Origin: a virus
Direction: 5' to 3' (one strand)
Virus record (IMG/VR): IMGVR_UViG_3300035698_014070
Location: 1-64,000 of that record
Length of the DNA stretch: 64,000 nucleotides
Part shown: positions 1 through 64,000 of the stretch, piece by piece
Numbering within the stretch: position 1 is the stretch's first letter
Layout: each line of letters starts with the position of its first letter
Notes under the pieces: model-generated
The model's database searches: none
Seen by the model: the letters and a program-made list of their open reading frames with translations, nothing else
What the model was told of the DNA's origin: nothing
Made by a program: the position numbers and the translations under genes

Positions 1-192
1 CGTAGTAGAGATGATGATACTGAAGAAGAAACTGGTTGTAGAAGTAGACGTAGTAGAGATGATGATACTGAAGAAGAAACTGGTCGTAGAAGTAGACGTA
101 GTAGAGATGATGATACTGAAGAAGAAACTGGTCGTAGAAGTAGACGTAGTAGAGATGATGATACTGAAGAAGAAACACCACGTAGAGGTAGA
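1..192 (+). repeat. 48-bp tandem repeat inside the first gene
   Basis: A 48-bp unit starts at 1, 49, 97 and 145. The first three copies are almost identical (a TGT/CGT codon difference in copy 1) and the fourth diverges in its second half. The unit is a multiple of three, so copy-number change keeps the frame. It encodes 16 residues, basic-acidic-basic. Confidence 0.9.
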
Positions 193-438
193 CGTCGTGA
201 AGAAGAAGATGATATGTCTAGTAGAGGTAGACGTGGTAAAGATGATGATACTGAAGATGATACGTCTAGTAAGCGTAATGACGAAGGTGAAGAAAGTGGT
301 GATGAAGATAGTTTACAAAATCGTTTAGCACGTAAAATGGAAGCAAATAAAGAAGATAATAAAGATAAAGACGTTGAGAAAGATGCCGATAAAGAAGAAA
401 CACCTCGTAGAGGTAGACGTGGTAGAAATGATAATTGA
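1..438 (+). CDS. C-terminal part of a low-complexity Arg/Ser/Asp/Glu-rich protein (5' end outside window)
   Basis: The frame is open from the first base and ends at TGA 436-438, giving 145 residues of a protein whose start lies to the left. The visible part is almost wholly charged: 16-residue repeats of the type RSRDDDTEEETGRRSR, then mixed acidic and RGRRG-type stretches, then a lysine/aspartate-rich tail ending in PRRGRRGRNDN. No folded domain is visible. Acidic disordered C-tails are typical of phage single-stranded DNA-binding proteins and would suit the recombination genes downstream, but here basic and acidic blocks alternate and the N-terminal domain is unseen, so no function is assigned. 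Confidence 0.7.
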   Translation, partial: RSRDDDTEEETGCRSRRSRDDDTEEETGRRSRRSRDDDTEEETGRRSRRSRDDDTEEETPRRGRRREEEDDMSSRGRRGKDDDTEDDTSSKRNDEGEESGDEDSLQNRLARKMEANKEDNKDKDVEKDADKEETPRRGRRGRNDN

Positions 439-472
439 TGACACTGTATAGAGATTTTTAGGAGTACTAATT

Positions 473-979
473 GTGCCAACATTAGATGAGTATATTAAGA
501 AGATAAAAAGCAGACTTCCAATTGATCAATTCAACTTAAGTGAAGAGTGCGTGAAGCAGCCAGATTTGTATGCAGATATTGGAACGTTAGCTGCAGAGAT
601 GAGAGATGATGCACATAAATGTAAAGATAATTTTGAATTTGTTTGTGCAGATTTAAAAATGCAAATAAGAAGTGATCCAGAAAAATTTGGTGTAAAGAAA
701 GTTACCGAGGGGTCTATATCAGAAGCGTTAATACTGTGTAAAAAATATAGTGAAGTGCAGAACGCATATAGAGAATCTGAACTTATTTCATCAAAAATGA
801 GTGTACTATTGTCAGCAGCTGAACAGCGTAAAAGTATGTTACGTGATTTAATATCATTGTATATTCATTCATATTATACTGATGAGAATAAAAAGCCGAT
901 TGCTGGAATAGAAAAAGATCGTATTACTGATATTGCTGAAGATAACATTGCTAATATGCATAAAGGTAATGAACAATAA
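473..979 (+). CDS. Putative recombination mediator (UvsY-like position and size)
   Basis: This is a 168-residue, mostly helical protein. It starts at GTG 473 behind an AGGAG ribosome-binding site at 461-465. It has no catalytic motif; it reads as two long helices (about residues 30-70 and 80-130) with a conserved-looking KKVTEGSISEAL segment. Its stop overlaps the start of the RecA-like gene. In T4-like phages a small helical protein, UvsY, loads the recombinase on SSB-coated DNA, and this protein has the right size and neighbour. The assignment is by context; I see no diagnostic UvsY motif. A structural comparison with UvsY would decide. Confidence 0.45.
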   Translation: MPTLDEYIKKIKSRLPIDQFNLSEECVKQPDLYADIGTLAAEMRDDAHKCKDNFEFVCADLKMQIRSDPEKFGVKKVTEGSISEALILCKKYSEVQNAYRESELISSKMSVLLSAAEQRKSMLRDLISLYIHSYYTDENKKPIAGIEKDRITDIAEDNIANMHKGNEQ

Positions 980-2037
980 TGGCAAGACGCAGAAGAAACG
1001 AAGAAATTAATAGTGCACTAGATGATGCTATTGCTGAACCAGTTATAGTAAAATTACTTAGTATACGTAATTGGTTTTCTACGGGCTGTACTTTATTAGA
1101 TTTGGCTATATCAGATTATTACCCTGGAGGCGTACCTGCTGGTCGTTATATACATATTTACGGTGCAGAAGCCACGGCAAAAACTGTACTTGCGATGACG
1201 ATTCTTGGTTCTGCTCAACGAAATGGATTGAAGACTTTTTTTAATGATGTTGAGAATACTTTTGATGAACAGTGGGCGCGCCTTTTTGGGTTACAATGTG
1301 ATGATTCAAATAAATGGAATTTAACTGCTTCTAAGTCTATTGAGGATTTTTTTGATGAATATTTGAATATTATTTTGGAGGATAAAGATGATGTAAAGAA
1401 AGTAATAGCTGTAGATAGTTTGACAGCAATGCCCTCTGAAAAAGAGTTATCTGAAGATATGACAGATTTAGGATTTCAGGCAACACGACCAAAGCAGATT
1501 GGATTAGGTTTGCGTAAGTACATGATGTCAGTTGCGAAATCTGATACCACAATTATATTTATAGATCAGACACGTGATAATATTGGTGGATATGGTGAGC
1601 GTGTTTCAGGTGGGCGCGCTCTTCCTTTTTATGCTTCTGTTAGAATTCATTTATTTTCTGGTGAAAAGATAGTTAATAAGTTTGATAAAGAAATCGGTGT
1701 ATGGATTAAGTTCAAGATTGAGAAAAATAAAGTAGCTGCTCCATACAAAGAAGGAAGATTTAAAATACTATGGGATTATGGTATTGATAATATTGCAACT
1801 AATCTTGATTTTATTGCATCAAATTCTGTTTTAGAAAAAGATGATTCAGATAAATCAGATAGACGTAAAGGAAAAAAGAAGACAGGTTGGTATTCATTTA
1901 ATGGTATTAAGAAACGTTTAAACGCCATGATTGATTACATTGAAGAAGAGAAGTTAGAAAAAGAATTAGATAAAGAAACAGCAGACTTATGGTTTGAAAT
2001 ACATAAGCCTGAAAAAAGAAAAGCGAGGATCTGGTGA
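979..2037 (+). CDS. RecA/UvsX-like recombinase
   Basis: This 352-residue RecA-fold ATPase would catalyse strand exchange in recombination-dependent replication and repair. It carries a P-loop GAEATAKT at residues 62-69 (RecA has GPESSGKT; Gly is replaced by Ala before the Lys here), a Walker B-like strand VIAVDSLTAM near 148-157, and a further conserved block FIDQTRDNIGGYGERVSGG near 195-213, comparable to the RecA region around loop L2. The C-terminal part is charged. It overlaps the upstream gene by one base and the deoxyribosyltransferase gene by four. The odd P-loop is the only deviation; family assignment is firm, UvsX orthology less so. Confidence 0.88.
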   Translation: MARRRRNEEINSALDDAIAEPVIVKLLSIRNWFSTGCTLLDLAISDYYPGGVPAGRYIHIYGAEATAKTVLAMTILGSAQRNGLKTFFNDVENTFDEQWARLFGLQCDDSNKWNLTASKSIEDFFDEYLNIILEDKDDVKKVIAVDSLTAMPSEKELSEDMTDLGFQATRPKQIGLGLRKYMMSVAKSDTTIIFIDQTRDNIGGYGERVSGGRALPFYASVRIHLFSGEKIVNKFDKEIGVWIKFKIEKNKVAAPYKEGRFKILWDYGIDNIATNLDFIASNSVLEKDDSDKSDRRKGKKKTGWYSFNGIKKRLNAMIDYIEEEKLEKELDKETADLWFEIHKPEKRKARIW

Positions 2038-2456
2038 CAACACTTTATTTAGCTAATCCATTTGTTTCTAGAAAGGCAACTAGAGAATGGGAATTGTGCT
2101 TTGAGAAAGAAACTGGTACAGATTTAATTAATCCATTTTATGATACAGAACGTACAGATATTTTAGATATAGATGCAGGTAGAATGGACAGATATGCTGC
2201 TGATCCTGATATAATAGTTGATCACGATGTTGGTTTAATTAAGAAAGCAGATGGAATACTCGCAATAGTCGATGGATCTACATCTGTTGGAACAATCATG
2301 GAAATAGTATATGCATTTATAGATAGTAAATTAGTATACTTGATAGTAACAAATGGTGAAGAGAATCATCCGTGGTTACGTTATCACGCTACTAAAGTAT
2401 TTACAAGTTATACAGAAGCGTTAGGTTTTTTTACAACAGAAAAAGGATTATCATGA
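2034..2456 (+). CDS. Nucleoside 2-deoxyribosyltransferase-like enzyme
   Basis: This is a 140-residue protein starting at GTG 2034 inside the end of the recombinase gene. The N-terminal LYLANPF, the central DHDVGLIKKADGILAIVDG and the SVGTIMEIVYAF segment match the nucleoside 2-deoxyribosyltransferase/DUF4406-type Rossmann-like fold, where the Asp and the Glu of the GTxxE motif contact ribose. Enzymes of this family swap bases on deoxyribosides or hydrolyse modified dNMPs, so a role in nucleotide salvage or base modification is reasonable. Length is normal for the family. The exact substrate cannot be read from sequence. Confidence 0.75.
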   Translation: MTTLYLANPFVSRKATREWELCFEKETGTDLINPFYDTERTDILDIDAGRMDRYAADPDIIVDHDVGLIKKADGILAIVDGSTSVGTIMEIVYAFIDSKLVYLIVTNGEENHPWLRYHATKVFTSYTEALGFFTTEKGLS

Positions 2457-3211
2457 GTAGACTAGTTATTGGTTTAGATTTATCATTAAATCATATTGGT
2501 GGCGTTTGCTTTTATAATAATTCATCAGATTATTCTGATGTTAAGTGGGCGTACATATCTAATACAAAAAAAGAAATTAACATAAAAACTAGTTCTGTAT
2601 ATACTAAATATCTTCCATCACGAATAACCAATAAAAAATTAGATACATATGAAGATATAGATAATTATGGCGTTTTTAGATTGAGTTATCTTAAGCGATT
2701 AATATATGATATGTTGTTACACTTTTGTGAATTGAGTACTGGTGATAGTGATGACATATACTTTGCGATAGAAGGATACTCATATGGATCTAAATCAAAT
2801 TCTACATATCAAATAGGTGAATTAGGTGGTGCTGTTAGAGATATATGTTATCTGTTTGGTTGTATTAGAATTCATGATCCGTATAGTATTAAGTTATGGG
2901 CAACTAATAAAGGGAATGCGAAGAAGCGAGCTATGTATAATGCTTATACTAAATACTCAGTTTGTTTAGATGATATACATAAATTAATTGAAGAAGGTAA
3001 AGATGATTTAAAAGGTGTAGGTACTGATGTTATTGATGCATTTTGGTTGGCAGACTTATTACGTGTTGAATTAGATATAAGAGATGGAACGCTTCAGTTA
3101 ACAGATTTGAGTGAAGGTCAGCGCCAAGTATTTTTAAGAACAACAAAGACGTATCCTATAAATATGTTAAACAGACCATTCATAAAATATAGAGATGCAA
3201 TTTGTAAGTAG
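2453..3211 (+). CDS. RuvC-like Holliday junction resolvase (RNase H fold)
   Basis: This 252-residue protein shows the acidic signature of RuvC-type nucleases: GLDLSLNHIGG at residues 7-17 (first Asp), FAIEGYSYGS near 103 (Glu) and a C-terminal DVIDAFWLADLL near 193-204 (paired Asp). Such enzymes cut four-way or branched DNA before packaging, the role of gp49 in T4. It follows the recombinase operon with a four-base overlap. The family assignment rests on motif order and spacing. Cleavage specificity (junction, flap or other) is not predictable. Confidence 0.72.
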   Translation: MSRLVIGLDLSLNHIGGVCFYNNSSDYSDVKWAYISNTKKEINIKTSSVYTKYLPSRITNKKLDTYEDIDNYGVFRLSYLKRLIYDMLLHFCELSTGDSDDIYFAIEGYSYGSKSNSTYQIGELGGAVRDICYLFGCIRIHDPYSIKLWATNKGNAKKRAMYNAYTKYSVCLDDIHKLIEEGKDDLKGVGTDVIDAFWLADLLRVELDIRDGTLQLTDLSEGQRQVFLRTTKTYPINMLNRPFIKYRDAICK

Positions 3212-3219
3212 GAGATATT

Positions 3220-3393
3220 GTGGTAAGAGCAAAGGATAAAGTAAAACAGAGTGTAAGTATTCCTTCTACTTGTACACGTAAGTTTAAAAATGCAAAAGAA
3301 GCGTGGAGGTTTATTACAAAAGGAAGAGTAGTTATTCCAGAATATAATAAGTGGTTGGGTTGGCTTAGTTATAAAATGAACGCGAGTAAGTAG
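3220..3393 (+). CDS. Small basic hypothetical protein
   Basis: A 57-codon frame starts at GTG 3220 after a GGAG site at 3211-3214 and ends at TAG, directly abutting the ATG of the Rad50-like gene. The product is basic (about 13 Lys/Arg), with a KFKNAKEAWRFITKGRVVI core that looks like a small alpha/beta fold. I do not recognise it. Tight spacing on both sides supports it as real. Confidence 0.55.
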   Translation: MVRAKDKVKQSVSIPSTCTRKFKNAKEAWRFITKGRVVIPEYNKWLGWLSYKMNASK

Positions 3394-4647
3394 ATGTTTA
3401 AGAAATTATCTATTACAAATTTTCAATCTCATAAAGATACATTTATTACTTTTGATCCTGGTATAAATGTTATTACAGGTACGTCTCGCTCTGGTAAGAC
3501 GGCTGTACTGCGCGCACTTCGATGGTTATATGAGAATAGACCTAGAGGTAACAACTTTATTCGCCATACAACTACTCGTGCAGATGTTATACTTTCTGTA
3601 GATAATAATGATAAAGAAGTCATGGTTGCGCGTGTTAGAGATAAGAAAGATAATTGTTATATTATTAATACTTCATCTAATATGCTTGCTGTAGATGACG
3701 TGAAGTACGAGGCTCTTCGCGGTACTGTACCTGAGGAAGTATCTGAAGTATTAAACATATCTGATATAAATATACAATCTCAGTTTGATCCATATTTTTT
3801 GATATTAGATACACCAGGATCTGTTGGGCAGTACGTTACAAAGATAACAAAACTGGATGAAGTTGATCAATTATTGCGTAGGTTTTCTTCTAAGATACGA
3901 AAGACTGAAGAAATAATAACAGCTGTTGATAATAGTGTAGATGAGTGTAATAGTAAATTAGATGAGTTAGACAGAATAGATTTTAAGAAGTATGCGTACA
4001 GTTTAAGTGTGTTTAAAACAGCATCTAGTAGAATAGATGATATTACAAGTTCACTGTTAGAACTAACAAAATTAATTAATTCTACTAAAAGTGCGTTTAA
4101 ACAGTTAGATAAAATAGATCCAAATATAGAATATGTGATACGTGATGCTAATACTGTTTTATTATCATATAGTGATATAGATAACGATTTACGTGCAGTA
4201 CAGGATTTTGTATATACATATTCAGATATAGACAAAGAACTAATAAGTATACCAGATAATATAGACGCCGCTTTGGTTAATGGAAATAAAGCATTTGATT
4301 TGTGCGCGCAATCTATACTTAATTATGGTACAATTAGAGTAGATATAAATAAAGTTAAACGTATTGAAGATGAATTAGAATATATTCCTAAAGACATTAA
4401 AAAAGTTGTTCATCATGGAGATAAAGTTTTAACAGCTATTTTAAATAATGTATCTAAAATAAATATGCTGTATGGCTATATTAATAATACAAAGTCATTA
4501 ATTGATAAATATGAAAGTAGTAGTAATGAATACAGCGTTTTGTGTGTAAAGAAGACAGAGTTAACAAATAGTTTAACAGTATGTCCTATATGTTGTCAAG
4601 AGTTGGTTGAAGATAGTTCATTAGAAAACGTATTAGAGAATTATTGA
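3394..4647 (+). CDS. Rad50/SbcC-like ATPase, N-terminal half with zinc hook
   Basis: This 417-residue protein begins with the SMC/Rad50 N-terminal ATPase segment: ITNFQSHKDTFITFDPGINVITG followed by Walker A GTSRSGKTA at residues 29-37 and a Q-loop region (INIQSQFDPYFLL-like) near 126-136. The rest is coiled coil, closing with CPICC near residue 396, a Rad50 zinc hook. Normal Rad50 then runs back through a second coil to the Walker B half. Here the gene stops 15-20 residues after the hook, and the second half is encoded separately at 6221-6832. Together with the nuclease gene at 5054 it would form an end-processing complex like T4 gp46/gp47. Confidence 0.85.
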   Translation: MFKKLSITNFQSHKDTFITFDPGINVITGTSRSGKTAVLRALRWLYENRPRGNNFIRHTTTRADVILSVDNNDKEVMVARVRDKKDNCYIINTSSNMLAVDDVKYEALRGTVPEEVSEVLNISDINIQSQFDPYFLILDTPGSVGQYVTKITKLDEVDQLLRRFSSKIRKTEEIITAVDNSVDECNSKLDELDRIDFKKYAYSLSVFKTASSRIDDITSSLLELTKLINSTKSAFKQLDKIDPNIEYVIRDANTVLLSYSDIDNDLRAVQDFVYTYSDIDKELISIPDNIDAALVNGNKAFDLCAQSILNYGTIRVDINKVKRIEDELEYIPKDIKKVVHHGDKVLTAILNNVSKINMLYGYINNTKSLIDKYESSSNEYSVLCVKKTELTNSLTVCPICCQELVEDSSLENVLENY

Positions 4648-4648
4648 T

Positions 4649-4879
4649 ATGGCAGTAATAGGAACAGATTTTAAAATAAGTAGAAATAAAACTTTTGAAG
4701 TAGAGATTGGTTGTGAAAAGCCTGTTTGCTTTTTATTATCATTTAAATTAAATTTTAGAGAAGATCACGCCGGATTATACATTATGTTTAATTTTTTTAC
4801 TTTTTTTACATATATTAGTATTTACGATAATCGTCATTGGGACTATGAAAAAAATGAGTGGTGTACTTATGAGAAATAA
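4649..4879 (+). CDS. Hypothetical protein between split Rad50 genes
   Basis: This 76-residue frame starts one base after the preceding stop. It has a hydrophobic, aromatic stretch (LYIMFNFFTFFTYISIYD, about 47-64) that could be a membrane segment or a buried strand pair. I recognise no family. It sits between the two halves of the Rad50/Mre11 cluster. Confidence 0.5.
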   Translation: MAVIGTDFKISRNKTFEVEIGCEKPVCFLLSFKLNFREDHAGLYIMFNFFTFFTYISIYDNRHWDYEKNEWCTYEK

Positions 4880-5057
4880 ATGTTATCAAGGTGGTGAACG
4901 CCATAATTTTGAACCAAGATATGATGAACAATCAGTAGAATACGTTGGCGATTTAAGTTTTAAATGGACTACTGCTAAAGAAATCAGATCTTTTTTCTTT
5001 TATAAAATTTATTTATATGATATATATATGTGGTGTGGTAAGAAGGTAGAAAGATGA
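4869..5057 (+). CDS. Hypothetical small protein
   Basis: A 62-residue product is likely from ATG 4869, which overlaps the preceding stop; an earlier in-frame ATG exists at 4845. It contains CYQGGERHNFEPRYDE and an aromatic C-terminal half (FFFYKIYLYDIYMWCG). It overlaps the nuclease start by four bases, so it belongs to the same operon. No function is recognisable. Confidence 0.5.
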   Translation: MRNKCYQGGERHNFEPRYDEQSVEYVGDLSFKWTTAKEIRSFFFYKIYLYDIYMWCGKKVER

Positions 5058-5974
5058 GATTATTAATACTAGGTGATACACACTTTACAACTAAAGCACC
5101 TGCTCGTCGTATAGATGAATACTATGCTACGCAGTTGAATAAGTTTGAACAGGCACTGAAGATATATAATGATAAAAATTGTGATATAATTATTCAAGTA
5201 GGTGATTTGTTTGATTCACCATACGCGAGTGATTTAGTTAAAGTAGATCTTATTAAGTTATTAGATGTATATTTAAGAAATCCAATGTTATGCGTGTATG
5301 GGCAGCACGATATTTTTGGACATGCTGCTCAATCGTTTAATAAAACTCCTATGGCTGTATTAGAAGCGGCAAACTATATATATGTGGTGCGTGAGAATGG
5401 TTATATTTCTGAAGATACTTGTGTACAAGGAGCATCTTATGGAGAAGAGATACCAGCTATTCATAAGAACACATGCGATATGTATAATGTATTAGTGATA
5501 CATGAAATGATAGGTCCAAAGGATCTGTACCCAGGTCAGAATATTATGAAGCCAAGGAGTTTTTTAAAGTCATATGATTACGATTTGGTTTGTTGTGGCG
5601 ATTATCACTATTCATTTATAGATAAAATTGGTGATAGGATTATATTAAATCCAGGAGCATTACTTCGTAAGACAATCAATGATAATGATTTAAAGCATAA
5701 GCCTTGTGTTATGATAGTAGATACAGAGGAACGAACTGTTGATACTATATATTTAGATATTAAAGACACTGCAGAAGTATTTGATTTATCTAATACAAGT
5801 GTGAAAAATAAAGATGAAGAAGTAATGGAGTTTATTAATCAATTAAAGAAGCAGCAAGGTATAAACATTACATGGCAGGATTTATTAGAAAAAGTACTTG
5901 ATGAGAAAAAAATAGGTAAAAAAACTCGAGATATAGTATATAATGAAATAGAGGAGATGCACAGTGAAAACTGA
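5054..5974 (+). CDS. sbcD: SbcD/Mre11-like nuclease (T4 gp47-like)
   Basis: This 306-residue calcineurin-like phosphoesterase carries the metal-binding set in order: GDTHF (residues 7-11), GDLFD (about 52-56), GQHDIFGH (a GNHD variant, about 87-94), VIHEM (about 152) and CGDYHYS (about 181-187). It would be the dinuclear-metal nuclease that works with a Rad50-like ATPase on DNA ends. The C-terminal 70 residues form a cap or Rad50-binding region. It lies between the two Rad50-half genes and its 3' end overlaps the next gene. Replacement of Asn by Gln in GNHD is unusual. Confidence 0.85.
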   Translation: MRLLILGDTHFTTKAPARRIDEYYATQLNKFEQALKIYNDKNCDIIIQVGDLFDSPYASDLVKVDLIKLLDVYLRNPMLCVYGQHDIFGHAAQSFNKTPMAVLEAANYIYVVRENGYISEDTCVQGASYGEEIPAIHKNTCDMYNVLVIHEMIGPKDLYPGQNIMKPRSFLKSYDYDLVCCGDYHYSFIDKIGDRIILNPGALLRKTINDNDLKHKPCVMIVDTEERTVDTIYLDIKDTAEVFDLSNTSVKNKDEEVMEFINQLKKQQGINITWQDLLEKVLDEKKIGKKTRDIVYNEIEEMHSEN

Positions 5975-6221
5975 CGAATTGATTCATAAAGTAAAAGAAT
6001 GTTCTAGAAAGTTAGAAGAACTAAAGTTAAAGCGAGCTAATTTAGTTGGGCAAAGAGATCGGTTATTAGAAGATTTAAAAGATAAGTTTGATGTTACTTC
6101 AATAGAAGATGCAGAGAAATTGGCTGAGGAGTTAGAAAAAGAATTAGATGAAAGTAAACAAACATTAGAAGAATCTAGAGAAATAATGGATGCGATTATT
6201 GAAAAAGCAGGCACAGAATAA
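5964..6221 (+). CDS. Coiled-coil segment protein of the split Rad50 complex
   Basis: This 85-residue protein starts at GTG 5964 behind GAGGAG (5951-5956). Almost the whole sequence is heptad-like and charged (LEELKLKRANLVGQRDRLLEDL, then ELEKELDESKQTLEESREIM). It lies between the nuclease gene and the Walker B half of Rad50 and overlaps the latter by one base. The simplest reading is that it supplies part of the returning coiled coil missing from both halves. No catalytic motif is present. Confidence 0.6.
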   Translation: MKTDELIHKVKECSRKLEELKLKRANLVGQRDRLLEDLKDKFDVTSIEDAEKLAEELEKELDESKQTLEESREIMDAIIEKAGTE

Positions 6222-6832
6222 TGAATGTGTCTTATTATAATAAGTTTATTGTTGAAAAAAATTATCAAAAAAAATCTTTAAAAGAGTTTTTCCTTTCTGA
6301 AATGGAGAGAAAGTCAGAGGCTGAAGAGTCTCTGGCTACTCTTCATGATATACGTGAAGTAATTAATATAACTAGTGTATTATCACAGGAAAAACTAAAG
6401 GATATTATTGAAGGATTAGTAAATCAAGCAATGCAGCCTGTGTTTGGGGAAGATACACGCTTTGAGATAGAGGGAAAGATTCAAAGAAATCAGCCTGAAA
6501 TACTTCTTCATTTAGATGTAAATGGTAATAAAGTTTCATTTAAGGATGAAGAAGCTGGAGGTATGCTTGATATTATATCATTTGCATTACGAATTGTATT
6601 TTGGGCTATTTCTCCTATTCGCAATAGTAATACTATTATTTTAGATGAACCTGGAAAGTTTATCTCAAAAGATTTGTTAGAGTTGTTTGGACAAACAATT
6701 AAGCATTTGAGTGAGCAATTAGGATTACAATTTATTATTGTTACGCACGAAGATCAGTTATCTGATATTGCAGATAAAACGTTTTACGTAACTAAAAAAG
6801 ATGGTATAAGTAATGTTGAAGAAGTACACTAA
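6221..6832 (+). CDS. Rad50/SbcC-like ATPase, C-terminal half
   Basis: This 203-residue protein corresponds to the C-terminal ATPase lobe of Rad50. A short coil is followed by an ABC signature-like EEAGGMLDIISFALRI (about 109-124), Walker B NTIILDEPGKFIS (about 138-150) and a switch histidine in FIIVTHEDQLSDIA (about 174-187). With the Walker A half encoded at 3394-4647 it would make a functional composite ATP site. Splitting of this ATPase into separate genes with the nuclease between them is uncommon. Confidence 0.8.
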   Translation: MNVSYYNKFIVEKNYQKKSLKEFFLSEMERKSEAEESLATLHDIREVINITSVLSQEKLKDIIEGLVNQAMQPVFGEDTRFEIEGKIQRNQPEILLHLDVNGNKVSFKDEEAGGMLDIISFALRIVFWAISPIRNSNTIILDEPGKFISKDLLELFGQTIKHLSEQLGLQFIIVTHEDQLSDIADKTFYVTKKDGISNVEEVH

Positions 6833-7062
6833 TGAGTAAAGAAAATAAGTGGGTAAAAACAAAGAGGTATGGATGTGAAAATCCATCTTATTATGAAAAC
6901 GCATTTTACGATGGGTACATTCAACGGTATAAGAAAGGAAGCTGGTTTTTTGATATTCGTATAGTTGGTAAAAATATTAATCTTTATGGGAGTAAATCTC
7001 TTAAAGAGGCTAAAAGAATCGTTAAAGAAATAGCAAAATTATTAAAAAGTAAAAGAAAATAA
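6832..7062 (+). CDS. Small basic hypothetical protein
   Basis: This 76-residue lysine-rich protein overlaps the preceding stop by one base. The pattern YENAFYDGYIQRYKKGSWFFDIRIVGKNINLYGSKSLKEAKRIVKE reads as a three-stranded sheet plus helix, reminiscent of AP2 or integrase-arm DNA-binding modules. I cannot confirm that family. It is the last gene before an intergenic RNA structure. Confidence 0.5.
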   Translation: MSKENKWVKTKRYGCENPSYYENAFYDGYIQRYKKGSWFFDIRIVGKNINLYGSKSLKEAKRIVKEIAKLLKSKRK

Positions 7063-7199
7063 GTGGGTGCTGATAAAAATTTTAGTTTCTTTTTAGACGA
7101 TTTGTATGGAGAATAAAAATGTTAATAAAAACTTAGACAGCTGATTGATAATTAGTATTAGTACTATAAGTTCTACGGTAGAACACAGCACTCACTTAT
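7059..7199 (+). ncRNA. Putative structured RNA / 5' leader with 14-bp closing stem
   Basis: Bases 7059-7072 (ATAAGTGGGTGCTG) pair with 7186-7199 (CAGCACTCACTTAT) over 14 bp with a single G-U. They enclose about 113 nt with no convincing ORF. Just inside the 3' arm is a 6-bp hairpin with a three-base loop (7170-7184). The 3' arm ends a few bases before the GGAG site of the GroES-like gene at 7218. It could be a regulatory leader, a processed small RNA or a transcription boundary; there is no U-tract, so a simple terminator is less likely. Confidence 0.45.
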
Positions 7200-7217
7200 A
7201 TTTTTGGAGATAATACG

Positions 7218-7634
7218 TTGTTAACAAATTTTTGTTCTAAGTGTAATAATTATGAAGGTTTAGATGCAGAAGCACTTGATATACCCTTTTACTGTACAAA
7301 ATGTGGTGTATTAAAGTTTCCATACAAAGCATTGTACGGTGTTGTTTTTTTACATCAGATTAAAGAACCATCTAAGTACGAAGGTTCAAAGTTATATATA
7401 CCTGAAAATTATCGTATTCATTATAAAAAAGGTATTGGTATTATATTATCAGTAGGATGCGGCAATAAAGATAAGAAGACTGGTAAAATAAAACAACATA
7501 CATTGTGTGATGGTTTACTTGTTGGGTATGATAAAGATGTACCTTGGTCATTACCAATAATAGGTACTGATGGTAAACTACATAATGTTATTGTTTGTAA
7601 TGTAGAAGATGTATACGCAGAGATAGAGCAATGA
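7218..7634 (+). CDS. GroES-like co-chaperonin with N-terminal zinc ribbon
   Basis: This 138-residue protein starts at TTG 7218 with GGAG at 7206-7209. Residues 5-28 hold CSKC and CTKC, a zinc ribbon. The rest follows the GroES/Cpn10 pattern: VVFLHQIKEPSKYEGSKLYIPE corresponds to the first strand and mobile-loop region, and GIGIILSVGCGNKD with DGLLVGYDKDVPW to the GKVLAVGxG and GDxVxF parts. T4-like phages encode a GroES substitute (gp31) needed to fold the large capsid protein, and this phage has a gp23-like capsid protein. Fusion to a zinc ribbon is unusual. Confidence is moderate because identity to GroES is low. Confidence 0.6.
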   Translation: MLTNFCSKCNNYEGLDAEALDIPFYCTKCGVLKFPYKALYGVVFLHQIKEPSKYEGSKLYIPENYRIHYKKGIGIILSVGCGNKDKKTGKIKQHTLCDGLLVGYDKDVPWSLPIIGTDGKLHNVIVCNVEDVYAEIEQ

Positions 7635-7661
7635 AAATACAATTAGAAGGGTTTAAACATT

Positions 7662-8042
7662 ATGATTAAACACTGTGGAATATGTAAATTTTTTAAAACT
7701 CAATTGTGTAAGTATTATGAACTTACTTCAGTTTCCCCTCCATTTTGGGCACCATTAAAATCTCAACTAGTTGGCATAGGTGATGGGCGTACTTGTGGCG
7801 CTTTTGTTGTAAGTGATATAGAATGGCTGGATAAAAATCCGGATGAGCTTATGTGCTTTGTTTTAGTTAGATATCCGCATGGGATACGATGTTCAGTATG
7901 CGGTACAGCTTTTGTAGATCCTATTTTAGAACAGATTTTTGGATTTATTTTCGATGATTTAGATGGAACAATGACTTGTAGTCATTGTGGTAGTTGTGTT
8001 AATTCTGCTTGGGAAATTATACCTGAAAACGTAGTAATTTAA
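7662..8042 (+). CDS. Cysteine-rich zinc-binding protein
   Basis: This 126-residue protein has CGICKFFKTQLCKYY at its N-terminus and two CxxC knuckles near the C-terminus (CSVCG and CSHCG). The paired knuckles suggest a zinc ribbon; the N-terminal Cys cluster (CxxC, C, later TCGAF) could be a second site. The family is unknown. It lies in a run of small zinc-binding proteins between the chaperonin gene and the terminase genes. Confidence 0.6.
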   Translation: MIKHCGICKFFKTQLCKYYELTSVSPPFWAPLKSQLVGIGDGRTCGAFVVSDIEWLDKNPDELMCFVLVRYPHGIRCSVCGTAFVDPILEQIFGFIFDDLDGTMTCSHCGSCVNSAWEIIPENVVI

Positions 8043-8126
8043 ATGATTGAAGAGAATTTTAATATAGAAGATGTATATGCAGAAATTGAGTATGAAAAAG
8101 CTAAATTTTCAGATATTTTTAAGTAA
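8043..8126 (+). CDS. Very small acidic protein sharing the GroES-like protein's C-terminal motif
   Basis: A 27-codon frame starts two bases after the preceding stop. It contains IEDVYAEIEYE, nearly the same as VEDVYAEIEQ at the end of the GroES-like protein 400 bp upstream. It may be a small duplicated peptide or a degraded copy. No ribosome-binding site is obvious, so the gene is doubtful. Confidence 0.35.
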   Translation: MIEENFNIEDVYAEIEYEKAKFSDIFK

Positions 8127-8145
8127 GTAGAGGTACTGGATTAGT

Positions 8146-8304
8146 ATGAGTAGAAAAAAGATAGTAGGATATGTATTATTTGTAGTTCCAGTTACGGTTT
8201 TTGTTTTGTATGTTCTTAGTATAGTATGTTGGTGGTATCCAATAGTATTTATATGTATAGACTTATGGGCTCTTGCCTGTTCTGTTTTGTTAGCAGGAGA
8301 TTAA
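8146..8304 (+). CDS. Small membrane protein, two transmembrane segments
   Basis: This 52-residue product has a basic start (MSRKK) and two hydrophobic stretches, about residues 6-25 and 29-48, separated by a short WWYP turn. It has the form of a small inner-membrane protein or holin-like peptide. There are no lysis genes beside it, so no function is claimed. Confidence 0.5.
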   Translation: MSRKKIVGYVLFVVPVTVFVLYVLSIVCWWYPIVFICIDLWALACSVLLAGD

Positions 8305-8305
8305 T

Positions 8306-8533
8306 ATGATTATTAAAGAAGAGTTGGTTTGTTCAGATTATGAAGTATATAATACTTTTGTGTCTGAAATAGATACATCAAAAACAAAAGAAGTTTGCAA
8401 ATCTGTCGATTGTCCGCATTGTAAAACAGAGATACCACATAAGTTTATACATGGTGTTACGCTTGTGTGTTCTTTTTGCGGCTTACGTATGACACCGTAT
8501 GGAAATAGGCTTGATTGTGAGTTAGAAAAATGA
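8306..8533 (+). CDS. Small zinc-ribbon protein
   Basis: This 75-residue protein has CPHCKTEIPHKFIHGVTLVCSFCG in its centre, a complete four-cysteine ribbon, followed by a short polar tail. It starts two bases after the membrane protein's stop and overlaps the next start by four bases. Function unknown; likely metal- or nucleic-acid-binding. Confidence 0.6.
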   Translation: MIIKEELVCSDYEVYNTFVSEIDTSKTKEVCKSVDCPHCKTEIPHKFIHGVTLVCSFCGLRMTPYGNRLDCELEK

Positions 8534-8700
8534 AAATGTATCCGTGTAAATGGTGTGGTGGTTACACTATTCATTATTTTTGTTCTTTGAAGTGTAGAAT
8601 ACGCTATGATATTACATATAATAAACATTTAATTTCAATATATTCACGTCCAAAAGGATGGGAAGATGATCCTATATGGAATCCGTATTTAAAGAATTAG
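8530..8700 (+). CDS. Small zinc-finger protein
   Basis: This 56-codon frame overlaps the previous gene by ATGA. CKWCGGYTIHYFCSLKC is a four-cysteine MYND/treble-clef-like knuckle, followed by KGWEDDPIWNPYLKN. No family is recognised. Position and overlap support it. Confidence 0.55.
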   Translation: MKMYPCKWCGGYTIHYFCSLKCRIRYDITYNKHLISIYSRPKGWEDDPIWNPYLKN

Positions 8701-8710
8701 ATAGAAAAAT

Positions 8711-9373
8711 ATGGCTGTAAACTTAGATAAATTTAAATTAGATGAGCGTATACGCTTTAGTTATTTAAAACATCGTGGAGATGTTGTTGCAGTATCTGAG
8801 GAAACAAAAGCAGATCTTGTATACGTACGTAAAGTATGTGATAAGTATAAGAAGCAACAAAAAAGAGACGTAGGATGTTGGGTTGCTTCTAATGTATTTC
8901 AATGTATATTAGAAGGATATTATCAGAGAATTTCTCAACTTCAGCGTTATTTAAATGAATTAGAATCACAAGAGATAAATGAAGTTAGTTCTTGCTGTAA
9001 AGTACCTGTAGAGTTTAATTTAATTTATGCAGAAACAAGGTGCTTTTGTACTAAGTGTGAAAAAGAATGCGCTCTTATTAAAGTAAATGATAAATGGGTA
9101 TATAACTTTAGATTAGAAATTATACAAGAGTTACGCGAAGAAGATAAGGCATTAGTGGATTTTTCTAGTAAGATGGGATTTATTAATGGTGATCTTCCTG
9201 TACGTAACGTTGTACAAAATAAGATTGTTGTGTTAGGAGATGTTAAAAAAGAAGATTTAGATAAATCAACTGTGAATAATATAGAATCATTATCACCAAT
9301 GGAGAGAGAAAGATTAAGAAAATCTATAGAAAGTAAAATTATTAATGAAGACAAAACAAAGAGTTTACTATGA
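8711..9373 (+). CDS. Candidate small terminase subunit
   Basis: This 220-residue protein lies just before the large terminase gene, with one small gene between. Residues 10-45 look like a helix-turn-helix (RIRFSYLKHRGDVVAVSEETKADLVYVRKV), as in DNA-recognition domains of small terminases. A zinc-ribbon pair (CC and CTKC) follows near 95-120, then a charged helical C-terminus. Small terminase subunits bind the packaging site and stimulate the motor. The call rests on position and the HTH-like region; the zinc ribbon is not typical. Confidence 0.45.
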   Translation: MAVNLDKFKLDERIRFSYLKHRGDVVAVSEETKADLVYVRKVCDKYKKQQKRDVGCWVASNVFQCILEGYYQRISQLQRYLNELESQEINEVSSCCKVPVEFNLIYAETRCFCTKCEKECALIKVNDKWVYNFRLEIIQELREEDKALVDFSSKMGFINGDLPVRNVVQNKIVVLGDVKKEDLDKSTVNNIESLSPMERERLRKSIESKIINEDKTKSLL

Positions 9374-9575
9374 AGATGAGGAATTTATTGTACTTGACTG
9401 TCTTCATTGTGGTAATACTGTTTATGTTTGGAAAGAGTTTATAAATCCAACTAGACAGCAGATAGATATGATGGTAACAGATTCTGTGTCTCGTTTTCCT
9501 CAGTTATACCCAGATGATAGAGATACATTATGCATTGATAATCATTATTATTTTCATATGAGATCTAAATTATGA
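9345..9575 (+). CDS. Small hypothetical protein between terminase genes
   Basis: This 76-residue protein overlaps the upstream gene by 29 bases and the large terminase start by four. It contains a CLHCG knuckle with a further Cys near the C-terminus. No family is recognised. Translational coupling to the terminase gene is likely. Confidence 0.55.
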   Translation: MKTKQRVYYEDEEFIVLDCLHCGNTVYVWKEFINPTRQQIDMMVTDSVSRFPQLYPDDRDTLCIDNHYYFHMRSKL

Positions 9576-11515
9576 GCAAGCAAAAACACGATGTTACATC
9601 TTACTTAGATTATTTATATAAATTAGATTATGAAGAAAGACCAGTAGATTTTGAGCAATTTGTAAGAGATCCAGCATTTATTGGTAAGATTACTAAAGGC
9701 GGAAAAGCTTTATATAACGTATGGAAGGATGAACTTAAAGCATTTACGTCTGAAGATTCACTTCTTATAATGATACTAACTGGGGGAATTGGTACGGGAA
9801 AAACTACGGCGGCAGTTATTGGTATGAGCTATGTAATGCATCGAATTCTTTGTTTAAAAAGTCCTTGGGATTATTTTAATTTAGCATCAGGTGGAAAGAT
9901 GGCTATCGCATTCTTTAATCTGACTAGAACACTAAGTTCATCTCGTGGATATGGAACATTGCACGATTATTTAGCTTCATCTTCTTGGTTTAAAGATAGG
10001 GCATCTCATGTTTATGAAAAGAAAGATAGAACGATTGTAGAGTTTGCACTGTTTGAGTACGTACTTGCATCTCCATATTCTTCTGGATTTGGTGTTGTTG
10101 GTTCTAATGTTATTTTAGGATTATTAGATGAAGTAGATGATCCATCTGAGTCTCCTGCAATGAGGACGCGTATAGCATCTATGTTTGAAGCAACATTGCG
10201 GCGGTTTGAATCACGTTTTGTTGTTGATAATGAATCATTGGGATCTTTGTTTATCGCAGCATCAAAGCAGCAGGTGTCTTCATTTTTATCTGCACTGATT
10301 GTAGATATGAAGAATTCAAAGAGAGTTTATATTGTAGATATTCCTTTGTGGAAAGCGAAACCGCAAGCAAATTATAGTGGTGAAACATTTTATGTACATC
10401 TTGGAGATACACATACAGTACCAAAAATAATAAATGCTGATGAAGTGAGTAAAAGCGATGTGCGTACTGGTATAGTGATTGAAGTACCAGTAGAACATGA
10501 AGAAGCATTTGAACGTGACATTATTGGAGCGCTTCGTGATATAGCTGGTCAAAGTTCTTCTCAAATACGTAAGTATAAATTGTTTAGTTCGATACAGTTT
10601 ATTGAGGATTGTTATGATAAAGAAAAGTTTGATCCAATTAAATCTCCATTAATAAAGACAGGATTAAAAGATAAAGTTGATTTGATTAAGCATTTTGATT
10701 TATCTAAAATACGCGTGCCTCGTCATGTACCGAGATATATTCATATGGATATAGCTTTTGCTGGTGCAGGTGATGCTCTTGGATTAGGAATGTCCTGTAT
10801 TCGTGGTATAAAAGAAGTAGAAACACAACAAGAAGATGGTACGTTTACGCTTGAGAAAATGCCGATAGCAGAAACTGATTTTGCTGCAAAGATTGTAGCA
10901 GAACCTGGCGATGAAGTTCCTATTCATAAGATAAGAAAGTTAGTACTAGATTTGAGAAGAGCTGGATTTAATATAGCAAAGTTTACTGCAGATTTACGAT
11001 TAGCTTCAGCGGATACTTCTCAAATTTTACAAGACAGAGGGATTACTTGTGAATACGTTTCATTAGATAAAAAGTCAGAGCCATATAATTTATATAGAAA
11101 TATGGTATTAGAGCAACGGTGGATTTGCCATAGGCATGGATATTTACATTTTGAGTTAACTAATTTAGAATACAATAGAGACAAAGATAAGATAGATCAT
11201 CCAGATAAAGTGGTTGAATTGGTGATGGACGATACTGGTAATATGAAAGAGATAGTATTAAAAGGATCTAAAGATGTATCAGATGGAGTTGTTGGTTCAG
11301 TATACATGGCTGTAAAGGATTATAAGATACCTGTTGATTCTAAAGCTATGAAAAATATTATGGATAATTTAACTAAAGAAACTAAAGAGGAGTTAGATCC
11401 TTATTGGTGGATATCAGATATTATGACATCTGCAAAGTCAGATAAAGAAGAAGATATAAAAGAAACAGATGATAAAGTTATGGATAAGTTTGCAAATCTT
11501 ATAAAAAGAATGTAA
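9572..11515 (+). CDS. terL: Terminase large subunit
   Basis: This 647-residue protein is the packaging motor. The ATPase domain has Walker A GGIGTGKTT at residues 71-79 and Walker B VILGLLDEVDD near 180-190. The C-terminal RNase H-like nuclease starts with HMDIAFAGAGDALGLGM near 391-407 (first metal Asp), followed by FTADLRLASAD near 470 and a later acidic segment. The motor pumps DNA through the portal (18.4 kb) and the nuclease cuts the concatemer at headful. Length fits T4 gp17-like terminases. No intron or inserted element is seen in it. Confidence 0.93.
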   Translation: MSKQKHDVTSYLDYLYKLDYEERPVDFEQFVRDPAFIGKITKGGKALYNVWKDELKAFTSEDSLLIMILTGGIGTGKTTAAVIGMSYVMHRILCLKSPWDYFNLASGGKMAIAFFNLTRTLSSSRGYGTLHDYLASSSWFKDRASHVYEKKDRTIVEFALFEYVLASPYSSGFGVVGSNVILGLLDEVDDPSESPAMRTRIASMFEATLRRFESRFVVDNESLGSLFIAASKQQVSSFLSALIVDMKNSKRVYIVDIPLWKAKPQANYSGETFYVHLGDTHTVPKIINADEVSKSDVRTGIVIEVPVEHEEAFERDIIGALRDIAGQSSSQIRKYKLFSSIQFIEDCYDKEKFDPIKSPLIKTGLKDKVDLIKHFDLSKIRVPRHVPRYIHMDIAFAGAGDALGLGMSCIRGIKEVETQQEDGTFTLEKMPIAETDFAAKIVAEPGDEVPIHKIRKLVLDLRRAGFNIAKFTADLRLASADTSQILQDRGITCEYVSLDKKSEPYNLYRNMVLEQRWICHRHGYLHFELTNLEYNRDKDKIDHPDKVVELVMDDTGNMKEIVLKGSKDVSDGVVGSVYMAVKDYKIPVDSKAMKNIMDNLTKETKEELDPYWWISDIMTSAKSDKEEDIKETDDKVMDKFANLIKRM

Positions 11516-11520
11516 TATGT

Positions 11521-12129
11521 ATGTTGGATCAATATTATAAAGTTAGGTCACGTGCTATACGCGAATTGATTCGGCAATATAAACAGAATAAATCACAGCG
11601 TATATTCGCATTAATTCTTAAAAGAGTAGATGACCTTATATTTACAGTGCTATTTGAGTTAGTAAAGGTAGATACATATTTATTACATGTTGAATTAGAA
11701 GATTTATACCATACAGCTATAATTGGTTTACATGACGGTATAATGTCATTTTCAGAAGATGTTGACTATAAATATACAATTGCTCGTATAATCGCATATA
11801 TTAAATGTTGCATTCGTCGTGAGTTTAAATACCTACGTAAGTCTACATATCATGAAGTTTTGTCACCAAGTTTTGTGGATAATGAACGCGTAGATAATCC
11901 AAATATAGAACATACTGTAGATTTTATGCTAACGCTAGAAGTGTGGTGTAAAGATCTAGTTGATCGTAAAGTATTTAACAATGTAGATTTGTGCATATTG
12001 CGACTTAGATTTATAGAAGGAAAAACATACGTTAAGATAGGAAAAGCTATAGGATGTTCTACACAAAATGCTTGCGTTAGAACAAAACGTATTATGAGAG
12101 AATTACGTAGAGTAAAAAAATATAGCTGA
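11521..12129 (+). CDS. Sigma-70-family transcription factor (possible gp55-like late sigma)
   Basis: This 202-residue protein has a region 2-like segment (LEDLYHTAIIGLHDGIMSF near 60-78, then a run ending YLRKSTYHE) and a region 4-like helix-turn-helix at the C-terminus (LRLRFIEGKTYVKIGKAIGC and VRTKRIMRELRR). This is the layout of small sigma factors. In T4-like phages the gp55 sigma directs late transcription, and here the gene sits right after terminase at the border of the structural genes. It could equally be an ECF-like factor. Its promoter consensus is unknown; see the AT motif noted upstream of 12158 and 17102. Confidence 0.75.
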   Translation: MLDQYYKVRSRAIRELIRQYKQNKSQRIFALILKRVDDLIFTVLFELVKVDTYLLHVELEDLYHTAIIGLHDGIMSFSEDVDYKYTIARIIAYIKCCIRREFKYLRKSTYHEVLSPSFVDNERVDNPNIEHTVDFMLTLEVWCKDLVDRKVFNNVDLCILRLRFIEGKTYVKIGKAIGCSTQNACVRTKRIMRELRRVKKYS

Positions 12130-12157
12130 TGTATATATTTATTATATAGAGAGTGTA

Positions 12158-12436
12158 ATGAAGCAATCACCAAAAAAAATGCGGTGTATATTTAATGGTA
12201 AAGAGTATGATTTATGTTTAGAAGAACTTGATGGGCTGTGTGATCCTCCTGATGGTAAAATAGATATACCATGTATTTATATAACAAAAGGATTTAACAA
12301 CGACCAGCTTACATTGGAGTCACTCTTGCATGAGATGATACACGCTATACGCTGGAGATTAAATCATAATACATGCAAACAACTCGCTAAAGAAATGGCG
12401 CCAATTTTGTTTAAATTATATAAACCTAGGTTTTAA
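12158..12436 (+). CDS. Mini zinc metallopeptidase-like protein (HExxH)
   Basis: This 92-residue protein contains LLHEMIHAIRWRL near 62-74, the HExxH zinc-binding helix of gluzincin/ImmA-IrrE/SprT-like peptidases, preceded by a strand (IYITKGF) as in those minimal folds. The third ligand would have to lie in the last 20 residues (KEMAPILF contains a Glu). The protein is shorter than most active relatives. Targets might be repressors or virion proteins; that is inference. Confidence 0.6.
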   Translation: MKQSPKKMRCIFNGKEYDLCLEELDGLCDPPDGKIDIPCIYITKGFNNDQLTLESLLHEMIHAIRWRLNHNTCKQLAKEMAPILFKLYKPRF

Positions 12437-12531
12437 AACGTTTAGCGCAGTACCTTGTTTGATGGCCACTGGATTGGTTTTGCATGAATCATAACAAGCA
12501 GCTTGGCAAGGTATTTTTAAAGAAAGGAATT

Positions 12532-13182
12532 ATGATGAATAGTAGAAAGATTTGTGTAGCATGTGGAGATGAACAAAAGATAGAAAACTTTAGGTTTGTA
12601 AAAGATTGTTCTGGAAACAGAAGTAAAGTATGTAGGCAGTGTTATAAAAGCATGAAAGAGTATAATAGAAAAGAACTCTGTAATACTGCTAAAACGTATT
12701 CACAAAAGCTTTACTATTGTACTGCTAGTTTATGTAAATACGCAGGTACTGCTCAACCATCATATGATTTTAATAAATCTGTGATAGGTAGATTGAGTGA
12801 AAAAAATGGCGGTATGACTTGTAAGAGTTGTGCTGCTGTATTTGCAAAGAATCATAGTAAGCGTAAAAGTACTTATAATAAGAAATTAGATTTAGAACAG
12901 GTTTCTTCTGTGGCTAAAGAAGTAACAGGTTTTGTTTCAATAGCTGATGATTTATATGGGAATTGCCTACCAGAAATAGTACCAGGTATTAATTTAGCAG
13001 ATTTAAGTAAGCAGTTTGTAGAAAAGCCTATATCTATTAGTAGAATTCAAGATATAAAAGATTTAGCAACACAAGGAATAAGACAAGCATCTCAAATGGG
13101 TGCATCTCAATTAGATTCTATTCGTTCTTTTTTATCTATTATAGATACGTGTGAAGAACTTATTAATGTTAAGGGCGAGTAA
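12532..13182 (+). CDS. Zinc-finger protein of unknown function
   Basis: I choose ATG 12532 (or 12535) because AGAAAGGA lies a few bases before it; an upstream in-frame ATG at 12484 lacks such a site. The N-terminus holds CVACG and CRQCYKSMKEYNRKE, a treble-clef pattern often seen in phage HNH-type or late-gene regulators. A second cysteine set (CTASLCKYAG and CKSC) follows near 55-100. The C-terminal half is helical. No HNH catalytic residues are evident. Confidence 0.55.
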   Translation: MMNSRKICVACGDEQKIENFRFVKDCSGNRSKVCRQCYKSMKEYNRKELCNTAKTYSQKLYYCTASLCKYAGTAQPSYDFNKSVIGRLSEKNGGMTCKSCAAVFAKNHSKRKSTYNKKLDLEQVSSVAKEVTGFVSIADDLYGNCLPEIVPGINLADLSKQFVEKPISISRIQDIKDLATQGIRQASQMGASQLDSIRSFLSIIDTCEELINVKGE

Positions 13183-13542
13183 ATGCTTTGGATAAAGATT
13201 GGTATAAACAATAAAGAGATTCTTAAAGTAGACGCTATTAGAAAAAGCGATGATAGAACTTTCTGTGAATATGAAGTTACTTATAAAGGATCAGAAGTGC
13301 GTGAAGGTAACTTAGTTTTTAATGGAAGTATAAGTTATTATTTAAAGCATCCATTTGAAGCAGGGTTTATTCAGTTAGCAATAAGTATGTTAGAAGCAGT
13401 GAAGCAAGTATTTCCAAGCAAGTATCAATTACCGTATAAAGAAGAAAAAGGTAGTGTAAAAACATTAGGTGAGTTACCTAGTCAATTATTAGCATATACA
13501 GAAGAAGATTTTTTAAATATGGAAGATGATTGCGATGAATAA
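13183..13542 (+). CDS. Hypothetical protein
   Basis: This 119-residue mixed alpha/beta protein starts directly after the previous stop and has an acidic end (MEDDCDE). I recognise no family. It opens a run of small overlapping genes. Confidence 0.55.
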   Translation: MLWIKIGINNKEILKVDAIRKSDDRTFCEYEVTYKGSEVREGNLVFNGSISYYLKHPFEAGFIQLAISMLEAVKQVFPSKYQLPYKEEKGSVKTLGELPSQLLAYTEEDFLNMEDDCDE

Positions 13543-13930
13543 GAAATTTACAGTTAAATTACGTTTTAAGGTAGCGGATGAAATACTTTATTATAAAATG
13601 CATGATAGTATTGGTGATGGATATCCCGCTATAACTAATAGTGAAATAACTGATTTAGGATTATCACAGTTAAAAAAATATTTAAAACCAGGTAAACCAT
13701 TTAGAAAAGTATGGGTACATATTTCTTTACATAAAAAAGGAGATTATGTTGTAGAGAAAGTAAATGACTTTAGTTCTAATACTATATTTTTATACACGTA
13801 TAAGCATAGAAACAATGATAGTATGAAGAGTCCATTCTGTTATGCTGGATTTACAGAAGTATTTCCAGAAGCAGAGAATTTAATAGAAGGTGTACCTGTT
13901 TGTTTTAATTTGTTTATTGAAGTGGAGTAA
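13535..13930 (+). CDS. Hypothetical beta-rich protein
   Basis: This 131-residue product is read from ATG 13535, which overlaps the previous stop codon region. Alternating strands (KKFTVKLRFKVADEILYYKM; VWVHISLHKKGDYVVEKV) suggest a beta-sandwich or OB-like fold. Family unknown. Confidence 0.5.
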   Translation: MNKKFTVKLRFKVADEILYYKMHDSIGDGYPAITNSEITDLGLSQLKKYLKPGKPFRKVWVHISLHKKGDYVVEKVNDFSSNTIFLYTYKHRNNDSMKSPFCYAGFTEVFPEAENLIEGVPVCFNLFIEVE

Positions 13931-13933
13931 GCT

Positions 13934-14245
13934 ATGTGTATTCTTAAAAAAAATGTACGTATATATATGGAAGATGGAACTATATGGGATATTCCTATAG
14001 AAGTTATTGCGAAGGATTATGCATACTATCTTGCTTATACTGATGATGCAGATTCTTACGACGTTTTGGATGATGAAGTTATTTCAATATTTGAAGAGGA
14101 TCATAAAGAGATACTAGAATGGTTGTCAGGTGATATGGATTGGGATGCGGTAGAATCAGTTGCTGAGTTAGTACAACCATCTTTGTTTGCTGATCCTAGT
14201 ACATATAATGAAGGTATTACGAATGGGTTTAAGGAGATAGTATGA
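13934..14245 (+). CDS. Acidic hypothetical protein
   Basis: This 103-residue acidic protein starts with a strand-rich IYMEDGTIWDIPIEVIAKDYAYYLAY segment, followed by a helical acidic half. Similar small proteins are common in large phages, but no function is known to me. It overlaps the next start by four bases. Confidence 0.5.
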   Translation: MCILKKNVRIYMEDGTIWDIPIEVIAKDYAYYLAYTDDADSYDVLDDEVISIFEEDHKEILEWLSGDMDWDAVESVAELVQPSLFADPSTYNEGITNGFKEIV

Positions 14246-14460
14246 TGCGTGTACTTATAGATAATAGTAAGAAGTATGTTGGAAAGTTTGTAGCAACAGA
14301 GAATTTTAATACAACAAAAGTAATTGCGTCTGGAGATAGTTTTGATACAGTTATGTTGATGGCAAGAAATAATGGTTGTAGAGATGCTGTTGTATTTTAT
14401 GTATCTAAGGAAGGAGAAGCAGTTAGATCATATGCGAGTAATAAAGACAAAACAAAGTAA
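14242..14460 (+). CDS. Hypothetical small protein
   Basis: This 72-residue product starts at ATG 14242 or 14245. One compact alpha/beta unit is visible (RVLIDNSKKYVGKFVATENF, then VFYVSKEGEAVRSYAS). No family is recognised. The next gene probably starts inside its 3' end. Confidence 0.45.
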   Translation: MMRVLIDNSKKYVGKFVATENFNTTKVIASGDSFDTVMLMARNNGCRDAVVFYVSKEGEAVRSYASNKDKTK

Positions 14461-14650
14461 AGGGCGTATTTTTGTAGCAGAGAGAAAGAAAGCATTATTT
14501 AATTTTAAAACAGATTATTCGTCTTATATTGAAACAAATATTACTAATGTTGAAATAGATATATGGGATAAAGGATTTACTGAAGGATTTGAAGCAGGGT
14601 ATAACGCGGCTATTACGTTGTTAGAAAAGAAAGAGAATTATGAAAAATAA
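14432..14650 (+). CDS. Hypothetical small protein
   Basis: The most likely start is ATG 14432, near the end of the previous gene, giving 72 residues (MRVIKTKQSKG...). The C-terminal IWDKGFTEGFEAGYNAAITLLEK is a helix of a kind often found in small phage proteins. An upstream ATG at 14372 would force a longer overlap. Confidence 0.45.
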   Translation: MRVIKTKQSKGRIFVAERKKALFNFKTDYSSYIETNITNVEIDIWDKGFTEGFEAGYNAAITLLEKKENYEK

Positions 14651-14948
14651 GTTACTAGAAGAAGGTGATGTTATAATATTGCCATTGAATGTAAACGTAT
14701 ATGCGGAAGTACCTAAGTACTTTTTATATAGCAATTGCAAAGGTGAGTTTAAAGAATGGTCTCGTGGTGAGATAGAGATATCTGGAGAGTTATCTTATTT
14801 TGCAAGTACGTATATTGTAGTAAATACAGTATCTGATGGTGGTGGAACTGGTATGGGACCAAATGATATATACCCTGATGGACATCATGTTTATTGTGAG
14901 ATGAAAGGAAATAAAGAAGTAAAAGAATATAAAAGGAACTTGGCTTAA
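14640..14948 (+). CDS. Hypothetical protein with GGGTGMGPND motif; probably frameshifted near its end
   Basis: This 102-residue product has TYIVVNTVSDGGGTGMGPND followed by IYPDGHHVYCEM, a strand-turn motif typical of small phage proteins I cannot name. The annotated frame ends at TAA 14948. Dropping one A from the A4 run at 14931-14934 joins it to an open frame that continues to TAA 15027, adding about 31 residues (YKGTWLKLLDKDGIEQLTLI...). Either the sequence has a one-base surplus or the gene is frameshifted. Confidence 0.5.
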   Translation: MKNKLLEEGDVIILPLNVNVYAEVPKYFLYSNCKGEFKEWSRGEIEISGELSYFASTYIVVNTVSDGGGTGMGPNDIYPDGHHVYCEMKGNKEVKEYKRNLA

Positions 14949-15043
14949 ACTATTAGATAAAGATGGTATAGAACAGCTAACACTTATACAGTCAGAAGTA
15001 GTTGTATCTTCAGTTTCTTTAAATTAAAAAGTGAGACAAAGTA

Positions 15044-15211
15044 ATGAAATTGTTTAATAAAAATCGGCAATGTCTTAAGTGTGGCAGTAATTACGTTACT
15101 GTGAAGTATATTAAGCGTACAGATATTTTCTTACGAGAATGTTCATGTGGTTATAAGTGGAAGGAACTGCCATTAGATAGACCACAGTTAGATAGTGAAG
15201 GTAAGCAATGA
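15044..15211 (+). CDS. Small zinc-ribbon protein
   Basis: A 55-residue product from ATG 15044 has CLKCGSNYVTVKYI and CSCGYKW, a short zinc ribbon. It overlaps the next gene by ATGA. Function unknown. Confidence 0.55.
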   Translation: MKLFNKNRQCLKCGSNYVTVKYIKRTDIFLRECSCGYKWKELPLDRPQLDSEGKQ

Positions 15212-15375
15212 GTGAGATATGCGAACGAAATAGTAGCGGAGAGCGGCTGTACATTGAATGTATTGGTGCAAAGTGTAATATTCGGGGAATGATAAGGTGG
15301 GAACCAGAATGGGTGGCGGTAATGTTTGAACAACTCATGGATAAGGTGGTGGAAAGCGAGGTAAGTGATGAGTGA
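15208..15375 (+). CDS. Small hypothetical protein of a GC-richer cassette
   Basis: A 55-codon frame starts at ATG 15208 in an ATGA overlap. It has two cysteines in ECIGAKCNIRG. Base composition here is visibly richer in G and C than the flanks. It forms a tight cassette with the next two genes, each overlapping by GTGATGAGTGAG-like junctions. Confidence 0.5.
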   Translation: MSEICERNSSGERLYIECIGAKCNIRGMIRWEPEWVAVMFEQLMDKVVESEVSDE

Positions 15376-15538
15376 GAATGAAACCTGCGAAACTTGCATA
15401 CATCACACGACAAGCAAGGGTAGTTATATGGGCCAGACAGAATACTGGTGTCAGATACAAGCCGGTGTTAAGAACGAACATTATTGGTGCGTTATGTATG
15501 AGGCAGATACAAAGCCTGACGTGCCCGGAAGGAAGTGA
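15368..15538 (+). CDS. Small Cys-rich protein of a GC-richer cassette
   Basis: A 56-codon frame starts at ATG 15368 overlapping the upstream stop. It carries CETCIHH, YWCQIQAG and YWCVMYE, a possible zinc site. Its last codons (CCCGGAAGGAAG) nearly repeat those at the end of the YopX-like gene (GTGCCCGGAAGGAGAG), which also serve as ribosome-binding sites for the following gene. Confidence 0.5.
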   Translation: MSENETCETCIHHTTSKGSYMGQTEYWCQIQAGVKNEHYWCVMYEADTKPDVPGRK

Positions 15539-15541
15539 GTG

Positions 15542-15997
15542 ATGAGTAGAGAGATAAAATTCAGAGCGTGGGATATTCAAAAAAAAATAATGATTGATAT
15601 CGAAGACGTAAAATTTAATTACATGAGAAACACTGAACCTGTTGGGTATGACAACGAAGGTATTGGAGGATTACAAGGATTACATATACTTCTTGAGCAG
15701 TACACCGGCCTGAAGGACGGCACTAAATGGGATGATTTAACTTTAGGCGAACAGACAGACTGGGCAAGAGCCGGGAAAAAAGCAGAGGATTGGAACGGTA
15801 AGGAGATTTACGAGGGGGATAAGGTGTACTGGGACGAGTTAAAGAAAACCTACCCAATTATATTTCAGGACGGTGCTTTCCGTATAGGTACCGGCGAGAA
15901 AATATACAACCTTCTCATTGTGGATGTAGCGGATGTCGTGGAAGTCGTCGGTAATATACACGACGAGGCGCGGCTGACGTGCCCGGAAGGAGAGTAG
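15542..15997 (+). CDS. YopX-family protein
   Basis: This is about 151 residues from ATG 15542. The opening SREIKFRAWDIQKKIMIDIEDV and the NGKEIYEGDKVYWDE segment near 95-108 are the hallmarks of the YopX family, found mainly in temperate phages and prophages and of unknown biochemical role. GC content is higher than in neighbouring genes and the RBS (GGAAG) is strong, so this gene and the two before it look like an acquired cassette. Confidence 0.75.
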   Translation: MSREIKFRAWDIQKKIMIDIEDVKFNYMRNTEPVGYDNEGIGGLQGLHILLEQYTGLKDGTKWDDLTLGEQTDWARAGKKAEDWNGKEIYEGDKVYWDELKKTYPIIFQDGAFRIGTGEKIYNLLIVDVADVVEVVGNIHDEARLTCPEGE

Positions 15998-15998
15998 G

Positions 15999-16106
15999 AT
16001 GAAATACTTTAAAGATAAAGTTACGTATGTACTTTTTAGTCTATATGTTTTGATTTGGATAGTTATAATCTGTACAGTGTATACTATTATACGTAAAGGT
16101 TGGTAG
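15999..16106 (+). CDS. Single-pass membrane micro-protein
   Basis: A 35-codon frame starts at ATG 15999 after GGAAGGAGAG. It has a short basic N-terminus, one hydrophobic span (residues 9-29, VTYVLFSLYVLIWIVIICTVY region) and a basic end. It is probably a real small membrane protein given the strong RBS. Confidence 0.45.
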   Translation: MKYFKDKVTYVLFSLYVLIWIVIICTVYTIIRKGW

Positions 16107-16118
16107 TAAGGAATTATT

Positions 16119-16376
16119 ATGAAATATAAAGAAGCAAAAGCAATTGGATTAAAGTGTGGATTAGAAAGACCGTATGAGTTTATTAATAATGTTACTATAC
16201 ATATTATGAATATATTTACTTACAAGGAAATACAGAAAGAATTAGATGAGTTGAGAGAAGATGCTAAAAAGGAGGGTATTTCTTTTAGTTCTGTTTGTAA
16301 TCATGCTATTCCAAAAGATAGAGACACTGATAAGTTGTGTGATATGTGTGTTAAATTAGAGACATTGAATATGTAA
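16119..16376 (+). CDS. Hypothetical protein
   Basis: This 85-residue helical protein has cysteines near the C-terminus (SVCNHAI and CDMCVK) that may bind zinc. Preceded by an AAGGA site. No family is recognised. Confidence 0.5.
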   Translation: MKYKEAKAIGLKCGLERPYEFINNVTIHIMNIFTYKEIQKELDELREDAKKEGISFSSVCNHAIPKDRDTDKLCDMCVKLETLNM

Positions 16377-16388
16377 AAGCGAGTTTCC

Positions 16389-16643
16389 ATGAATTTACTC
16401 AGTGAAAAAATATTAGATGAGTTAGCACTTAAATTTCTAAAAATAAAAGGACTTAAGTGTTGTTGCGGTAAAGCTTTTTGTTCATTTGAAGGAGAAGGTT
16501 ATACGACTGGTTTTTATATTAAATGCACTAATGATCCTGTTTGCGCGTCTTGTAGTAGAGTAGTAACTAATAAGTGGATAGTTACTACAAGAAAAGAATG
16601 GGAAGCTGAACGTATATATAAGTTAGGTTTACACGATTTTTAA
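16389..16643 (+). CDS. Hypothetical zinc-binding protein
   Basis: This 84-residue protein has CCCGKAF, then a beta-hairpin (EGEGYTTGFYIKC) and CASC, a ribbon of the Lar/restriction-alleviation type (FYIKCTNDPVCAS...). The Lar resemblance is loose: such proteins usually have a CPxCG pair around a similar hairpin. Function is not assigned. Confidence 0.5.
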   Translation: MNLLSEKILDELALKFLKIKGLKCCCGKAFCSFEGEGYTTGFYIKCTNDPVCASCSRVVTNKWIVTTRKEWEAERIYKLGLHDF

Positions 16644-16670
16644 AGAAAGTGAGGCGGGGGAATAAGTACT

Positions 16671-16877
16671 ATGACTAAAAGAGAAATGACACGTACAGAA
16701 ATTCAAGCAGAATTAAAGCGAATGAATATAGATATGAAGCCTATGTACGAGAAGTTAGGTATCTTATTACAGTTATATGGAGTAGGTCATGAAGATGAAA
16801 TTAGTAGTGCTATTGCAGAAGAGATAAGAAAAGAAATAAGAAAGCATCTTAAGAAAGTAAGTTTAAGAGATTTTTAA
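16671..16877 (+). CDS. Small helical protein ending SLRDF (SLRDI-tag relative)
   Basis: This 68-residue, entirely helical, charged protein ends VSLRDF, one substitution away from the SLRDI C-terminus shared by many proteins downstream. It is the leftmost member of that group and precedes a 224-bp intergenic region. No catalytic motif. Confidence 0.5.
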   Translation: MTKREMTRTEIQAELKRMNIDMKPMYEKLGILLQLYGVGHEDEISSAIAEEIRKEIRKHLKKVSLRDF

Positions 16878-17101
16878 TAGATATAAGTAAATAATTTTTC
16901 CTTTCCTCCTTTGAGCTCTCTGTCTTTAATTAGGTAGCAGGCTTTTTTACTAACTTTTGTTAATATAGATCTAACTTTCATTTATATATTATATAGATAG
17001 AGTATAAAGTGAAAAGTTAACAAGATAGAAAAAATAATGAGAAAAAAGAGTCATAAAGCTTTATGCAGTAAGTAGTTAAGGAACGTACAGGAGAACAAAG
17101 C
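16878..17101 (+). promoter_or_regulatory. Intergenic region with AT-rich promoter-like motif
   Basis: These 224 bases hold no convincing gene (a 12-codon ATG frame exists near 17037). A pyrimidine-rich stretch follows the stop codon. At about 16979-17006 lies TTTATATATTATATAGATAG followed by AGT; a similar AT core with ATTATATAGAGAGT precedes the metallopeptidase gene (12133-12155). Both sit at gene-block starts and could be phage-specific promoters. An AGGAGAA site precedes the next gene. Confidence 0.3.
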
Positions 17102-17338
17102 ATGTGTAAAGAAAAAGAATTTTGTCCCTATTGTGGCACAGAATTAACAGAAAAGATGATTGAAAGTATAAATGTAGGGTATACAAATACATTGGATTTT
17201 GCGCATTTAGCTGATGAAGATGTACCTAGTTCTGATAGTGTTTATATAAGAATGAGAGATGCAGGATTGTTTAAGTCAGAAAAAGATTTGCAGAAAATAG
17301 AATCAGATGATATAGGTAGAGTTGAAGATATATTATAA
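17102..17338 (+). CDS. Small protein with N-terminal zinc knuckle
   Basis: This 78-residue protein starts with CKEKEFCPYCGTEL, half of a zinc ribbon; only one further-defined CxxC is present. It is acidic at its C-terminus. Starts after AGGAGAAC. No family is recognised. Confidence 0.5.
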   Translation: MCKEKEFCPYCGTELTEKMIESINVGYTNTLDFAHLADEDVPSSDSVYIRMRDAGLFKSEKDLQKIESDDIGRVEDIL

Positions 17339-17544
17339 TGGAATCATTTGTAATAACTACAGAAGAAACAAACGATATTATACATTCAGCATGTATAGAT
17401 ACATACTTTTGCGCTAATACAATGCAGAATGATATAGCAAGACAGATAGAGCATTGTGAGACACACATACCCTGGGATAGGCCTGAGTATTATAATCCAT
17501 GGAACAGGCTAGCACCGCCACATCTTAAAGTTAAACGATGGTAA
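17338..17544 (+). CDS. Hypothetical protein
   Basis: This 68-residue protein overlaps the previous stop (TAATG) and the next start. It has a tryptophan/proline-rich tail (IPWDRPEYYNPWNRLAPPH). No function is recognised. Confidence 0.45.
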   Translation: MESFVITTEETNDIIHSACIDTYFCANTMQNDIARQIEHCETHIPWDRPEYYNPWNRLAPPHLKVKRW

Positions 17545-18044
17545 TGAAGAGCTTAATAAAAGAATTACAGCAAGTACTGACAGAATCTACAGGACTGAAG
17601 AAAGGCGACACGGTGTACAATGTCTACACGTCCAAAGATTTTGGTTCTATAAACGAAGGGCAGTTTTCTATAGTATTCTTTATAACAGAGCACAGTGAGG
17701 CTTTACTCTGGGCAAAAGAAAACGTAAGATATAACAATGCCGATGCGGTTTACATACGTGAATGCGAATTGCTTACAGACAGAATTGCACAAGTAGAAGA
17801 TATAATGCCATACATTGAAGAAGAGAGTGCATTTGAATCAGTGTGGAATGAAGATTATTTTCATGTAGGTACATGGGAAGATAAAGCTAGACATCTAATT
17901 AGCAGGATTAAGAGAAACTGGGATGCTATAGAGTTTACGCGGCACCACGACGATATAGAAAATATGGTAATGGTATTTGATGTAGATAAGAATGTTAAGT
18001 TATTGAAAGAGCCGTATAAGTATAATAGTTTAAGAGATATATAG
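17544..18044 (+). CDS. SLRDI-tag protein with CTS-like N-terminus
   Basis: From ATG 17544 the product has 166 residues (an in-frame ATG lies six bases earlier). It begins MKSLIKELQQVLTE, an amphipathic helix with an LTE sequence like the (L/I)xE sites cut by T4 prohead protease, and ends YNSLRDI. The middle is a globular alpha/beta region (GDTVYNVYTSKDFGSINEGQ; VYIRECELLTDRI) that looks like a small ADP-ribosyltransferase- or toxin-like fold, which I cannot confirm. It lies two genes before the portal gene. The likely role is a protein packaged into the head; that is inference. Confidence 0.6.
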   Translation: MKSLIKELQQVLTESTGLKKGDTVYNVYTSKDFGSINEGQFSIVFFITEHSEALLWAKENVRYNNADAVYIRECELLTDRIAQVEDIMPYIEEESAFESVWNEDYFHVGTWEDKARHLISRIKRNWDAIEFTRHHDDIENMVMVFDVDKNVKLLKEPYKYNSLRDI

Positions 18045-18055
18045 GAGAACTTAGT

Positions 18056-18424
18056 ATGAATGATAGTTTTGATTGGCCTAGTAGTAAGACATATGCAGAT
18101 TTCTGTACAAGATTAAAAGAATTTAATGATACAGATTCGTATATTAGCGGAGAACTTAATGTATGGCTTGGTGATGTTGATATGACTTTAAAGGTACATG
18201 ATGGAGCGCATACTGTTTCTTTCTATTCAGAATTAGGTGCTCGTGAAGTATCAGAAACGAAAGCATCTGTAAAGAAAGATAAGATAAAAGATATGCTTGA
18301 ACAAATGAAAGAAGGAATTAATATACTTATAGACAACATTGATGAAGCAGTTGAAGAAGTAGTTAAACAGAATGCAGCATATAATGAGTGGGATAAAGAG
18401 TATACAGAAGAAAGTAAATTGTAA
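18056..18424 (+). CDS. Hypothetical acidic protein next to portal
   Basis: This 122-residue protein has strands in its first half (SGELNVWLGDVDMTLKVHDGAHTV) and a long helix in the second (KDMLEQMKEGINILIDNID). It follows AGGAGAAC and overlaps the portal start by one base. It has no SLRDI end. Function unknown. Confidence 0.55.
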   Translation: MNDSFDWPSSKTYADFCTRLKEFNDTDSYISGELNVWLGDVDMTLKVHDGAHTVSFYSELGAREVSETKASVKKDKIKDMLEQMKEGINILIDNIDEAVEEVVKQNAAYNEWDKEYTEESKL

Positions 18425-20184
18425 TGCAGAATCCGCTGAATTTAATTGCTAAGATCTTCAAGAAACCTGGTTCTGTACCAGCTGCCGATTTGATTTCAGT
18501 AATGAGAGATCTGCAGAATAATCTTGCGCAGATGCAGACACCAGATAATAAGACTAAGATGTCTAAAGAAGATCTTAGTAAGATATTATTGATGGGTTCA
18601 CCTTCCACTTCAATGGATGATACTGTATTCAATAGCATGGTTATAAACTATGAGCGCAGATCTGTTTATAAAGAATTAGATTTAAGCTTATCCCACTGGA
18701 TGATGTCATCTGCTCTCGAATGCTACAGCGATTACGCCACCGTATATTCGCCTATACATGATTCTACAGTCTGGTGTACAGGTGATACAAAGTATGTTTC
18801 TAAGATAACAAACATGTTAGATCAGATAGGAGTAGAAGAGAAGATATTTGATTGGGCATGGACAATTGCTGCATATGGAGATTTGTTTGTAGAGTTAGTA
18901 GCAGATCCATCGCTTGGTATTATAAACATAATGGATGATGACCATCCTATTAATGTATCTAGACTTGATAGAAATGGAGTATTAAACGGATTCTTTAGAA
19001 CACCATTAGGAGAAGTAGGGCAGGAAGTAACGGCACAATTATTGCCACCATGGAAGTTTGTGCACTTTAGATTGTTATCAACTAAAAGAAAGAGACCATT
19101 GTACGGTGATCCTAATTTCACAGAGTATAGAACTATGCACTTATTGTCTCCTGATGCTAGAAGAATATCAACAGCATACGGAACAAGCGTATTGATGAAC
19201 GCGTTGCCTATATATAAACGTTTACGTATGGCTGAAGATAGTCTGTTACTTACACGTTTAACTCGCGGTATTAAACGTTACATATATAAGGTCAAGGTAG
19301 ATGGCTCTAATATAGATTCTATTTCAGCCATTATTGATGGTTATAAATCATTGTTGAAGACGGCTAGAGCGATAAACAGCAGTTCTTCTAGTCCATACTT
19401 TGAAGAGCGGTATGACCCAATGGGTTCATTAGAAGATTTAATTGTGCCAGTGTGGGATAATGTGAATGATTTAGAAGTAGAAGAAATTGGTGGTGATGCA
19501 GATATACGATGGATTGTGGATATAGAGGAACTTCGCAATCAATTAGCTTCAGCATTACGTACTCCTTTATCTTTGTTAGGTGGATTTGTAGATGAGGCAA
19601 CTGGTGCTTTAGGCAGTTCATCTATAGAGAAGCTAGATATGCGGTTTGCTAGATCAGCTCGTCGTCTTCAGCGTGCTTTGATTGTTGGTATAACTAGAAT
19701 GGCACAAATAGATTTAGCATATCAAGGGCTGGATCCAGATACAAAATTGTTTGATATACATATGCCTGAAACATCTACTGCAGAAGAAGAGCAATTAAGA
19801 GAGTCATTAGATACAGCAATAGATGTGGTTGATAAAGTATTAATGACGTACGAGTCTGTGTTTGGTAAAGACTTGAATAAAGCAAAGCTGTTAGATTATT
19901 TAAATCAGAAGTTTCTGAAACTCAGTGATTTGAACTTAACTGATTATGTAACAGCGTATGAAGGAAGTGATAGAGATAAGCAATTGAGTTTGATTGATGA
20001 TGCTAAAGACGAGTTAGTGCATAATAAGGGTAGGCTTGCTAGAACAGCTAAGTCATTAGATTTTAAAGCACTAACAGAAACAAAAGAAGGTAAAGCTTTG
20101 TGGGAATTGAATAACCCAGATCGTGCAAGTATTAAGATAAAGATAAACGCTTCTAAGAAAAGAACTAAAGGTTCAAAGAAATGA
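18424..20184 (+). CDS. Portal protein (T4 gp20-like)
   Basis: This 586-residue protein forms the dodecameric ring at the capsid vertex through which DNA passes. Portal hallmarks include LSHWMMSSALECYSDYAT near 80-97, EKIFDWAWTIAAYGDLFVEL near 139-158, PPWKFVHFRLL near 205-215 and the clip/stem region with LRTPLSLLGGFVDEATGALGSSSIEK near 378-403 followed by helices. The basic C-terminus (KKRTKGSKK) is exposed to DNA in other portals. It starts the head-gene block, and a SLRDI gene overlaps its stop. Confidence 0.9.
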   Translation: MQNPLNLIAKIFKKPGSVPAADLISVMRDLQNNLAQMQTPDNKTKMSKEDLSKILLMGSPSTSMDDTVFNSMVINYERRSVYKELDLSLSHWMMSSALECYSDYATVYSPIHDSTVWCTGDTKYVSKITNMLDQIGVEEKIFDWAWTIAAYGDLFVELVADPSLGIINIMDDDHPINVSRLDRNGVLNGFFRTPLGEVGQEVTAQLLPPWKFVHFRLLSTKRKRPLYGDPNFTEYRTMHLLSPDARRISTAYGTSVLMNALPIYKRLRMAEDSLLLTRLTRGIKRYIYKVKVDGSNIDSISAIIDGYKSLLKTARAINSSSSSPYFEERYDPMGSLEDLIVPVWDNVNDLEVEEIGGDADIRWIVDIEELRNQLASALRTPLSLLGGFVDEATGALGSSSIEKLDMRFARSARRLQRALIVGITRMAQIDLAYQGLDPDTKLFDIHMPETSTAEEEQLRESLDTAIDVVDKVLMTYESVFGKDLNKAKLLDYLNQKFLKLSDLNLTDYVTAYEGSDRDKQLSLIDDAKDELVHNKGRLARTAKSLDFKALTETKEGKALWELNNPDRASIKIKINASKKRTKGSKK

Positions 20185-20462
20185 AAGAGCTAATAGAACA
20201 ATTAATAAATGTATTAGAATCAAAATATGGAACAGGCGATGTTGTAGTATTTACTTTAAAAAATTTACATAGCTCTGCTTATGCGGGTACTAAAATGAAA
20301 GAGCATGATGGTAAAAAATGTACAATAGTTAAATATTTACATACAGATTATGATTTTAATGTTTCATTCTATGATATAGAATTTGATGATGGATATACTC
20401 TAAGTAACGCAGGTGATTACATGTTAAAGCCTTATGTAAATCCTAGTTTGAGAGATATATAA
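20181..20462 (+). CDS. SLRDI-tag protein with CTS-like N-terminus
   Basis: This 93-residue protein begins MKELIEQLINVLESKYG and ends NPSLRDI. Between them is a small strand-rich domain (GDVVVFTLKNL; KKCTIVKYLHTDYDFNVSFYDIEFDDGYTL) like a Tudor/KOW-type barrel. It overlaps the portal stop by ATGA and the next start by TAATG. Confidence 0.6.
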   Translation: MKELIEQLINVLESKYGTGDVVVFTLKNLHSSAYAGTKMKEHDGKKCTIVKYLHTDYDFNVSFYDIEFDDGYTLSNAGDYMLKPYVNPSLRDI

Positions 20463-20737
20463 TGTCAGATGATAAGTTAGCACAGGATATACAGGATATT
20501 ATACTAGGAAAGCGTGTGCTAACATCAGAGAGTGATCAAGTATATGACCAACCTATAATACGTAAAGAGAATACAAGTGACCAAGTAAATGAAGATATGT
20601 CTTTTGGAGAAATGTTAGAACAAGTTTGTAATGATAGTGTGCAGCAAAATAAAGAAGATGATAAGATAACTGATGAAATGTGTAATGAGGTTATAAGTAA
20701 ATGTAACATGAGTCTTATGAAGGATTTACTAAAATGA
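20462..20737 (+). CDS. Acidic helical hypothetical protein
   Basis: This 91-residue acidic protein has no visible domain; it is low in aromatics and likely partly disordered. It overlaps both neighbours. No SLRDI end. It may be a head-core or chaperone-type protein by position only. Confidence 0.45.
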   Translation: MSDDKLAQDIQDIILGKRVLTSESDQVYDQPIIRKENTSDQVNEDMSFGEMLEQVCNDSVQQNKEDDKITDEMCNEVISKCNMSLMKDLLK

Positions 20738-20964
20738 GTTTTGAAAATATCTATGGTAGTATTCAGAATGAAATTCTTACAGAGATAAAGGATCAGCTCC
20801 TTGTTTCTGTTACGTTACCGATAGATGCTTTAACAGAATCCGTTGGTGATATTTATGTAAGTGTTTCAGGAAATTGTAATGCTTGGTTACAACAAAATGA
20901 GAATAATAAAGATATCTTAGCAGAAGCTTTATTGAATTTAGCTGATCGTGTAATGAAAGAGTAA
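20734..20964 (+). CDS. Hypothetical protein
   Basis: This 76-residue protein begins MSFENIYGSIQNEILTEIKDQLL, an amphipathic helix with an LTE sequence similar to other proteins of the block. No SLRDI end. Unknown function. Confidence 0.45.
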   Translation: MSFENIYGSIQNEILTEIKDQLLVSVTLPIDALTESVGDIYVSVSGNCNAWLQQNENNKDILAEALLNLADRVMKE

Positions 20965-21342
20965 ATGGATACATTGTTAGAACAAGTAAATAAAGCGTTT
21001 AGAGAAACTAACGAAGCTAGACCAGCTAATGCAGCTGTAGTAAAAGCAGAATTAAAGCGCGTATTTATTGACGCGCAATATACGATACGTGATCTTCATG
21101 ATAGTACTTCTCCAGCATTTGACGCAGTAGATAATTCTATGAATTTTATTATACCAGTAAGAAATAATAGAAAATATACTGAAGAAGTTTTAGCAGAAGT
21201 TGGTTTAGCAGAAGAATATACTGAACTTATCTTTAAAAAACAGGTAATAGCGGATCAGCTAAAAGATACAGAAGATTTAGAAATATTCGCAATTAAATTA
21301 GATCAAGCAATAAAGAATATGAGTTCGCTTAGAGATATATAA
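20965..21342 (+). CDS. SLRDI-tag helical protein
   Basis: This 125-residue helical protein begins MDTLLEQVNKAFRETNE and ends MSSLRDI. The middle has no catalytic signature. It starts directly after the upstream stop and overlaps the next start by TAATG. Confidence 0.6.
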   Translation: MDTLLEQVNKAFRETNEARPANAAVVKAELKRVFIDAQYTIRDLHDSTSPAFDAVDNSMNFIIPVRNNRKYTEEVLAEVGLAEEYTELIFKKQVIADQLKDTEDLEIFAIKLDQAIKNMSSLRDI

Positions 21343-22715
21343 TGATATCACAGTTATTAGAATTTATAGATAAAGAATTAAACGAAGGACTGAAGTCTGC
21401 TCGTCGTACGTATTTAGATAGCGATAAGATAGATCAAGCAGAGTTTGATTGGTGTGTATCTGCTGATCCTACATCTCAAAAGAAATACTTAGATTGGATA
21501 TGCAAACAGTACATTACGCATGATGAATTAGATTTAGAAGGTTTTAAAACACTTATTAAAGACTTTTATACATATTCTGAAGATAAGTTAATAGATAATC
21601 CTGATATATATACATATAAAACAATAGAGCAAGTTGCTGATGCTATAACTGCTGCTAAATCTAAAGTAACTAAGAAGAAGAAAAAAGAAAGCGCAATAAA
21701 GGGTGCAGCAGTTTCTTTTGAAACAGATAAATATGTTGGTTATAATATTTATTCTAATGAAGCGTCAAAGAAGTATGGTGCAGGAGCTCCATGGTGTACT
21801 AGATCAGAGGAATCACCATCACATTGGTTTGACTATAGGTATAATGATAGAAAAAGTTTTATTTATATACTTAATAAGATTAAACCAAAAGATAAGTACG
21901 CTCTTGTGTATATAGATAATAAAATACATGAATGTTGGGATATTATTAATGATAATATTGGATTTAGTCAAGCATTTGATAATATGCAAAAAGTAGATGA
22001 TAGTATTACTGATAGTTATATAGAGTTATTTAAAGAAGGTATACCTGAATCAGGTGAATTACGTGATCCTAAAGAAACTATTGATAATGAGTATGATTTT
22101 TTAACATCTAAAGTAAAACGAATAACAGATAAATTGTTTTTACAATTGTCTGGTGTTAAATCAAGATATCTTCTTAAAGATCATGAGATGTACATGATAG
22201 ATTTGAATAAGAATATGTCTTCAGAAAAACTTGCACAGAATATTGTATCACAATTAATTGCTAGTGTTAAAGATGATACGTCTAATACGTTACGCTGGTC
22301 GCGTTGGTTAAATGATGATAGTATAAATAATATACAAATAGATGATTCTCTTATAAATATAATTGAATCATTTGGTGGTATACATAGATTGAAAACATTA
22401 GAAGAAGCAGATAAGTTTCTTGAAAATATAATTAGAAAAGTAACTACAGAAATAAATCATGATGATATACGTAATGTAAAATTGTGGTTAGATTTACTTG
22501 GCGATATTTTGATGAAGGGTTTTGTGGGTGTGTGTTATTACAAGACGAAAGCGCCACATCCAAAAGGAGCAGCGTATTATCCAGTGCGTACATCTGATTA
22601 TACAAAAGCAGATTCATTTGTTGGTGAAATTAAAGATAATCCAAAATGGGCTCAAGAAGAGTTCGAATACTTTTTAGATGCTGTAATGAATAAATACAAA
22701 ATGTTTGAATTATGA
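21342..22715 (+). CDS. Hypothetical protein with GAGAPWCT motif
   Basis: This 457-residue protein begins MISQLLEFIDKELNEG, a CTS-like helix with LNE. Near residue 145-155 it has SKKYGAGAPWCTRSE, a motif form (G-x-G-x-x-W-C-T) I associate with uncharacterised proteins of large phages, followed by strands (SFIYILNK; YALVYIDNKIHECWD). The rest is helical. A weaker form of the same motif (FFGKGTNWSIS) occurs in the protein at 47839. The protein does not end in SLRDI. Confidence 0.5.
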   Translation: MISQLLEFIDKELNEGLKSARRTYLDSDKIDQAEFDWCVSADPTSQKKYLDWICKQYITHDELDLEGFKTLIKDFYTYSEDKLIDNPDIYTYKTIEQVADAITAAKSKVTKKKKKESAIKGAAVSFETDKYVGYNIYSNEASKKYGAGAPWCTRSEESPSHWFDYRYNDRKSFIYILNKIKPKDKYALVYIDNKIHECWDIINDNIGFSQAFDNMQKVDDSITDSYIELFKEGIPESGELRDPKETIDNEYDFLTSKVKRITDKLFLQLSGVKSRYLLKDHEMYMIDLNKNMSSEKLAQNIVSQLIASVKDDTSNTLRWSRWLNDDSINNIQIDDSLINIIESFGGIHRLKTLEEADKFLENIIRKVTTEINHDDIRNVKLWLDLLGDILMKGFVGVCYYKTKAPHPKGAAYYPVRTSDYTKADSFVGEIKDNPKWAQEEFEYFLDAVMNKYKMFEL

Positions 22716-23030
22716 GTATTAATAGAACAACTTGAAGAAATAATGCTTACTGAAGAAAGCAGAATAGAGTTACTTGATCAGTGGTTTTCGAAGTATGAAC
22801 GGTGGACTGATGAAATAGAACGTTTTTCTAGAAGGTTGATGGATGATTTTTATTGGATGGTGAAAAAACCAGAGCTAGAAATGAATAATGATAAAGAATT
22901 AACTAAGGCAGTAAAAGATATACATGATACAGCACAAAAAATTAATTTAAGCACTAATCCTTTATTTGATATGATTCGTAAAACAGAAAAACAGTTTAAA
23001 CAAAAAGCAGCTTCTTTAAGAGATATATAA
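22712..23030 (+). CDS. SLRDI-tag helical protein, start frameshifted
   Basis: The intact frame runs from ATG 22743 (95 residues) and ends AASLRDI. The same frame continues upstream without a start to GTA 22716 and encodes VLIEQLEEIMLTEES, clearly the CTS-like N-terminus of its relatives. The 17 bases TTAATAGAACAACTTGA (22719-22735) are identical to those in the gene at 24180. Removing the single A at 22718 would restore ATG AGT TTA ATA GAA (MSLIEQL...) from ATG 22712. So either the start is frameshifted or one base is surplus. The body is helical. Confidence 0.55.
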
Positions 23031-23407
23031 TGTTAGAATTAATAAACAAACTGTTGGCATATGAACGGCACTTTTCACATAGTCATGGTGACAAGATAGA
23101 TTTAGCTAAGTCATTGTTTCTTGAGAATAAACATGATGAGTGCAGAGATGTGCTTAATACATTTCCTTCACAAGAAGTACTGCTAGGACAGTTGACTGAA
23201 AAACTTAAAGGTAAAAGTGTTTATAAGACGCTTAAGCTTATTGCAGAAGGCAAGTGCGAAAGTAAGGCAGCTGAGATGAAAGGTCTTTTTAGTTTAGGAA
23301 CACATATAGCGATAGAGTGTGAAAAAGAAAATAGTGAGTACGGTTTGTTATTGCCATATGTGTATGAAAAGCTTGGTCAACTTATATTTAATAAAGAAAT
23401 AGATTAA
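23030..23407 (+). CDS. Helical hypothetical protein
   Basis: This 125-residue all-helical protein begins MLELINKLLAYERHF, again a short amphipathic helix. Repeated helix pairs (KSLFLENKHDECRDVLNTF) resemble TPR-like hairpins. No SLRDI end. It overlaps the previous stop by TAATG. Confidence 0.5.
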   Translation: MLELINKLLAYERHFSHSHGDKIDLAKSLFLENKHDECRDVLNTFPSQEVLLGQLTEKLKGKSVYKTLKLIAEGKCESKAAEMKGLFSLGTHIAIECEKENSEYGLLLPYVYEKLGQLIFNKEID

Positions 23408-23434
23408 TGAATGATAATTTTACAGGAGTTTACT

Positions 23435-24187
23435 ATGAATAATTTGATGAGTTCACTGATGGAAAGCGCTATGCATGGCGCAAATGATGTGTTCACTGTG
23501 CAGAAGTTTCGGTTCAGTGGACAAATCGTTGATTCTATTTCCTTTAAAGAAAAGGATGTAGCTTTAGAGTTTGCTAGTGATGTGGTTAAGTCTATGCCTT
23601 CTTCTAAGTATTTTGTTGAGGTGCATGAAGTAACAGATGAAGGTGGTTCTAATACGCTTTGGAGTAGTGAAGCTAAAGATCCTGACAAGAAGACGAAGAA
23701 GCCTGGTAAGGTGCCGACTAAGACGGATGCTGAAGGTGATGGATCAATAACAAATATAAAGGCACCCAACGAGGCTAAGTCTGGTGATAAAAAGGAAAAG
23801 AAACCTGGTAAGGTACCAGTGAAGACTGATGCAAAAGATGATACAGGTAGTGTGAAGAATATTAAAGCACCGAATGAAGGTGTGTTACCAGATCATGCTG
23901 AGCCAACTGATAAGAAGATTCAGGCTATGGTTGAAGAAGAAGATACTGAAGAGAAATGCGATGAAGAAAGTGAAGATGATGACGAAGAGAATGTTGATGA
24001 AGCAAGTAAAAAGCAAACATTAAGTGAGTTTACAGAGTATATTAAATCAATATATGGATTTGAAGAAGGAGAATCTGAAGAAGATTTTGATGAAGCGGTT
24101 TATGTTGCAATGAAAGAACTGCATGGCGACGAAATTTACGATGCATTATTAGATGCGTTTACTGCTGGTAAGAATACTAATGGATAA
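23435..24187 (+). CDS. Head core/scaffold-like protein with HAEPTDKK motif
   Basis: I choose ATG 23435 because AGGAG precedes it; 250 residues. It begins MNNLMSSLMESAMHG. A basic/proline segment is duplicated (KKPGKVPTKTDAEGDGS... NIKAPNE near 88-113 and again near 122-148). Then LPDHAEPTDKKIQAM (151-165) is nearly identical to a segment of the scaffold-like protein at 34861, and an acidic run follows. The shared motif suggests both bind the same partner in the prohead. Charged composition is typical of prohead core proteins. Confidence 0.55.
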   Translation: MNNLMSSLMESAMHGANDVFTVQKFRFSGQIVDSISFKEKDVALEFASDVVKSMPSSKYFVEVHEVTDEGGSNTLWSSEAKDPDKKTKKPGKVPTKTDAEGDGSITNIKAPNEAKSGDKKEKKPGKVPVKTDAKDDTGSVKNIKAPNEGVLPDHAEPTDKKIQAMVEEEDTEEKCDEESEDDDEENVDEASKKQTLSEFTEYIKSIYGFEEGESEEDFDEAVYVAMKELHGDEIYDALLDAFTAGKNTNG

Positions 24188-24515
24188 GTTAATAGAACAA
24201 CTTGAGAGAAGTTTAAATGAAGAAGGTGAATTGAATACACCTGAATCATACTTAATGAAACGAGCATCAGATATTTCAGATAAATTAGATACAATTGAAG
24301 ATGCGCTTGCAGATATACACAATGATATATATGATATTACGATGGCTTTACCACCAGGTGGACCTACTTATAAAAAATGGGGTAATCAGTTTTACAATTT
24401 AAAAATAGAAGCAGGAAATGCTTTTGAACATGGAGATAACTTTTTATACCGTTTGAATAAGTTTATAGATAAGTTTATGAGTGAGTACAAAGCTATCACA
24501 TTGAGAGACATATGA
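24180..24515 (+). CDS. SLRDI-type (TLRDI) tag helical protein
   Basis: The start is ATG 24180 (111 residues). It begins MDKLIEQLERSLNEEGE with an LNE site and ends ITLRDI. The body is a helical bundle without motifs. It overlaps both neighbours (ATGA at the 3' end). Confidence 0.6.
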   Translation: MDKLIEQLERSLNEEGELNTPESYLMKRASDISDKLDTIEDALADIHNDIYDITMALPPGGPTYKKWGNQFYNLKIEAGNAFEHGDNFLYRLNKFIDKFMSEYKAITLRDI

Positions 24516-24886
24516 AAGAACTATTAGAAAAGTTAAGTAAAGTGATTAAAGCATCTCTTGATACAGATGCAGAGTATATAGAAGAGTATGTAGACGCTTT
24601 AGAAACTGTAATAGATCGGTATACTAATGCACAATATAGTATAGAACGTGCGGTAAATGCACTATGTCATGCTGTTGATGGTGTGAAGATAGGGTTAGAA
24701 GATCGTAAAGATCAAAAGTCAATTGAGTTTATTGAAGAGGTTTTTGGTAACATCACTGAGATAGATAACAACAACGCTGATTTGGTTAACAATGAAAGAC
24801 TTAAAATTATGGTTGAGTCTATAGATGGTATTAGAAAAGCTTTAGCTGATATGGTTTTAAGTAAGAAAAGTTTACGGGATATATAA
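24512..24886 (+). CDS. SLRDI-tag helical protein
   Basis: This 124-residue protein begins MKELLEKLSKVIKASLD and ends KKSLRDI. All helical. It is the last gene before a terminator-like region and a strong promoter, hence the 3' end of the portal-proximal block. Confidence 0.6.
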   Translation: MKELLEKLSKVIKASLDTDAEYIEEYVDALETVIDRYTNAQYSIERAVNALCHAVDGVKIGLEDRKDQKSIEFIEEVFGNITEIDNNNADLVNNERLKIMVESIDGIRKALADMVLSKKSLRDI

Positions 24887-24907
24887 ATGCATAATTTATT
24901 TGTAATT

Positions 24908-24972
24908 AGAACTTGTTCGGCTCCAAGTTCTCCTTTCGCAGGCCGGCTGTTCACAAAGCAGTCGGTCTGTTT
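24908..24972 (+). terminator. Two tandem hairpins, terminator-like
   Basis: Hairpin 1 pairs 24908-24915 (AGAACTTG) with 24924-24931 (CAAGTTCT), 8 bp perfect, loop 8. Hairpin 2 pairs 24940-24949 (AGGCCGGCTG) with 24959-24968 (CAGTCGGTCT), 10 bp with two G-U pairs, followed by GTTT. The second is the more terminator-like, though the U-tract is short. GC content stands out from the surroundings. Confidence 0.55.
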
Positions 24973-24998
24973 ACATAATGAAAACAGTATGTTATAAT
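24970..24998 (+). promoter_or_regulatory. Consensus-like sigma-70 promoter
   Basis: TTTACA (24970-24975), a 17-base spacer and a perfect TATAAT (24993-24998) lie 18 bases before the start codon at 25016, with AAGGA in between. This is a textbook host housekeeping promoter, placed right after the tandem hairpins, and would let the surface-protein cassette be read by unmodified host polymerase. Confidence 0.7.
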
Positions 24999-25015
24999 AC
25001 ATAAAGGAATAAACA

Positions 25016-25360
25016 ATGGCGTTAGAAAACATTTCAGATAATTATAAACCTACTGTTGAGCAGTCACCTGAGATTGTTATTACAGACGCGACAAAAACTA
25101 CTGTTGTTGCTGCTATTACTAGTACAAGAATAAAAGTAGTAGATTTTAAGATAAGTTCAGATACTGCTGCAGAGTGGAAAATATATTCTGGAGACACTGT
25201 TATTTGGACATTATATGGTGGAGCAGATTGGGGATGGTCTGAAAGATCTGAAATTCATTACCCAGTTTTTATTACTAATGTTGGAGAAGCCTTTTTTGTT
25301 GAAGGCAGTGTTGCCTCATTAAATGCTAGTGTTCACGTAAAATATATTGAAGTAGATTAA
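25016..25360 (+). CDS. Decoration-like virion protein
   Basis: This 114-residue beta-rich protein (TTVVAAITSTRIKVVDF; WKIYSGDTVIWTLYGG; PVFITNVGEAFFVEGS; VHVKYIEV) matches the small Ig-like/jelly-roll pattern of proteins common in phage virion clusters, where a sugar- or capsid-binding sandwich ends in a YIEV strand. It is the first gene behind the sigma-70 promoter and precedes adhesin-like genes. Role in the virion (head decoration or fibre) is inferred. Confidence 0.55.
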   Translation: MALENISDNYKPTVEQSPEIVITDATKTTVVAAITSTRIKVVDFKISSDTAAEWKIYSGDTVIWTLYGGADWGWSERSEIHYPVFITNVGEAFFVEGSVASLNASVHVKYIEVD

Positions 25361-25418
25361 AAAGGAACATTTATTAATAATTATTATGCTGATTATAATA
25401 TCGTAAACGGAGTTATTA

Positions 25419-26852
25419 ATGGGACGAATAGATGATAGAGAAATTTGGCTTGTTGCAGATCATGCAGATGATAAAGAAAAGATTACTGTTATAGATGAAT
25501 ATGGTAACTTATTACAAGAAATTGTAACCACGGCGGCCCAAGATAATATCTCGTGGGATTCTACTGATAAGACGCTTTGGCTAAACAAAGAACACGTTGC
25601 AGGAACGGACGATTATGTAAGTAATATTTATTCATCAGCGCAGGTACTTTCTAAAACCACCATTGATGCTGCTGACTTTGATCTGGAGGATGTTTGTCAT
25701 GATCCGTCTGATGATTCTCTGTGGATGATAAGTGATAACGCAGGAAATCTAGTTTTGCAGAACCGAAGCAAAGCTGCTCCTAATACGATTATTGCGTCTC
25801 ACAACATTTCAACAACGATAGAAAGCCCACAAGGGGTCGCGAGTGATCCGACTGATTTCACATTGTGGATATCAGATAATATTCCTTTTGCGGGGCGGGT
25901 TGGCTTAATTCATCATGTCGATAAAGGAGGTAATATTTTCACGGCGGATACGATTACAATCGTTGAGGCTTTGCACTCTTCTTTAACGGGGCAAGCAGGA
26001 TTGTTGCAAGGAATTTGCGTGGATGATCGGGACGGAACACTTTGGTTTAGCGTCAGAAATACTTATATTTATCATCTCACTCGTACTGGTACTTTGATAA
26101 AGGTTGTGGCTACGCCTCTTACTGACCGAGGAGCTGCCAGTGGTCCAACAGGTTTATGCTTATGTCCATGGGGGACACGAGCATACGCGCTTCGTCCTAT
26201 TGCTTCTTATCAATTATATGATGATCAAGAGAATGGGCATGTCACTGCAGAGGTTGGAACTAGTGCAACGTTGGAAGGAGGGGATGACACAGACGATAAG
26301 AGCGTGGTTGGACCCATTAGCAAGGGGTTTAATCTGAATGGTATTGATGATTATGTGGATTTTAATGATGTAGCTCTTACGGATAATACATGGTCAATCT
26401 CCTGTTGGCTGAACATTCCATCTCTTGCATCGGCTATGGTACTTTTGGGTGATGCTGATAATGAAGATTGGATTAGGTTTAACTCAACTAGTGAGATTTT
26501 TTTCAAGTTTGCCAATATAAGTCAGACTCTTATGAATACTAGCATCGCTATTCCTATTGGTGAATGGTTCCACTTAGTGATTACAAGATGGGGAATCACT
26601 TATACGTCGGTTTATGTGAATGGAACGTTACAAGAAACAAAAACAATTGGTAGTGCTGCTCCATTTACACCAGAATTTCTTGGTCAAAAAGATGATAATG
26701 GTTGGTTGGCAGGCAAAGTGTCTAATTTAATGTTATTCAATTATACTCTTAATATAGTAGATATTGCTTATCTTTACAATGCCGGGGCAGGACAGGACAT
26801 CATTACAGAAGAAGAAACTGCTGATCGTACAAGTAACAATGCTTGGTGGTAG
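25419..26852 (+). CDS. Beta-propeller plus LamG-domain adhesin
   Basis: This 477-residue protein has an N-terminal half of repeated blades (DDREIWLVADHADDKEKITVIDEYG; SDDSLWMISDNAGNLVLQNR; DGTLWFSVRNTYIYHL), i.e. an NHL/SMP-30-like propeller of about five blades. The C-terminal half (KGFNLNGIDDYVDF, WSISCWLNIPS, WFHLVITRWG, VYVNGTLQET, GWLAGKVSNLMLFNYTL) is a LamG/concanavalin domain, usually carbohydrate-binding. GC content is higher than in the core genes. It is probably a receptor-binding or host-glycan adhesin. Confidence 0.7.
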   Translation: MGRIDDREIWLVADHADDKEKITVIDEYGNLLQEIVTTAAQDNISWDSTDKTLWLNKEHVAGTDDYVSNIYSSAQVLSKTTIDAADFDLEDVCHDPSDDSLWMISDNAGNLVLQNRSKAAPNTIIASHNISTTIESPQGVASDPTDFTLWISDNIPFAGRVGLIHHVDKGGNIFTADTITIVEALHSSLTGQAGLLQGICVDDRDGTLWFSVRNTYIYHLTRTGTLIKVVATPLTDRGAASGPTGLCLCPWGTRAYALRPIASYQLYDDQENGHVTAEVGTSATLEGGDDTDDKSVVGPISKGFNLNGIDDYVDFNDVALTDNTWSISCWLNIPSLASAMVLLGDADNEDWIRFNSTSEIFFKFANISQTLMNTSIAIPIGEWFHLVITRWGITYTSVYVNGTLQETKTIGSAAPFTPEFLGQKDDNGWLAGKVSNLMLFNYTLNIVDIAYLYNAGAGQDIITEEETADRTSNNAWW

Positions 26853-26853
26853 G

Positions 26854-28734
26854 ATGAAATATAAAGTATGTTTGTTTATTATTTGTTTATTTATAGTTGG
26901 TTGTCAAAAACCAGAGATTATTTGTCATCCACATGAAGAAGTAGAGGCAATAGATTGTTATGACATTAATAAAGATGGAAAGATTAATCTTATTGATTTT
27001 GCTGCTTTTCAGAGAGTGTGGTTACAAGGACAAGAGGAGCTTGTAGAAATGGCAGACACGCTGACACAATTCGGGATTACGTGGACGTTCGACAAACAGT
27101 TGACTGTGGACGGAGCGGGAGATACGTATCAGTATGGTACTTTTGCTAATGGAGATTATTGGGTAGTTGGTTCTGTGAACATTATTGGTATTAGTCCCCT
27201 GTCTACAGATGTTGCTGGTCGTATTAAGAATGGCTCCATGATAAATCCTGATCCAACAATTACAGATCAAGGTTATGATAATAGTATGCTTTACAACGAC
27301 TACAAGGTTGCTTTAAATGTAGCCTTAGACGTGGCTGGCGGAAACCCATTAGAAGTTACGGCCAACAAGTCTTTAATTTCGTCAATTAGTGAGGATGAAG
27401 CAGGGAAATCTGTGGCGCAACTGAAATCAGCGTCCATCTTAACGGTGCTTAGCTCTGCTCCGGTGGCCAATAGTTTTCGGCCCTATTATTGTGGGACAGA
27501 TAAGTCTATTTTATTCAACGTGAGTGATTTGGATTATAGCGCTGTATCCAGTCTTACGGCTTTAGGCAGTGTTTTGACCTTACATAAGGATACCCTTGAT
27601 GATGAAACTGATCAAGATGAAACAGTAGAGCGAATGTTTGAACGGCCTTGGATAGATCATATGCCTAATTACTACGCCCGCAACCTGCATCCCGCAGAGA
27701 ATATGCCTAATTATGGCAGTCAGATGGCAGTGCAAGTTGGACAAGCTGGATTAATGCTTAACCTTAACTTTTCTAATGCTGACAAAGAAATTTTAATGAT
27801 ACGCTTTGTTCAGTTAGGACTTGACTTATATGGCATAATTGAAAATGGAGGCAAAGGTAATTGGACAGCCAACGGTGGTCATACACGCGGCAGAAAGATG
27901 CCTATTTTATTTGCTTCATTAGTATTAGATGATTCTACTATGCAGGCGATGTTTGCTCTAACTGGAGATCATTTATATAGCGGAGCTTATGAAGCCGGAA
28001 GTCCTCCTCCTGACCTGATACATTTTTCAGAAGATGACCAGACTTTTTATGTAAAGGCAGCGGATATTTATAGTTCTCCATATGATCTCAATTATAACGC
28101 TGCTGGTCAAACTGCTGGAACGGTAACTGTAACTAATGGCAGTGCTGTTGTTACCGGGGATGGTACGGGCTGGACAGACCCATCATCTGTTGAGTATTTT
28201 GGTGTTGTTGGTGGAGACGAAGCTGTGGCTGGAGTTGGCGGTTTTGACTTTAAGATTTTATCGTATGATTCTGAAATACAAGTAACTCTTGAAACTCCAT
28301 ATACAGGGAGTTCTGGTAGTGGGTTAAGTTACCGAATAACAGATAAGTTAAGTTTTGGGCACGGCCATATGGGCAACCTTAGAGATTACGAGGAATACAC
28401 TAATACCCATTTAGATATGCCTGAATCTGGAATTAACCATGCAACGGCACCTTTTTGTGACGGCTTGGATTGGGACGCAACTTATAGATCTGGCCAATTT
28501 GTTGGTGGTAGCGTTCTTACTGTTCTGATTATGGGTGCTAAGTCTCTATGGAATCATGATGCATTTTTTGATTACGAAGATAGATATGTTGCTGAAGCAA
28601 AAGAGGAAGTAGATCCTGATCCATGGTTTTGGACAGAATTTACTCGTGATATGTGGGATGAATACCGGACTGATTATGGCGTTGTATGGCCGGATGAAGA
28701 AACGACGGGATATTTAATAGGATACATGCAATGA
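26854..28734 (+). CDS. Lipoprotein with dockerin-like repeat and a large glycan-active-looking domain
   Basis: The start is ATG 26854 (AGG just before), giving 626 residues. Residues 1-17 are a type II signal peptide (MKYKVCLFIICLFIVGC, Cys17 as lipidation site). Residues about 37-58 are one dockerin-type calcium loop and helix (CYDINKDGKINLIDFAAFQR). The rest includes GGHTRGRKMPILFASLVLDD, a signature-like strip seen in alpha/alpha-toroid glycosidase or lyase-like proteins, and a short beta insert (GTVTVTNGSAVVTGDGTGW). A lipoprotein signal inside a fibre cassette is odd; the front may derive from a host gene. GC is higher than in the core genes. Confidence 0.6.
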   Translation: MKYKVCLFIICLFIVGCQKPEIICHPHEEVEAIDCYDINKDGKINLIDFAAFQRVWLQGQEELVEMADTLTQFGITWTFDKQLTVDGAGDTYQYGTFANGDYWVVGSVNIIGISPLSTDVAGRIKNGSMINPDPTITDQGYDNSMLYNDYKVALNVALDVAGGNPLEVTANKSLISSISEDEAGKSVAQLKSASILTVLSSAPVANSFRPYYCGTDKSILFNVSDLDYSAVSSLTALGSVLTLHKDTLDDETDQDETVERMFERPWIDHMPNYYARNLHPAENMPNYGSQMAVQVGQAGLMLNLNFSNADKEILMIRFVQLGLDLYGIIENGGKGNWTANGGHTRGRKMPILFASLVLDDSTMQAMFALTGDHLYSGAYEAGSPPPDLIHFSEDDQTFYVKAADIYSSPYDLNYNAAGQTAGTVTVTNGSAVVTGDGTGWTDPSSVEYFGVVGGDEAVAGVGGFDFKILSYDSEIQVTLETPYTGSSGSGLSYRITDKLSFGHGHMGNLRDYEEYTNTHLDMPESGINHATAPFCDGLDWDATYRSGQFVGGSVLTVLIMGAKSLWNHDAFFDYEDRYVAEAKEEVDPDPWFWTEFTRDMWDEYRTDYGVVWPDEETTGYLIGYMQ

Positions 28735-29072
28735 GTTTAATAGATACATATTACCAGAGACACTGCACTACTTATAGCAAACTTTCCATGAAGGAGTTGT
28801 TAAAGGTTCAACCATCAGGCCCGGTGGAGATGTGCGTTGCCTTGCGTAATTACGTACAGGATCGGGCGTTGACTTATTACCGCACCGAGTTTGCGAATGA
28901 AAACTCTCTGACGGTTAGCAAGTTACCTCTCCCCAAAAATGATGCGGCAATTGCAGCGTTATGGAAATTGAGGAAAGAGAAAGAGATACTCGAAGAAAAT
29001 ATATCTGTAGCCAAGGCACTTACTTTGACAAATAAAGTTGATGGTAAAACAGATGTGGTGGTGGTTAAATGA
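28731..29072 (+). CDS. Hypothetical helical protein in the fibre cassette
   Basis: This 113-residue protein overlaps both neighbours by four bases. The KDAAIAALWKLRKEKEILEENISVAKALTL part is coiled-coil-like. It could be an assembly partner of the fibre proteins. Unknown family. Confidence 0.5.
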   Translation: MSLIDTYYQRHCTTYSKLSMKELLKVQPSGPVEMCVALRNYVQDRALTYYRTEFANENSLTVSKLPLPKNDAAIAALWKLRKEKEILEENISVAKALTLTNKVDGKTDVVVVK

Positions 29073-30568
29073 CGGTACATTTATGGACAAGAACTGATGG
29101 GAACGCTTTGTACGGTGGAATGTGGGATGATGGTGATTTTACGTTCTCCGAAATGAATGTTGGCGGTGGCGGAATACCATTACACCAAGTAACAAATGAC
29201 AATGATATTTGGTGGGACTTTTCTGATATGAAAATTAAGGCCACTGGAAAATTTGCAGTAGATTTAACGGGTTGCTATGTGGCTGTTTGGGATAATCAAA
29301 ATGCAATATTGGATGGACATTACCCAATTACAGCGTCCGATGCGGATTCGATTACAATTGCTACAGATATTAGTGGGGCTGCCGGTGGAGGAGCTGCTGA
29401 TGTGGGGCCAACGGTTGGTGGTGCATTTGATGTCTACATTGGTGGGGCGACACTGGCAGCAACAGCGGCAGATTTGTTCACTGTCAGTTCTATTATCGAA
29501 ATGGAGAATGATGCTCAGTATGTTATCGATGACAATGACTGCATTATGGAGATCACTCTTTCCACCGCAATTGAAACCGGCTCAATGATACGCGGCTTTG
29601 GCACCTCGCCTGGCGATGGGACACAAGCAATCTTGAACGCCGGGACGAATAGTCTGGCGGATGTGATTTTATGCCCGAATGCAGACGGGATTGCTTTTGT
29701 AGATTTACGGTTGACGGGGGCGAGTGATTGTGGATTAGACGGAGCGGCCCTCGCAAATTATATCCACTTATATAATGTAACAATAGACGCGTGCGACTAT
29801 GGCGTTAAGGGATATCATCAGTGGGTTATATCTAATTGTACTATGCATACATGCGGTACTGCAATATATTTGGGATGGGCATTACATCTAAGTGATTGCA
29901 AAGTATATGGGATGATTACAGCTGGAGTCTATGCATGGTCGGCAATAGTGCTTAATAATTTATTTTACAATATTGTGGGGTATAGCTTACAAATTAGTAG
30001 TCAATATAAATGGAGCGCTATTATCGGAAATACATTTGACGGTGACAATACTGCTAATACAGTAGCAGCCTATTTAGATAACACTTCGACATATCAAATG
30101 TTACTAATCGAAAACAATGTATTTTACGATTTTGACAGAGCCATAAAATCAGATTCTCTTATAGACAATGACGCCTGCAAACAATTTTTCCGCAACAACT
30201 GTTTTAACAGCAATACCAACGCCAACACCAATATAGATGCTACCGGTTTTGATGCTGTAACGGCTGCCCCCGCCTTCGAGAACGAGGGAACCAGAGATTA
30301 CACGCCGGGATTATTGTCCCCATTACGAGGAGCGGCCACAGACGGCGGCGATATCGGGGCGATACAGCGGGATGAGGATTATCCGGCCATCGGTAACGTG
30401 ACTGAGGATGACACGTCAGACGGAGAGACGGGCACCTACCACGAGGCAACTGAAGCCGAGGTGCAGGATACGGTACAGTTTGGGGAAGACGGTACGGAAT
30501 ACACAGGATCGTATGCTGGCGGAGGTGGCGGTGGAAGTCCAGTATTTAATAGTTCTATATTTGGATAA
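29069..30568 (+). CDS. Right-handed beta-helix fibre/depolymerase-like protein
   Basis: This 499-residue protein has regular short-strand turns from about residue 180 to 400 (DGIAFVDLRLTGASDCGLDG, IHLYNVTIDACDYGVKGYHQ, WVISNCTMHTCGTAIYLG, NNLFYNIVGYSLQISSQYK), the pattern of pectate-lyase-like parallel beta-helices. The C-terminus is a flexible Gly-rich stretch ending PVFNSSIFG. Such proteins are tail spikes that bind or cut surface polysaccharides. No catalytic residues can be identified by eye. Confidence 0.7.
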   Translation: MTVHLWTRTDGNALYGGMWDDGDFTFSEMNVGGGGIPLHQVTNDNDIWWDFSDMKIKATGKFAVDLTGCYVAVWDNQNAILDGHYPITASDADSITIATDISGAAGGGAADVGPTVGGAFDVYIGGATLAATAADLFTVSSIIEMENDAQYVIDDNDCIMEITLSTAIETGSMIRGFGTSPGDGTQAILNAGTNSLADVILCPNADGIAFVDLRLTGASDCGLDGAALANYIHLYNVTIDACDYGVKGYHQWVISNCTMHTCGTAIYLGWALHLSDCKVYGMITAGVYAWSAIVLNNLFYNIVGYSLQISSQYKWSAIIGNTFDGDNTANTVAAYLDNTSTYQMLLIENNVFYDFDRAIKSDSLIDNDACKQFFRNNCFNSNTNANTNIDATGFDAVTAAPAFENEGTRDYTPGLLSPLRGAATDGGDIGAIQRDEDYPAIGNVTEDDTSDGETGTYHEATEAEVQDTVQFGEDGTEYTGSYAGGGGGGSPVFNSSIFG

Positions 30569-30577
30569 TGGTGAGAT

Positions 30578-33500
30578 ATGTATTTAGGATCATATGATGA
30601 AAGTGCAACGGTTCCTATACCAATAACATTGCACGATGTAGATACTGGTGGACAGGAAGATCCTACTGGAAATGTCGAGTGGGATATAGTTAATTCAGCA
30701 TCTTCTGTTATGGCATCTGGTATATCTGGATTTAATGAATTGAATTTAAGTAGTAATGTTAATGGCTGTTATCAGATGAATTATGCATTAACAGCTGCGT
30801 ATTTTGCTGGAAATACTTATATTGTTTATGTGAATGTTACAGTAGATGGTGTAACTGCAAATACAGCACATTCATTTCAAGTAAGAGCAGCTGTTAATTC
30901 CAATTTGATGGAAATAAACGGAGATTCAGTAGCAGGAAACGCCGCTACATTAACACTTAAACAGTTAGACATTCAAAATAGCGCAGGTACAGCGTTTGTT
31001 GCTAAGTCTACTGGCAGTAATGGTCATGGAATGGACGTAGCAGGTAATGGTTCTGGTGAAGGTGTTGTATTAACTGCTGGTGCAACTGGTTATGGTCTTC
31101 ATATTCTTGGTGGTGGAACAAGCGGTGATGCGGTTCATATTGAAGCACAGAATGGTAACGCATACGGTATATATTGTATTGGTAATGGTGGTGGAGAAGG
31201 TGTTGTAGTTGTTGGTGGAGATACTGCGAATGGATTAGAGTGTCGTGGTGGAGCATCAGGTGGTGCGGGTATTTACGCGTTTGCACAAACATCTAATCAT
31301 GGCATTATGGTATTAGGTAAAGGTGTGGGTCATGGTATTCATGCAACTGGTGGAGATGGTGGTGGAGCAGGTATCAATGCTGTTGGATCAACTTCAAATG
31401 CTTCTGGTATTGTTGCAACTGGTGATGGGTCTGGTAGTGGAATAGATGCGGTTGGTGGAGATAGTGGTGGTGATGGTATAAGTGCCCGAGCTACTACTGC
31501 AAGTGGACATGGTATTCATGCTACAGGCCATACTGCCGGCGTTGGAATATTAGCAGCTGGTGGAACAGGTGGTAGTGGACTGAGTGTTACTGGTCAAGGC
31601 GCTCTTCCTGGAATGTTAATTACTGGTGGCGATACTGATGCAGATGCTTTATCTTTAGTTCCTGGTGGGACTGGCGATTATATTACAGATGGATTTATTA
31701 AGTCAACCAGTTTTGCTGCTGGTGCTATTAACGCTGCAGCTATTGCAGATGCTGCTATTGATAATGCTACATTTGCTGCAGACGTAGGTTCTACCGCTTA
31801 TGCTACTAATATTGTAGCACTAGCTGTAAGAAAGGCTCTTGATGAGATTAAGTTAGACCACTTAGTAGCTATAGCAGATGCAGATGATGTTGTTAATGAT
31901 TCTATTATGGCTAAATTAGCATCAACCACAGGTGACTGGAGTACATTCGTAGATACGACTGATAGTTTACAGTCAAATCGAGATAATCAAGGAACAGCAC
32001 AAACTGGTGACGCTTATGCTATTGTAAATAATGGGACATACGGTAATGCATATTTAGTTCGATCAACTACTCCTGCTAATACATTAACAGTAGCAGCAGA
32101 CGGTTCAGTTACAGCTGATACATCTGGTACGCAAACCGCTTGTGAAGATGCGATTGATGCTAAATTTACTTTTGATTCGAATGGGTATATAGACGTAAAC
32201 GTTATGACTGTACTTGATGTAACTCCTATATCTAACGCGGATATTCAAAGTGAATGTGAAGATGCGATTGATGCTAAGATAAATACAACAGCAGGAGTTG
32301 TTGAAACAGATGTTGTATCTATATCAGGAGATACGACTGCTGCTGATAATATGGAGTTAGCTTTTGATACAACAGGATATGCGTTTACTGGTTGTTCTAT
32401 GCCTTCAGTAACAGGCGCAGTCGGTTCAGTTACTGGTGCAGTGGGTTCAGTGACTGGCGCAGTAGGTAGTGTAACAGGATTAACTATAGCAAATGGAGCA
32501 GCTGAAGCTAACATTACATATATTCATGGAACTGCTCTTACAGAAACACCAGGGCAACTTGCAGCTAGTTTTAAGAAATTCTTTGATGTATCTGCTCCAA
32601 CGGGAACAGTTAATAGTATTCCAGATGCAGTAGCAGGTGCAACTGGCGGTATATTTATTGCAGGAACAAACGCTGCTACTAGTATAACTACAGCATTAAC
32701 TGCAAATATTACTGGAACTATAACTGGTAATATAGAAGGAGATCTCAATGGTTCTGCTGCTTCAGTAACCAATGCAGTAGGTAGTGTAGCTGGAAATGTA
32801 GATGGTGATGTATCAGGTTCAGTTGGATCAGTAACTGGTGCAGTGGGTTCAGTAACAGGTGCTGTAGGATCTGTCACTGGTGCCGTTGGTAGTGTAGCTG
32901 GTAATGTAGATGGTAATGTAACTGGTTCAGTAGGATCAGTAGCAGATATGTCGGGTGTTCAAGAAGAGTGCGAAGATGCTATTGATGCTAAGTTCGTGTT
33001 TGATTCAAATAACTACGTATACATTGCAAATGCTGAATCAAGTACGTTAACAGCACAACAAATTTGGGAATACGCTACAAGAGTATTAACAGATAAGAGT
33101 GACTTTAATTTAGCTGCAGATCAAGGTACTGTAACAATAGGAGTTTGCTCTGTAAATACTGATATGGTTGGTACAGATAATGCAGCTTTAGCTGCAACCG
33201 CTTTAAGTACAGCTCAGTGGACAAATGCACGCGCAGGTTATTTAGATGAATTAGCTGCAGCAAATCTTCCTACAGATGTTAGTAATATACCAACTAATCC
33301 TATGTTAAATACAGAAGATGGTTCTAGTTTCATTGCTATTCCTTGGAACAGTAGCTGGAATACTGAAGTACAATCAGAGTGTGATGATGCAATTCAAGCA
33401 GCATTTGTTTTTGATTCATCCAATTATGTGTACGCTGCAAATACTGGTAGTACTATTACTCCACAGCAGATTTGGGAATATACAACGCGTATTTTAACAG

Positions 33501-34210
33501 CTGCTACTAATATTACATCAGATGATAGTCAAATTAATATAACTACTGGACGAGTTGATGCTAATCTTAAATCTATAAATAGTGATCTTCAAAGTTGTAT
33601 TGATTTTAAAGACTTTGCTGATAATGGGTATGATCCTATAACAAACAAAGTACAAGGAGTAATAAAAACTGATACAGCTTCTACAGTTACAGATGGAGCT
33701 AAATCAGCGACAGCTTTATCTACTGCTACATGGACGGCTGCTAGGGCTGGATATCTTGATAATCTTCTTGCAACTAATGGAGTAACATTAGCAAGTGCAC
33801 AGGGATTATACGCACCAGCTAAAGCAGGTGATTTGATGGGTCTTGCAGATACAGCTATTACTGCAGCTAAGTTTGATACAGATGCAATAGCAGCTGCCGT
33901 TATTTCTGCTGATGCAGTAACCAAGATACAAGCTGGATTAGCTACAACAGTAGCGCTTGCGACAGTACAAACAGGCATAACAGCTATTCAAGCAACAACA
34001 ACTAAATTAGATACTACAGTAGAATTAGATGGAGTTGTTTATAAATTTACAGAAACTGCTTTAGAAGAAACACCAAGCGGTTCTGGTGGAGATGCTTCAA
34101 AGGAAAATCAAGAAACTATGATAACATCTCTTGCGGCGTTAATTATAACTACTGATACAATTGATGCTAACACTGATAGTGCAAGTTCAGATATGGACTT
34201 TGGAGAGTAA
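30578..34210 (+). CDS. Large repeat-rich tail fibre protein
   Basis: This 1210-residue protein starts with an Ig-like domain (VPITLHDVDTGGQEDPTGNVEW..., residues 10-110). Residues about 140-360 form Gly-rich helix turns (GHGIHATGGDGGGAGINAVGS type) like a triple-stranded beta-helix. A central part carries 7-residue repeats VTGAVGS at 610-640 and 740-780. Modules of the type CEDAIDAKFxFDSNxYV...AQQIWEYATRVLTD recur about three times, a module common in phage fibre proteins. The end is helical (trimerisation or chaperone contact). It is the likely long tail fibre. Confidence 0.75.
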   Translation: MYLGSYDESATVPIPITLHDVDTGGQEDPTGNVEWDIVNSASSVMASGISGFNELNLSSNVNGCYQMNYALTAAYFAGNTYIVYVNVTVDGVTANTAHSFQVRAAVNSNLMEINGDSVAGNAATLTLKQLDIQNSAGTAFVAKSTGSNGHGMDVAGNGSGEGVVLTAGATGYGLHILGGGTSGDAVHIEAQNGNAYGIYCIGNGGGEGVVVVGGDTANGLECRGGASGGAGIYAFAQTSNHGIMVLGKGVGHGIHATGGDGGGAGINAVGSTSNASGIVATGDGSGSGIDAVGGDSGGDGISARATTASGHGIHATGHTAGVGILAAGGTGGSGLSVTGQGALPGMLITGGDTDADALSLVPGGTGDYITDGFIKSTSFAAGAINAAAIADAAIDNATFAADVGSTAYATNIVALAVRKALDEIKLDHLVAIADADDVVNDSIMAKLASTTGDWSTFVDTTDSLQSNRDNQGTAQTGDAYAIVNNGTYGNAYLVRSTTPANTLTVAADGSVTADTSGTQTACEDAIDAKFTFDSNGYIDVNVMTVLDVTPISNADIQSECEDAIDAKINTTAGVVETDVVSISGDTTAADNMELAFDTTGYAFTGCSMPSVTGAVGSVTGAVGSVTGAVGSVTGLTIANGAAEANITYIHGTALTETPGQLAASFKKFFDVSAPTGTVNSIPDAVAGATGGIFIAGTNAATSITTALTANITGTITGNIEGDLNGSAASVTNAVGSVAGNVDGDVSGSVGSVTGAVGSVTGAVGSVTGAVGSVAGNVDGNVTGSVGSVADMSGVQEECEDAIDAKFVFDSNNYVYIANAESSTLTAQQIWEYATRVLTDKSDFNLAADQGTVTIGVCSVNTDMVGTDNAALAATALSTAQWTNARAGYLDELAAANLPTDVSNIPTNPMLNTEDGSSFIAIPWNSSWNTEVQSECDDAIQAAFVFDSSNYVYAANTGSTITPQQIWEYTTRILTAATNITSDDSQINITTGRVDANLKSINSDLQSCIDFKDFADNGYDPITNKVQGVIKTDTASTVTDGAKSATALSTATWTAARAGYLDNLLATNGVTLASAQGLYAPAKAGDLMGLADTAITAAKFDTDAIAAAVISADAVTKIQAGLATTVALATVQTGITAIQATTTKLDTTVELDGVVYKFTETALEETPSGSGGDASKENQETMITSLAALIITTDTIDANTDSASSDMDFGE

Positions 34211-34211
34211 A

Positions 34212-34616
34212 ATGAGTAGTAAGAAATTGATAGAACTTGAAGAAATAACAAAATCATTACCAAATTTTGCAAAGATGGTTGCAGAAACAACTGTTGGAGA
34301 AACACAGACATTTAATATGGATAGTGGTACAGGTATTCAGATAGCTATGTTTAATGACAAAGATATAGCTATTGCTAGAGGCTTCTTTTCTAAAGGATCT
34401 CTGTGCTCAATTCATTCACATAGTGAAAAAGAAATAATAATAGTATATGAAGGTTGTATGGAAATAAGGTTTGATGATGGATCATCTAAAATATTAAATC
34501 AGTATGATCATATATCTATACAGCCACAGATTGGGCACTGCGGTTATGCTGTAGAAGATACTTGGTTTGTTGCAATAACTTTGCCTGCTTCAAAGGAGTG
34601 GCCGCATGCCAAGTAA
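34212..34616 (+). CDS. Cupin-fold protein
   Basis: The likely start is ATG 34212, giving 134 residues. Residues about 55-125 are a single cupin barrel: GSLCSIHSHSEKEIIIVYEG (metal-binding His/His/Glu) followed by LNQYDHISIQPQIGHCGYAVEDTW (second motif with His). It lies after the fibre gene and might modify or cap fibres or a sugar; the substrate is unknown. Confidence 0.7.
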   Translation: MSSKKLIELEEITKSLPNFAKMVAETTVGETQTFNMDSGTGIQIAMFNDKDIAIARGFFSKGSLCSIHSHSEKEIIIVYEGCMEIRFDDGSSKILNQYDHISIQPQIGHCGYAVEDTWFVAITLPASKEWPHAK

Positions 34617-34845
34617 TTTGGGTACATGGAATGAATGGGCAAGGTTCGTAATAGAGGAATTAAAAAGACTTGATAAGGAAACAGAAGATTTAGATAGTGA
34701 AATAAAAACATTAGGTAAAAAAATAGTTAAAATTGAAACAGAGTTACGTATAAAGTCTGGTGTGTGGGGATTGCTTGGTGGCATAATTCCATCCACTATA
34801 CTTATAATTGTTTATGTGTTAAAAGAACTTGTATTTAGTAAATGA
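34606..34845 (+). CDS. XhlA/holin-like coiled-coil membrane protein
   Basis: This 79-residue protein has an amphipathic coiled coil (residues 8-52: EELKRLDKETEDLDSEIKTL) and one C-terminal membrane span (GLLGGIIPSTILIIVYVL), ending in a basic tail. This is the layout of haemolysin XhlA-type proteins and some holins. A lysis role is possible but no endolysin is adjacent. Confidence 0.55.
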   Translation: MPSNLGTWNEWARFVIEELKRLDKETEDLDSEIKTLGKKIVKIETELRIKSGVWGLLGGIIPSTILIIVYVLKELVFSK

Positions 34846-34860
34846 CCTAGGAGATAGATC

Positions 34861-36075
34861 ATGAGTAGTGAACTTTTAAAAAGAATTGTAGAGAATAGAG
34901 ATACCATTTTTGGAGAAATTAATAATACGTTATCTCCAAGGCAAATTAGAGAACATATTCGTAGTATGTATAAAAAGGTTGCAGAAGATGTTGGTTTAAC
35001 TTCAGAAGAAGTAAAGTACTTTGTTCATTATATGTCCAAGAACTTTGCTAATGATTTTACAAAAATATCTGAAGATAAGATATATCATTATGCATCGTTA
35101 TTGCTTGAAGGTAAACTTCCTAATCATGCTGAACCTACTGATAAAAAGGTTCAAGCTATGATAGAAAAAGATGATGATGAAGAGGAAGAAGAAGAAGAAG
35201 AGGTTATTGATGATGAAGTAGAAGATGATGAAAGTGATGAAGAGCTTCCACCTGAAGGTGCTAGTTTACGTGATATAGATAGTGAAGGCGGTGGTGGCGA
35301 TGCTCCTGATATGAGTGATGCAGAACCAAGTGGTGCTGAAGAAGAAGTCGAAATAGATAAAGAGTACTTTGGTAGTACTGGTGATGATGGCTTTTATTAC
35401 ATGGTTGGCTCTGAAGAAGAAGGTGCTGATGATATTAAAATACTGAACCAAGAAGGTGATGAAGTTTATTCTGCAATTGCTAAAGAAATGGATATACAAG
35501 ATATTACTGCAGTGATTGTAGATGCAATTACAGATCTTGAAATGGATGCAGTATCATATGATATTATTGTGAAGTATATTTTCCCGAAACTTCAGGATGA
35601 TGATGAAGAAAAAGAAGATGAAGAAGAAGTTCCTACTGATGAGGAAATGCCTACTGACGAAGAGATGCCTGAAGAAGATGAAGAAATTCCTATGGAATCA
35701 GTGAATAAGGCGAATGAAACTAAAAAAGCTGATAAAGCTAAGAAAGATAAAGCTGATAAAATTAAGAAAGATAAGAAAGACAAAGCTGATAAAGTCAAAA
35801 AAGATAAAAAAGATAAGGCTGAAAAAGCTAAAGCTAAGAAAGCTAAAAAAGATGAGAGTGTAATAGAACACGAAGTTAATGGTGAAAAACATACTGGATG
35901 TATTTTAGAAAATACTTCTGATTTTACTCGTGTTAAAGTAGATAACAAAGAATATAAATTAAACGTACCTTTTGCTGAAGTATATAAAGACGAACACGGT
36001 AACATTACTAACGAGTGCATGAAAGAATTGATTGAAGATTTTGTAGCTCTTAGTGTTACATCTGAAAGTAAGTAA
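34861..36075 (+). CDS. Prohead scaffold/core-like protein with internal SLRDI
   Basis: This 404-residue protein has a helical N-terminus, the LPNHAEPTDKKVQAM motif (86-100) shared with the protein at 23435, an acidic run, then GASLRDIDSEGGG with SLRDI at 135-139, another folded part, acidic repeats, a highly basic Lys/Ala/Asp segment of about 50 residues (AKKDKADKIKKDKKDKAD type) and a small C-terminal domain. Its alternating charge and position just before protease and capsid genes fit a prohead core protein. The internal SLRDI suggests a former fusion or a shared binding peptide. Confidence 0.6.
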   Translation: MSSELLKRIVENRDTIFGEINNTLSPRQIREHIRSMYKKVAEDVGLTSEEVKYFVHYMSKNFANDFTKISEDKIYHYASLLLEGKLPNHAEPTDKKVQAMIEKDDDEEEEEEEEVIDDEVEDDESDEELPPEGASLRDIDSEGGGGDAPDMSDAEPSGAEEEVEIDKEYFGSTGDDGFYYMVGSEEEGADDIKILNQEGDEVYSAIAKEMDIQDITAVIVDAITDLEMDAVSYDIIVKYIFPKLQDDDEEKEDEEEVPTDEEMPTDEEMPEEDEEIPMESVNKANETKKADKAKKDKADKIKKDKKDKADKVKKDKKDKAEKAKAKKAKKDESVIEHEVNGEKHTGCILENTSDFTRVKVDNKEYKLNVPFAEVYKDEHGNITNECMKELIEDFVALSVTSESK

Positions 36076-36092
36076 TAATAGGAGATATAAAG

Positions 36093-37694
36093 ATGACTCA
36101 GTTACGCGAAGACATTATAGAAAATTATCAGTTACTTGAAACTGATACAACTAAGCTGCCTGATGGTGTGTTATGTCGAGTGCAATATCCAATATGCAAT
36201 ATTGGTATATTGAATCGCAATAACCGGGTGTATGAGAAGGAATTGTGGGATGGTGTGTTAGCTAATAAAGAAGTAGCGCAAAAGCTAGAGAAGCGTTCTC
36301 TTTATGGTCAGGCTGAACATCCCAAAGAAACACAGAGTAATCTTGAAAAGACTTCTCATGTCATACATAGTATGAATGTAAACGAAGATGGATCTAAAAT
36401 TTCTCAGACTATGGATGTTTTGGATACACCATATGGACGGATTATAGACACACTCTTACGTGCAGGTTGTGGTGTTGGCGTATCTACACGAGCAGAAGGT
36501 GAATTAGAAGAATGCACTGATGAAAGTAATGGAAGTAAATATTTTCGCGTAAAACCTGAGTCATATGATTATGTTACAACCGATTTTACGGCTGATCCTA
36601 GTACTATTGATCCATATCCTGAGTCTGTGCAGCGCGATGTTGTTAGAGAAATAGCAAAAGACTTACATGATAATAGTATAGATAGAGCTTTTGCAATGCC
36701 TTTACTTGAATCAATGCAAGTAGATGAAGCAAAAGAATTGTTGAAAGAAAATAAAGAAAAACCTTTGTTTGAAGACTTTGACAGTGCTTTTGATTGGTTT
36801 AAAGATTATTTTAATACCATGGAAGAAGGAAAAGATAAAGATAAAATTCGTGAAATAATTACTGAAAGCAACTTTGATCCTAATGAAATAATTCCAGCAC
36901 AAGCATCAACATCTATTGAAGATACAGAAAAAGAAATAGAAGAAGTAGAAGATGAAGTTGAGAAAGATATTAAAGATGGTGAAACTCAGAAAGATACGAC
37001 TGAAGAAACTGTTGATGATGCTGAAGAATCTATAAATCCATTACTAGCTGTGAAAGATGCACTTATTAAAGAAGCATCTACTCGTGCTGAATTAGAAAAA
37101 GCAATAGAGATTATTGAAGAACATCAGTGCGATGAAAATAATGTAGCTATTGCAGTTTGTAAGATTAAAAATCTACAACAGAAATTAAAAGAACATAGTA
37201 AATCATATGATGCAAGAACGAAAGCATTACAAACTGCGCTAACTTGTAATGATAAGAAAACAGTTAAAAAAGTAAACGCTTTAAAGATTTCTTTAAAAGA
37301 ATATTTTAATAAATATAAAACACTTGATGAAGTTACAAAAAAGAAATTAGATAAATTAGAACAATGTAATAAAAAAATTGTAACAGAACATAAAGATCGT
37401 GTTATAATGATACAAGAAGAATGTGATAAGAAGATTGTTTCTAGTTACATCACTATGAAATTAGAGCAATCTGGTTTAAAACTGGCAGATAAATCTCGAG
37501 CACTTCTTGAAGATTGTAAAACTGTTGGTGAAGCGGAAACTATGTTGTCTGACTTACGATATACTATGCGTGAAAATGCCCTTCATCATCATTCAGGTGT
37601 ATCTGAAGAAGCGATTATTATTGAATCGACAACTAGTAAATTAGAAGATGAAATCGTAAAGAATGTTAGGTCTTCTTTGGCCGGCATGTCTTGA
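36093..37694 (+). CDS. Prohead protease fused to scaffold-like C-terminus (T4 gp21-like)
   Basis: This 533-residue protein follows AGGAGATATA. Its first ~190 residues match phage prohead proteases of the herpes assemblin-like fold: GILNRNNRVYEKELW near 37-51, SLYGQAEHPK near 68-77 (catalytic His) and GVGVSTRAEGELEE near 127-140 (catalytic Ser). The remainder is long coiled coil and acidic (EDTEKEIEEVEDEVEKDI), as in protease-scaffold fusions. It would cleave the core and capsid N-termini on maturation and be removed itself. The N-terminal MTQLREDIIENYQLLE could be its own targeting helix. Confidence 0.82.
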   Translation: MTQLREDIIENYQLLETDTTKLPDGVLCRVQYPICNIGILNRNNRVYEKELWDGVLANKEVAQKLEKRSLYGQAEHPKETQSNLEKTSHVIHSMNVNEDGSKISQTMDVLDTPYGRIIDTLLRAGCGVGVSTRAEGELEECTDESNGSKYFRVKPESYDYVTTDFTADPSTIDPYPESVQRDVVREIAKDLHDNSIDRAFAMPLLESMQVDEAKELLKENKEKPLFEDFDSAFDWFKDYFNTMEEGKDKDKIREIITESNFDPNEIIPAQASTSIEDTEKEIEEVEDEVEKDIKDGETQKDTTEETVDDAEESINPLLAVKDALIKEASTRAELEKAIEIIEEHQCDENNVAIAVCKIKNLQQKLKEHSKSYDARTKALQTALTCNDKKTVKKVNALKISLKEYFNKYKTLDEVTKKKLDKLEQCNKKIVTEHKDRVIMIQEECDKKIVSSYITMKLEQSGLKLADKSRALLEDCKTVGEAETMLSDLRYTMRENALHHHSGVSEEAIIIESTTSKLEDEIVKNVRSSLAGMS

Positions 37695-37712
37695 TATTAA
37701 GAGGTGATTATT

Positions 37713-38638
37713 ATGGGTATGGACTTACGCGCTGCTATGAAAGGGCGTCTTGAAGAAGAAACGATGAAGCGTAATCGCTTAATTGAACGATGGAGTTCAA
37801 TGATTACGGCTGTTGATAAATATTTACAAGAGGATCAAAACAGATCTTTAACTTTTTATGACAAACAGAATATTGCACAGTGCTTAGAAAACGCTTTGCT
37901 TGAGAATGGTCTTAAAGCTGGTAATAGAATGTTTGAAGCAACTAATATGGACAATGTTGAATTCATGGCAATTCAACTTCCTGTTATTGCTGCATTGCTG
38001 CCTTCTTTATGTCTTAATAAAGTCTCGACGGTACAGGCTTTGGATAGACGTCAAGGAGCTGTATTTTTCTTAGATTTGCAATATGGTACTGCTAAGGGAA
38101 ATATTGCTGTTGGTGATACGATGATATCTGCAACTACTGGTCATAACGCCACTGCTGCAAATCTTCGTTATGCTGTAACTACAGCTGACAGTGAAAGTCT
38201 TTCTGGTGCTGCTTTAACTTCTAGTGTATTGGCTGGTACGTTAACTTATCAACCAATGTTGGGTACAGTTAGTATTGTAGTTACCGATGGCTCTACGTAT
38301 ACAGATAATGTTAATCCTGGTCAAATTGAGGATTCTAGCGGAAATGTTCTTGGCTGGGTAAAAGTTTCTGGAGCATATGAAATTGATTTTACTGGTGAGT
38401 CTGTGATTCCTGATTCTGGTGGTGAAGTTGCCGCTACGTATTGTTATCAGTATGATCAAGCTGGTGGAGATGATACTCCCACAGTTAATGAAGTCAATAT
38501 TGATCTTCGCAGTGAAATGATTACCGCACAAGATTTCCCGCTGAAAGCTATTTATTCTATGGGCGCATCAATAGATTTACAAAAAGCCCATGGTCTGGTT
38601 TTAGAGGACGAGCTTGTTAAGTTCCTTGGTGGCGAGAT
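37713..38638 (+). CDS. Major capsid protein, exon 1 (T4 gp23-like)
   Basis: The start is ATG 37713 (GAGG at 37701-37704). The exon encodes 308 full codons plus AT. Segments VSTVQALDRRQGAVFFLDLQYGTAKGN and IYSMGASIDLQKAHGL...ELVKFLGGEI match the T4 gp23 capsid fold (spine helix and adjacent strands). Unspliced, the frame runs on for 12 codons to TAG 38675. P1 pairing (exon bases 38632-38639 with 38646-38653) and capsid continuity place the 5' splice site after U38638. Joined to exon 2 the product is 493 residues, close to T4 gp23. Confidence 0.85.
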
Positions 38639-39746
38639 TGATTTTGGTCTCGCGTCGTTAGCAATAGCGGCATAGTTAAAACTACTCAATTGCTGGGACA
38701 CCCTAACAAGTAGTGTTGAGGGCAATCAGCAGCTGCTAGTATGAAAAGTAAAATGATTAGTGAAAATATAAAATATTGTGAATGTGGTTGTGGAACGCCG
38801 ATTAAGCCAGCAAATAGATTTGTTAGTGGTCATAATCGACGTGGAACTAAAAATACTCCTGAGCATAATTTAGCGATAAGTCAGTATAATAAACTCCATA
38901 ATCCAGCTACAAATAAAGAAACAGCAGTAAAGATTTCAAAAGCATTGACTGGAAAAAAACAATCATTAGAAACTAGATTAAAAAGATCTAAGTCTTTAAC
39001 AAATAATCCTAAAGTTATTGCTTCTAGAATAGGTAATCAAAATAGAAAAGGAACAACTACAAGTAGCAAAGCTCGTAAGAATATGAGTAATAGTGCTAAA
39101 AATAAAGCTTTTTCTGATTCACACAAAGAAGCAATAAGTAATGGATTGATTAAGTATTTTTCAGTTATAGAGAATAGAATAAAAAGAGTAAAAGAAATTA
39201 GTAATAGAATTCAACTTAAAGGTTATCAGTATAAAAATGGATACTTAAAAATGTCTAATTTTAACCGCAAGTTGTTTTACCGTTCTTCTTATGAAAAGCT
39301 AGCTCTTATTATTCTTGATACTAAGTATAATGAAATAAAAGATATTTTCACAGAATGTATTCATATTCCATATAAAAACGCAGATGGTTCAACGCGTGTT
39401 TACACTCCTGATATTTTTGTTAAAATGAATAAAGGGAAAGATATACTTATTGAAGTAAAACCAAATTGCTTTGTTAATAATTCTGATGTTGTTAGAAAAA
39501 CAGAAGCAGGAATTTTTTGGGCAAAGCAAAACAACGTTACGTTTTGTATATGGACTGAAGATATTCTTCATAATAGTAGTTCAACGACTACGTGTTTACA
39601 AGAGATTGTAAATGCTACGGTAGTCTACCCACGTGGTAGAAGGTATAGTCTGAACTCAATGGAAACATTGAGAAGGGAGCAGAAATGACTCTCTCGCTTA
39701 TTAATATTTTAGCGACTTTGTTAATAAGTTTACAAGTAACAGATTG
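38639..39746 (+). mobile_element. Group I intron in the major capsid gene
   Basis: The 1108-nt intron shows P1 (38632-38639 with 38646-38653), P near 38686-38702, Q GGCAATCAGCAGCT at 38721-38734, R GTTCAACGACTACG at 39579-39592 and S AAGGTATAGTCTGA near 39640-39653, with P7 as GACTA/TAGTC. P8 is TCTACC/GGTAGA near 39624-39640. P9 is CTCAATG-GAAA-CATTGAG at 39655-39672. A further stem is CTTATTAA/TTAATAAG (39697-39704 with 39721-39728). The final base is G39746. P10 pairs exon-2 CAAG with TTTG at 38643-38646. The ORF lies between Q and R, i.e. in P6, as in T4 td. Confidence 0.88.
38741..39688 (+). CDS. Intron-encoded homing endonuclease (NUMOD-like, PD-(D/E)XK-like C-terminus)
   Basis: This 315-residue protein begins with a Cys/His module CECGCGTPIKPANRFVSGHN found in intron-associated endonucleases, followed by repeated NUMOD3-like DNA-binding motifs (AISQYNKLHNPATN; KISKALTGKKQSLE; NMSNSAKNKAFSDSHKEAIS). 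The C-terminal part has YRSSYEKLALIILD, then YTPDIFVKMNKGKDILIEVKP, an E...PD...EVK arrangement of PD-(D/E)XK nucleases. It would cut intronless capsid alleles and spread the intron. The coding frame runs through R, S and P9 to 39688, so the last ~37 residues are encoded by the ribozyme core. Confidence 0.8.
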   Translation: MKSKMISENIKYCECGCGTPIKPANRFVSGHNRRGTKNTPEHNLAISQYNKLHNPATNKETAVKISKALTGKKQSLETRLKRSKSLTNNPKVIASRIGNQNRKGTTTSSKARKNMSNSAKNKAFSDSHKEAISNGLIKYFSVIENRIKRVKEISNRIQLKGYQYKNGYLKMSNFNRKLFYRSSYEKLALIILDTKYNEIKDIFTECIHIPYKNADGSTRVYTPDIFVKMNKGKDILIEVKPNCFVNNSDVVRKTEAGIFWAKQNNVTFCIWTEDILHNSSSTTTCLQEIVNATVVYPRGRRYSLNSMETLRREQK

Positions 39747-40302
39747 CAAGTTTGAAATTGATCGCTATGGGCTTACTGCTATTGCAGCTGCTGCGACTGG
39801 TTCGAGTGCTGCGACAGCGATTGGTACTTGGACTGGTACTCCTACTACTGGTGAGTCTTGGGTATTCAAGAAATACGAGTGGTTGGATAAATTGGAAGTA
39901 GGTAATAACAATATTATCAGCAAAACAAAGAGAGCTAATGCTAACTTTATTATCTGCGGTAATAATGTTGCTCGTCTGATTCGTCAGATGGAAGGGCATT
40001 TTGTTCCTGCTTCTGGTCTTGATAAGAATATTCCTACTGGTCCATTTGAGTTAGGTACATTGAATGGTCGTATGGTTATACAAGATCCGTTTATGACGAC
40101 AGATCGTTATATCATGGGATTCCGCGGTGATAACTATCTGTTTGCTGGCGCTATATACGCTCCGTATATTCCGCTGTTTGCAACGCCTACAGTTATTCTT
40201 GGAAATCTGCAAGCACAAAAGGGCTTTATGAGTTCTGCTGGTTTCAAGGTAATTAATGCGGGTATGTATACGTATGGTGATATCGATTTGTCCGGTATTT
40301 AA
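39747..40302 (+). CDS. Major capsid protein, exon 2
   Basis: Exon 2 starts at C39747, completing the split codon AT-C (Ile), and reads KFEIDRYGLTAIAAAATG onward to TAA 40302. The junction then reads GGEIKFEIDRYG, which matches the spacing of the EVMLEINR segment of T4 gp23. Later parts (ANANFIICGNNVARLI, GTLNGRMVIQDPF, YIMGFRGDNYLFAGAIYAPYIPLF, GFMSSAGFKVINAGMYTYGDI) are the C-terminal half of the gp23 fold. The open frame upstream from ATG 39685 is intron sequence and should not be read as a protein start. Confidence 0.85.
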
Positions 40303-40311
40303 AAATTAATA

Positions 40312-40353
40312 GTTGTGGAGTAGTTTACTAAATATATGTAGCTACTCCACAAC
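40312..40353 (+). terminator. 12-bp hairpin after the capsid gene
   Basis: GTTGTGGAGTAG (40312-40323) pairs perfectly with CTACTCCACAAC (40342-40353) around an 18-base AT-rich loop. No U-tract follows. It lies just after the major capsid stop and may stabilise or process the abundant capsid mRNA, or attenuate read-through. Confidence 0.6.
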
Positions 40354-40376
40354 ATACTATTACGAAAGGTAGAGCA

Positions 40377-40832
40377 ATGATCGAACGTATTGTTAAAGCA
40401 AGAAAGAATGTGTCGTTAAAAACACGTATAGATATATACGAATTAGAAAAAGATGAAATTGCAATAATAGGATTTAACAATTTAAAAGAATATAAAACAA
40501 TAATGAGTTTACATCATGTCATTGGTCCAGCAACTAATGAGGAACTAAGTATATGGAAAAAACAATTTTTACCAATTATACCAAGTAATATAGATAACTT
40601 TGATCAAACAATTGTTAAAGAAGTTACAAATATAAAACCAGTAAAACCTATAGTTCCAGTAAAGGTTGAAGAAGTAAAACCTATAGTTCCAGTAAAGATT
40701 GAAAAGGTAGAGGCTGAAGAGCCAATTCATGTAAGTGGTATTTCTGTATGTCCTGTTTGTGGAAGAAGGAAAGCAAAAAGCAGAACGTATTGTAAAAAGT
40801 GCTCTGAAAAATTAGAAGATAGCAAAGAGTAA
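40377..40832 (+). CDS. Hypothetical protein with Pro/Val repeat linker and C-terminal zinc ribbon
   Basis: This 151-residue protein starts after GAAAGGTAGAGCA. It has an N-terminal alpha/beta domain, a linker with VKPIVPVKVEEVKPIVPVKI-type repeats (two or three copies), and a C-terminal CPVCGRRKAKSRTYCKKC zinc ribbon. It lies between capsid and neck genes, so a minor head protein is possible. No family is recognised. Confidence 0.5.
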   Translation: MIERIVKARKNVSLKTRIDIYELEKDEIAIIGFNNLKEYKTIMSLHHVIGPATNEELSIWKKQFLPIIPSNIDNFDQTIVKEVTNIKPVKPIVPVKVEEVKPIVPVKIEKVEAEEPIHVSGISVCPVCGRRKAKSRTYCKKCSEKLEDSKE

Positions 40833-40835
40833 ATT

Positions 40836-41948
40836 ATGTCTATTACTGTAAATAGTGATTCATCATCATTTGTTGATAAAGATTTAAGTGATTCAATACA
40901 GTTAATTTCTTTTGTTGCTGATAAAGAATATATTGTATCTATTCGTGCAGATTTAGGTAGTACAAGTGAATCTACTTCTGGTCCACTAAACACAAACAGT
41001 GGTGATACAACTTATATAATCAAAGCAAAAATAACACACACTGATTTATCTGTGTCAGAAACATTTGTAAAGACTGTTACAAAAGAATCTGAATTAACTC
41101 AGATTTCATACAACTTTGATAGAACTATATATTTACAAGAGAATGAAACGTTAACAGTGTGGGCTGAGTCAAGCGATGCGACAGATACATCTATTAGTGG
41201 TGATATATATATTGCAGCAGTAAGAGCCGCAGGTGGTGGCGCTCTTTTATCAATGGAACGCGCCGATGTTTTAGGTTGGTTAGAAATAGAATTTGCTCCA
41301 TTAACACTAGCTACTCCTGATGATACTATTTATCAGATTGTAGAAAACGCTATTAGATATTGGAATACACATTCTGCTTATAAAATTAGTCGTGTATATG
41401 ATTATGATATTACTAACAGCAGATACAGAATGCAGCTAGATACAGATTTTAAAAATGTGTTTGAAGTATATCCAACAACGTCTACTACATGGATATGGAA
41501 TAATCATCCTATGTGGACATTACTAGGATTAACTATTCTTGATAATGTAACATCTGATTTGATTATAATGTCAGAAGCATTTAAAAATTATAAGAAATAT
41601 GTTGGATCAAATTTTGCATGGAAATGGGAACGTTCTACAGATTCATCAACTGGCGGTTATTTATATGTAGATAATGTACCATCAGGTGTTAGTTCTTTGT
41701 TTGTTGTAGGCAGCAAACGAATTCGCAGTACTGATAGTATTCAAGATGATTATATTCTTGATTGGATACTGAATTATTCAAAAGCTTTGTTGAAACAAAT
41801 TGAAGGAAACACTTTACGTAAAGGCGATCTTATTGGATTGCACAATGATGGTGGTGATATGATAAGTGAAGGAAAAACTGAACAAGAAGAAATGAAAGAA
41901 TCACTAGCAAGAGAGGGACGCTGGGCGGCGCTAGCTGCGCGTTTTTGA
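40836..41948 (+). CDS. Neck/head-completion protein (gp13-like candidate)
   Basis: This 370-residue protein has a beta-sandwich N-terminus (residues 1-135) and a helical/strand domain from about 150 on. Its ending YILDWILNYSKALLKQIEGN, then LRKGDLIGLHNDGGDMISEGKTEQEEMKESL resembles the C-terminal helix region of T4 gp13-type head-completion proteins, which bind the portal after packaging. Position after the capsid gene agrees. The N-terminal sandwich is an addition relative to T4. Confidence 0.55.
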   Translation: MSITVNSDSSSFVDKDLSDSIQLISFVADKEYIVSIRADLGSTSESTSGPLNTNSGDTTYIIKAKITHTDLSVSETFVKTVTKESELTQISYNFDRTIYLQENETLTVWAESSDATDTSISGDIYIAAVRAAGGGALLSMERADVLGWLEIEFAPLTLATPDDTIYQIVENAIRYWNTHSAYKISRVYDYDITNSRYRMQLDTDFKNVFEVYPTTSTTWIWNNHPMWTLLGLTILDNVTSDLIIMSEAFKNYKKYVGSNFAWKWERSTDSSTGGYLYVDNVPSGVSSLFVVGSKRIRSTDSIQDDYILDWILNYSKALLKQIEGNTLRKGDLIGLHNDGGDMISEGKTEQEEMKESLAREGRWAALAARF

Positions 41949-41960
41949 GAAAGCAGTAAA

Positions 41961-42048
41961 ATGTCTATAGGTACATACAAAAGAACAGTTGAACATAAGA
42001 AAAGAATTTGATATATTAAGAGATAAAAGTTCTTTAAGAGATATTTAA
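41961..42048 (+). pseudogene. Mini SLRDI peptide gene, frameshifted
   Basis: From ATG 41961 the frame stops after 16 codons (TGA 42009-42011). Dropping one A from the A4 run at 41979-41982 opens MSIGTYKEQLNIRKEF, then DILRDKSSLRDI, ending at TAA 42046-42048 directly before the next ATG. The corrected product would be 28 residues, a nearly bare SLRDI tag. Either decayed, slippage-dependent, or a one-base sequencing surplus. Confidence 0.4.
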
Positions 42049-42683
42049 TGATACAATTTATTAATATTATTATTGAAGCTACTCATGGTGAGATACAGCA
42101 AAAGCAGCGTACTATAACAAAGTTGTTTCCACAGTTTCCTGATAGGTTACAAAAAGTAGCAGATAATGGTGGTGTTAAATTAGAAGAAATGGAGCCAGAT
42201 AAGTGGCACTTTTATGTAGCAAGTGGTACAGAAAAAGGAACAGAGTATCATAATTATGTGAAGTTTGTAAACCTGAAACCATTGCTTCGTAAATATATTG
42301 CGAGTGACGCTGTATGGAATAAAGCAGGTAGTGCAGTTGATTATCAAAAGTTAGCACGTTTGTTATTAGATAATATGGATTTAAGATTATTATGCACGTG
42401 TCCCGCGTTTCAATATTGGGGATCTGCTTATACATTAAGTCGTTCTAAATATGATGCAAAGTATGGTAGAAGAGAGCGTAGACCTCCAAATATACGAAAT
42501 CCTAAAGAACATGGTTCTATGTGTAAACATATGCACCAAGTTATGCGCGTGTTACCATTTTATAATAGTACATTCGCAAAATATTTAAAAGAGTATCATA
42601 AAACTTATATTGAACAACTTACTAAGAAAGCTTTAAAGCTAAAAGAAAAGCCAGAAGAAGATAAAGAGAAAAAAGAAAAGTAA
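42048..42683 (+). CDS. SWIM-like zinc-finger protein with out-of-frame SLRDI end
   Basis: This 211-residue protein begins MIQFINIIIEATHGE, a CTS-like helix. Residues about 110-165 hold CTCPAF...CKHMHQV, the CxCx(n)CxH pattern of SWIM zinc fingers. The frame ends EEDKEKKEK at TAA. Removing one A from the A6 run at 42669-42674 continues it as KKKSKSLRDI to TAA 42702, two bases before the next start. This suggests the protein belongs to the SLRDI group. Function unknown; SWIM modules bind DNA or protein. Confidence 0.55.
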   Translation: MIQFINIIIEATHGEIQQKQRTITKLFPQFPDRLQKVADNGGVKLEEMEPDKWHFYVASGTEKGTEYHNYVKFVNLKPLLRKYIASDAVWNKAGSAVDYQKLARLLLDNMDLRLLCTCPAFQYWGSAYTLSRSKYDAKYGRRERRPPNIRNPKEHGSMCKHMHQVMRVLPFYNSTFAKYLKEYHKTYIEQLTKKALKLKEKPEEDKEKKEK

Positions 42684-42703
42684 ATCTTTAAGAGATATTT
42701 AAT

Positions 42704-44077
42704 ATGATAAATATACATGAACTATTACAACGAGTATTTGAAGCAGATATTGTACAACCAGAGCGTCCTCAACCAATAGCTCCACCTGCTCCTAATAGAA
42801 CTACACCACCTGAGCGTAGAAAAAGTCCTATTAAACCTATACCTGGTAAACATCCAAAACCTAAAGGTAATAAAGATGTAGAGCTGTTTTTAAAGAAACG
42901 CGGTATTGTAAATGAGATGGCTTTTGATCCAGGTGCGTTTAAAGATATTACTGATCCAAGCAAACGAGCGTGGATAGAAACCGGTACAGAAGATCTTAGT
43001 GAGATATTACCAGATGCAACAGATTCGCAACAAAGTTATCTTGAGATGGTTACATCAAAATCATATATAGAAATGTTAAATCGTGTTGAACGTTATACTG
43101 GCTTAAATGTGGATGATATTGATGTTCCTCAATTAATTGGTTTATTGTTTCAATCAATGAATACTGCTGCAGAAATAGAAAAAAACAATATTAATGCTTT
43201 AGAAAATATTGCGTTAATGAGCGTATTAAGTTTAGACGAATTTTCAATGGTGAAAGATTTATATGATAACGATGAAGTAAAATTTGATATAGAATTAATG
43301 AGTAGAGATAAACCGCTTGATATTGACTTAATGCAGCAGCATGACGAAGAACAAAATCCAGATGATAATGGATTGACAGACAATGAAGAAACAAATCTAG
43401 AATTGGCAGATGAGCTTATTAGTTCTGATAACACTAAAATGAAAAGACGTTTAGCAGATCTTTTAATACAAGGAAATGCTGTAAGTAAATTGTATCTATT
43501 TAATGTAGTTCGTGATAAATTGAATGCTATAGACGAAAGACTTCCTGCTTTATATGGAATAGCTGCTACAATGACGCAGCTTGGTTATTGGGTAACTCCA
43601 TTTGGTATTGAAGAAATGTCAGCATCAGCAGAAGAAATGACAGGTGGAGCAGAAGAAGTAATTCCTAGTGGAGATATATACGTAATTAAAGCACGTGGAC
43701 AAATATTTCCAATGTTAGTGCATGAAATTGTTAAAGGAATATATGAATACATTTCTTTAAACAATGATATTGGTACAGCCAGTGGTGGGTTACGTCAAGA
43801 AACCGAAGATATTATTGTTGGACCAGAGATTGCGAAGACATTAAAATCTTATGTTCCACTTGATCAGCAAGAGTTATTGCCATTAGTTCATAAATTATTT
43901 TTAGAACTATCACAATCTGATATTAAGAATGTACTCGCAAAAAATTCACAAGGTAAAAGTACTATGGATGAATTGCTTAAACAGGCTGAAGAGCAGTGGG
44001 ATGAATATAATAAAGAAGAAAATGAGTATGAAGATGAAGGTGAAGAACCCGAAGAGTTTGGAGAACAAGGTGAATAA
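42704..44077 (+). CDS. Hypothetical head-region protein, Pro-rich N-terminus, acidic C-terminus
   Basis: This 457-residue protein begins MINIHELLQRVFEADI, again a short amphipathic helix, followed by a proline-rich linker (residues 17-52). The middle is helical and the last ~30 residues are strongly acidic. No enzyme motif. An internal head or core protein is plausible from charge and place. Confidence 0.45.
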   Translation: MINIHELLQRVFEADIVQPERPQPIAPPAPNRTTPPERRKSPIKPIPGKHPKPKGNKDVELFLKKRGIVNEMAFDPGAFKDITDPSKRAWIETGTEDLSEILPDATDSQQSYLEMVTSKSYIEMLNRVERYTGLNVDDIDVPQLIGLLFQSMNTAAEIEKNNINALENIALMSVLSLDEFSMVKDLYDNDEVKFDIELMSRDKPLDIDLMQQHDEEQNPDDNGLTDNEETNLELADELISSDNTKMKRRLADLLIQGNAVSKLYLFNVVRDKLNAIDERLPALYGIAATMTQLGYWVTPFGIEEMSASAEEMTGGAEEVIPSGDIYVIKARGQIFPMLVHEIVKGIYEYISLNNDIGTASGGLRQETEDIIVGPEIAKTLKSYVPLDQQELLPLVHKLFLELSQSDIKNVLAKNSQGKSTMDELLKQAEEQWDEYNKEENEYEDEGEEPEEFGEQGE

Positions 44078-44955
44078 TGAGTGTATATAGTATTGCAAAT
44101 AATGTTGTTGAAAATATGAAAGTAAAAGAAGCAACTAGTATGAGTAACATTGCATATGTAGCAGGCGGATTTGGAACAGTTAAAACAGCTTTAAAAATAT
44201 TATCACAAATGAAAGATGATTGGGGAGTTGAAGTATTAGAAGGAGAAGAAGAAACATATAATGTAAAGATAGAAGATTCTTTAATAATATCAGTACCTAA
44301 AGATTTGTGGGAAGAATTTGCTATAGAAATGTTTGGTAATAAAATCAATGTAAAAAATATGAATTTAGCAAAATATTTAGAAGAATCTATAGTAGATTGT
44401 AATAAAGATTTACTTCGTAAAGTAAAAGCATCTGTAAAAAAATTGTATAAACAAAAACCGTATTCTATTATGGAGAGAAACATAAAAATATGGAGAGCTT
44501 TATTTGGAGCAACTCGATTTATTACAACTCCAAAAACATGTATACCTGTAGAATCAAAAATTAAATCTTCTAAGTATCTTTGCAAAACTATTGAAAGTGC
44601 TTATGGTAAAGACAGAGGTATGCTTGAAATGCTTTTATCCGCACTGTCTAAAGGGAAAAGTTTAATAGATTTTGATGTGTTTGAAAATTATGATAAAATA
44701 ACTGGTACTGTTATTTATATTCGTAAAGATAATACTGTTTTTACATATGAATCTTCTATAGATTTAAATGGAAAGTTAACTGAAACAATTAGAGTAACTG
44801 ATAAAGACGTGCTTGAATCATTAAAAGAATCTAGATTTGGAAGACGAAATAAAAACATTGTTTCACCAAAGGGAGATTTTTTTACAAATAAAGAATTTAA
44901 AAACTTTAAAGCAATTATACAGGATGTAAATGATGAAACAAATAACAGAAGCTAA
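44077..44955 (+). CDS. Hypothetical protein
   Basis: This 292-residue mixed alpha/beta protein starts at an overlap with the previous stop. It has a basic middle (RKVKASVKKLYKQK) and strands near 215-245 (TGTVIYIRKDNTVFTYESSID). I recognise no family. The next gene starts within its last codons. Confidence 0.5.
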   Translation: MSVYSIANNVVENMKVKEATSMSNIAYVAGGFGTVKTALKILSQMKDDWGVEVLEGEEETYNVKIEDSLIISVPKDLWEEFAIEMFGNKINVKNMNLAKYLEESIVDCNKDLLRKVKASVKKLYKQKPYSIMERNIKIWRALFGATRFITTPKTCIPVESKIKSSKYLCKTIESAYGKDRGMLEMLLSALSKGKSLIDFDVFENYDKITGTVIYIRKDNTVFTYESSIDLNGKLTETIRVTDKDVLESLKESRFGRRNKNIVSPKGDFFTNKEFKNFKAIIQDVNDETNNRS

Positions 44956-45373
44956 AGACGTCACTATTTACAAGAACTTGCTTCGTCAACTTGGAGATTA
45001 CGCTACATCAAATCAAATGACTGGTGTATCTAAGTTGTTTCAGCAAGTTATAGATGGTGGAATAAAGGTATTACCAAAAGATGATAGAGCTTTATCAATT
45101 ATTGATAGAACAATTATATCTGCAGCAAATCCAGCTTCTTCAGTGCAGAAGTTTTTAAATGTACGTTTTTCAGATTTGTCTATTGATTTACGTCCTATTG
45201 TTAAAAATGGCCGTAGAAAAGAAGTTGCTTTTTGGTGTCGTAATGGTGAAGTATTTGATAAGGTTTGTGATCTTATTAGCTTTAGTGGTAAGGGCAGATC
45301 AGGGTACTGGTGTAATATTCGCGGTGACAAAATGGAACTATTGGATATCAGTTTTGAAGAAGTGGTGGTATAA
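44930..45373 (+). CDS. Hypothetical protein
   Basis: This 147-residue protein is read from ATG 44930 or 44933 and overlaps the previous gene by 26 bases. It begins MMKQITEAKDVTIYKNLLRQL. The C-terminus is strand-rich (YWCNIRGDKMELLDISFEEVVV). No family is recognised. Confidence 0.5.
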   Translation: MMKQITEAKDVTIYKNLLRQLGDYATSNQMTGVSKLFQQVIDGGIKVLPKDDRALSIIDRTIISAANPASSVQKFLNVRFSDLSIDLRPIVKNGRRKEVAFWCRNGEVFDKVCDLISFSGKGRSGYWCNIRGDKMELLDISFEEVVV

Positions 45374-45374
45374 C

Positions 45375-46907
45375 ATGGGTAATCAAATAAATCCAGCTGA
45401 TTTAATTTCGTACTTAAATGAAAATATTTCTTTTGAATCTAAGAAGCGGGTTAGTGAAACGCGTGGAGAAGGTAGAGGAGTAGGTGGTCCTACACAGCGT
45501 GATGGTGGTACGACTGTTTGTGTATGTCCACAATGTGGTAGTGAATGGAATCATCAGAAAGGTACTCCATGTTCACAGCAGCTTTGTCCTACTTGTAATG
45601 TTAAACTTCAAGGAAAAGCTTTTCATGAAATAAGCGCACCTATTAATAAAAAGTCTGTTGAATCTAAAACAGAAGAAAGCGCTGAAAAAAAGAAAGAAGA
45701 AGCAATTACACTTTCTTTTAACAAGAAAGCAAAAGGAACTGGTTTTACTTTAGAAAAATTAAAAAAAGGTTCGGGATATGAAATAAAGTATGATATTAAT
45801 TCAGATAATTTTAATAAGAAAACAAAAGAAAGTGCTGAAAAAGAAGAAAAATCTGATACACAAAGTATAGGCATATCTTCCAGTGAATCTGTTTGGCAGT
45901 GTAATGAATGTGGAGAGGTACTTGAGTATAGTTATTTAATTGATCCAAAGATTATGATATGTACTGAATGTAACAGTAAATCGCTTACATTAGTATATCC
46001 ATTACGCGAGCAGAGAGGTGAGAGTGGTCTTCCAGATAAAGAGTATTTCTTTTTGCTTGGAATGATTGATGATAAGATTGATGAGATTACTCGTACAATG
46101 TACGATGATTATAAATTTGATAACGCTATTTCACCAGATGCGGTTGTAGAATGGATTATGGATAATAAGTTAGAGGATATTGAAATACTTCGTAAAGAAG
46201 ATAGATTAGCTGATGCAGCAGAATTTGTAATAGATGCCATGGTTGGCGTAGGAGCGGCCTTGCCAAAAGGAAGTATAGAACCTAAAGAAGAGGAAGAAGC
46301 ACCAGCTGAGGGTGACCAGGATGATGAGTCAGAACCTGAAGAGCCAGTTGATGAAGAACCAGCACAAAATGATGAAGAAAAACCTGAAGAATCAGTAAAA
46401 GAAGCAGATACTGATAATATGAAAGTAATTGCTAGAGGTATTCCTAATAAAGATGCTGCTGAAGATATTGCAAAGAATCACGTTGGCGCAGTTGTATCTA
46501 CAGACGATAAAGATCCAAAGATGTTGATGGTGTTAATTAAAGAAGTTAATGAAAAAGAAATAAAAGAAAGTTCAGAAAGCACATATACATATAATGTTGA
46601 AGTAGAAGTATTTGGTGGACCAAATGGAGTAGAGCAAGTTAATCCATCAGTAAGTATAGATTACATGATTGAACAAGAATATCGTAGTTGGGGCATTAAA
46701 GAAATAGAAGTATCTATTATAACTAATCCTATTACATTTTGGATGAAAGATGGAGAAAGGGATATAAAAGTTCAAGTACCTTCTGAAAATATAGATATTG
46801 ATTGGATGCCAGGAACAGCGTATGTTCCTGATAATATAGAAGTGCATTTAAATGCTGATGGTAAATATGAAAATTGTACTTTAAATATGTACTACTTAAA
46901 GAAGTAA
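45375..46907 (+). CDS. Multi-domain zinc-ribbon protein, acidic
   Basis: I choose ATG 45375 (GAAGTGGTGG upstream), giving 510 residues; an earlier in-frame ATG would overlap two genes. Two zinc ribbons are clear: CVCPQCGSEWNH...CSQQLCPTCNVKL near 50-80 and CNECGEVLEYSY...ICTECNSKSL near 175-205. Acidic/proline stretches follow (EEEEAPAEGDQDDESEPEEP), then a C-terminal alpha/beta domain. The composition resembles other head-region proteins here. Function unknown. Confidence 0.5.
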   Translation: MGNQINPADLISYLNENISFESKKRVSETRGEGRGVGGPTQRDGGTTVCVCPQCGSEWNHQKGTPCSQQLCPTCNVKLQGKAFHEISAPINKKSVESKTEESAEKKKEEAITLSFNKKAKGTGFTLEKLKKGSGYEIKYDINSDNFNKKTKESAEKEEKSDTQSIGISSSESVWQCNECGEVLEYSYLIDPKIMICTECNSKSLTLVYPLREQRGESGLPDKEYFFLLGMIDDKIDEITRTMYDDYKFDNAISPDAVVEWIMDNKLEDIEILRKEDRLADAAEFVIDAMVGVGAALPKGSIEPKEEEEAPAEGDQDDESEPEEPVDEEPAQNDEEKPEESVKEADTDNMKVIARGIPNKDAAEDIAKNHVGAVVSTDDKDPKMLMVLIKEVNEKEIKESSESTYTYNVEVEVFGGPNGVEQVNPSVSIDYMIEQEYRSWGIKEIEVSIITNPITFWMKDGERDIKVQVPSENIDIDWMPGTAYVPDNIEVHLNADGKYENCTLNMYYLKK

Positions 46908-46916
46908 AGATATATT

Positions 46917-47846
46917 GTGGATTATGAATTATATAAAAAATTGTTTTACACAGTAAATGAGCAGACATCTGATTCTAATTATGAACCTTCTCGTGATTTT
47001 TTAGATGGAGTAGATAAAATATTTTTGTCTTTTTCAGAAGAAGAGTGCGAATGGATAGAACAAAACCGCTACTTTTTTTCTGCTAGTAAAATGATTGCTG
47101 GCAGTAAAAAAAATGAAGATGGAACATATGATTCTAATGTAGATTTAGATTTTAGCAATAAAAAATTTAAAGATGGGAAGTTACCGTTTAAATTAAATAA
47201 AGTAAATGGCAGTTTTAAAGTTTTTGATTGTGGATTAACAACATTAGAAGGTTGTCCTAAAATAGTTACTAAATTGTTTAGTTGTTTTAAAAATAATCTT
47301 ACATCATTAAAAGGAGGTCCTGAAGAAGTTGGAATGCACTATTCTTGCATGGCAAATAAACTTAAATCTTTAGAGTTTCTTCCTAAAAAACTTAGGAGTT
47401 TAGATTGTTCAATTAATAAATTACGTTCATTAGATAATTTTGTTCCTAATGAATTATCTTCTTTTAGTTGTTTTAAAAATAATCTTACATCATTAAAAGG
47501 TAGCCCAACAAAAATAATTAGTTATTTTGATTGCAGTAGCAATAAACTAACTTCATTAGAAGATGGACCTAGATACGTAGGTGGGGGTTATATTTGTGCA
47601 AGAAATAAATTAATATCTTTAAAAGGAGCTCCTAAATCTATTACTGTAAGTGAAGGGTTTAGTAATTTTAATTGTTCGCATAATGAGTTAACATCATTAG
47701 AATTTGCTCCACAATACGTATCTGGAACTTTTGATTGTAGTAAAAATAAACTAACTTCTTATGAATTTATACCTAAAAAAGTAAAAAAAGTTATTAGTAA
47801 AGGTAATCCAATAACATACGAACAATGGATAAAACAAAATGAGTAA
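46917..47846 (+). CDS. Leucine-rich-repeat protein
   Basis: This 309-residue protein probably starts at GTG 46917. From about residue 85 to 300 it has roughly nine LRR-like units of the type LTSLKGGPEEVGMHYSC, with Cys/Asn and Leu at fixed places (SCFKNNLTSLKG, DCSSNKLTSLEDG, NCSHNELTSLEFAP). Such repeats build a solenoid for protein binding and occur in large-phage genomes. A shorter relative is at 50737. Confidence 0.65.
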   Translation: MDYELYKKLFYTVNEQTSDSNYEPSRDFLDGVDKIFLSFSEEECEWIEQNRYFFSASKMIAGSKKNEDGTYDSNVDLDFSNKKFKDGKLPFKLNKVNGSFKVFDCGLTTLEGCPKIVTKLFSCFKNNLTSLKGGPEEVGMHYSCMANKLKSLEFLPKKLRSLDCSINKLRSLDNFVPNELSSFSCFKNNLTSLKGSPTKIISYFDCSSNKLTSLEDGPRYVGGGYICARNKLISLKGAPKSITVSEGFSNFNCSHNELTSLEFAPQYVSGTFDCSKNKLTSYEFIPKKVKKVISKGNPITYEQWIKQNE

Positions 47847-48207
47847 AAAAAATCCAATACAAAGAAAACCATATGAGCCTGATAAAAGTGAATATCAAAT
47901 AGCGGTAGATTCGCGTAATTACTTCGTGGTAAGTCCAAAAACAATAAACGCTGCTATTTTTTTTGGTAAAGGCACTAATTGGAGTATTTCTACACCTGAT
48001 TTAAAATACAATACATTATATGATGGATTTATGCTTTTTGAAAAATATTATATTGTAATTAGAAAACACGATGCTAGAAAATGGTTAGTTATAGCGTTTT
48101 CTGATGGAGCTACCGAAACTTATGATGAGCACTTTACAAGTATTGATGATTATTTAATGATAATAAAAGCAGTAAATCAAGATATAGATGCTGATAAGCG
48201 CAAATAA
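47839..48207 (+). CDS. Hypothetical protein with GKGTNWSIS motif
   Basis: This 122-residue protein overlaps the previous stop. Residues 40-60 (NAAIFFGKGTNWSISTPDLKY) and the following strands (YYIVIRKHDARKWLVIAFSDG) correspond in order to the GAGAPWCT region of the protein at 21342. The Trp is kept but the Cys is changed to Ser. It may be a stand-alone, possibly inactive version of that domain. Confidence 0.5.
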   Translation: MSKKNPIQRKPYEPDKSEYQIAVDSRNYFVVSPKTINAAIFFGKGTNWSISTPDLKYNTLYDGFMLFEKYYIVIRKHDARKWLVIAFSDGATETYDEHFTSIDDYLMIIKAVNQDIDADKRK

Positions 48208-48216
48208 AATTAATAA

Positions 48217-50667
48217 ATGTTTAATGAATTATACGAAAATTTAGCTTCTGTTTTAGAGAATAATGGGCATGAGTACTCTAATGTTCAGATAACAATAACA
48301 GGTGAACTTTCTAAAAAAATGCTTGATTATGGTAAAAGTATACCTGATGAAGAAATTTATACTGATGAGAATGATCCATCGTATGGTAGAGAAAAAGATA
48401 CACATGTTACTGTGCGGTATGGATTAACAACAGACAATCCATCTGAATTACAAAAAGCTTTTACAGATTTTGGCATAATAAAATTAAAAATGAATAATAT
48501 ATCTGTTTTTGAGACAGATGATTATGCTATAATTAAAATAGATATTGATAGCAATGATTTACATAAAGCGAATGAATTAGTTGGTGAAACAGAAGATGTA
48601 CCTGGTGAAACATATAAAGAGTACAAACCGCATGCTACAATTGCTTATGTAAAGAAAGGTGCTGGAAAGAAATACATTGATAATAAAACATTTAATGGTG
48701 AAGAAATAACTGTTAATACAATTGAATTGAATGATAGGAACGATACTAAACACACGATAAATTTATCTCGAGATATGTCTGCAGAATGTAAGTTGCAGAA
48801 GATCCATAAGGCGACTGTGAGTGAAAATGCAGACATTAACGAATTAGATTGGAAAAAGACAGCTAAGGTTGCGGCTGCTACAACAGCAGTAGGATTGGTT
48901 GGATTGCTAGGCCAGCAAAAAGCATATAGAAATTATGATAAAGGACTTATAGCGAACCAATCTGCTTCTGCTGTTACTAAATCTGCTGAGCAACCTGAAG
49001 TTCAGCAGAAACTGGCAAAGGAAACTAACGTAAATGAAATAGATATAGATAAGATTGCACAAATAGAGTCATCTAATAATCCTACCGCTGTTAATAAAAG
49101 AACAGGTACACGCGGGTTATGCCAGTTTATGGAGCCAACTTGGAATGATGTTATTAAAAAGATGAAAGTTGATTGGACATGGGAAGATGCTTTTGATCCT
49201 AATAAAAACAGAACAGCAGCTGAGTTTTATATAAACAAAGACATACCACGTATGTTACAATATTATAAGATAGAGGATACAAATGAAACAAGACTTGCGT
49301 CTTATAACTGGGGTATTGGTAATGTGAAAAAAGCAGTTCGTAAGTATGGAAAAGATTGGATTAATCACATTCCTACAGAAACTCGTAATTATATTCAGAA
49401 GTATAATGCATTACAAGAAGTAATTCAGCATGATGGTGGAAACTTTCAGCACTTTTTTGTTGATGCAAAAGGTTACGCAATACAAGTAGCAAGTCATGTA
49501 GAGTATGTAAAGAAAAAACTTGGTACTAATTATGCTGATGAAAAAGCAGTTAATAAGTATATGAAAAAGAATAAACTGATACGTTTAGGGCAGACTGAAG
49601 ATGTTTTGTTTTTCGTATCAGTTGCCAGTAAAGTAACAGATGTTCAAATAAAAGTATTAAGAAAGCTTCTTCGTTCTGGTACAACATTGTATTACGATAT
49701 ATTTAAAGGAACTAAACGTATTAATTCTGGTTCAGGATTTAAAGAGTTTTTAGAAGATCTTGAATATTATAAAATGTATAAGCCTAAAACAAACGAATCT
49801 ACTATTGATTTTCCTAGAGAAGATTTACCTACGGAGATATGGACAAAAGAGAATGGTGAATATGTTTTAAGAGATGATGTGTATAATAAGATCGTGAAAA
49901 CACTGGCACAATATCCTAACGTTGATTTAAATAAATTAGCTACAACGATGCACATAACTGGTTCAATCGGGACTAATCAGCATGATGATGATTGTGATTT
50001 GGATGTACATATATTACCATTAGAAGGTAAAGCAGATAATCATTTACAAAAAGATGTATTTAAGTGGTTTAATGAAAACAGAGACAAAATTGATGGATAC
50101 GTTGGTGAACATCCTATTGAAGTATATATTCAGTTAGATCCACAGCAAGAATTGTTTGCAGATGCGGCGTATGATGTTGGTAATAAGAGATGGTTAAAGG
50201 GTCCTAAGAAAGCTGCTTCGTCTTATAATCCGTATGAAGAGTTTAAAGAATTGTTAGTAGATGTAGTAAGTGATGCAGAAGAAGCTGATAAGGTATTGGG
50301 TGAACTTAAGCGAGATACAATAGATTATACAACTATTGTTCGCGCGATGCGCTACCTAAGTACAGGTGATAAAGAACACTTACACGATATGCTATTATCA
50401 AAGTCGGTTGAGATTGATGCAGATATACGTGCGTTGATTAAACAAAAAGGAGAGTGGACAAACGCTCGCCATATGTCATCGCAAGCCACACCCGAAGATG
50501 CCTTAAAAGATGTAGACATTGCTAAAAGATGGAAAGATGAAAATGCAAAATTTAAATTTATGAATCGCTACAATTACGTCAAGCTTATAAAAGATCTTGA
50601 AGATATGATTAAAGATGAAGAGCTTTCTGATAGAGAAATAAATCTTATACAAAGAACTTTAACATGA
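48217..50667 (+). CDS. Three-domain protein: 2H phosphoesterase, lytic transglycosylase, nucleotidyltransferase-like
   Basis: This 816-residue protein has three enzyme-like parts. Residues 1-185 carry two HxT(V/I) motifs, HVTV (63-66) and HATI (139-142), as in 2H phosphoesterases. Residues 215-232 are hydrophobic. Residues 278-400 are a lysozyme-like transglycosylase (IAQIESSNNPTAVN with Glu284, GTRGLCQFMEPTWNDV, RLASYNWGIGNVKKAV). Residues about 575-650 have GSIGTNQHDDDCDLDVHI and HPIEVYIQL, a Pol beta-like nucleotidyltransferase pattern (GS...DxD). It begins MFNELYENLASVLE, like other head-block proteins. A virion-carried, injected multi-enzyme is plausible; all three activities are inferred. 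Confidence 0.7.
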   Translation: MFNELYENLASVLENNGHEYSNVQITITGELSKKMLDYGKSIPDEEIYTDENDPSYGREKDTHVTVRYGLTTDNPSELQKAFTDFGIIKLKMNNISVFETDDYAIIKIDIDSNDLHKANELVGETEDVPGETYKEYKPHATIAYVKKGAGKKYIDNKTFNGEEITVNTIELNDRNDTKHTINLSRDMSAECKLQKIHKATVSENADINELDWKKTAKVAAATTAVGLVGLLGQQKAYRNYDKGLIANQSASAVTKSAEQPEVQQKLAKETNVNEIDIDKIAQIESSNNPTAVNKRTGTRGLCQFMEPTWNDVIKKMKVDWTWEDAFDPNKNRTAAEFYINKDIPRMLQYYKIEDTNETRLASYNWGIGNVKKAVRKYGKDWINHIPTETRNYIQKYNALQEVIQHDGGNFQHFFVDAKGYAIQVASHVEYVKKKLGTNYADEKAVNKYMKKNKLIRLGQTEDVLFFVSVASKVTDVQIKVLRKLLRSGTTLYYDIFKGTKRINSGSGFKEFLEDLEYYKMYKPKTNESTIDFPREDLPTEIWTKENGEYVLRDDVYNKIVKTLAQYPNVDLNKLATTMHITGSIGTNQHDDDCDLDVHILPLEGKADNHLQKDVFKWFNENRDKIDGYVGEHPIEVYIQLDPQQELFADAAYDVGNKRWLKGPKKAASSYNPYEEFKELLVDVVSDAEEADKVLGELKRDTIDYTTIVRAMRYLSTGDKEHLHDMLLSKSVEIDADIRALIKQKGEWTNARHMSSQATPEDALKDVDIAKRWKDENAKFKFMNRYNYVKLIKDLEDMIKDEELSDREINLIQRTLT

Positions 50668-50744
50668 AAAAATTAATTGAACAACTTGAAAAATGTGTTA
50701 CTGAAATAAATCCTATAAGTGAAAAGGTGAAAATTTATGGATAA
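50664..50744 (+). CDS. 26-residue peptide made of a CTS-like helix
   Basis: ATG 50664 overlaps the previous stop by ATGA and the frame ends at TAA 50744, overlapping the next start. The peptide begins MKKLIEQLEKCVTE and ends ISEKVKIYG. It is essentially only the N-terminal helix found on the SLRDI proteins. It may be a translated remnant, a coupling peptide or a small functional peptide. Confidence 0.4.
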   Translation: MKKLIEQLEKCVTEINPISEKVKIYG

Positions 50745-51387
50745 GTTAGTTGAATATCTTATTAAAGAAGTAGAGAAGCAAGCTTCAGATGAAGAGTTTT
50801 TAGATAAAGTTGTTGATGGAACATACACATTAAACTCTGATGGCAGTTATGATGTAGTTGGTAATGTAAAAGTGTTTAAAACGCAATCAACTTTTATTTT
50901 TGTAAAATTTAGAAAAGTAAGTGGAAATTTTATTTGTAGTTATAATGACTTAACAACATTAGAAGGCGCACCTAAAGAAGTAGGTGGAAATTTTACTTGT
51001 AACAACAATATCTTAACAACATTAGAAGGCGCACCTAAAGAAGTAGGTGGAAATTTTACTTGTAGTTATAATGACTTAACAACATTAGAAGGCGCACCTA
51101 AAGAAGTAGGTGGAAATTTTACTTGTAGTTATAATGACTTAACAACATTAGAAGGCGCACCTAAAGAAGTAGGTGGAAATTTTACTTGTAAAAACAATTA
51201 CTTAACAACATTAGAAGGCGCACCTAAAGAAGTAGGTGGAAATTTTACTTGTAAAAACAATGACTTAACAACATTAGAAGGATTAAATTATGTTAAAGGT
51301 AAAATTATTTATAATAATAATCCTATGAATTGTGAAGAAGAAATAAAAAAGCACAAACAAAGAAAAGCATCACTTAGAGATATATAA
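50737..51387 (+). CDS. SLRDI-tag leucine-rich-repeat protein
   Basis: This 216-residue protein begins MDKLVEYLIKEVEKQ (CTS-like) and ends KASLRDI. Its middle is about five LRR units of 21 residues (LTTLEGAPKEVGGNFTCSYN), almost identical to each other, unlike the diverged repeats at 46917. The repeat array suggests recent tandem duplication. It shows that the N- and C-terminal peptides are attached to quite different cores. Confidence 0.65.
   Translation: MDKLVEYLIKEVEKQASDEEFLDKVVDGTYTLNSDGSYDVVGNVKVFKTQSTFIFVKFRKVSGNFICSYNDLTTLEGAPKEVGGNFTCNNNILTTLEGAPKEVGGNFTCSYNDLTTLEGAPKEVGGNFTCSYNDLTTLEGAPKEVGGNFTCKNNYLTTLEGAPKEVGGNFTCKNNDLTTLEGLNYVKGKIIYNNNPMNCEEEIKKHKQRKASLRDI
50930..51290 (+). repeat. 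63-bp tandem repeat array encoding LRR units
   Basis: A 63-bp unit (CTTAACAACATTAGAAGGCG, then CACCTAAAGAAGTAGGTGGAAATTTTACTTGT plus a variable 11-base segment) occurs about five times with very few differences outside the variable part (AGTTATAATGA, AACAACAATAT, AAAAACAATTA). It is in frame. The variable part falls on exposed residues of the repeat. Confidence 0.85.
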
Positions 51388-51388
51388 A

Positions 51389-51859
51389 ATGTCTAAAATG
51401 ATTCCTAATAGATCTATTGCAGCGTTTAGAAATTTTAATGACGTAAGCGTAAATAATTTCGGCTTTGAAGTAGATTTGTATATACCTAATAATGTATACG
51501 CAGATGTTGAAGATAATGATGCGTACTCTAAACCTGGAGATTACGAATACGATCATTATACTGCTATGGTATTTATAGATTGGTCGCCAAACATATATAG
51601 ATTACGAAATATTGGTATGTATACAGAAGGTGAGTTACCTATACTAGCTCGTTTTAAAACAACAGCGACTAATGATACAGGCGTGTCTGAAAGTGTTGAT
51701 ATTGTAAGGCATAGTTATATTAAGGTACCAACACAGTACGTGCCTGATAAAACGAGTGTCACTGATGAGTTTGATATAGTAGATGTATTGACATTTAATA
51801 TGCATGATGCGGCGTTAGCTAAACAGTACAAGTTGGCGCCAAGGAGAACGTTAGACTAA
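51389..51859 (+). CDS. Putative connector or tail-completion protein
   Basis: This 156-residue beta-rich protein starts two bases after the SLRDI stop. Segments VDLYIPNNVYADVEDNDAY and HYTAMVFIDWSPNIYRLRNI suggest a small beta-barrel. It lies 1.3 kb before the sheath gene, among neck genes. Family not recognised. Confidence 0.45.
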   Translation: MSKMIPNRSIAAFRNFNDVSVNNFGFEVDLYIPNNVYADVEDNDAYSKPGDYEYDHYTAMVFIDWSPNIYRLRNIGMYTEGELPILARFKTTATNDTGVSESVDIVRHSYIKVPTQYVPDKTSVTDEFDIVDVLTFNMHDAALAKQYKLAPRRTLD

Positions 51860-52062
51860 TGCAGAAAGTAACAAACTTAACGAATGAAAGTATACATTTA
51901 TATATTTCAGGAATGGTTAAGCTAATTCTTGGTCCACATGAGAGTATAACTGTGGATATTAGTGGTATAATGAATTTGCCTGAAATACGCTCTAAGATTT
52001 TGATTGGTGAAAACTTGACAGAAGTAAATCCAGTAAGTGGAAAGATGCCTTTGTATGGATAA
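51859..52062 (+). CDS. Small hypothetical beta protein
   Basis: This 67-residue protein overlaps the previous stop (TAATG). VTNLTNESIHLYISGMVKLILGPHESITVDI is a single strand-rich unit like small virion proteins in sheath-proximal clusters. The next gene starts inside its last codons. Confidence 0.5.
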   Translation: MQKVTNLTNESIHLYISGMVKLILGPHESITVDISGIMNLPEIRSKILIGENLTEVNPVSGKMPLYG

Positions 52063-52495
52063 GTTAATTAAACAATTAATCGATGAAATGGCAAAATCCA
52101 GTAAAAAAACATTAGCTCAAATGGATTTAAAAGAAATTCCAGAGATAAGTAAAGTGAAACATTTAAATCAATTAGCTGTGTGGGCAGCTAGACTTGGTTA
52201 TCCAGAGCTTATTCATCTTGCATTAGATAATGGAGCTAAGTTAGAACAAAAAGATATTGAACAATTAGCTATGCACGCGCTAAGATATAAATCTATTCCT
52301 ATGGCTGAAATAGCAGCAGATTTAGGTTGGGACAAAGATATGGATATTGCTGATGATAGAGCTGGATTAGATTCTGAAAATATTGATTGGCAAATAAAAA
52401 AGTGTAAAAATAATAAAACATCAAATATTGATTTTTACATATGGTTACGTGATAAATTTAATATAGTACCACTTGGTAGTTTAAGAGATATTTAA
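52055..52495 (+). CDS. SLRDI-tag ankyrin-like protein
   Basis: From ATG 52055 the product has 146 residues. It begins MDKLIKQLIDEMAKSSKK and ends GSLRDI. The middle (LNQLAVWAARLGYPELIHLALDNGAKLEQ, then IEQLAMHALRYKSIPMAEIAADLG) has the helix-turn-helix rhythm of ankyrin repeats. It overlaps both neighbours. Again a tag pair around a protein-binding core. Confidence 0.6.
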   Translation: MDKLIKQLIDEMAKSSKKTLAQMDLKEIPEISKVKHLNQLAVWAARLGYPELIHLALDNGAKLEQKDIEQLAMHALRYKSIPMAEIAADLGWDKDMDIADDRAGLDSENIDWQIKKCKNNKTSNIDFYIWLRDKFNIVPLGSLRDI

Positions 52496-53187
52496 TGTCG
52501 AGTAGTTTTTTAAAATGTATCGATGAAGGTTTGCGAGCATTATTGTTCACAAAGTTTCAAACCATAATGGGTTTAACAGCGTCAAATGACGCAGAAGAAA
52601 CGTCTGTTATTATATTCCCAAAACGTGTAGCACAACGTATGATGGCAGAAAAGAGAGGACGCCACGAACTAGAGTTTATAAATTTATGGAGATCAACTGA
52701 GCAGTTTGATTGGAGTAGACAAAGAAGTTTTGTTGCACGTAATGGAATGCATTTAGAATATACGGATAGCAACACTAATTCAATTGTTACAATAAAAGGT
52801 ATTCCAGTTGTACTTCCATATAGTATTTGGTTTTGGAGTACGGATTTTGATAAACTTAATAATGTAAAAATAGAATATTTATTTTGGCAGCATGAGAATC
52901 CATATTTAAGTTTATCTTATAATGATAGTTACCCTGTTGAAATGGACTTACATTTTGGAGATATTGTTGATGAGTCTGATATTGAAAATATGTTTAATGT
53001 AGGTAAGTATCATGTAATTATGATGCCTATAACTATAGATGGTTGGGTGTTTAAAACTACAAATCCTGGCGTAGTACAGAAAATTGTGGTTACTATATAT
53101 GATCAAGATAGCATTGAAGATAGAACTGAATTTTTAGCTTCTCCAAATACAGAGTTGCAGTTGTATCAAGAAGAAATAGAAGAATAA
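52495..53187 (+). CDS. Neck or tail-terminator-like structural protein
   Basis: This 230-residue beta-rich protein overlaps the SLRDI stop of the preceding gene and directly precedes the sheath gene. Pattern: helix, then FDWSRQRSFVARNGMHLEYT, IKGIPVVLPYSIWFWSTDFDKLNNV, MDLHFGDIVDESDI, MPITIDGWVF. The VPY/WFWS and NPYLSLSYNDSYPVEM features recall gp14/gp15-like neck or terminator proteins. The assignment is by position and fold impression. Confidence 0.5.
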   Translation: MSSSFLKCIDEGLRALLFTKFQTIMGLTASNDAEETSVIIFPKRVAQRMMAEKRGRHELEFINLWRSTEQFDWSRQRSFVARNGMHLEYTDSNTNSIVTIKGIPVVLPYSIWFWSTDFDKLNNVKIEYLFWQHENPYLSLSYNDSYPVEMDLHFGDIVDESDIENMFNVGKYHVIMMPITIDGWVFKTTNPGVVQKIVVTIYDQDSIEDRTEFLASPNTELQLYQEEIEE

Positions 53188-53203
53188 TATAAGGAGTTAT
53201 ATA

Positions 53204-54865
53204 ATGGGCTTTTATATGTCACCCGGTGTTTATAGTAAAGAGAAAGATATTTCTAATATCATTCCTACCATTTCGTCTACTACAGCTGCTTTAGTTGGAT
53301 GTTCTGTAAAGGGTAGTTTAGATGTTACGAGTGTTACTAATTCTCAGCAGTTTATAGAAGAGTATGGTAAACCTGTACCAGGAAATTATTTCCACTATAC
53401 TGCATTAGCATTTTTAGAAAACGGAAATAGTTTATACTGTAAACGGGTAATTAATGCAGCACTATACGGTGGAATGGATGTGTATGAAGCAGATGCTGGA
53501 ACAAATATAGCATTTACTTCTGGTGAAACAACTGCTGAGTTTACCTATGCATCTTCAGAAGATGAAGTAATATTGCAAATATTTGGTAAAGATCCAGGTG
53601 TGTGGGATAATCGTATTAGTATTAATATTGGAAATGTTCAAGAAACTATAGATACTACATATAAAGATAGTGATGAAGAAGATATCGCACTTCCAACTGT
53701 TGAACAGTATACATTTAGTATTGAAGTATGGTATGAGAACGATGAAGGAACAGATGAATTAGTTGAATCATGGAAAGTTAGTCGTAAAACAAAAACAGAT
53801 GGTAATGGACGACAGCTATATCTTGAAGATGTAATAAATGGTTATAGTAAATATATTCTTGTATATGATAATACAGATATTGCTGATACAAGTTTACCTG
53901 AAAGTAATGGTACATTAGGTGTTGTAACAGACGCAGTTACTTTAGGTGGTGGAAGTGATGGTGGTACAGTTACAGCGGCTGCTAAAGTTTTAGGATGGAC
54001 AGAATTTGAAAATCCAGATGATGTAGATATTCGAATTATGTTAAACGGCGGTGAAACAGATGTATCTGTTCAAACTGAAATGAAGCGCGTTGCAGAAGCT
54101 CGTAAAGATTGTTTTGCTATTTTAGATATACCGTATGCACAACTTTCTAGTATTACGAATATGCTTACATGGAGAATGAGTACGCAAAATTTTGATTCTA
54201 GTTACACAGCTTTATATGCACCGTGGGTAAAAGCTTATGATGCGTATAATGATGTGCTTCTCGAATTGCCGCCTTCTGGATATGTTGGTTCGCAGTATGT
54301 TTATAATGATTTTAATGCTGAAGTGTGGTACGCCCCTGCTGGTCATACTCGAGGTAAATTAAATGTATTAAGTTTGACAGATGTATTTACACAAGGTGAG
54401 CGTGATCAATTATATCCAAGACAAATTAATCCACTACAAACATTCCGTGGTCGTGGTAATGTTATATGGGGACAAAAAACACAGCAGTTTAAAGCATCCG
54501 CACTTAGTAGTGTCAATGTTCGTAGGCTTTTGATTATAATAGAAAAAGCAGTAGCTATTGCAATGCAGGACTTTGTGTTTGAACCAAATAATGATTTGAC
54601 GCGTTTTAAAGTTGAAGCAGTTATTACTGAATATATGGATAATCTTTCAGCAAAAGGAGCGTTTCAAACTGAAGCTGGTGATGATGGATATGCAGTAATA
54701 TGTAATACGACAAACAATACGCCTGCGATTATTGATTTAAATGAACTACATGTAGATATATTTGTAAAGCCTTCACGCGCCGCAGAGTATATTCAGTTAC
54801 AAACTATTATCACACCGACTGGAGCATCATTTAATGAGTTAATAAGTCGTGGAGTTTTGTTATAA
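53204..54865 (+). CDS. Tail sheath protein
   Basis: This 553-residue contractile sheath protein follows AAGGAG. It starts MGFYMSPGVYSKEKDISNIIP, the usual sheath N-terminus, followed by a variable beta insert (residues 90-240). The conserved C-terminal domain includes WGQKTQQFKASALSSVNVRRLLIIIEKAV and TPAIIDLNELHVDIFVKPSRAAEYIQL. Sheath subunits polymerise around the tube and contract during infection, which makes this a myovirus. Confidence 0.92.
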   Translation: MGFYMSPGVYSKEKDISNIIPTISSTTAALVGCSVKGSLDVTSVTNSQQFIEEYGKPVPGNYFHYTALAFLENGNSLYCKRVINAALYGGMDVYEADAGTNIAFTSGETTAEFTYASSEDEVILQIFGKDPGVWDNRISINIGNVQETIDTTYKDSDEEDIALPTVEQYTFSIEVWYENDEGTDELVESWKVSRKTKTDGNGRQLYLEDVINGYSKYILVYDNTDIADTSLPESNGTLGVVTDAVTLGGGSDGGTVTAAAKVLGWTEFENPDDVDIRIMLNGGETDVSVQTEMKRVAEARKDCFAILDIPYAQLSSITNMLTWRMSTQNFDSSYTALYAPWVKAYDAYNDVLLELPPSGYVGSQYVYNDFNAEVWYAPAGHTRGKLNVLSLTDVFTQGERDQLYPRQINPLQTFRGRGNVIWGQKTQQFKASALSSVNVRRLLIIIEKAVAIAMQDFVFEPNNDLTRFKVEAVITEYMDNLSAKGAFQTEAGDDGYAVICNTTNNTPAIIDLNELHVDIFVKPSRAAEYIQLQTIITPTGASFNELISRGVLL

Positions 54866-54884
54866 TTAATATAGGAGAAGTATA

Positions 54885-55403
54885 ATGTCCAAAATGTCTA
54901 CCGATAATCTTCGTAACAATCTAACAAATCTGCAAAGAACTTATCTTTGGGATGTACTTATTCCAAATCCTTTAGGTGGTGGAGATCCTGATACGATTTC
55001 TATTCGCGCAAGGGCGATGCCATTACCAGGTTGGAGCTTTGGTCAAATACTTGTACCGTATAAACAAAGTCCAGGTGTTGTATATCCAGGTAAATTGGCA
55101 TTTTCACATGATTGGGTGTGTACATTTATTGAAGGTGAAGATCATGCAGTATTTGATATTATTTATGACTGGCGTCAGTTAATTGTACATGATAAAACAA
55201 ATATAGGTACGACAGATGTTGCAATTAAAAGTGATATTTATTTAAAGCTATTGAAAACTGACGGTGACGAAAGTATGAAAATTCGTATGGTTGGTTGTTT
55301 TCCAAGAATAGGTGATGATGTTCCTATGTCATATGATGATGAGAGTACAGTGCTATATTCGGTAACTTGGTCATACGATCGCTGGGAAAAAGTAGCAGAA
55401 TAA
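54885..55403 (+). CDS. Tail tube protein (gp19-like)
   Basis: This 172-residue protein follows AGGAG and lies just after the sheath gene. RTYLWDVLIPNPLGGGD, IRARAMPLPGWSF and the final YSVTWSYDRWEKV are characteristic of T4 gp19-type tube proteins. It forms the inner channel. A second paralogue follows. Confidence 0.88.
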   Translation: MSKMSTDNLRNNLTNLQRTYLWDVLIPNPLGGGDPDTISIRARAMPLPGWSFGQILVPYKQSPGVVYPGKLAFSHDWVCTFIEGEDHAVFDIIYDWRQLIVHDKTNIGTTDVAIKSDIYLKLLKTDGDESMKIRMVGCFPRIGDDVPMSYDDESTVLYSVTWSYDRWEKVAE

Positions 55404-55404
55404 T

Positions 55405-56040
55405 ATGAGTTTATCAGATATAGTAAAAGCCAATATTCCTGGTGTAAGTAATCCGCGTGCACTACTTGATAATTTTGTTGGTGGTGCGAAGACAACTATA
55501 TTTGACAGTACATTTGGTTTTAATAAAACATTACCAATGCAGCGAACGTATAATTGGGATATATTTATGTGGTTTACATATAATGGTATTCCAGGTCCGC
55601 TGTTATCAAAATACTGTCAGAGTATCAAATTTGGTAATTACAATATAGCAGATGTAACAGAGTTTAAAACTGGAGCATTTAAACAGTTTTACGCGGGTTT
55701 GTTTTCTATTGACTCTGTAACTATGTCTTTTGTTGTACCAATACCTGATATGATTACAAGTTTTTTCTTAGGATGGCGAAACCATATTGTTGATGAAATG
55801 GGAAATTATGGGTTAAAATCGAATTACTCTCATAATATTTATATTCTTTTAAATAATTTAACGGGAATACCATTTAGTAGAGTACGTTTAGAAGGGGCGT
55901 TTCCTAGAACGTACCCTGTTGCAGATTTATCATATGAAAATGAAGGACTACTTAAATATAATATAGATATTTCAGTAGATAAAATTAAACCGTTAACTGG
56001 ACCAACAGTTGTAAAGGATATTATTGGCGCAGTTATCTAG
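55405..56040 (+). CDS. Second tail tube-like protein
   Basis: This 211-residue protein begins one base after the first tube gene's stop. It shares the tube outline: MQRTYNWDIFMWF, a middle with CQSIKFGNYNIADV, LEGAFPRTYPVADLSYENEGLLKYNIDIS. It is longer and lacks the first protein's motif details. It may be a minor tube or tube-initiation subunit (compare T4 gp54/gp48). Confidence 0.75.
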   Translation: MSLSDIVKANIPGVSNPRALLDNFVGGAKTTIFDSTFGFNKTLPMQRTYNWDIFMWFTYNGIPGPLLSKYCQSIKFGNYNIADVTEFKTGAFKQFYAGLFSIDSVTMSFVVPIPDMITSFFLGWRNHIVDEMGNYGLKSNYSHNIYILLNNLTGIPFSRVRLEGAFPRTYPVADLSYENEGLLKYNIDISVDKIKPLTGPTVVKDIIGAVI

Positions 56041-56057
56041 AACAATGGAGCAGAACA

Positions 56058-56789
56058 ATGAACAATAACCTTGAATACCAAGTCATAAAGTTGCCTTCTA
56101 AATGCATTCCATATAAAGATGTAGATCCAGCGTCTATACAAATACGGCCACTAAAGGCAAAAGATGAAGCACTAATTGCTGAAATTAATGATAATAATAT
56201 TGAGCGTAAAACAAAAATACTATTTGATAGTGTTTTGCTTGGTATAAAATCAAAAGATTTAACTTTAGGTGATCGATTATACTTGCTATTATGGGAAATG
56301 ATGAACTCATACAATGATGAAATAGAAGTACAATTTGTATGCGATACTTGTTTTGAAAAAATTCGCAATTATCCTATTAAAATATCTGAAATAAATTCAG
56401 TTGAGCTTTCTGATTCATACGAAGAACCATATACAATAAATTTATCATGTACAAATATTAATACAAGATTAATGCGTATATCAGATGAAATAGAAATAGC
56501 ATTATTTACTAAATCTAAAAATAATACATATTTATATCAGTACGCTTTAACTATTATTGATGATAAATTAAATACATTAGAAAAAGTAAAAATTCTTGAA
56601 GAATTAGATACAAAAGATCTTGCGAAAATACGAGCATTTCATGAACAGTTTGCGCATGGTCCTGATATGATTATTAAATATGTTTGTCCTATATGTAATG
56701 AGGAGGGAAGCTTTATATTACCCTTTCAGTTCAGTACATTTTTTCCGCAAGGTGAAGCCCTTATCAGAAATTTTGGAAATAGAGTTTAA
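56058..56789 (+). CDS. Baseplate hub assembly protein (T4 gp26-like) with zinc site
   Basis: This 243-residue protein matches the T4 gp26 family outline: YQVIKLPSKCIPYKD, IQIRPLKAKDEALIAE, LGIKSKDLTLGDRLYLLLWEMMNSYND, followed by two cysteine pairs (CDTC near 96 and CPIC near 214) that probably form one zinc site. In many myoviruses such a protein follows the tube gene and precedes tape measure. It may function like a tail-assembly chaperone. Confidence 0.7.
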   Translation: MNNNLEYQVIKLPSKCIPYKDVDPASIQIRPLKAKDEALIAEINDNNIERKTKILFDSVLLGIKSKDLTLGDRLYLLLWEMMNSYNDEIEVQFVCDTCFEKIRNYPIKISEINSVELSDSYEEPYTINLSCTNINTRLMRISDEIEIALFTKSKNNTYLYQYALTIIDDKLNTLEKVKILEELDTKDLAKIRAFHEQFAHGPDMIIKYVCPICNEEGSFILPFQFSTFFPQGEALIRNFGNRV

Positions 56790-56793
56790 ATTA

Positions 56794-56910
56794 ATGTATC
56801 AATTACATATGTCAAGATATGATTTTGCAAATAGTTTTACGCGTGATATTACATGGATATGTAACAGACTTGAAGTACAGAAGGCAAAAGAAAAAGAAGC
56901 AAGAAAGTAA
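56794..56910 (+). CDS. Small helical protein upstream of tape measure
   Basis: A 38-residue product from ATG 56794 (MYQLHMSRYDFANSFTRDI...) ends in a basic helix. An upstream in-frame ATG at 56680 would overlap the zinc part of the gp26-like gene, so the short form is preferred. In related clusters a short second chaperone product often lies here, sometimes by frameshift. Confidence 0.5.
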   Translation: MYQLHMSRYDFANSFTRDITWICNRLEVQKAKEKEARK

Positions 56911-56913
56911 ATT

Positions 56914-58341
56914 GTGGCAAAACGTAAAGTAGTAAAATCTGAATATAGTAAATGGGGTCCATCAGGACTTGATTTATATACATTAGAAACTCTACAAGAT
57001 ATTCAACGTAAAATGACAAAAGACACATTGCCATATTTAAAGTTAATAATAGATCAATATGGTGATGCAGATTTAGGTAAACAAGCTAAAATTTTACATA
57101 ATAAAGCAAAAGCATCTGTTGCTATAATTTCAAAAATGCGTGGATTATATGGCAAATCTGCAACAAAAGATGAAATTGAAAAGCTTGTTACATTATTAGA
57201 TGATTTATCTGTAGGTATTTCTGTTTTAAATGATAACGTTGATCCTGTTAATGAAAATATAGAGCAACTGCAAGAAGCACTAACAGAAACGCATACTAAA
57301 ATAGCAGAATTTGCTAGTAAAGGAATGGAAATATCGCAACAAGCTCATAAGCATAGACTTAAAGATGCTGCCTGGTCTGCAATAAAAGGTATGGGAGCTC
57401 GCGCACTATACTCTTTTATAGGTTATAGTGGAGCCGCTGCTTATGGTATGGGTAAAAAAGCAATTGGTGGATGGAAAGAAGGTAAACAAGCCAGAAAAAA
57501 AGCAGCTTTAGAAACATCTTTGAATGTGAGTAGTGCTTTTGGTGGTGGAGAATTTGACAAAAGTAATTTTGGTGGTGGAGGAGGTATAGGCGGTAGTGGA
57601 ATTAACGTAGCTGCTACTGCAGTTTCAATTGGAATGCATATGTTTTATCAAAAAGGTGCGTATTCTGCACATTACACACGTGAAATGATGAAACATATAC
57701 GCCATATGTCTGGCGCGCCTTGGGGAATTACTGGAGATGCTTATGGTCTTACAAGTACAGTAGAAAGTGTAAAAGATACAGTAGAAGTAGCAATAGGAAC
57801 AGCTGCTTCAAGAATAATTGGTGGTTCAATATCAAAATCAATACTTGGTTTTTTAGGAAAAGCAGGATTAGTAACAGTTGTTGCAGGAACAGCATATCTT
57901 CTTGGTAGCAAATATATTGCACCATACGCTGTTAAAGGTGTAGATGCTTTATTTGATTGGGTGTTTCCAGCAAACGATCCAGCTGGGATTAACCCAAAAA
58001 AACCTAGCGCTAACGATGTAATTGTTTTAAGTCCACTTCAAGCAATGCAACAATTTCCCAGTATGGTAACAGATCCAAATAGTTCTTTTGTTATTCCAAA
58101 TAGCTTAAGCAATACTGGATTAACTCAAGAACAAATTAGTACAGCAGTAACAGGAAATTCAAAAGATTTTATAAAACAAAATAGTTCAGTAGATAATGTT
58201 CCATCAAGAGTATGGGAAGAAATGGCAAACACACTTAAAAAAATAAGTATTAATACTGATCCAAATAATCCATATGTAAATAAGCAAAGTGTTTTTCCAG
58301 AACCAAGTAATATTAGTGAATTTTCAGAACCGAGTAATTAA
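56914..58341 (+). CDS. Tape measure-like protein
   Basis: This 475-residue protein starts at GTG 56914. It has an N-terminal coiled coil (residues 20-150), a basic/Gly region (GGGEFDKSNFGGGGGIGGSG), then hydrophobic helices (TVEVAIGTAASRIIGGSISKSILGFLGKAGLVTVVAGTAYLLG near 285-330) typical of tape measure proteins. At roughly 1.5 A per residue it would set a tail of about 70 nm. No enzymatic domain is seen. Confidence 0.7.
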   Translation: MAKRKVVKSEYSKWGPSGLDLYTLETLQDIQRKMTKDTLPYLKLIIDQYGDADLGKQAKILHNKAKASVAIISKMRGLYGKSATKDEIEKLVTLLDDLSVGISVLNDNVDPVNENIEQLQEALTETHTKIAEFASKGMEISQQAHKHRLKDAAWSAIKGMGARALYSFIGYSGAAAYGMGKKAIGGWKEGKQARKKAALETSLNVSSAFGGGEFDKSNFGGGGGIGGSGINVAATAVSIGMHMFYQKGAYSAHYTREMMKHIRHMSGAPWGITGDAYGLTSTVESVKDTVEVAIGTAASRIIGGSISKSILGFLGKAGLVTVVAGTAYLLGSKYIAPYAVKGVDALFDWVFPANDPAGINPKKPSANDVIVLSPLQAMQQFPSMVTDPNSSFVIPNSLSNTGLTQEQISTAVTGNSKDFIKQNSSVDNVPSRVWEEMANTLKKISINTDPNNPYVNKQSVFPEPSNISEFSEPSN

Positions 58342-58343
58342 CT

Positions 58344-59144
58344 ATGGCAGATAAAGATATATTTGAAATTAGAAATTATAAAGTTAATACAGAATCAGTA
58401 GATGATCCTAAAGATGTAAATACAAAAACAGATGAATCAGAAATTGTTGGCAGCGCTTGGATGGAAAATAAGATATCTGAAAATTATCTTGTAAAAATAT
58501 ATAGTTCAGCACTTAATTGCGAAGTAGTTGGAGTATTACAAGATAACTTTGTTGAAGAAGTTGCGAGTAGTTGGAACCCTATTGCCGGATTTGAAAGAGC
58601 AAAAAATATTGGAAATAGTCTTGTTTTTCAAAAAATCTTTGGTGTCGTTGGTGTTGTTCCATGGATGTCAAGAAGAAAATGGGAAGGTACCACTCCAGTA
58701 TCAATTACACTAAATTTAATGTTCCAAGCAAATTCTAATCCAATGAATGAAGTAGTTAAACCATGTTTACGATTAAAACAAATGGTATTGCCTGGGCATG
58801 GAACTAAATATAAAGAAGGTAAAACAGATGATAAGAGTTATTTTCTTGTACCACCTGGTCCATCTCCGATAGGGTGGTTCGAAGAAAATAATGCTAAAAC
58901 AGATCAAATAGAAATATCAATAGGAAATCTTGTTACATATGAAAGCGTCATAGTTAAAAATGTAAGAACAGAAATAGAACCTAAGTTTGATAAAAACGGA
59001 AATCCAATTATGGCAAAAGCCACTATTGGTTTTGAATCATATGAGATTATGACGAAAGATAGTATAGGTAGTGCGTACGGAAATAAAAGCTTACCTACTG
59101 GTTTTTTAGAAGAAGCTAATACTACTATAAATGGATCTAAATAA
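58344..59144 (+). CDS. Baseplate-tube junction protein (gp48/gp54-like)
   Basis: This 266-residue protein lies between tape measure and wedge/hub genes. Segments GVVPWMSRRKWEGTTPVSITLNLMFQANSNPMNEVVKPCLRLKQM and YFLVPPGPSPIGWF match tail-tube initiator proteins that cap the baseplate. Orthology to gp48 versus gp54 is not resolved. Confidence 0.65.
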   Translation: MADKDIFEIRNYKVNTESVDDPKDVNTKTDESEIVGSAWMENKISENYLVKIYSSALNCEVVGVLQDNFVEEVASSWNPIAGFERAKNIGNSLVFQKIFGVVGVVPWMSRRKWEGTTPVSITLNLMFQANSNPMNEVVKPCLRLKQMVLPGHGTKYKEGKTDDKSYFLVPPGPSPIGWFEENNAKTDQIEISIGNLVTYESVIVKNVRTEIEPKFDKNGNPIMAKATIGFESYEIMTKDSIGSAYGNKSLPTGFLEEANTTINGSK

Positions 59145-59329
59145 TGAAAGAAACGTTAAGAGCAATAGTTATGTTTTTGTTTGTTTTACCGACACTTTTA
59201 ATAGTAGGAACTATACTTGGTTCAGCTGTAGCTCCAGTAATAGGTACTATTATTGGTTTTGTGAGTGGTATTGTTATTTTTTGTAAGTGGCTAGATGATG
59301 GTTTTGGCAGTTTGTTTTTTGATGATTAA
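59144..59329 (+). CDS. Small membrane protein, two transmembrane segments
   Basis: A 61-residue product has two hydrophobic segments (about 7-28 and 30-49: AIVMFLFVLPTLLIVGTILG; APVIGTIIGFVSGIVIFC) and an acidic C-terminus. It overlaps the previous stop. Its place in the baseplate operon is unusual; a holin or a membrane-contact protein are options. Confidence 0.5.
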   Translation: MKETLRAIVMFLFVLPTLLIVGTILGSAVAPVIGTIIGFVSGIVIFCKWLDDGFGSLFFDD

Positions 59330-59347
59330 AAATGGATTATTAGTAAT

Positions 59348-59827
59348 ATGAATAGAACAAGATTTTTTAATAAAGCAATTGTTACACGTAAAGAATATTC
59401 TGTATCGTGGAAAGCGATAAATGATAGTGGTAAACTTATTTCTAAAACGAGAGTATACAGTTCTAAAAGTAATTTAAATACAAAAATAGTAAGTTTACGT
59501 AGTACATTAGATGGTGAAAAAGGTGAAGAAATAATTACTATTAATTTAGATATTGAAAAGAAAGTAAAAGAATTAGATTTTATTGATAATAATCTTTCTA
59601 ACTTTTCTATTAATTTTGATCCTATTTATTATCGATTAAGCTCTAGTGATAGAAAACGACCAGATATAATTAGTTTTAATAATTATGAAACTGTAAAATA
59701 TTGGTGGCTAACTTGTTTAGTAAATGGTATAGAAGATCCTTTTTTTGAAACAGTAATTGGTAAAGTAATGATTATACCAGATATACAAGATATTTTTTCT
59801 TTTTACAGAAATCACGCAGTAAGATAA
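59348..59827 (+). CDS. Baseplate wedge protein (gp53/LysM-like)
   Basis: This 159-residue protein ends with KRPDIISFNNYETVKYWWLTCLVNGIEDPFFETVIGKVMIIPDIQDIFSFY, the typical gp53-type module (RPDxxxxxxYxxxxYWWxxxxxNGIxDPF...IP) in which a LysM-like fold anchors the wedge. Position among hub genes supports it. Confidence 0.8.
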   Translation: MNRTRFFNKAIVTRKEYSVSWKAINDSGKLISKTRVYSSKSNLNTKIVSLRSTLDGEKGEEIITINLDIEKKVKELDFIDNNLSNFSINFDPIYYRLSSSDRKRPDIISFNNYETVKYWWLTCLVNGIEDPFFETVIGKVMIIPDIQDIFSFYRNHAVR

Positions 59828-59828
59828 T

Positions 59829-61160
59829 ATGGTTGATATTGCAGGGACATACCATTTACGATTAACATTTAACAATGGAAAGCTTGTTGTGGAGCTTAAT
59901 CCACAAGCGATTCATATATTTGAAATAACACAGGAAATTAATAATTTACTTCCTACGGTTATACTAGAAGTAGAAGAACCAAACGGTGAAATTGGAATGC
60001 TTTTGCCATTTGATAATAAGCTTGCAAATATGCAAGTAGAATTTTGTGGTGCTAAAAATATAAATGATTCAGAAGAGTACAATCAGTTTAACTTTGTTAT
60101 TACTAAAAAAATAACAATAAGTGATGGTAGACTTCGTTTAGAAGGAGAATTAAGTATACATGGATTATTTTCTCCAAAGCATAGTCGTGGTTTTCCAATA
60201 TCAGGAACTACAGATATTACAATAAAAAAGTATATAGAAAAAATTGCAACAACCGAAATATCTATATTTAGCAATACTGAAGATCGAAGTAATAAGTATA
60301 TTAATGCAGAAGTAAGTTCGTATTTAGAATATGAAAAAACTTTAATACAACCACGATGGACTAATGCACAATTTTTAAAATATTTACGTGACAATATTAT
60401 TGGTACAGTAGATGAAGCTGGATTTTTTTGTTTTGTTTGTGTAAAGAATAGAAAAACAACACTCGTTTTTAAATCTGCACGAGATTTTTATGATGAGCCA
60501 ATTAGTCAACGTTTTGTTGTATATGATGAAATTCGTAAAGGAAGTTTTCCTGTTTATAAATTTTTATCATACGATTATTTTAATGGCGGTAATAAAGAAC
60601 TTAAAAGTAAACAAGAATATTCTTATTACAACTATAATGATACAGAATACGTAGATGCATATGTAGATTATACAACATATCATTCTTTATCTAAACATAT
60701 ACTGATTGATAAAAATGAAGATACAAATTCAAACGATATCGATAATCTTGGACGATCAAATGATTTTACATCAGATTTTCTTGGAAAGATAAAAGGTGCT
60801 TATACTAAAAAGTTGTTAGGATTATCTCGTTTTTGGATAACGACAGATGGTTTACAAAATATTACTCCAGGTAAGCTTGTTTATATTCATTTTCCTGCAA
60901 AAGTGATGCAAGAAGAAGCGATCGTAATTACATATAGCGGATATTGGATGATTGAAAAAGTTGTACACGCATTTAGAGATGTTTATTTGACACGTTTATT
61001 ATTAACACGACCTGGAATTGATACTGCGATGGATACAGAATTATTAGTTGCTCCAGTATTTAAAGTAGATCAATCTAAAGAAGTACTGAAAACGCAAAAA
61101 GCGCAAAATAAATCGCAAAAGCGAATATCTACATCATCTGATATGGACATAATAACATAA
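59829..61160 (+). CDS. Baseplate hub protein (gp27/late-control-D-like)
   Basis: This 443-residue protein has the layout of hub proteins that join the tube to the spike: N-terminal barrel (residues 1-130), a middle domain with TTISDI/EYEKTLIQPRWTNAQFLKYLRDNIIGTVDEAGFFCF, and a C-terminal barrel with GLQNITPGKLVYIHFPAKVM. It is immediately followed by the gp5-like spike gene. The C-terminus is basic. Confidence 0.75.
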   Translation: MVDIAGTYHLRLTFNNGKLVVELNPQAIHIFEITQEINNLLPTVILEVEEPNGEIGMLLPFDNKLANMQVEFCGAKNINDSEEYNQFNFVITKKITISDGRLRLEGELSIHGLFSPKHSRGFPISGTTDITIKKYIEKIATTEISIFSNTEDRSNKYINAEVSSYLEYEKTLIQPRWTNAQFLKYLRDNIIGTVDEAGFFCFVCVKNRKTTLVFKSARDFYDEPISQRFVVYDEIRKGSFPVYKFLSYDYFNGGNKELKSKQEYSYYNYNDTEYVDAYVDYTTYHSLSKHILIDKNEDTNSNDIDNLGRSNDFTSDFLGKIKGAYTKKLLGLSRFWITTDGLQNITPGKLVYIHFPAKVMQEEAIVITYSGYWMIEKVVHAFRDVYLTRLLLTRPGIDTAMDTELLVAPVFKVDQSKEVLKTQKAQNKSQKRISTSSDMDIIT

Positions 61161-61765
61161 TGGATAGTGTTGAAAAAATTTATGGTAACTATCGTGGAAA
61201 AGTACTTGGTACAGATAGTAGTGAATCGTCAAAATCTGGTCGTATTAAGGTAGAAGTATATCCATTTTTTGAAAGCATTGATAAAGATTTTATTCCATGG
61301 GCAGTTCCTGCTATGCCCCTGTTTGATGGTGCAGGAAGCGGATACGGTTGTTTAAGTATACCTACTGTTGGATCATACGTGTGGGTATTTTTTGAAGCGG
61401 GAGATATTTACCAGCCCGTTTATTTTGCAGAAGCGCAAACTCCTGATGTTGGAATACCATCAGAAGCATCTACAAATTACCCTAAAAGAAAAGTGTTAAA
61501 AACAAGCGGCGGTGTTACAATATATATTGATGATACTAGTGATTCTATTGTTATAGAAAATGATGAAGGTAATAAAATACAAATAGATGATGAAATTTTA
61601 TTAACTCATTCTAGTGGCGCAAAAATAGTAATAGATAGCTCTGGTAATATAGAAGTTAATGGAACCAGCTTATTATTGACTAATGCTATAGGATCTGGTT
61701 ATATTGATATAGACGCGGCTGGTGCAATGATTATAGAGGGCGTCACTGTCAACGTAAATCCATAA
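61160..61765 (+). CDS. Baseplate spike protein (gp5/VgrG-like, OB fold plus beta-helix)
   Basis: This 201-residue protein starts in the hub stop (TAATG). Residues 10-90 form an OB domain (YRGKVLGTDSSESSKSGRIKVEV; GSYVWVFFEAGDIYQPVYFAEA, the hallmark of gp5/VgrG proteins). Residues 110-200 are regular short repeats (VTIYIDDTSDSIVIENDEGNKIQID; GNIEVNGTSLLL) of an intertwined beta-helix. There is no lysozyme domain as in T4 gp5; cell-wall cleavage may come from another protein such as that at 48217. Confidence 0.85.
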   Translation: MDSVEKIYGNYRGKVLGTDSSESSKSGRIKVEVYPFFESIDKDFIPWAVPAMPLFDGAGSGYGCLSIPTVGSYVWVFFEAGDIYQPVYFAEAQTPDVGIPSEASTNYPKRKVLKTSGGVTIYIDDTSDSIVIENDEGNKIQIDDEILLTHSSGAKIVIDSSGNIEVNGTSLLLTNAIGSGYIDIDAAGAMIIEGVTVNVNP

Positions 61766-61773
61766 GGTTTTAT

Positions 61774-62106
61774 ATGGCTAAAGCAATAACAATATTTCCA
61801 AGTGATTTGAGATTTACAGAAGGACCAGATGGAGATATACTTTTTTCTGGTCAAGATGGCAGATTTAAAGTAGCTGGAGAAGAAGTTGCTGTATGTGTTC
61901 CTGGAGCAAAACAAGTAGATCCAGATAATCATACAAAAAGACATTTAAATCCTGTTACTGTTAGAACGTTTTGTAATGGTTATCCAATCTGTACTGGAGG
62001 TCTTCCTAATGCTAATGCCGCTTATGTGCTGTACTATAGTCCTTCAAAAACATCGTATATAACATCACCACAAAAAGTTCCTGATCCTAAAGTGTACGTG
62101 GAGTAA
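61774..62106 (+). CDS. Putative spike-tip protein (PAAR-like position)
   Basis: This 110-residue protein follows the spike gene. It has conserved His and Cys (CVPGAKQVDPDNHTKRHLNPVTVRTFCNG, CTGG) that might bind a metal at a spike tip, but the PAAR repeats themselves are not clear. A wedge or tip role is inferred from place. Confidence 0.45.
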   Translation: MAKAITIFPSDLRFTEGPDGDILFSGQDGRFKVAGEEVAVCVPGAKQVDPDNHTKRHLNPVTVRTFCNGYPICTGGLPNANAAYVLYYSPSKTSYITSPQKVPDPKVYVE

Positions 62107-62109
62107 ATT

Positions 62110-62508
62110 ATGGCAGTATCAAGTACAAGTATAGGTGTAGTGTGGAGTGAACTTGATCATCGTTTTGAAAAAGATATAAGAGGTAGGTTAAAAAAGGCGA
62201 TTAATTTTGATGCACTAGTTAGTTCTATAGATAATATTTTACGAACTGGACGAGGTGAACGAGTTATGCTTCCGTCTTTTGGATTAGGTTTAACAAATGT
62301 GTTTGAACCAATGAGTAAGTTATCTGGTGCTCAATATGCAAGAAAGATAAAAGAAGCGATTACACGTTGGGATGATCGTATTATTATACACGCAGTAGAT
62401 TGTGTACAGCGACCAAATCAATCGCAAGTAGAATTTAAAATACAATTAGGTGTACGCGGTTTTTCCGAAATATTTGAGCACAAACTTACTACATCTATTG
62501 GAGATTAG
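62110..62508 (+). CDS. Baseplate wedge protein (gp25-like)
   Basis: This 132-residue protein matches the gp25/GpW-like family: INFDALVSSIDNILRTGRGERVMLPSFGLGL, then FEPMSKLSGAQYARKIKEAITRWDDRI. It is the conserved sheath-initiating wedge component. Size is normal. Confidence 0.87.
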   Translation: MAVSSTSIGVVWSELDHRFEKDIRGRLKKAINFDALVSSIDNILRTGRGERVMLPSFGLGLTNVFEPMSKLSGAQYARKIKEAITRWDDRIIIHAVDCVQRPNQSQVEFKIQLGVRGFSEIFEHKLTTSIGD

Positions 62509-62510
62509 TG

Positions 62511-64000
62511 ATGGGCAATCTTTTAAATTACACAAACTATGATTTTGAGGATTTAGTTGAGCAACTTCAAAATCGATTAAAAACAAGAAAATCATGGATA
62601 GATACATATCGTTCTGGTACAGGCCAAATGATGATAGAATTCTATGCATATGTAGCTAATCTTGTTTTATATTATTTAGAACGGCGCGCAGAAGAATGTT
62701 TTATTGATACAGCTCAACTTCGTTCAAGTGTTATCAATTTAGTTAAACTACTAAACTATTTGCCAAAGCGCCAAACATCTTCGTTAGGTACACTAACTTT
62801 TTCTGTATCTTCTGCACACACTGTTGATATTATATTACCTGCAAAAACAGTTATTAAAACTGGAGATGATTTGTATTTCTTTGTAGGTAAAAAAGAAACA
62901 GATGATACATCTGGAGATTATACAGGAAATATTGTTGGTGCTAGTACGTTACTTACTGGTGAAACATCAGTTACAGTAAATGCAATTCAAGGTGAAGTTA
63001 TTGAAAAAGAAATTATTTCTGATGGATCTGCAAGTCAAAATTATAATATAGAAGAAACAAATGTAGAGAATGATTTGTTCGCCGTGTTTGTAGACAGCAT
63101 TGCTTGGACACAAGTATCTAGTTTTGTTAGTTCAGAATCTGATGATTCTCATTATATGATACGGCAAAATAAAGATAACTCATTGCGTATTATTTTTGGT
63201 GATGGTATTAAAGGTGATATTCCTGATGAAGATTCTGTTGTAAAACTTCAATACGTTTTAACAGATGGGTTAGATGGAAATGTTTACACTGGTGATTCTA
63301 TCATAAATATTGTAAGTACGATTTATGATACAGATAGTAATACCGTTTCTGATATTAGTGTAACAAATTCTTCTACAGTTGATGCTGTTTCTGGAAACAT
63401 TCAGGGTGCTTTTGTTGGTGGTGATGAAGAAGAATCAATTGAAGAAATAAAATACGAAGCACCACGAGTATTTGCTACTGGCGATAGACTTATTACAAAA
63501 GCAGATTTTATAGCAGTTATAGAAAATTATAGTGGTGTTGGTAGTGCAAATGTATGGGGAGAATACGAAGAAGATGATGATGCTGCATATTATAATCATC
63601 GAATTAATTTATGTATTTTGATGCAAGAAAATGATGACAACGATTGGCCAAATCCTACTACAGCATTTAAGACAGAATTAACTGATTACTTGTACCTTAA
63701 ATCTGTAATGACTGTAAAATATGAATACGTTGTTGCTGTTCAATTAAATGTAATACCTACACTTACATTAGTTGTTTCTAAAAATTATTCTATTACACAG
63801 GCTCAAGCTGACATTAATACATTAATGACTGATCAATTTGAATTGGGTGTCACGACTAAGCTGGGCACTGCTCTACGATATTCTAACTTAGTTAACTTAG
63901 TAGATTCATTAGATGCTGTCTCCTATCACCAGCTAATTCTGGAGATACGCAAAGATCTTGTAGAAGATTATGGTTCAAATGGGGAGTACGGTGAAGCACT
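62511..64000 (+). CDS. Baseplate wedge protein (gp6/J-like), 3' end outside window
   Basis: ATG 62511 opens a frame that stays open to the window edge (at least 496 codons). The start MGNLLNYTNYDFEDLVEQL, the following YRSGTGQMMIEFYAYVANLVLYYLERRAEECFIDTAQLRSS and LVKLLNYLPKRQTSSLGTLTF are the usual N-terminus of gp6/J-like baseplate proteins. Later IRQNKDNSLRIIFGDGIKGD and APRVFATGDRLITKADFIAVIENYSGV also fit. gp6 forms the inner wedge ring with gp25 and gp53. Confidence 0.87.
   Translation, partial: MGNLLNYTNYDFEDLVEQLQNRLKTRKSWIDTYRSGTGQMMIEFYAYVANLVLYYLERRAEECFIDTAQLRSSVINLVKLLNYLPKRQTSSLGTLTFSVSSAHTVDIILPAKTVIKTGDDLYFFVGKKETDDTSGDYTGNIVGASTLLTGETSVTVNAIQGEVIEKEIISDGSASQNYNIEETNVENDLFAVFVDSIAWTQVSSFVSSESDDSHYMIRQNKDNSLRIIFGDGIKGDIPDEDSVVKLQYVLTDGLDGNVYTGDSIINIVSTIYDTDSNTVSDISVTNSSTVDAVSGNIQGAFVGGDEEESIEEIKYEAPRVFATGDRLITKADFIAVIENYSGVGSANVWGEYEEDDDAAYYNHRINLCILMQENDDNDWPNPTTAFKTELTDYLYLKSVMTVKYEYVVAVQLNVIPTLTLVVSKNYSITQAQADINTLMTDQFELGVTTKLGTALRYSNLVNLVDSLDAVSYHQLILEIRKDLVEDYGSNGEYGEA

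Follow-up and report, generated by a model that had tools for sequence, protein, structure and literature searches.

The record studied here is an IMG/VR virus, a 74-kb fragment (74,228 bases in total) of a T4-like myophage, and the window, by which we mean the whole stretch of DNA analysed, covers 64,000 nucleotides of it. The tagged genes described below are surrounded by a T4-type head system with an S77 protease, within a structural module that comprises a PF07230 portal, a PF03420 protease, a phrog_138 major capsid protein, a scaffold-like protein and a PF04984 sheath. The virus is distant from isolated phages, with a portal identity of at most 28% among the matches listed; in IMG/VR, 40 portal relatives were found, the closer ones being 40-53% identical.

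Of the window's roughly 97 plus-strand genes, nine terminate in [S/T]LRD[I/F], placed directly before TAA, TAG or TGA (Table 1). Calculated from the composition of the record's own proteins, the chance of this motif is 3.3e-6 per site, which gives 3.2e-4 expected occurrences at the 97 plus-strand C-termini, against the nine observed. The residues preceding SLRDI are varied and often flexible, and the tag itself is short and hydrophobic-ended. Within the record, the tagged genes are restricted to the structural block, where they adjoin the portal, scaffold, protease, capsid and neck genes, and none of the genes between 64 and 74 kb carries the tag at its C-terminus. A GLHDF ending at 16643 is a weak tenth candidate and was left out of the count.

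A check of the sequence confirmed that all nine genes listed in the initial annotation end as it described, and found at residues 135-139 the internal copy that it had placed in the scaffold-like protein 34861-36075. This is the one internal SLRDI of the record (0.026 expected in the whole proteome); it could be due to chance, and it is not conserved in the scaffolds of relatives. The two copies in shifted frames reported at 42048 and 42702 also exist, but no more than 25 and 19 codons of open frame precede them, so that they are not the C-termini of called genes. In the first of the two, an A run shorter by one base would yield a 28-aa tagged ORF.

Table 1. Tagged genes, additional copies of the tag and neighbouring head genes.
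Feature	Position	Strand	C-terminal end	N-terminus	Remarks
Tagged 68-aa protein	16671..16877	+	SLRDF	not of targeting type	no start codon after the stop
Tagged 168-aa ORFan	17538..18044	+	SLRDI, then TAG	MKSLIKEL	next gene with its own GGAG
Portal protein, T4 gp20-type	18424..20184	+			PF07230, E 7.6e-25; phrog_1497
Tagged 93-aa protein	20181..20462	+	SLRDI	MKELIEQL	directly 3' of the portal gene, the position of T4 gene 67
Tagged 125-aa ORFan	20965..21342	+	SLRDI	MDTLLEQV	
Tagged 95-aa protein	22743..23030	+	SLRDI	not of targeting type	
Tagged protein	24180..24515	+	TLRDI	MDKLIEQL	likely start 24180, not 24153
Tagged 124-aa protein	24512..24886	+	SLRDI	MKELLEKL	Arg codon of the tag is CGG
Internal SLRDI	35263..35277	+			acidic disordered part of scaffold-like protein 34861-36075; Arg codon CGT
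S77 prohead protease, T4 gp21-type	36093..37694	+			PF03420, E 1e-6; extra C-terminal region
Out-of-frame SLRDI copy	42031..42048	+			just upstream of gene 42048-42683; 25-codon open frame
Out-of-frame SLRDI copy	42685..42702	+			just upstream of gene 42704-44077; +1 relative to 42048-42683
Tagged 216-aa LRR protein	50737..51387	+	SLRDI	MDKLVEYL	
Tagged ORFan	52055..52495	+	SLRDI	MDKLIKQL	likely start 52055, not 52037; upstream of a neck-region gene

Conservation of the tag as a protein sequence

When the nine tags are compared pairwise, their codons differ by 65 synonymous versus 16 nonsynonymous changes. Serine is encoded by AGT, TCT, TCA or TCG and leucine by TTA, TTG or CTT, and all three stop codons are used after the tags. 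The similarity of the 45 bases located 5' of the tags does not exceed that of random gene ends, the flanking DNA being unrelated, and the DNA identity of the tags is 0.737, against 0.695 expected for the same peptides with codons drawn at genome usage (P 0.08). A DNA scan for AGTTTAAGAGATATATAATG returned one chance match, at a place where there is no gene. Because codons are swapped, stops vary, flanks are unrelated and the diversity is close to the protein expectation, a DNA repeat and an embedded ribosome-binding site are both disfavoured as the main cause of the tag.

According to the latter explanation, TTAAGAGATATATAATG would combine a Shine-Dalgarno sequence with the start of an overlapping gene that comes next, and SLRDI would be no more than the translation of this sequence. 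A start does lie at most 4 bases from the stop in six of the nine tags (8 of 11 copies if a bare ATG is counted), arginine is encoded by AGA in eight of nine tags compared with a genome-wide fraction of 0.42, and both out-of-frame copies sit directly upstream of genes. However, the serine and leucine codons vary synonymously outside the Shine-Dalgarno core (AGT/TCN and TTA/TTG/CTT) with a diversity that fits protein constraint, three tags are devoid of a dependent start (no start after 16877, a separate GGAG after 18044 and only a 36-codon frame after 24886), and the scaffold copy is internal, with CGT for arginine. The tags do not present the DNA-level conservation with a dependent following start by which an embedded site is recognised, and we consider this explanation improbable and less likely than a docking peptide. 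With AGA favoured for arginine and six stops overlapping or almost reaching a called gene's start, the AGAGA of the tags may still double as a ribosome-binding site: the tag is selected as a protein, with a secondary translational role possible.

A recent shuffling of a DNA module, moving a 3' end between genes, could also have spread a peptide having no function. Such a process would account for the presence of the tag on ORFans and for LRR homologues that differ precisely at the tail, but the unrelated flanks and the diversified codons mean that the tags do not stem from recent DNA copying, which leaves this scenario with hardly any probability. We take SLRDI to be a true short linear motif at the C-terminus of fast-evolving accessory proteins of a T4-like phage.

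Unrelated cores and a common N-terminal helix

After removal of the last 14 residues, none of the 36 pairs formed by the nine tagged proteins is detectably homologous, and paralogy was rejected on this ground. The cores had been described in the initial annotation as different from each other, as they indeed are, and its LRR identity for 50737-51387 was borne out by homology, whereas the helical, Tudor-like and ankyrin-like labels received no significant Pfam support and the SWIM-like protein (42048-42683) is itself without an in-frame tag. Apart from the LRR protein, the tagged cores had no relatives in the loci searched; 17538-18044, 20965-21342 and 52055-52495 were searched further and remained ORFans in these searches too. 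For 17538-18044, a single-sequence structure prediction made without alignment was unusable (pLDDT 35.7), and no support was found for an identity as ADP-ribosyltransferase. The LRR homologues of 50737-51387 come from G002 (L016, 49.7 kb), one of the 40 portal relatives, which presents broad synteny with the record from the portal through the tail genes. They align to near the C-terminus but end in EVKGxIxV, and therefore the tail differs on homologous cores.

The tag is associated with a particular N-terminus. Seven of the nine tagged proteins start with M[KD]xL[ILV][EK]x[LV], versus none of the 88 untagged genes of the record (Fisher 2-3e-9), with the reservation that this strict pattern was composed after the tagged N-termini had been seen. 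The fairer figure is that of a looser pattern, itself shaped by G002, which matches 7/9 tagged versus 7/88 untagged genes (P 8e-6). Two tagged proteins are without the helix and several helix-bearing genes of the head block are without the tag; in G002, MKKLLE or a similar sequence opens 17 proteins, of which many are LRR paralogues and others are different. In T4, N-terminal helices of a similar type are found in gp67 (MEGLIEAIKS) and gp22 (MLKEQLIAEA), and the internal proteins IPII and IPIII have the N-terminus MKTYQEFIAE in common. Each of the nine tagged proteins has an [LIVMF]xE within its first 30 residues, comparable to the [LI]xE after which the T4 prohead protease cuts, but such sites are common.

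Because most of them begin with an amphipathic helix that resembles the N-termini of T4 prohead core and internal proteins, the tagged proteins most likely belong to the core of the prohead or to its internal (cargo) proteins, combining an N-terminal targeting helix with a C-terminal docking peptide, a reading which we hold to be about evenly poised between right and wrong. Alternatively, a host or phage protease may read the C-terminal peptide as a degradation or processing signal that sets the lifetime or the maturation of the protein. C-terminal degradation tags are known in bacteria, and a short, hydrophobic-ended C-terminal tag following varied and often flexible residues would be suited to this use. 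On the other hand, a cut between LRD and I would shorten the protein by a single residue and does not correspond to the [LI]xE site recognised by T4-type proteases, and neither the coupling to the N-terminal helix nor the scaffold copy would be explained. We judge such a signal unlikely, and less likely than the docking peptide.

Shared tails in relatives and in other large phages

The surveys used longest-ORF gene calls made by a simple script. When the 40 portal relatives were searched with a degenerate form of the tag, the single match lay on the reverse strand of G019 and had Cys as its first codon, compared with two matches for a reversed control pattern, and no SLRDI tail was found in 30 sheath-containing loci. 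In long scans of 19 related contigs, at most one or two genes had 4/5 C-terminal residues in common, except in G002, where four LRR genes with the shared EVKGxIxV end are explained by paralogy. A single-sequence scan with the capsid protein gave no matches. In a portal scan of genome contigs, one locus was obtained, on a contig binned as an Asgard MAG.

Given that no SLRDI tail is shared by the 40 portal relatives or the 30 sheath loci, inheritance of the tag from known relatives was rejected. SLRDI is private to this lineage, an absence elsewhere that holds at about 50% identity and not for its own genus. The enrichment of SLRDI C-termini in related genomes, on which the initial annotation had made its proposal depend, was not observed. 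Even so the tag stands, since comparable tags with other sequences are found in other large phages. Relatives with the same head module do without SLRDI, so that packaging in this group does not require the tag.

The tails of other phages were reached by following the LRR homologues into annotated phages, to which the same unbiased C-terminal scan was applied. In LR756501, a 735 kb phage of which 400 kb was sampled, DPYGE is found near the C-terminus of 19 proteins (DPYGE[ED]xW in 18 of them) with 0/171 homologous core pairs; these carriers are unrelated, include membrane-like and 843-aa proteins and show no link to targeting-type N-termini. Sixteen other proteins of this phage end around RTKLIDKML with 4/120 homologous core pairs and, having a longer stretch in common, may partly be paralogues. 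In the isolated Vibrio phage VB_VaC_SRILMA (PP083314), PEx[FLM][IV] terminates 62 genes and a looser form 76, only 5 of 2850 pairs being homologous. The carriers are mostly below 150 aa and lie in clusters of small hypothetical genes, 33 of the 62 tails do not overlap a start, and the strict tail is kept in 13 of 15 tagged ortholog pairs between phiKT1024 and VB_VaC_SRILMA. In both LR756501 and VB_VaC_SRILMA, the DNA identity of the tails equals the protein expectation (0.834 vs 0.837; 0.684 vs 0.682). No C-terminal cluster was detected in the scanned stretches of T4, phiKZ, Lak-A1 and LR756502.

Like SLRDI, the PExFI, DPYGEExW and RTKLIDKML tails are conserved as protein at the C-terminus of proteins that, within one phage lineage, are mostly small and for the most part lack homology to each other. 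They differ from it in being genome-specific peptides of unrelated sequence, with more members, that are not restricted to the head module. Packaging cannot be assumed as the general answer, because several of these tails sit outside head modules, and they may do something other than SLRDI.

These tails make a serious rival of the idea that SLRDI is unrelated to the head and brings accessory proteins to some machinery of the host or the phage, such as a polymerase, a clamp, a membrane or a compartment. PExFI on more than 60 genes, mostly for small proteins and clustered among small hypothetical genes, and DPYGEExW on 19 unrelated proteins, where it shows no link to a targeting N-terminus, would both suit such a hub. 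Being unrelated in sequence, however, the other tails need not share the function of SLRDI, which in this record occurs only in the structural block and goes together with a T4-core-like N-terminus. The polymerase, clamp loader and helicase of W03 are without the tail at their C-terminus. A hub of this type is a possible but rather doubtful function for SLRDI. More generally, and tentatively, some large phages may mark numerous unrelated, mostly small proteins by a C-terminal peptide specific to their lineage. Such an undescribed sorting code would let new genes join a pathway through a tail of 5-10 residues, with a dedicated receptor for each tail.

Prohead loading and comparison with known systems

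Returning to the docking peptide, the proposal made in the initial annotation of a sorting or docking function fits the protein-level conservation, the location among head genes, the helix on 7/9 proteins and the scaffold copy, and is at odds with the relatives that have no shared SLRDI tail. The N-terminal helix would target the tagged proteins to the core of the assembling prohead, and the SLRDI peptide would dock on one common site, perhaps one that the scaffold's internal SLRDI uses as well, with the capsid inner face, the portal and the protease as candidates. Once packaged, the tagged proteins could leave the head along with the DNA and act in the host infected next.

The closest known packaging signals are the capsid targeting sequence of T4 and the N-terminal signal of P1 DarB. 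The internal proteins of T4 form a diverse set which has only the targeting sequence in common (PMC3012670). The resemblance lies in one short peptide shared by diverse, fast-evolving head proteins of T4 type and in the similar hydrophobic N-terminal helices on 7/9 tagged proteins, though not in the MKTYQEFIAE sequence itself; the T4 sequence is N-terminal and cut off by the prohead protease, whereas SLRDI is C-terminal. No C-terminal counterpart was found in T4 or in the literature consulted. For the proposed mechanism, the closest analogue is the cargo-loading peptide of encapsulins, which is short, usually C-terminal and by itself enough to carry unrelated cargo into a shell of HK97 fold (PMC7355545). 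The tagged set likewise has a short C-terminal peptide common to unrelated proteins; encapsulins, however, are not phages with portal and tail, and we claim neither membership nor a sequence relationship, the binding of SLRDI to a capsid protein being putative. No mention of the SLRDI tail was found in the open-access literature, its novelty being provisional, and DPYGEE was found there only in an unrelated yeast peptide paper; no description of the PExFI, DPYGEExW or RTKLIDKML tails was encountered in the literature searched, and nothing relevant on C-terminal phage tags appeared in open-access titles and abstracts.

Most small phage proteins have neither a known function nor relatives, and a shared tail groups them into one pathway from sequence alone. 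It also provides a handle for finding the partner through peptide pull-down, tail deletion or reporter fusion. The general idea can already be put to the test at the bench, because isolated Vibrio phages carry PExFI tails. If the tag loads cargo into heads, SLRDI would mirror, at the C-terminus, the targeting sequence of T4.

Out-of-frame SLRDI copies and the shared scaffold stretch

Both out-of-frame copies of SLRDI lie beside A runs, and a single-base indel would bring each of them into frame; they may reflect an assembly error, decay or frameshifting. The scaffold-like protein and the 23411-24187 region of the window have in common a stretch like P[ND]HAEPTDKK[VI]QAM[IV]E, which takes the form of EGKxP-type variants in the scaffolds of relatives. 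The portal proteins of two relatives, L011 and L012, carry insertions that look like inteins. Another portal relative, L111, is found on a 179-kb contig (JAHQJS010000001.1) binned as Candidatus Borrarchaeum (Asgard archaea), which may represent a virus of this archaeon or a mis-binning.

The major capsid gene and the 816-aa protein

The major capsid gene appears to be split, by an intron or as a split gene, and its two parts match the two halves of a single capsid protein of 483-496 aa in the relatives. An Rfam search of this region (37704-40302) gave no match. The N-terminal part of the 816-aa protein showed a weak match to 2H-phosphoesterase/Acb1-like proteins, and the protein is possibly an anti-defence cargo.

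Coordinates of the features
Feature	Sequence	Coordinates	Remarks
Scaffold-like protein	window	34861-36075	
Capsid-matching parts	window	37704-38675, 39685-40302	
TnsA-like endonuclease ORF	window	38741-39688	PF08722, E 9e-13; between the capsid-matching parts
Out-of-frame SLRDI copies	window	42031-42048, 42685-42702	
816-aa protein	window	48217-50667	SLT transglycosylase domain
Tandem cluster	LR756501.1	L145:31142-38648	C-termini RTKLIDKMLNE

C-terminal tails in other phages

Two different tails, each common to several proteins, were found in the 735-kb phage LR756501.1 (loci L145, L163-L182); one of them, DPYGEExW, is carried by 19 unrelated proteins, and the other, RTKLIDKMLNE, by the tandem cluster at L145:31142-38648. 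In Vibrio phage VB_VaC_SRILMA (PP083314.1; loci L193-L202), PEx[FLM][IV] forms the C-terminus of more than 60 proteins, mostly small, with homology largely absent between their cores, and this tail is kept between orthologues of VB_VaC_SRILMA and phiKT1024 (OM249648; L208).

What the first reader, a model, noticed from the sequence alone, without database searches (positions are those of the whole stretch)
48217..50667. One protein joining a 2H phosphoesterase, a lytic transglycosylase and a nucleotidyltransferase-like domain
Two HxT motifs, a lysozyme-like module with Glu284 and a GS...DxD module lie in one 816-residue protein with a hydrophobic stretch between. The transglycosylase could open peptidoglycan during entry, in keeping with the lysozyme-free gp5-like spike. 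2H phosphoesterases include the anti-CBASS enzyme Acb1, and the last domain resembles nucleotide-second-messenger or RNA-modifying enzymes. An injected enzyme that opens the wall and disarms nucleotide signalling is an attractive but unproven reading.
Basis: inference. Interest (0 to 1): 0.75.

Follow-up and report, generated by a model that had tools for sequence, protein, structure and literature searches.

The report
Fused head-packaged phage enzyme cargo
This phage gene joins three enzymes that related phages keep as separate, individually tagged genes next to the tail-sheath gene; the tags look like signals that load proteins into the virus head, so it is probably a package of early-infection enzymes injected with the DNA, although no activity has been tested.

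Summary
Observation confirmed: one intact 816-aa ORF carries a 2H phosphoesterase (HxT63-65, HxT139-141), a hydrophobic stretch, an SLT transglycosylase (E284), an unnamed accessory domain and a Pol-beta-type nucleotidyltransferase (GS582, DxD594-596, E635). The 2H model matches known 2H enzymes, Acb1 among them; catalytic residues are conserved in homologues.

The new part is how the protein is built. In related phages the same slot, between head genes and tail sheath, holds these modules as separate genes: 2H alone, or SLT followed by NTase. Each starts with a short tag ending in hydrophobic-x-Glu, the cleavage motif of T4-type prohead proteases; this phage encodes such a protease. Similar tags start about half of its head/cargo genes, without excess in early or tail genes. 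The fused protein keeps a tag at its N-terminus and recognisable sites at both internal junctions (VLE14|N, INE209|L, TNE527|S).

Best reading: a "polyvalent protein" (Iyer et al. 2017), packaged in the head, possibly cut by the prohead protease, ejected with DNA. Injection fits the evidence but is unproven. Anti-nucleotide signalling is possible, not established: two Acb1 base-contact residues have no counterpart in the alignment. New variant of a known kind.

The parts
48217..48258 (+). N-terminal tag, residues 1-14 (MFNELYENLASVLE|N): predicted capsid-targeting helix with prohead-protease-type site
   Evidence: helix 2-14 then low-confidence linker in the model; same kind of tag on standalone 2H relatives L029 MRELLEQTLKIFE|N and L031; statistics
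48262..48771 (+). 2H phosphoesterase domain, residues 16-185; HxT at 48403-48411 and 48631-48639
48775..48843 (+). Internal remnant of the SLT gene's tag, residues 187-209, ending INE|LDWKK; Met187 has no clear ribosome-binding site upstream
   Evidence: aligned with N-termini of standalone SLT genes L176, L177, L195, L189, L172; DNA
48844..48915 (+). Ala/Gly-rich hydrophobic stretch of the SLT module, about residues 210-233
   Evidence: conserved in standalone SLT and 3D-domain relatives
49006..49416 (+). SLT lytic transglycosylase domain, residues 264-400, catalytic Glu284 at 49066-49068; standalone SLT genes end at this point
   Evidence: PF01464 E=8e-15; alignment
49426..49776 (+). Accessory domain (MID), about residues 404-520, no Pfam match; weakly similar to domains next to NTase or 2H in L070 (two copies), L093 and L220 (two copies)
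49774..49797 (+). Junction before the NTase, residues 520-527, MYKPKTNE|STIDF; P1 Glu kept, P3 is Thr
   Evidence: 36 of 40 homologues have Glu before S-x-[IV]D[FY], 33 of 40 [LIVMF]xE
49798..50664 (+). Pol-beta-type nucleotidyltransferase domain, residues 528-816 (GS582-583, D594, D596, E635) plus a long helical C-terminal part
36093..37694 (+). Prohead protease (Peptidase_S77, the T4 gp21 family) with a coiled-coil C-terminal part; candidate processing enzyme
   Evidence: PF03420 28.8 bits against cut-off 27; phrog_207 E=2.5e-27
18424..20184 (+). T4-type portal (gp20)
   Evidence: PF07230 E=8e-25
37704..40302 (+). Major head protein in two pieces (37704-38675, 39685-40302) around an inserted endonuclease-like ORF 38741-39688
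   Evidence: both pieces match phrog_138
45375..46907 (+). Tagged neighbour (internal Met of ORF 45159, MGNQINPADLISYLNE|N), zinc-ribbon protein
46917..47846 (+). Tagged neighbour MDYELYKKLFYTVNE|Q, LRR-like repeats
50737..51387 (+). Tagged neighbour MDKLVEYLIKE|V, LRR-like repeats
52055..52495 (+). Tagged neighbour (internal Met of ORF 52037) MDKLIKQLIDE|M
53204..54865 (+). Tail sheath, right-hand anchor of the conserved cargo slot
   Evidence: PF04984 E=3e-14; synteny
61160..61765 (+). Spike/hub OB-fold protein without a lysozyme domain
   Evidence: PF04717 only

Best explanation
The gene encodes a polyvalent cargo protein made by fusion of adjacent, individually tagged head-cargo genes (2H; SLT; accessory+NTase). 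Its first 14 residues probably act like a T4 capsid-targeting sequence that draws it into the prohead core. The phage's gp21-type protease would then cut after VLE14 and possibly at the retained junction sites INE209|L and TNE527|S, giving 2H (22 kDa), SLT+accessory (37 kDa) and NTase (34 kDa) products. The cargo would be ejected with the DNA: the SLT, with its hydrophobic stretch, loosening peptidoglycan or aiding passage in a phage whose spike has no lysozyme; the 2H enzyme hydrolysing cyclic-phosphate or phosphodiester bonds of a nucleotide or RNA in the host; the NTase transferring an NMP to a host protein or RNA. Shown here: domains, conserved catalytic residues, modular origin, synteny, tag enrichment. 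Inferred: packaging, cleavage, ejection and all substrates.
For: Separate tagged SLT and NTase genes lie next to each other in relatives, and standalone tagged 2H genes (L029, L031) lie in the same slot upstream of homologues of window 51389, 52495 and the sheath. Related fused forms show the fusion is not an artefact: L220 (SLT-MID-MID-NTase) and L222 (SLT-NTase keeping an internal MKKLLDVLE tag); L070 (NTase-MID-HAD-MID-2H) and L066 (SLT and 2H). The junction glutamate is conserved in 36/40 NTase homologues whatever precedes it. Head/cargo N-termini resemble each other (mean pair score 1.86 vs -0.08, sd 0.30, in shuffles) while early and tail genes do not stand out; [LIVF]xE ending at residues 9-18 in 19/39 vs 9/45, p=0.005. 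In L033 the 2H domain sits inside the prohead protease (55% identity to the window's protease). T4 gp21 cuts after L/I-x-E and 10-19-residue CTSs target cargo (PMC9026906); P1 DarB has a comparable N-terminal signal, and P1's gp5 spike lacks lysozyme (PMC9024508).
Against: No virion proteomics or activity data exist. The third junction (TNE|S) lacks the hydrophobic P3, so cleavage there is doubtful. The tag is short and degenerate: [LIVF]xE alone also occurs in 9/45 other genes. Structural genes (protease, head-completion genes) carry similar N-termini too, so the tag marks the head module rather than injected enzymes specifically. No relative with all three modules fused was found. Standalone 2H genes occur outside head regions in some phages (Magritte, Maribacter).
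Confidence: 0.66

Rival explanations
1. Anti-CBASS (Acb1-like) cargo: the 2H domain degrades cyclic oligonucleotides at the start of infection.
For: Catalytic tetrad conserved; Acb1 structures among fold matches; closest solved sequences are phage BCSR5 proteins named Acb1, E=6e-8; 62/64 homologues touch the Pfam Acb1 model; profile match to T4 57B, E=2.5e-5.
Against: Below the Pfam Acb1 gathering score; the 2_5_RNA_ligase2 model fits as well or better; better fold matches are a poxvirus cGAMP PDE and Usb1; Acb1 residues E141 and W147 (PMC9117128) have no counterpart in alignment A10, although W74 aligns with conserved F98.
Confidence: 0.25
2. RNA repair cargo: the 2H domain opens 2',3'-cyclic phosphates left by anticodon nucleases and the NTase restores RNA ends.
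For: L066 joins 2H with HAD-like, ligase and primase domains, and L070 and L074 join 2H with HAD-like phosphatase sequences; TIGR02258 RNA 2',3'-CPDase is the best NCBIfam match to the 2H part, weakly.
Against: No ligase or kinase module in this protein or found among the window genes scanned; no match to RlaP or CCA-adding families at Pfam level; Iyer et al. report polyvalent 2H domains never associated with RNA ligases (PMC5512222).
Confidence: 0.2
3. Host-modifying or antitoxin-like NTase: the NTase AMPylates a host protein (MNT antitoxin-like, or T4 Alt-like take-over in spirit), and 2H and SLT are independent helpers.
For: Weak structural matches to MNT antitoxins (8xeo, 6m6u, 7bxo, 8xeh); profile matches to DrrA, a protein AMPylase, at E=0.005 and to small putative NTases; Iyer et al. 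suggest NMP transfer to protein for polyvalent Pol-beta NTases.
Against: All these matches are weak (fold E of 0.07 or more); the substrate cannot be read from sequence.
Confidence: 0.3
4. Tail-associated lysin: a structural lytic protein of tail or baseplate (as with SLT domains in tape measures), whose other domains are passengers.
For: The gene is close to sheath and tube genes; SLT domains in tail proteins are common (PHROG matches).
Against: Its slot is shared by standalone 2H and NTase genes with head-type tags; the tag enrichment is confined to the head/cargo region and absent from tail genes.
Confidence: 0.12
5. Uncleaved fusion: packaged and ejected whole, with the junction motifs being neutral remnants.
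For: P3 is Thr at the third site; N4 vRNAP is packaged unprocessed and P1 DarB is a 250-kDa head protein (PMC5512222, PMC9024508).
Against: The junction Glu and flanking residues are kept in fused forms L220, L222, L093 and the window.
Confidence: 0.45

Closest known systems
Polyvalent proteins of phages and conjugative elements (Iyer et al. 2017, PMC5512222)
   Same: several unrelated enzymatic domains in one polypeptide, late-gene location; 2H, Pol-beta NTase and lysozyme-type domains are on the published list
   Different: no zincin peptidase found; apparently a different Pol-beta NTase subfamily; this work ties the fusion to separately tagged cargo genes with prohead-protease-type sites at the junctions
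T4 internal proteins IPI-III and Alt with capsid-targeting sequences (PMC9026906)
   Same: short N-terminal segment ending in hydrophobic-x-Glu, gp21-family protease encoded by the phage, several unrelated proteins sharing it
   Different: tag sequence differs from T4's; here a tag precedes a multi-enzyme fusion with further sites inside
P1 DarB and Dar proteins (PMC9024508)
   Same: very large head-packaged counter-defence protein with N-terminal targeting signal; gp5 spike without lysozyme
   Different: DarB is a methylase-helicase; no 2H, SLT or NTase
Acb1 (T4 57B, FBB1, BCSR5)
   Same: 2H fold and HxT/HxT tetrad; the BCSR5 protein is the closest solved sequence
   Different: below family score; two base-contact residues without counterpart in the alignment; Acb1 is a standalone short protein
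Tunturiibacter phage Tunturi_5 gp321
   Same: related 2H domain in a 1362-aa multi-enzyme protein between a head-tail connector and a minor tail gene
   Different: partners are ART-PolyVal, GNAT and SprT-like domains instead of SLT and NTase

Membership tests
Polyvalent protein | two or more biochemically unrelated domains in one polypeptide | tested here: met
   2H, SLT, accessory and NTase in one ORF
Polyvalent protein | same domains found in other combinations in other mobile elements | tested here: met
   L066, L070, L220, L222, L169, L033, Tunturi_5 gp321
Polyvalent protein | encoded near late virion genes of a phage with portal-type packaging | tested here: met
   T4-type portal, head protease, major head protein, sheath and tube in the window
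Polyvalent protein | delivered into the host with the DNA | not testable with these tools
   needs virion proteomics and ejection assay
T4-type capsid-targeting sequence | short N-terminal segment, 10-19 residues, ending at L/I-x-E | tested here: met
   VLE14, with Val instead of Leu/Ile at P3; helix 2-14
T4-type capsid-targeting sequence | shared by otherwise unrelated head proteins of the same phage | tested here: met
   N-termini of head/cargo genes mutually similar, 1.86 vs -0.08 (sd 0.30)
T4-type capsid-targeting sequence | gp21-family protease encoded by the phage | tested here: met
   Peptidase_S77 above cut-off
T4-type capsid-targeting sequence | sufficient to load a protein into the head | not testable with these tools
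   needs reporter fusion
Acb1 | 2H fold with HxT/HxT tetrad | tested here: met
Acb1 | reaches the Pfam Acb1 gathering score | tested here: not met
   21.7 bits against 27
Acb1 | base-contact residues Y12, W74, F107, E141, W147 | tested here: inconclusive
   W74 aligns with F98; E141 and W147 have no counterpart in A10, but the C-terminal alignment is uncertain (residues from PMC9117128)
Acb1 | cleaves cyclic oligonucleotides | not testable with these tools
   enzyme assay needed
SLT lytic transglycosylase (PF01464) | score above gathering and catalytic Glu in ESS motif | tested here: met
   54.9 bits against 21.3; the ESS Glu and Ser are invariant in A7
Pol-beta nucleotidyltransferase superfamily | GS...DxD plus third acidic residue, conserved | tested here: met
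   G582, D594, D596 invariant, E635 at least 90% in 42 sequences
Pol-beta nucleotidyltransferase superfamily | Pfam NTP_transf_2 match | tested here: inconclusive
   none for the window domain itself; 28/42 homologues at E<=0.01; divergent homologue L149 above gathering

The most novel reading that the evidence does not exclude
The protein is a natural capsid-cargo polyprotein: tagged single-enzyme cargo genes in a hypervariable slot of T4-type phages fuse while keeping their targeting and cleavage sites, so that the prohead protease releases three enzymes inside the head. The phage-specific N-terminal tag would then be a readable address label that predicts the injected proteome of uncultured phages.
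Probability: 0.4. Interest if true: 0.78.

Novelty: new variant of a known kind. Interest (0 to 1): 0.62.

Why it matters
It offers a concrete route by which polyvalent phage proteins arise (fusion of neighbouring tagged cargo genes), links that class to capsid targeting and maturation proteolysis, and suggests that head-packaged proteins of uncultured T4-type phages could be predicted from N-terminal tags. It also gives a defined 2H/SLT/NTase set to test for counter-defence.

Tried and rejected
A single-protein scan of viral contigs found nothing; alignments were needed. Whole-protein phmmer against the PDB gave nothing significant. A scan of bacterial and archaeal genomes with the close NTase/accessory alignment found no relative; the broader NTase alignment was not conserved enough to search. 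I first took L094 2814-3518 for an SLT gene, but it is a 3D-domain enzyme. An internal translation start at Met187 was considered and set aside for lack of a ribosome-binding site. An assembly artefact was rejected because L220 and L222 show related fusions. Deciding 2H specificity from fold rank alone was rejected because different 2H classes score alike. Literature searches found no paper combining polyvalent proteins with capsid-targeting sequences in the held library, which covers open-licence papers only.

Full report
WHAT IS THERE. The ORF at 48217-50667 is a single 816-residue frame with an ATG start. Pfam finds an SLT transglycosylase well above threshold and a 2H domain just below it; the C-terminal third matches nothing on its own. 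Alignments built from related loci settle the rest. In 64 2H sequences the HxT/HxT tetrad (H63, T65, H139, T141) is invariant. In 42 NTase sequences G582, D594, D596 and H598 are invariant and E635 nearly so, 28 of them match NTP_transf_2, and the divergent member L149 passes its gathering score. The 2H model (pLDDT 88.5) matches solved 2H enzymes: a poxvirus cGAMP PDE, Usb1, Acb1, CPDases and LigT. The NTase model (pLDDT 92) has weak matches to MNT antitoxins and ANT(4'') in the PDB and strong ones to predicted phage proteins, one of them named as a nucleotidyltransferase.

WHERE IT SITS. The record is a 74-kb viral contig. Upstream are a T4-type portal (18424), a gp21-family prohead protease (36093) and a major head protein interrupted by an endonuclease-like ORF; downstream come sheath, tube and baseplate genes. 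The spike protein 61160 has only an OB fold. No other peptidoglycan hydrolase was found among the genes scanned, including those in the last 10 kb of the record; not every ORF was scanned.

THE FUSION. Scans of IMG/VR with the 2H, NTase and SLT alignments brought in relatives. Those examined gene by gene have the module in the same slot, upstream of homologues of window 51389, 52495 and the sheath. L029 and L031 have the 2H domain alone (40-43% identity). L092-L096 and L172-L207 have the NTase as its own gene or behind a short unrelated domain (mostly 35-49% identity), and in L172, L176, L177, L189 and L195 the SLT is its own gene directly upstream, overlapping or abutting it. Other phages fuse subsets: L220 is SLT-accessory-accessory-NTase, L222 is SLT-NTase, L093 is accessory-NTase behind a separate SLT gene. 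More distant phages combine the same modules differently: L070 (NTase, accessory twice, HAD-like, 2H), L066 (HAD-like, ligase, primase, SLT, 2H), L169 (NTase with amidase and M23 peptidase), L094 (a 3D-domain enzyme in the SLT slot). Of 14 related records searched with the whole protein, none has all modules; these records may be fragments. The window protein is therefore a fusion of cargo genes that are usually separate.

THE TAG. Most of the separate genes begin with a short segment ending in hydrophobic-x-Glu: MRELLEQTLKIFE|N (2H), MRELLEKTLAVNE|LD (SLT), MYNRLFDKVVQE|SSIDF (NTase). T4 gp21 cuts after L/I-x-E, and 10-19-residue propeptides of T4 internal proteins act as capsid-targeting sequences (PMC9026906). 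The window protein keeps one at its N-terminus (VLE14|N; helix 2-14 in the model), a clear remnant before the SLT (INE209|LDWKK, aligned with the standalone SLT N-termini) and the conserved Glu before the NTase (TNE527|STIDF; 36 of 40 homologues keep that Glu, 33 with a hydrophobic residue at P3). In the window the N-termini of 39 head/cargo genes are mutually similar (mean pair score 1.86; shuffled -0.08, sd 0.30), whereas early genes (-0.50 against -0.76, sd 0.32) and tail genes (-1.35 against -1.61, sd 0.71) are not beyond shuffles; the simple motif occurs in 19/39 against 9/45, p=0.005. Five gene starts were moved to internal Met codons for that test, which favours the tag slightly; with uncorrected starts the motif count is 18/39 and p=0.0098. 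Other phage groups show the same thing with a different local tag: standalone 2H proteins begin MKTWQQFLQE|K, MKSYKTFLNE|N, MRFKQFYLEE|A. In L033, a phage sharing portal, protease and major head protein homologues with the window, the 2H domain lies inside the prohead protease polypeptide.

HOW IT PROBABLY WORKS. The evidence fits a head-packaged, ejected multi-enzyme cargo. Packaging, cleavage and ejection are inferences from motif, synteny and precedent (T4 internal proteins and Alt; P1 DarB, whose first 30 residues target the head, in a phage whose gp5 spike also lacks lysozyme, PMC9024508). The SLT most likely helps cargo or DNA across the wall. For the 2H domain, a nucleotide or RNA phosphodiester is the expected kind of substrate from the family, but its identity is open: the closest solved sequences are BCSR5 proteins named Acb1, yet the protein misses the Acb1 score and two of five base-contact positions have no counterpart in the alignment. 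The NTase has weak leads to protein-AMPylating and MNT-type enzymes.

COMPARISON. The class 'polyvalent proteins' was described in 2017 and already lists 2H, Pol-beta NTase and lysozyme domains and predicts injection and nucleotide counter-signalling (PMC5512222). The protein is a member by architecture and context. What that paper does not describe, in the sections I read, is construction from separately tagged cargo genes with prohead-protease-type sites retained at the junctions. I rate it a new variant of a known kind.

Noticed in passing
window 37704-40302: Major head protein gene split in two (both halves match phrog_138) around a homing-endonuclease-like ORF 38741-39688; relatives L031 and L033 have it in one piece of 486-491 aa.
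   Followed up: partly
L033:5344-8046: 900-aa prohead protease of a related phage with a 2H domain and a zinc-ribbon-like stretch between the protease and the coiled-coil part; the zinc-ribbon stretch resembles window gene 45375-46907.
   Followed up: partly
L060:3805-5724 and 10346-10690; L003 and L009 neighbours: Series of unrelated genes sharing another local N-terminal tag (MAKFKQFIAE, KFKRFILE, MGKFKQFLME; MKYLKKF-type in huge phages), as if each phage had its own address label.
   Followed up: partly
L070:3568-7413: 1281-aa protein with NTase, two copies of the accessory domain, a HAD-like phosphatase and a 2H domain.
   Followed up: yes
L066:1429-8031: 2201-aa protein joining HAD-like, DNA/RNA ligase, LigD-type primase, SLT, HEAT-like and 2H domains.
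   Followed up: partly
L169:22-2709: NTase of the same family fused to Amidase_2, Peptidase_M23 and a peptidoglycan-binding domain.
   Followed up: no
L012-L028 and others: 2H relatives inside giant proteins of about 2,600-3,700 residues, several with an N-terminal SLT domain (e.g. L089); also 2H domains in portal-like proteins (L036, L050, L056, L079), the latter judged by eye.
   Followed up: partly
window 46917-47846 and 50737-51387: Two tagged proteins with similar LRR-like repeats flank the cargo gene; L093 has several tagged genes of this kind, one starting MLNELYNKIKEQDRFSDVF.
   Followed up: no
window 11-328: Short ORF made of a tandem repeat (VVEVDVVEMMILKKKL) at the contig start.
   Followed up: no
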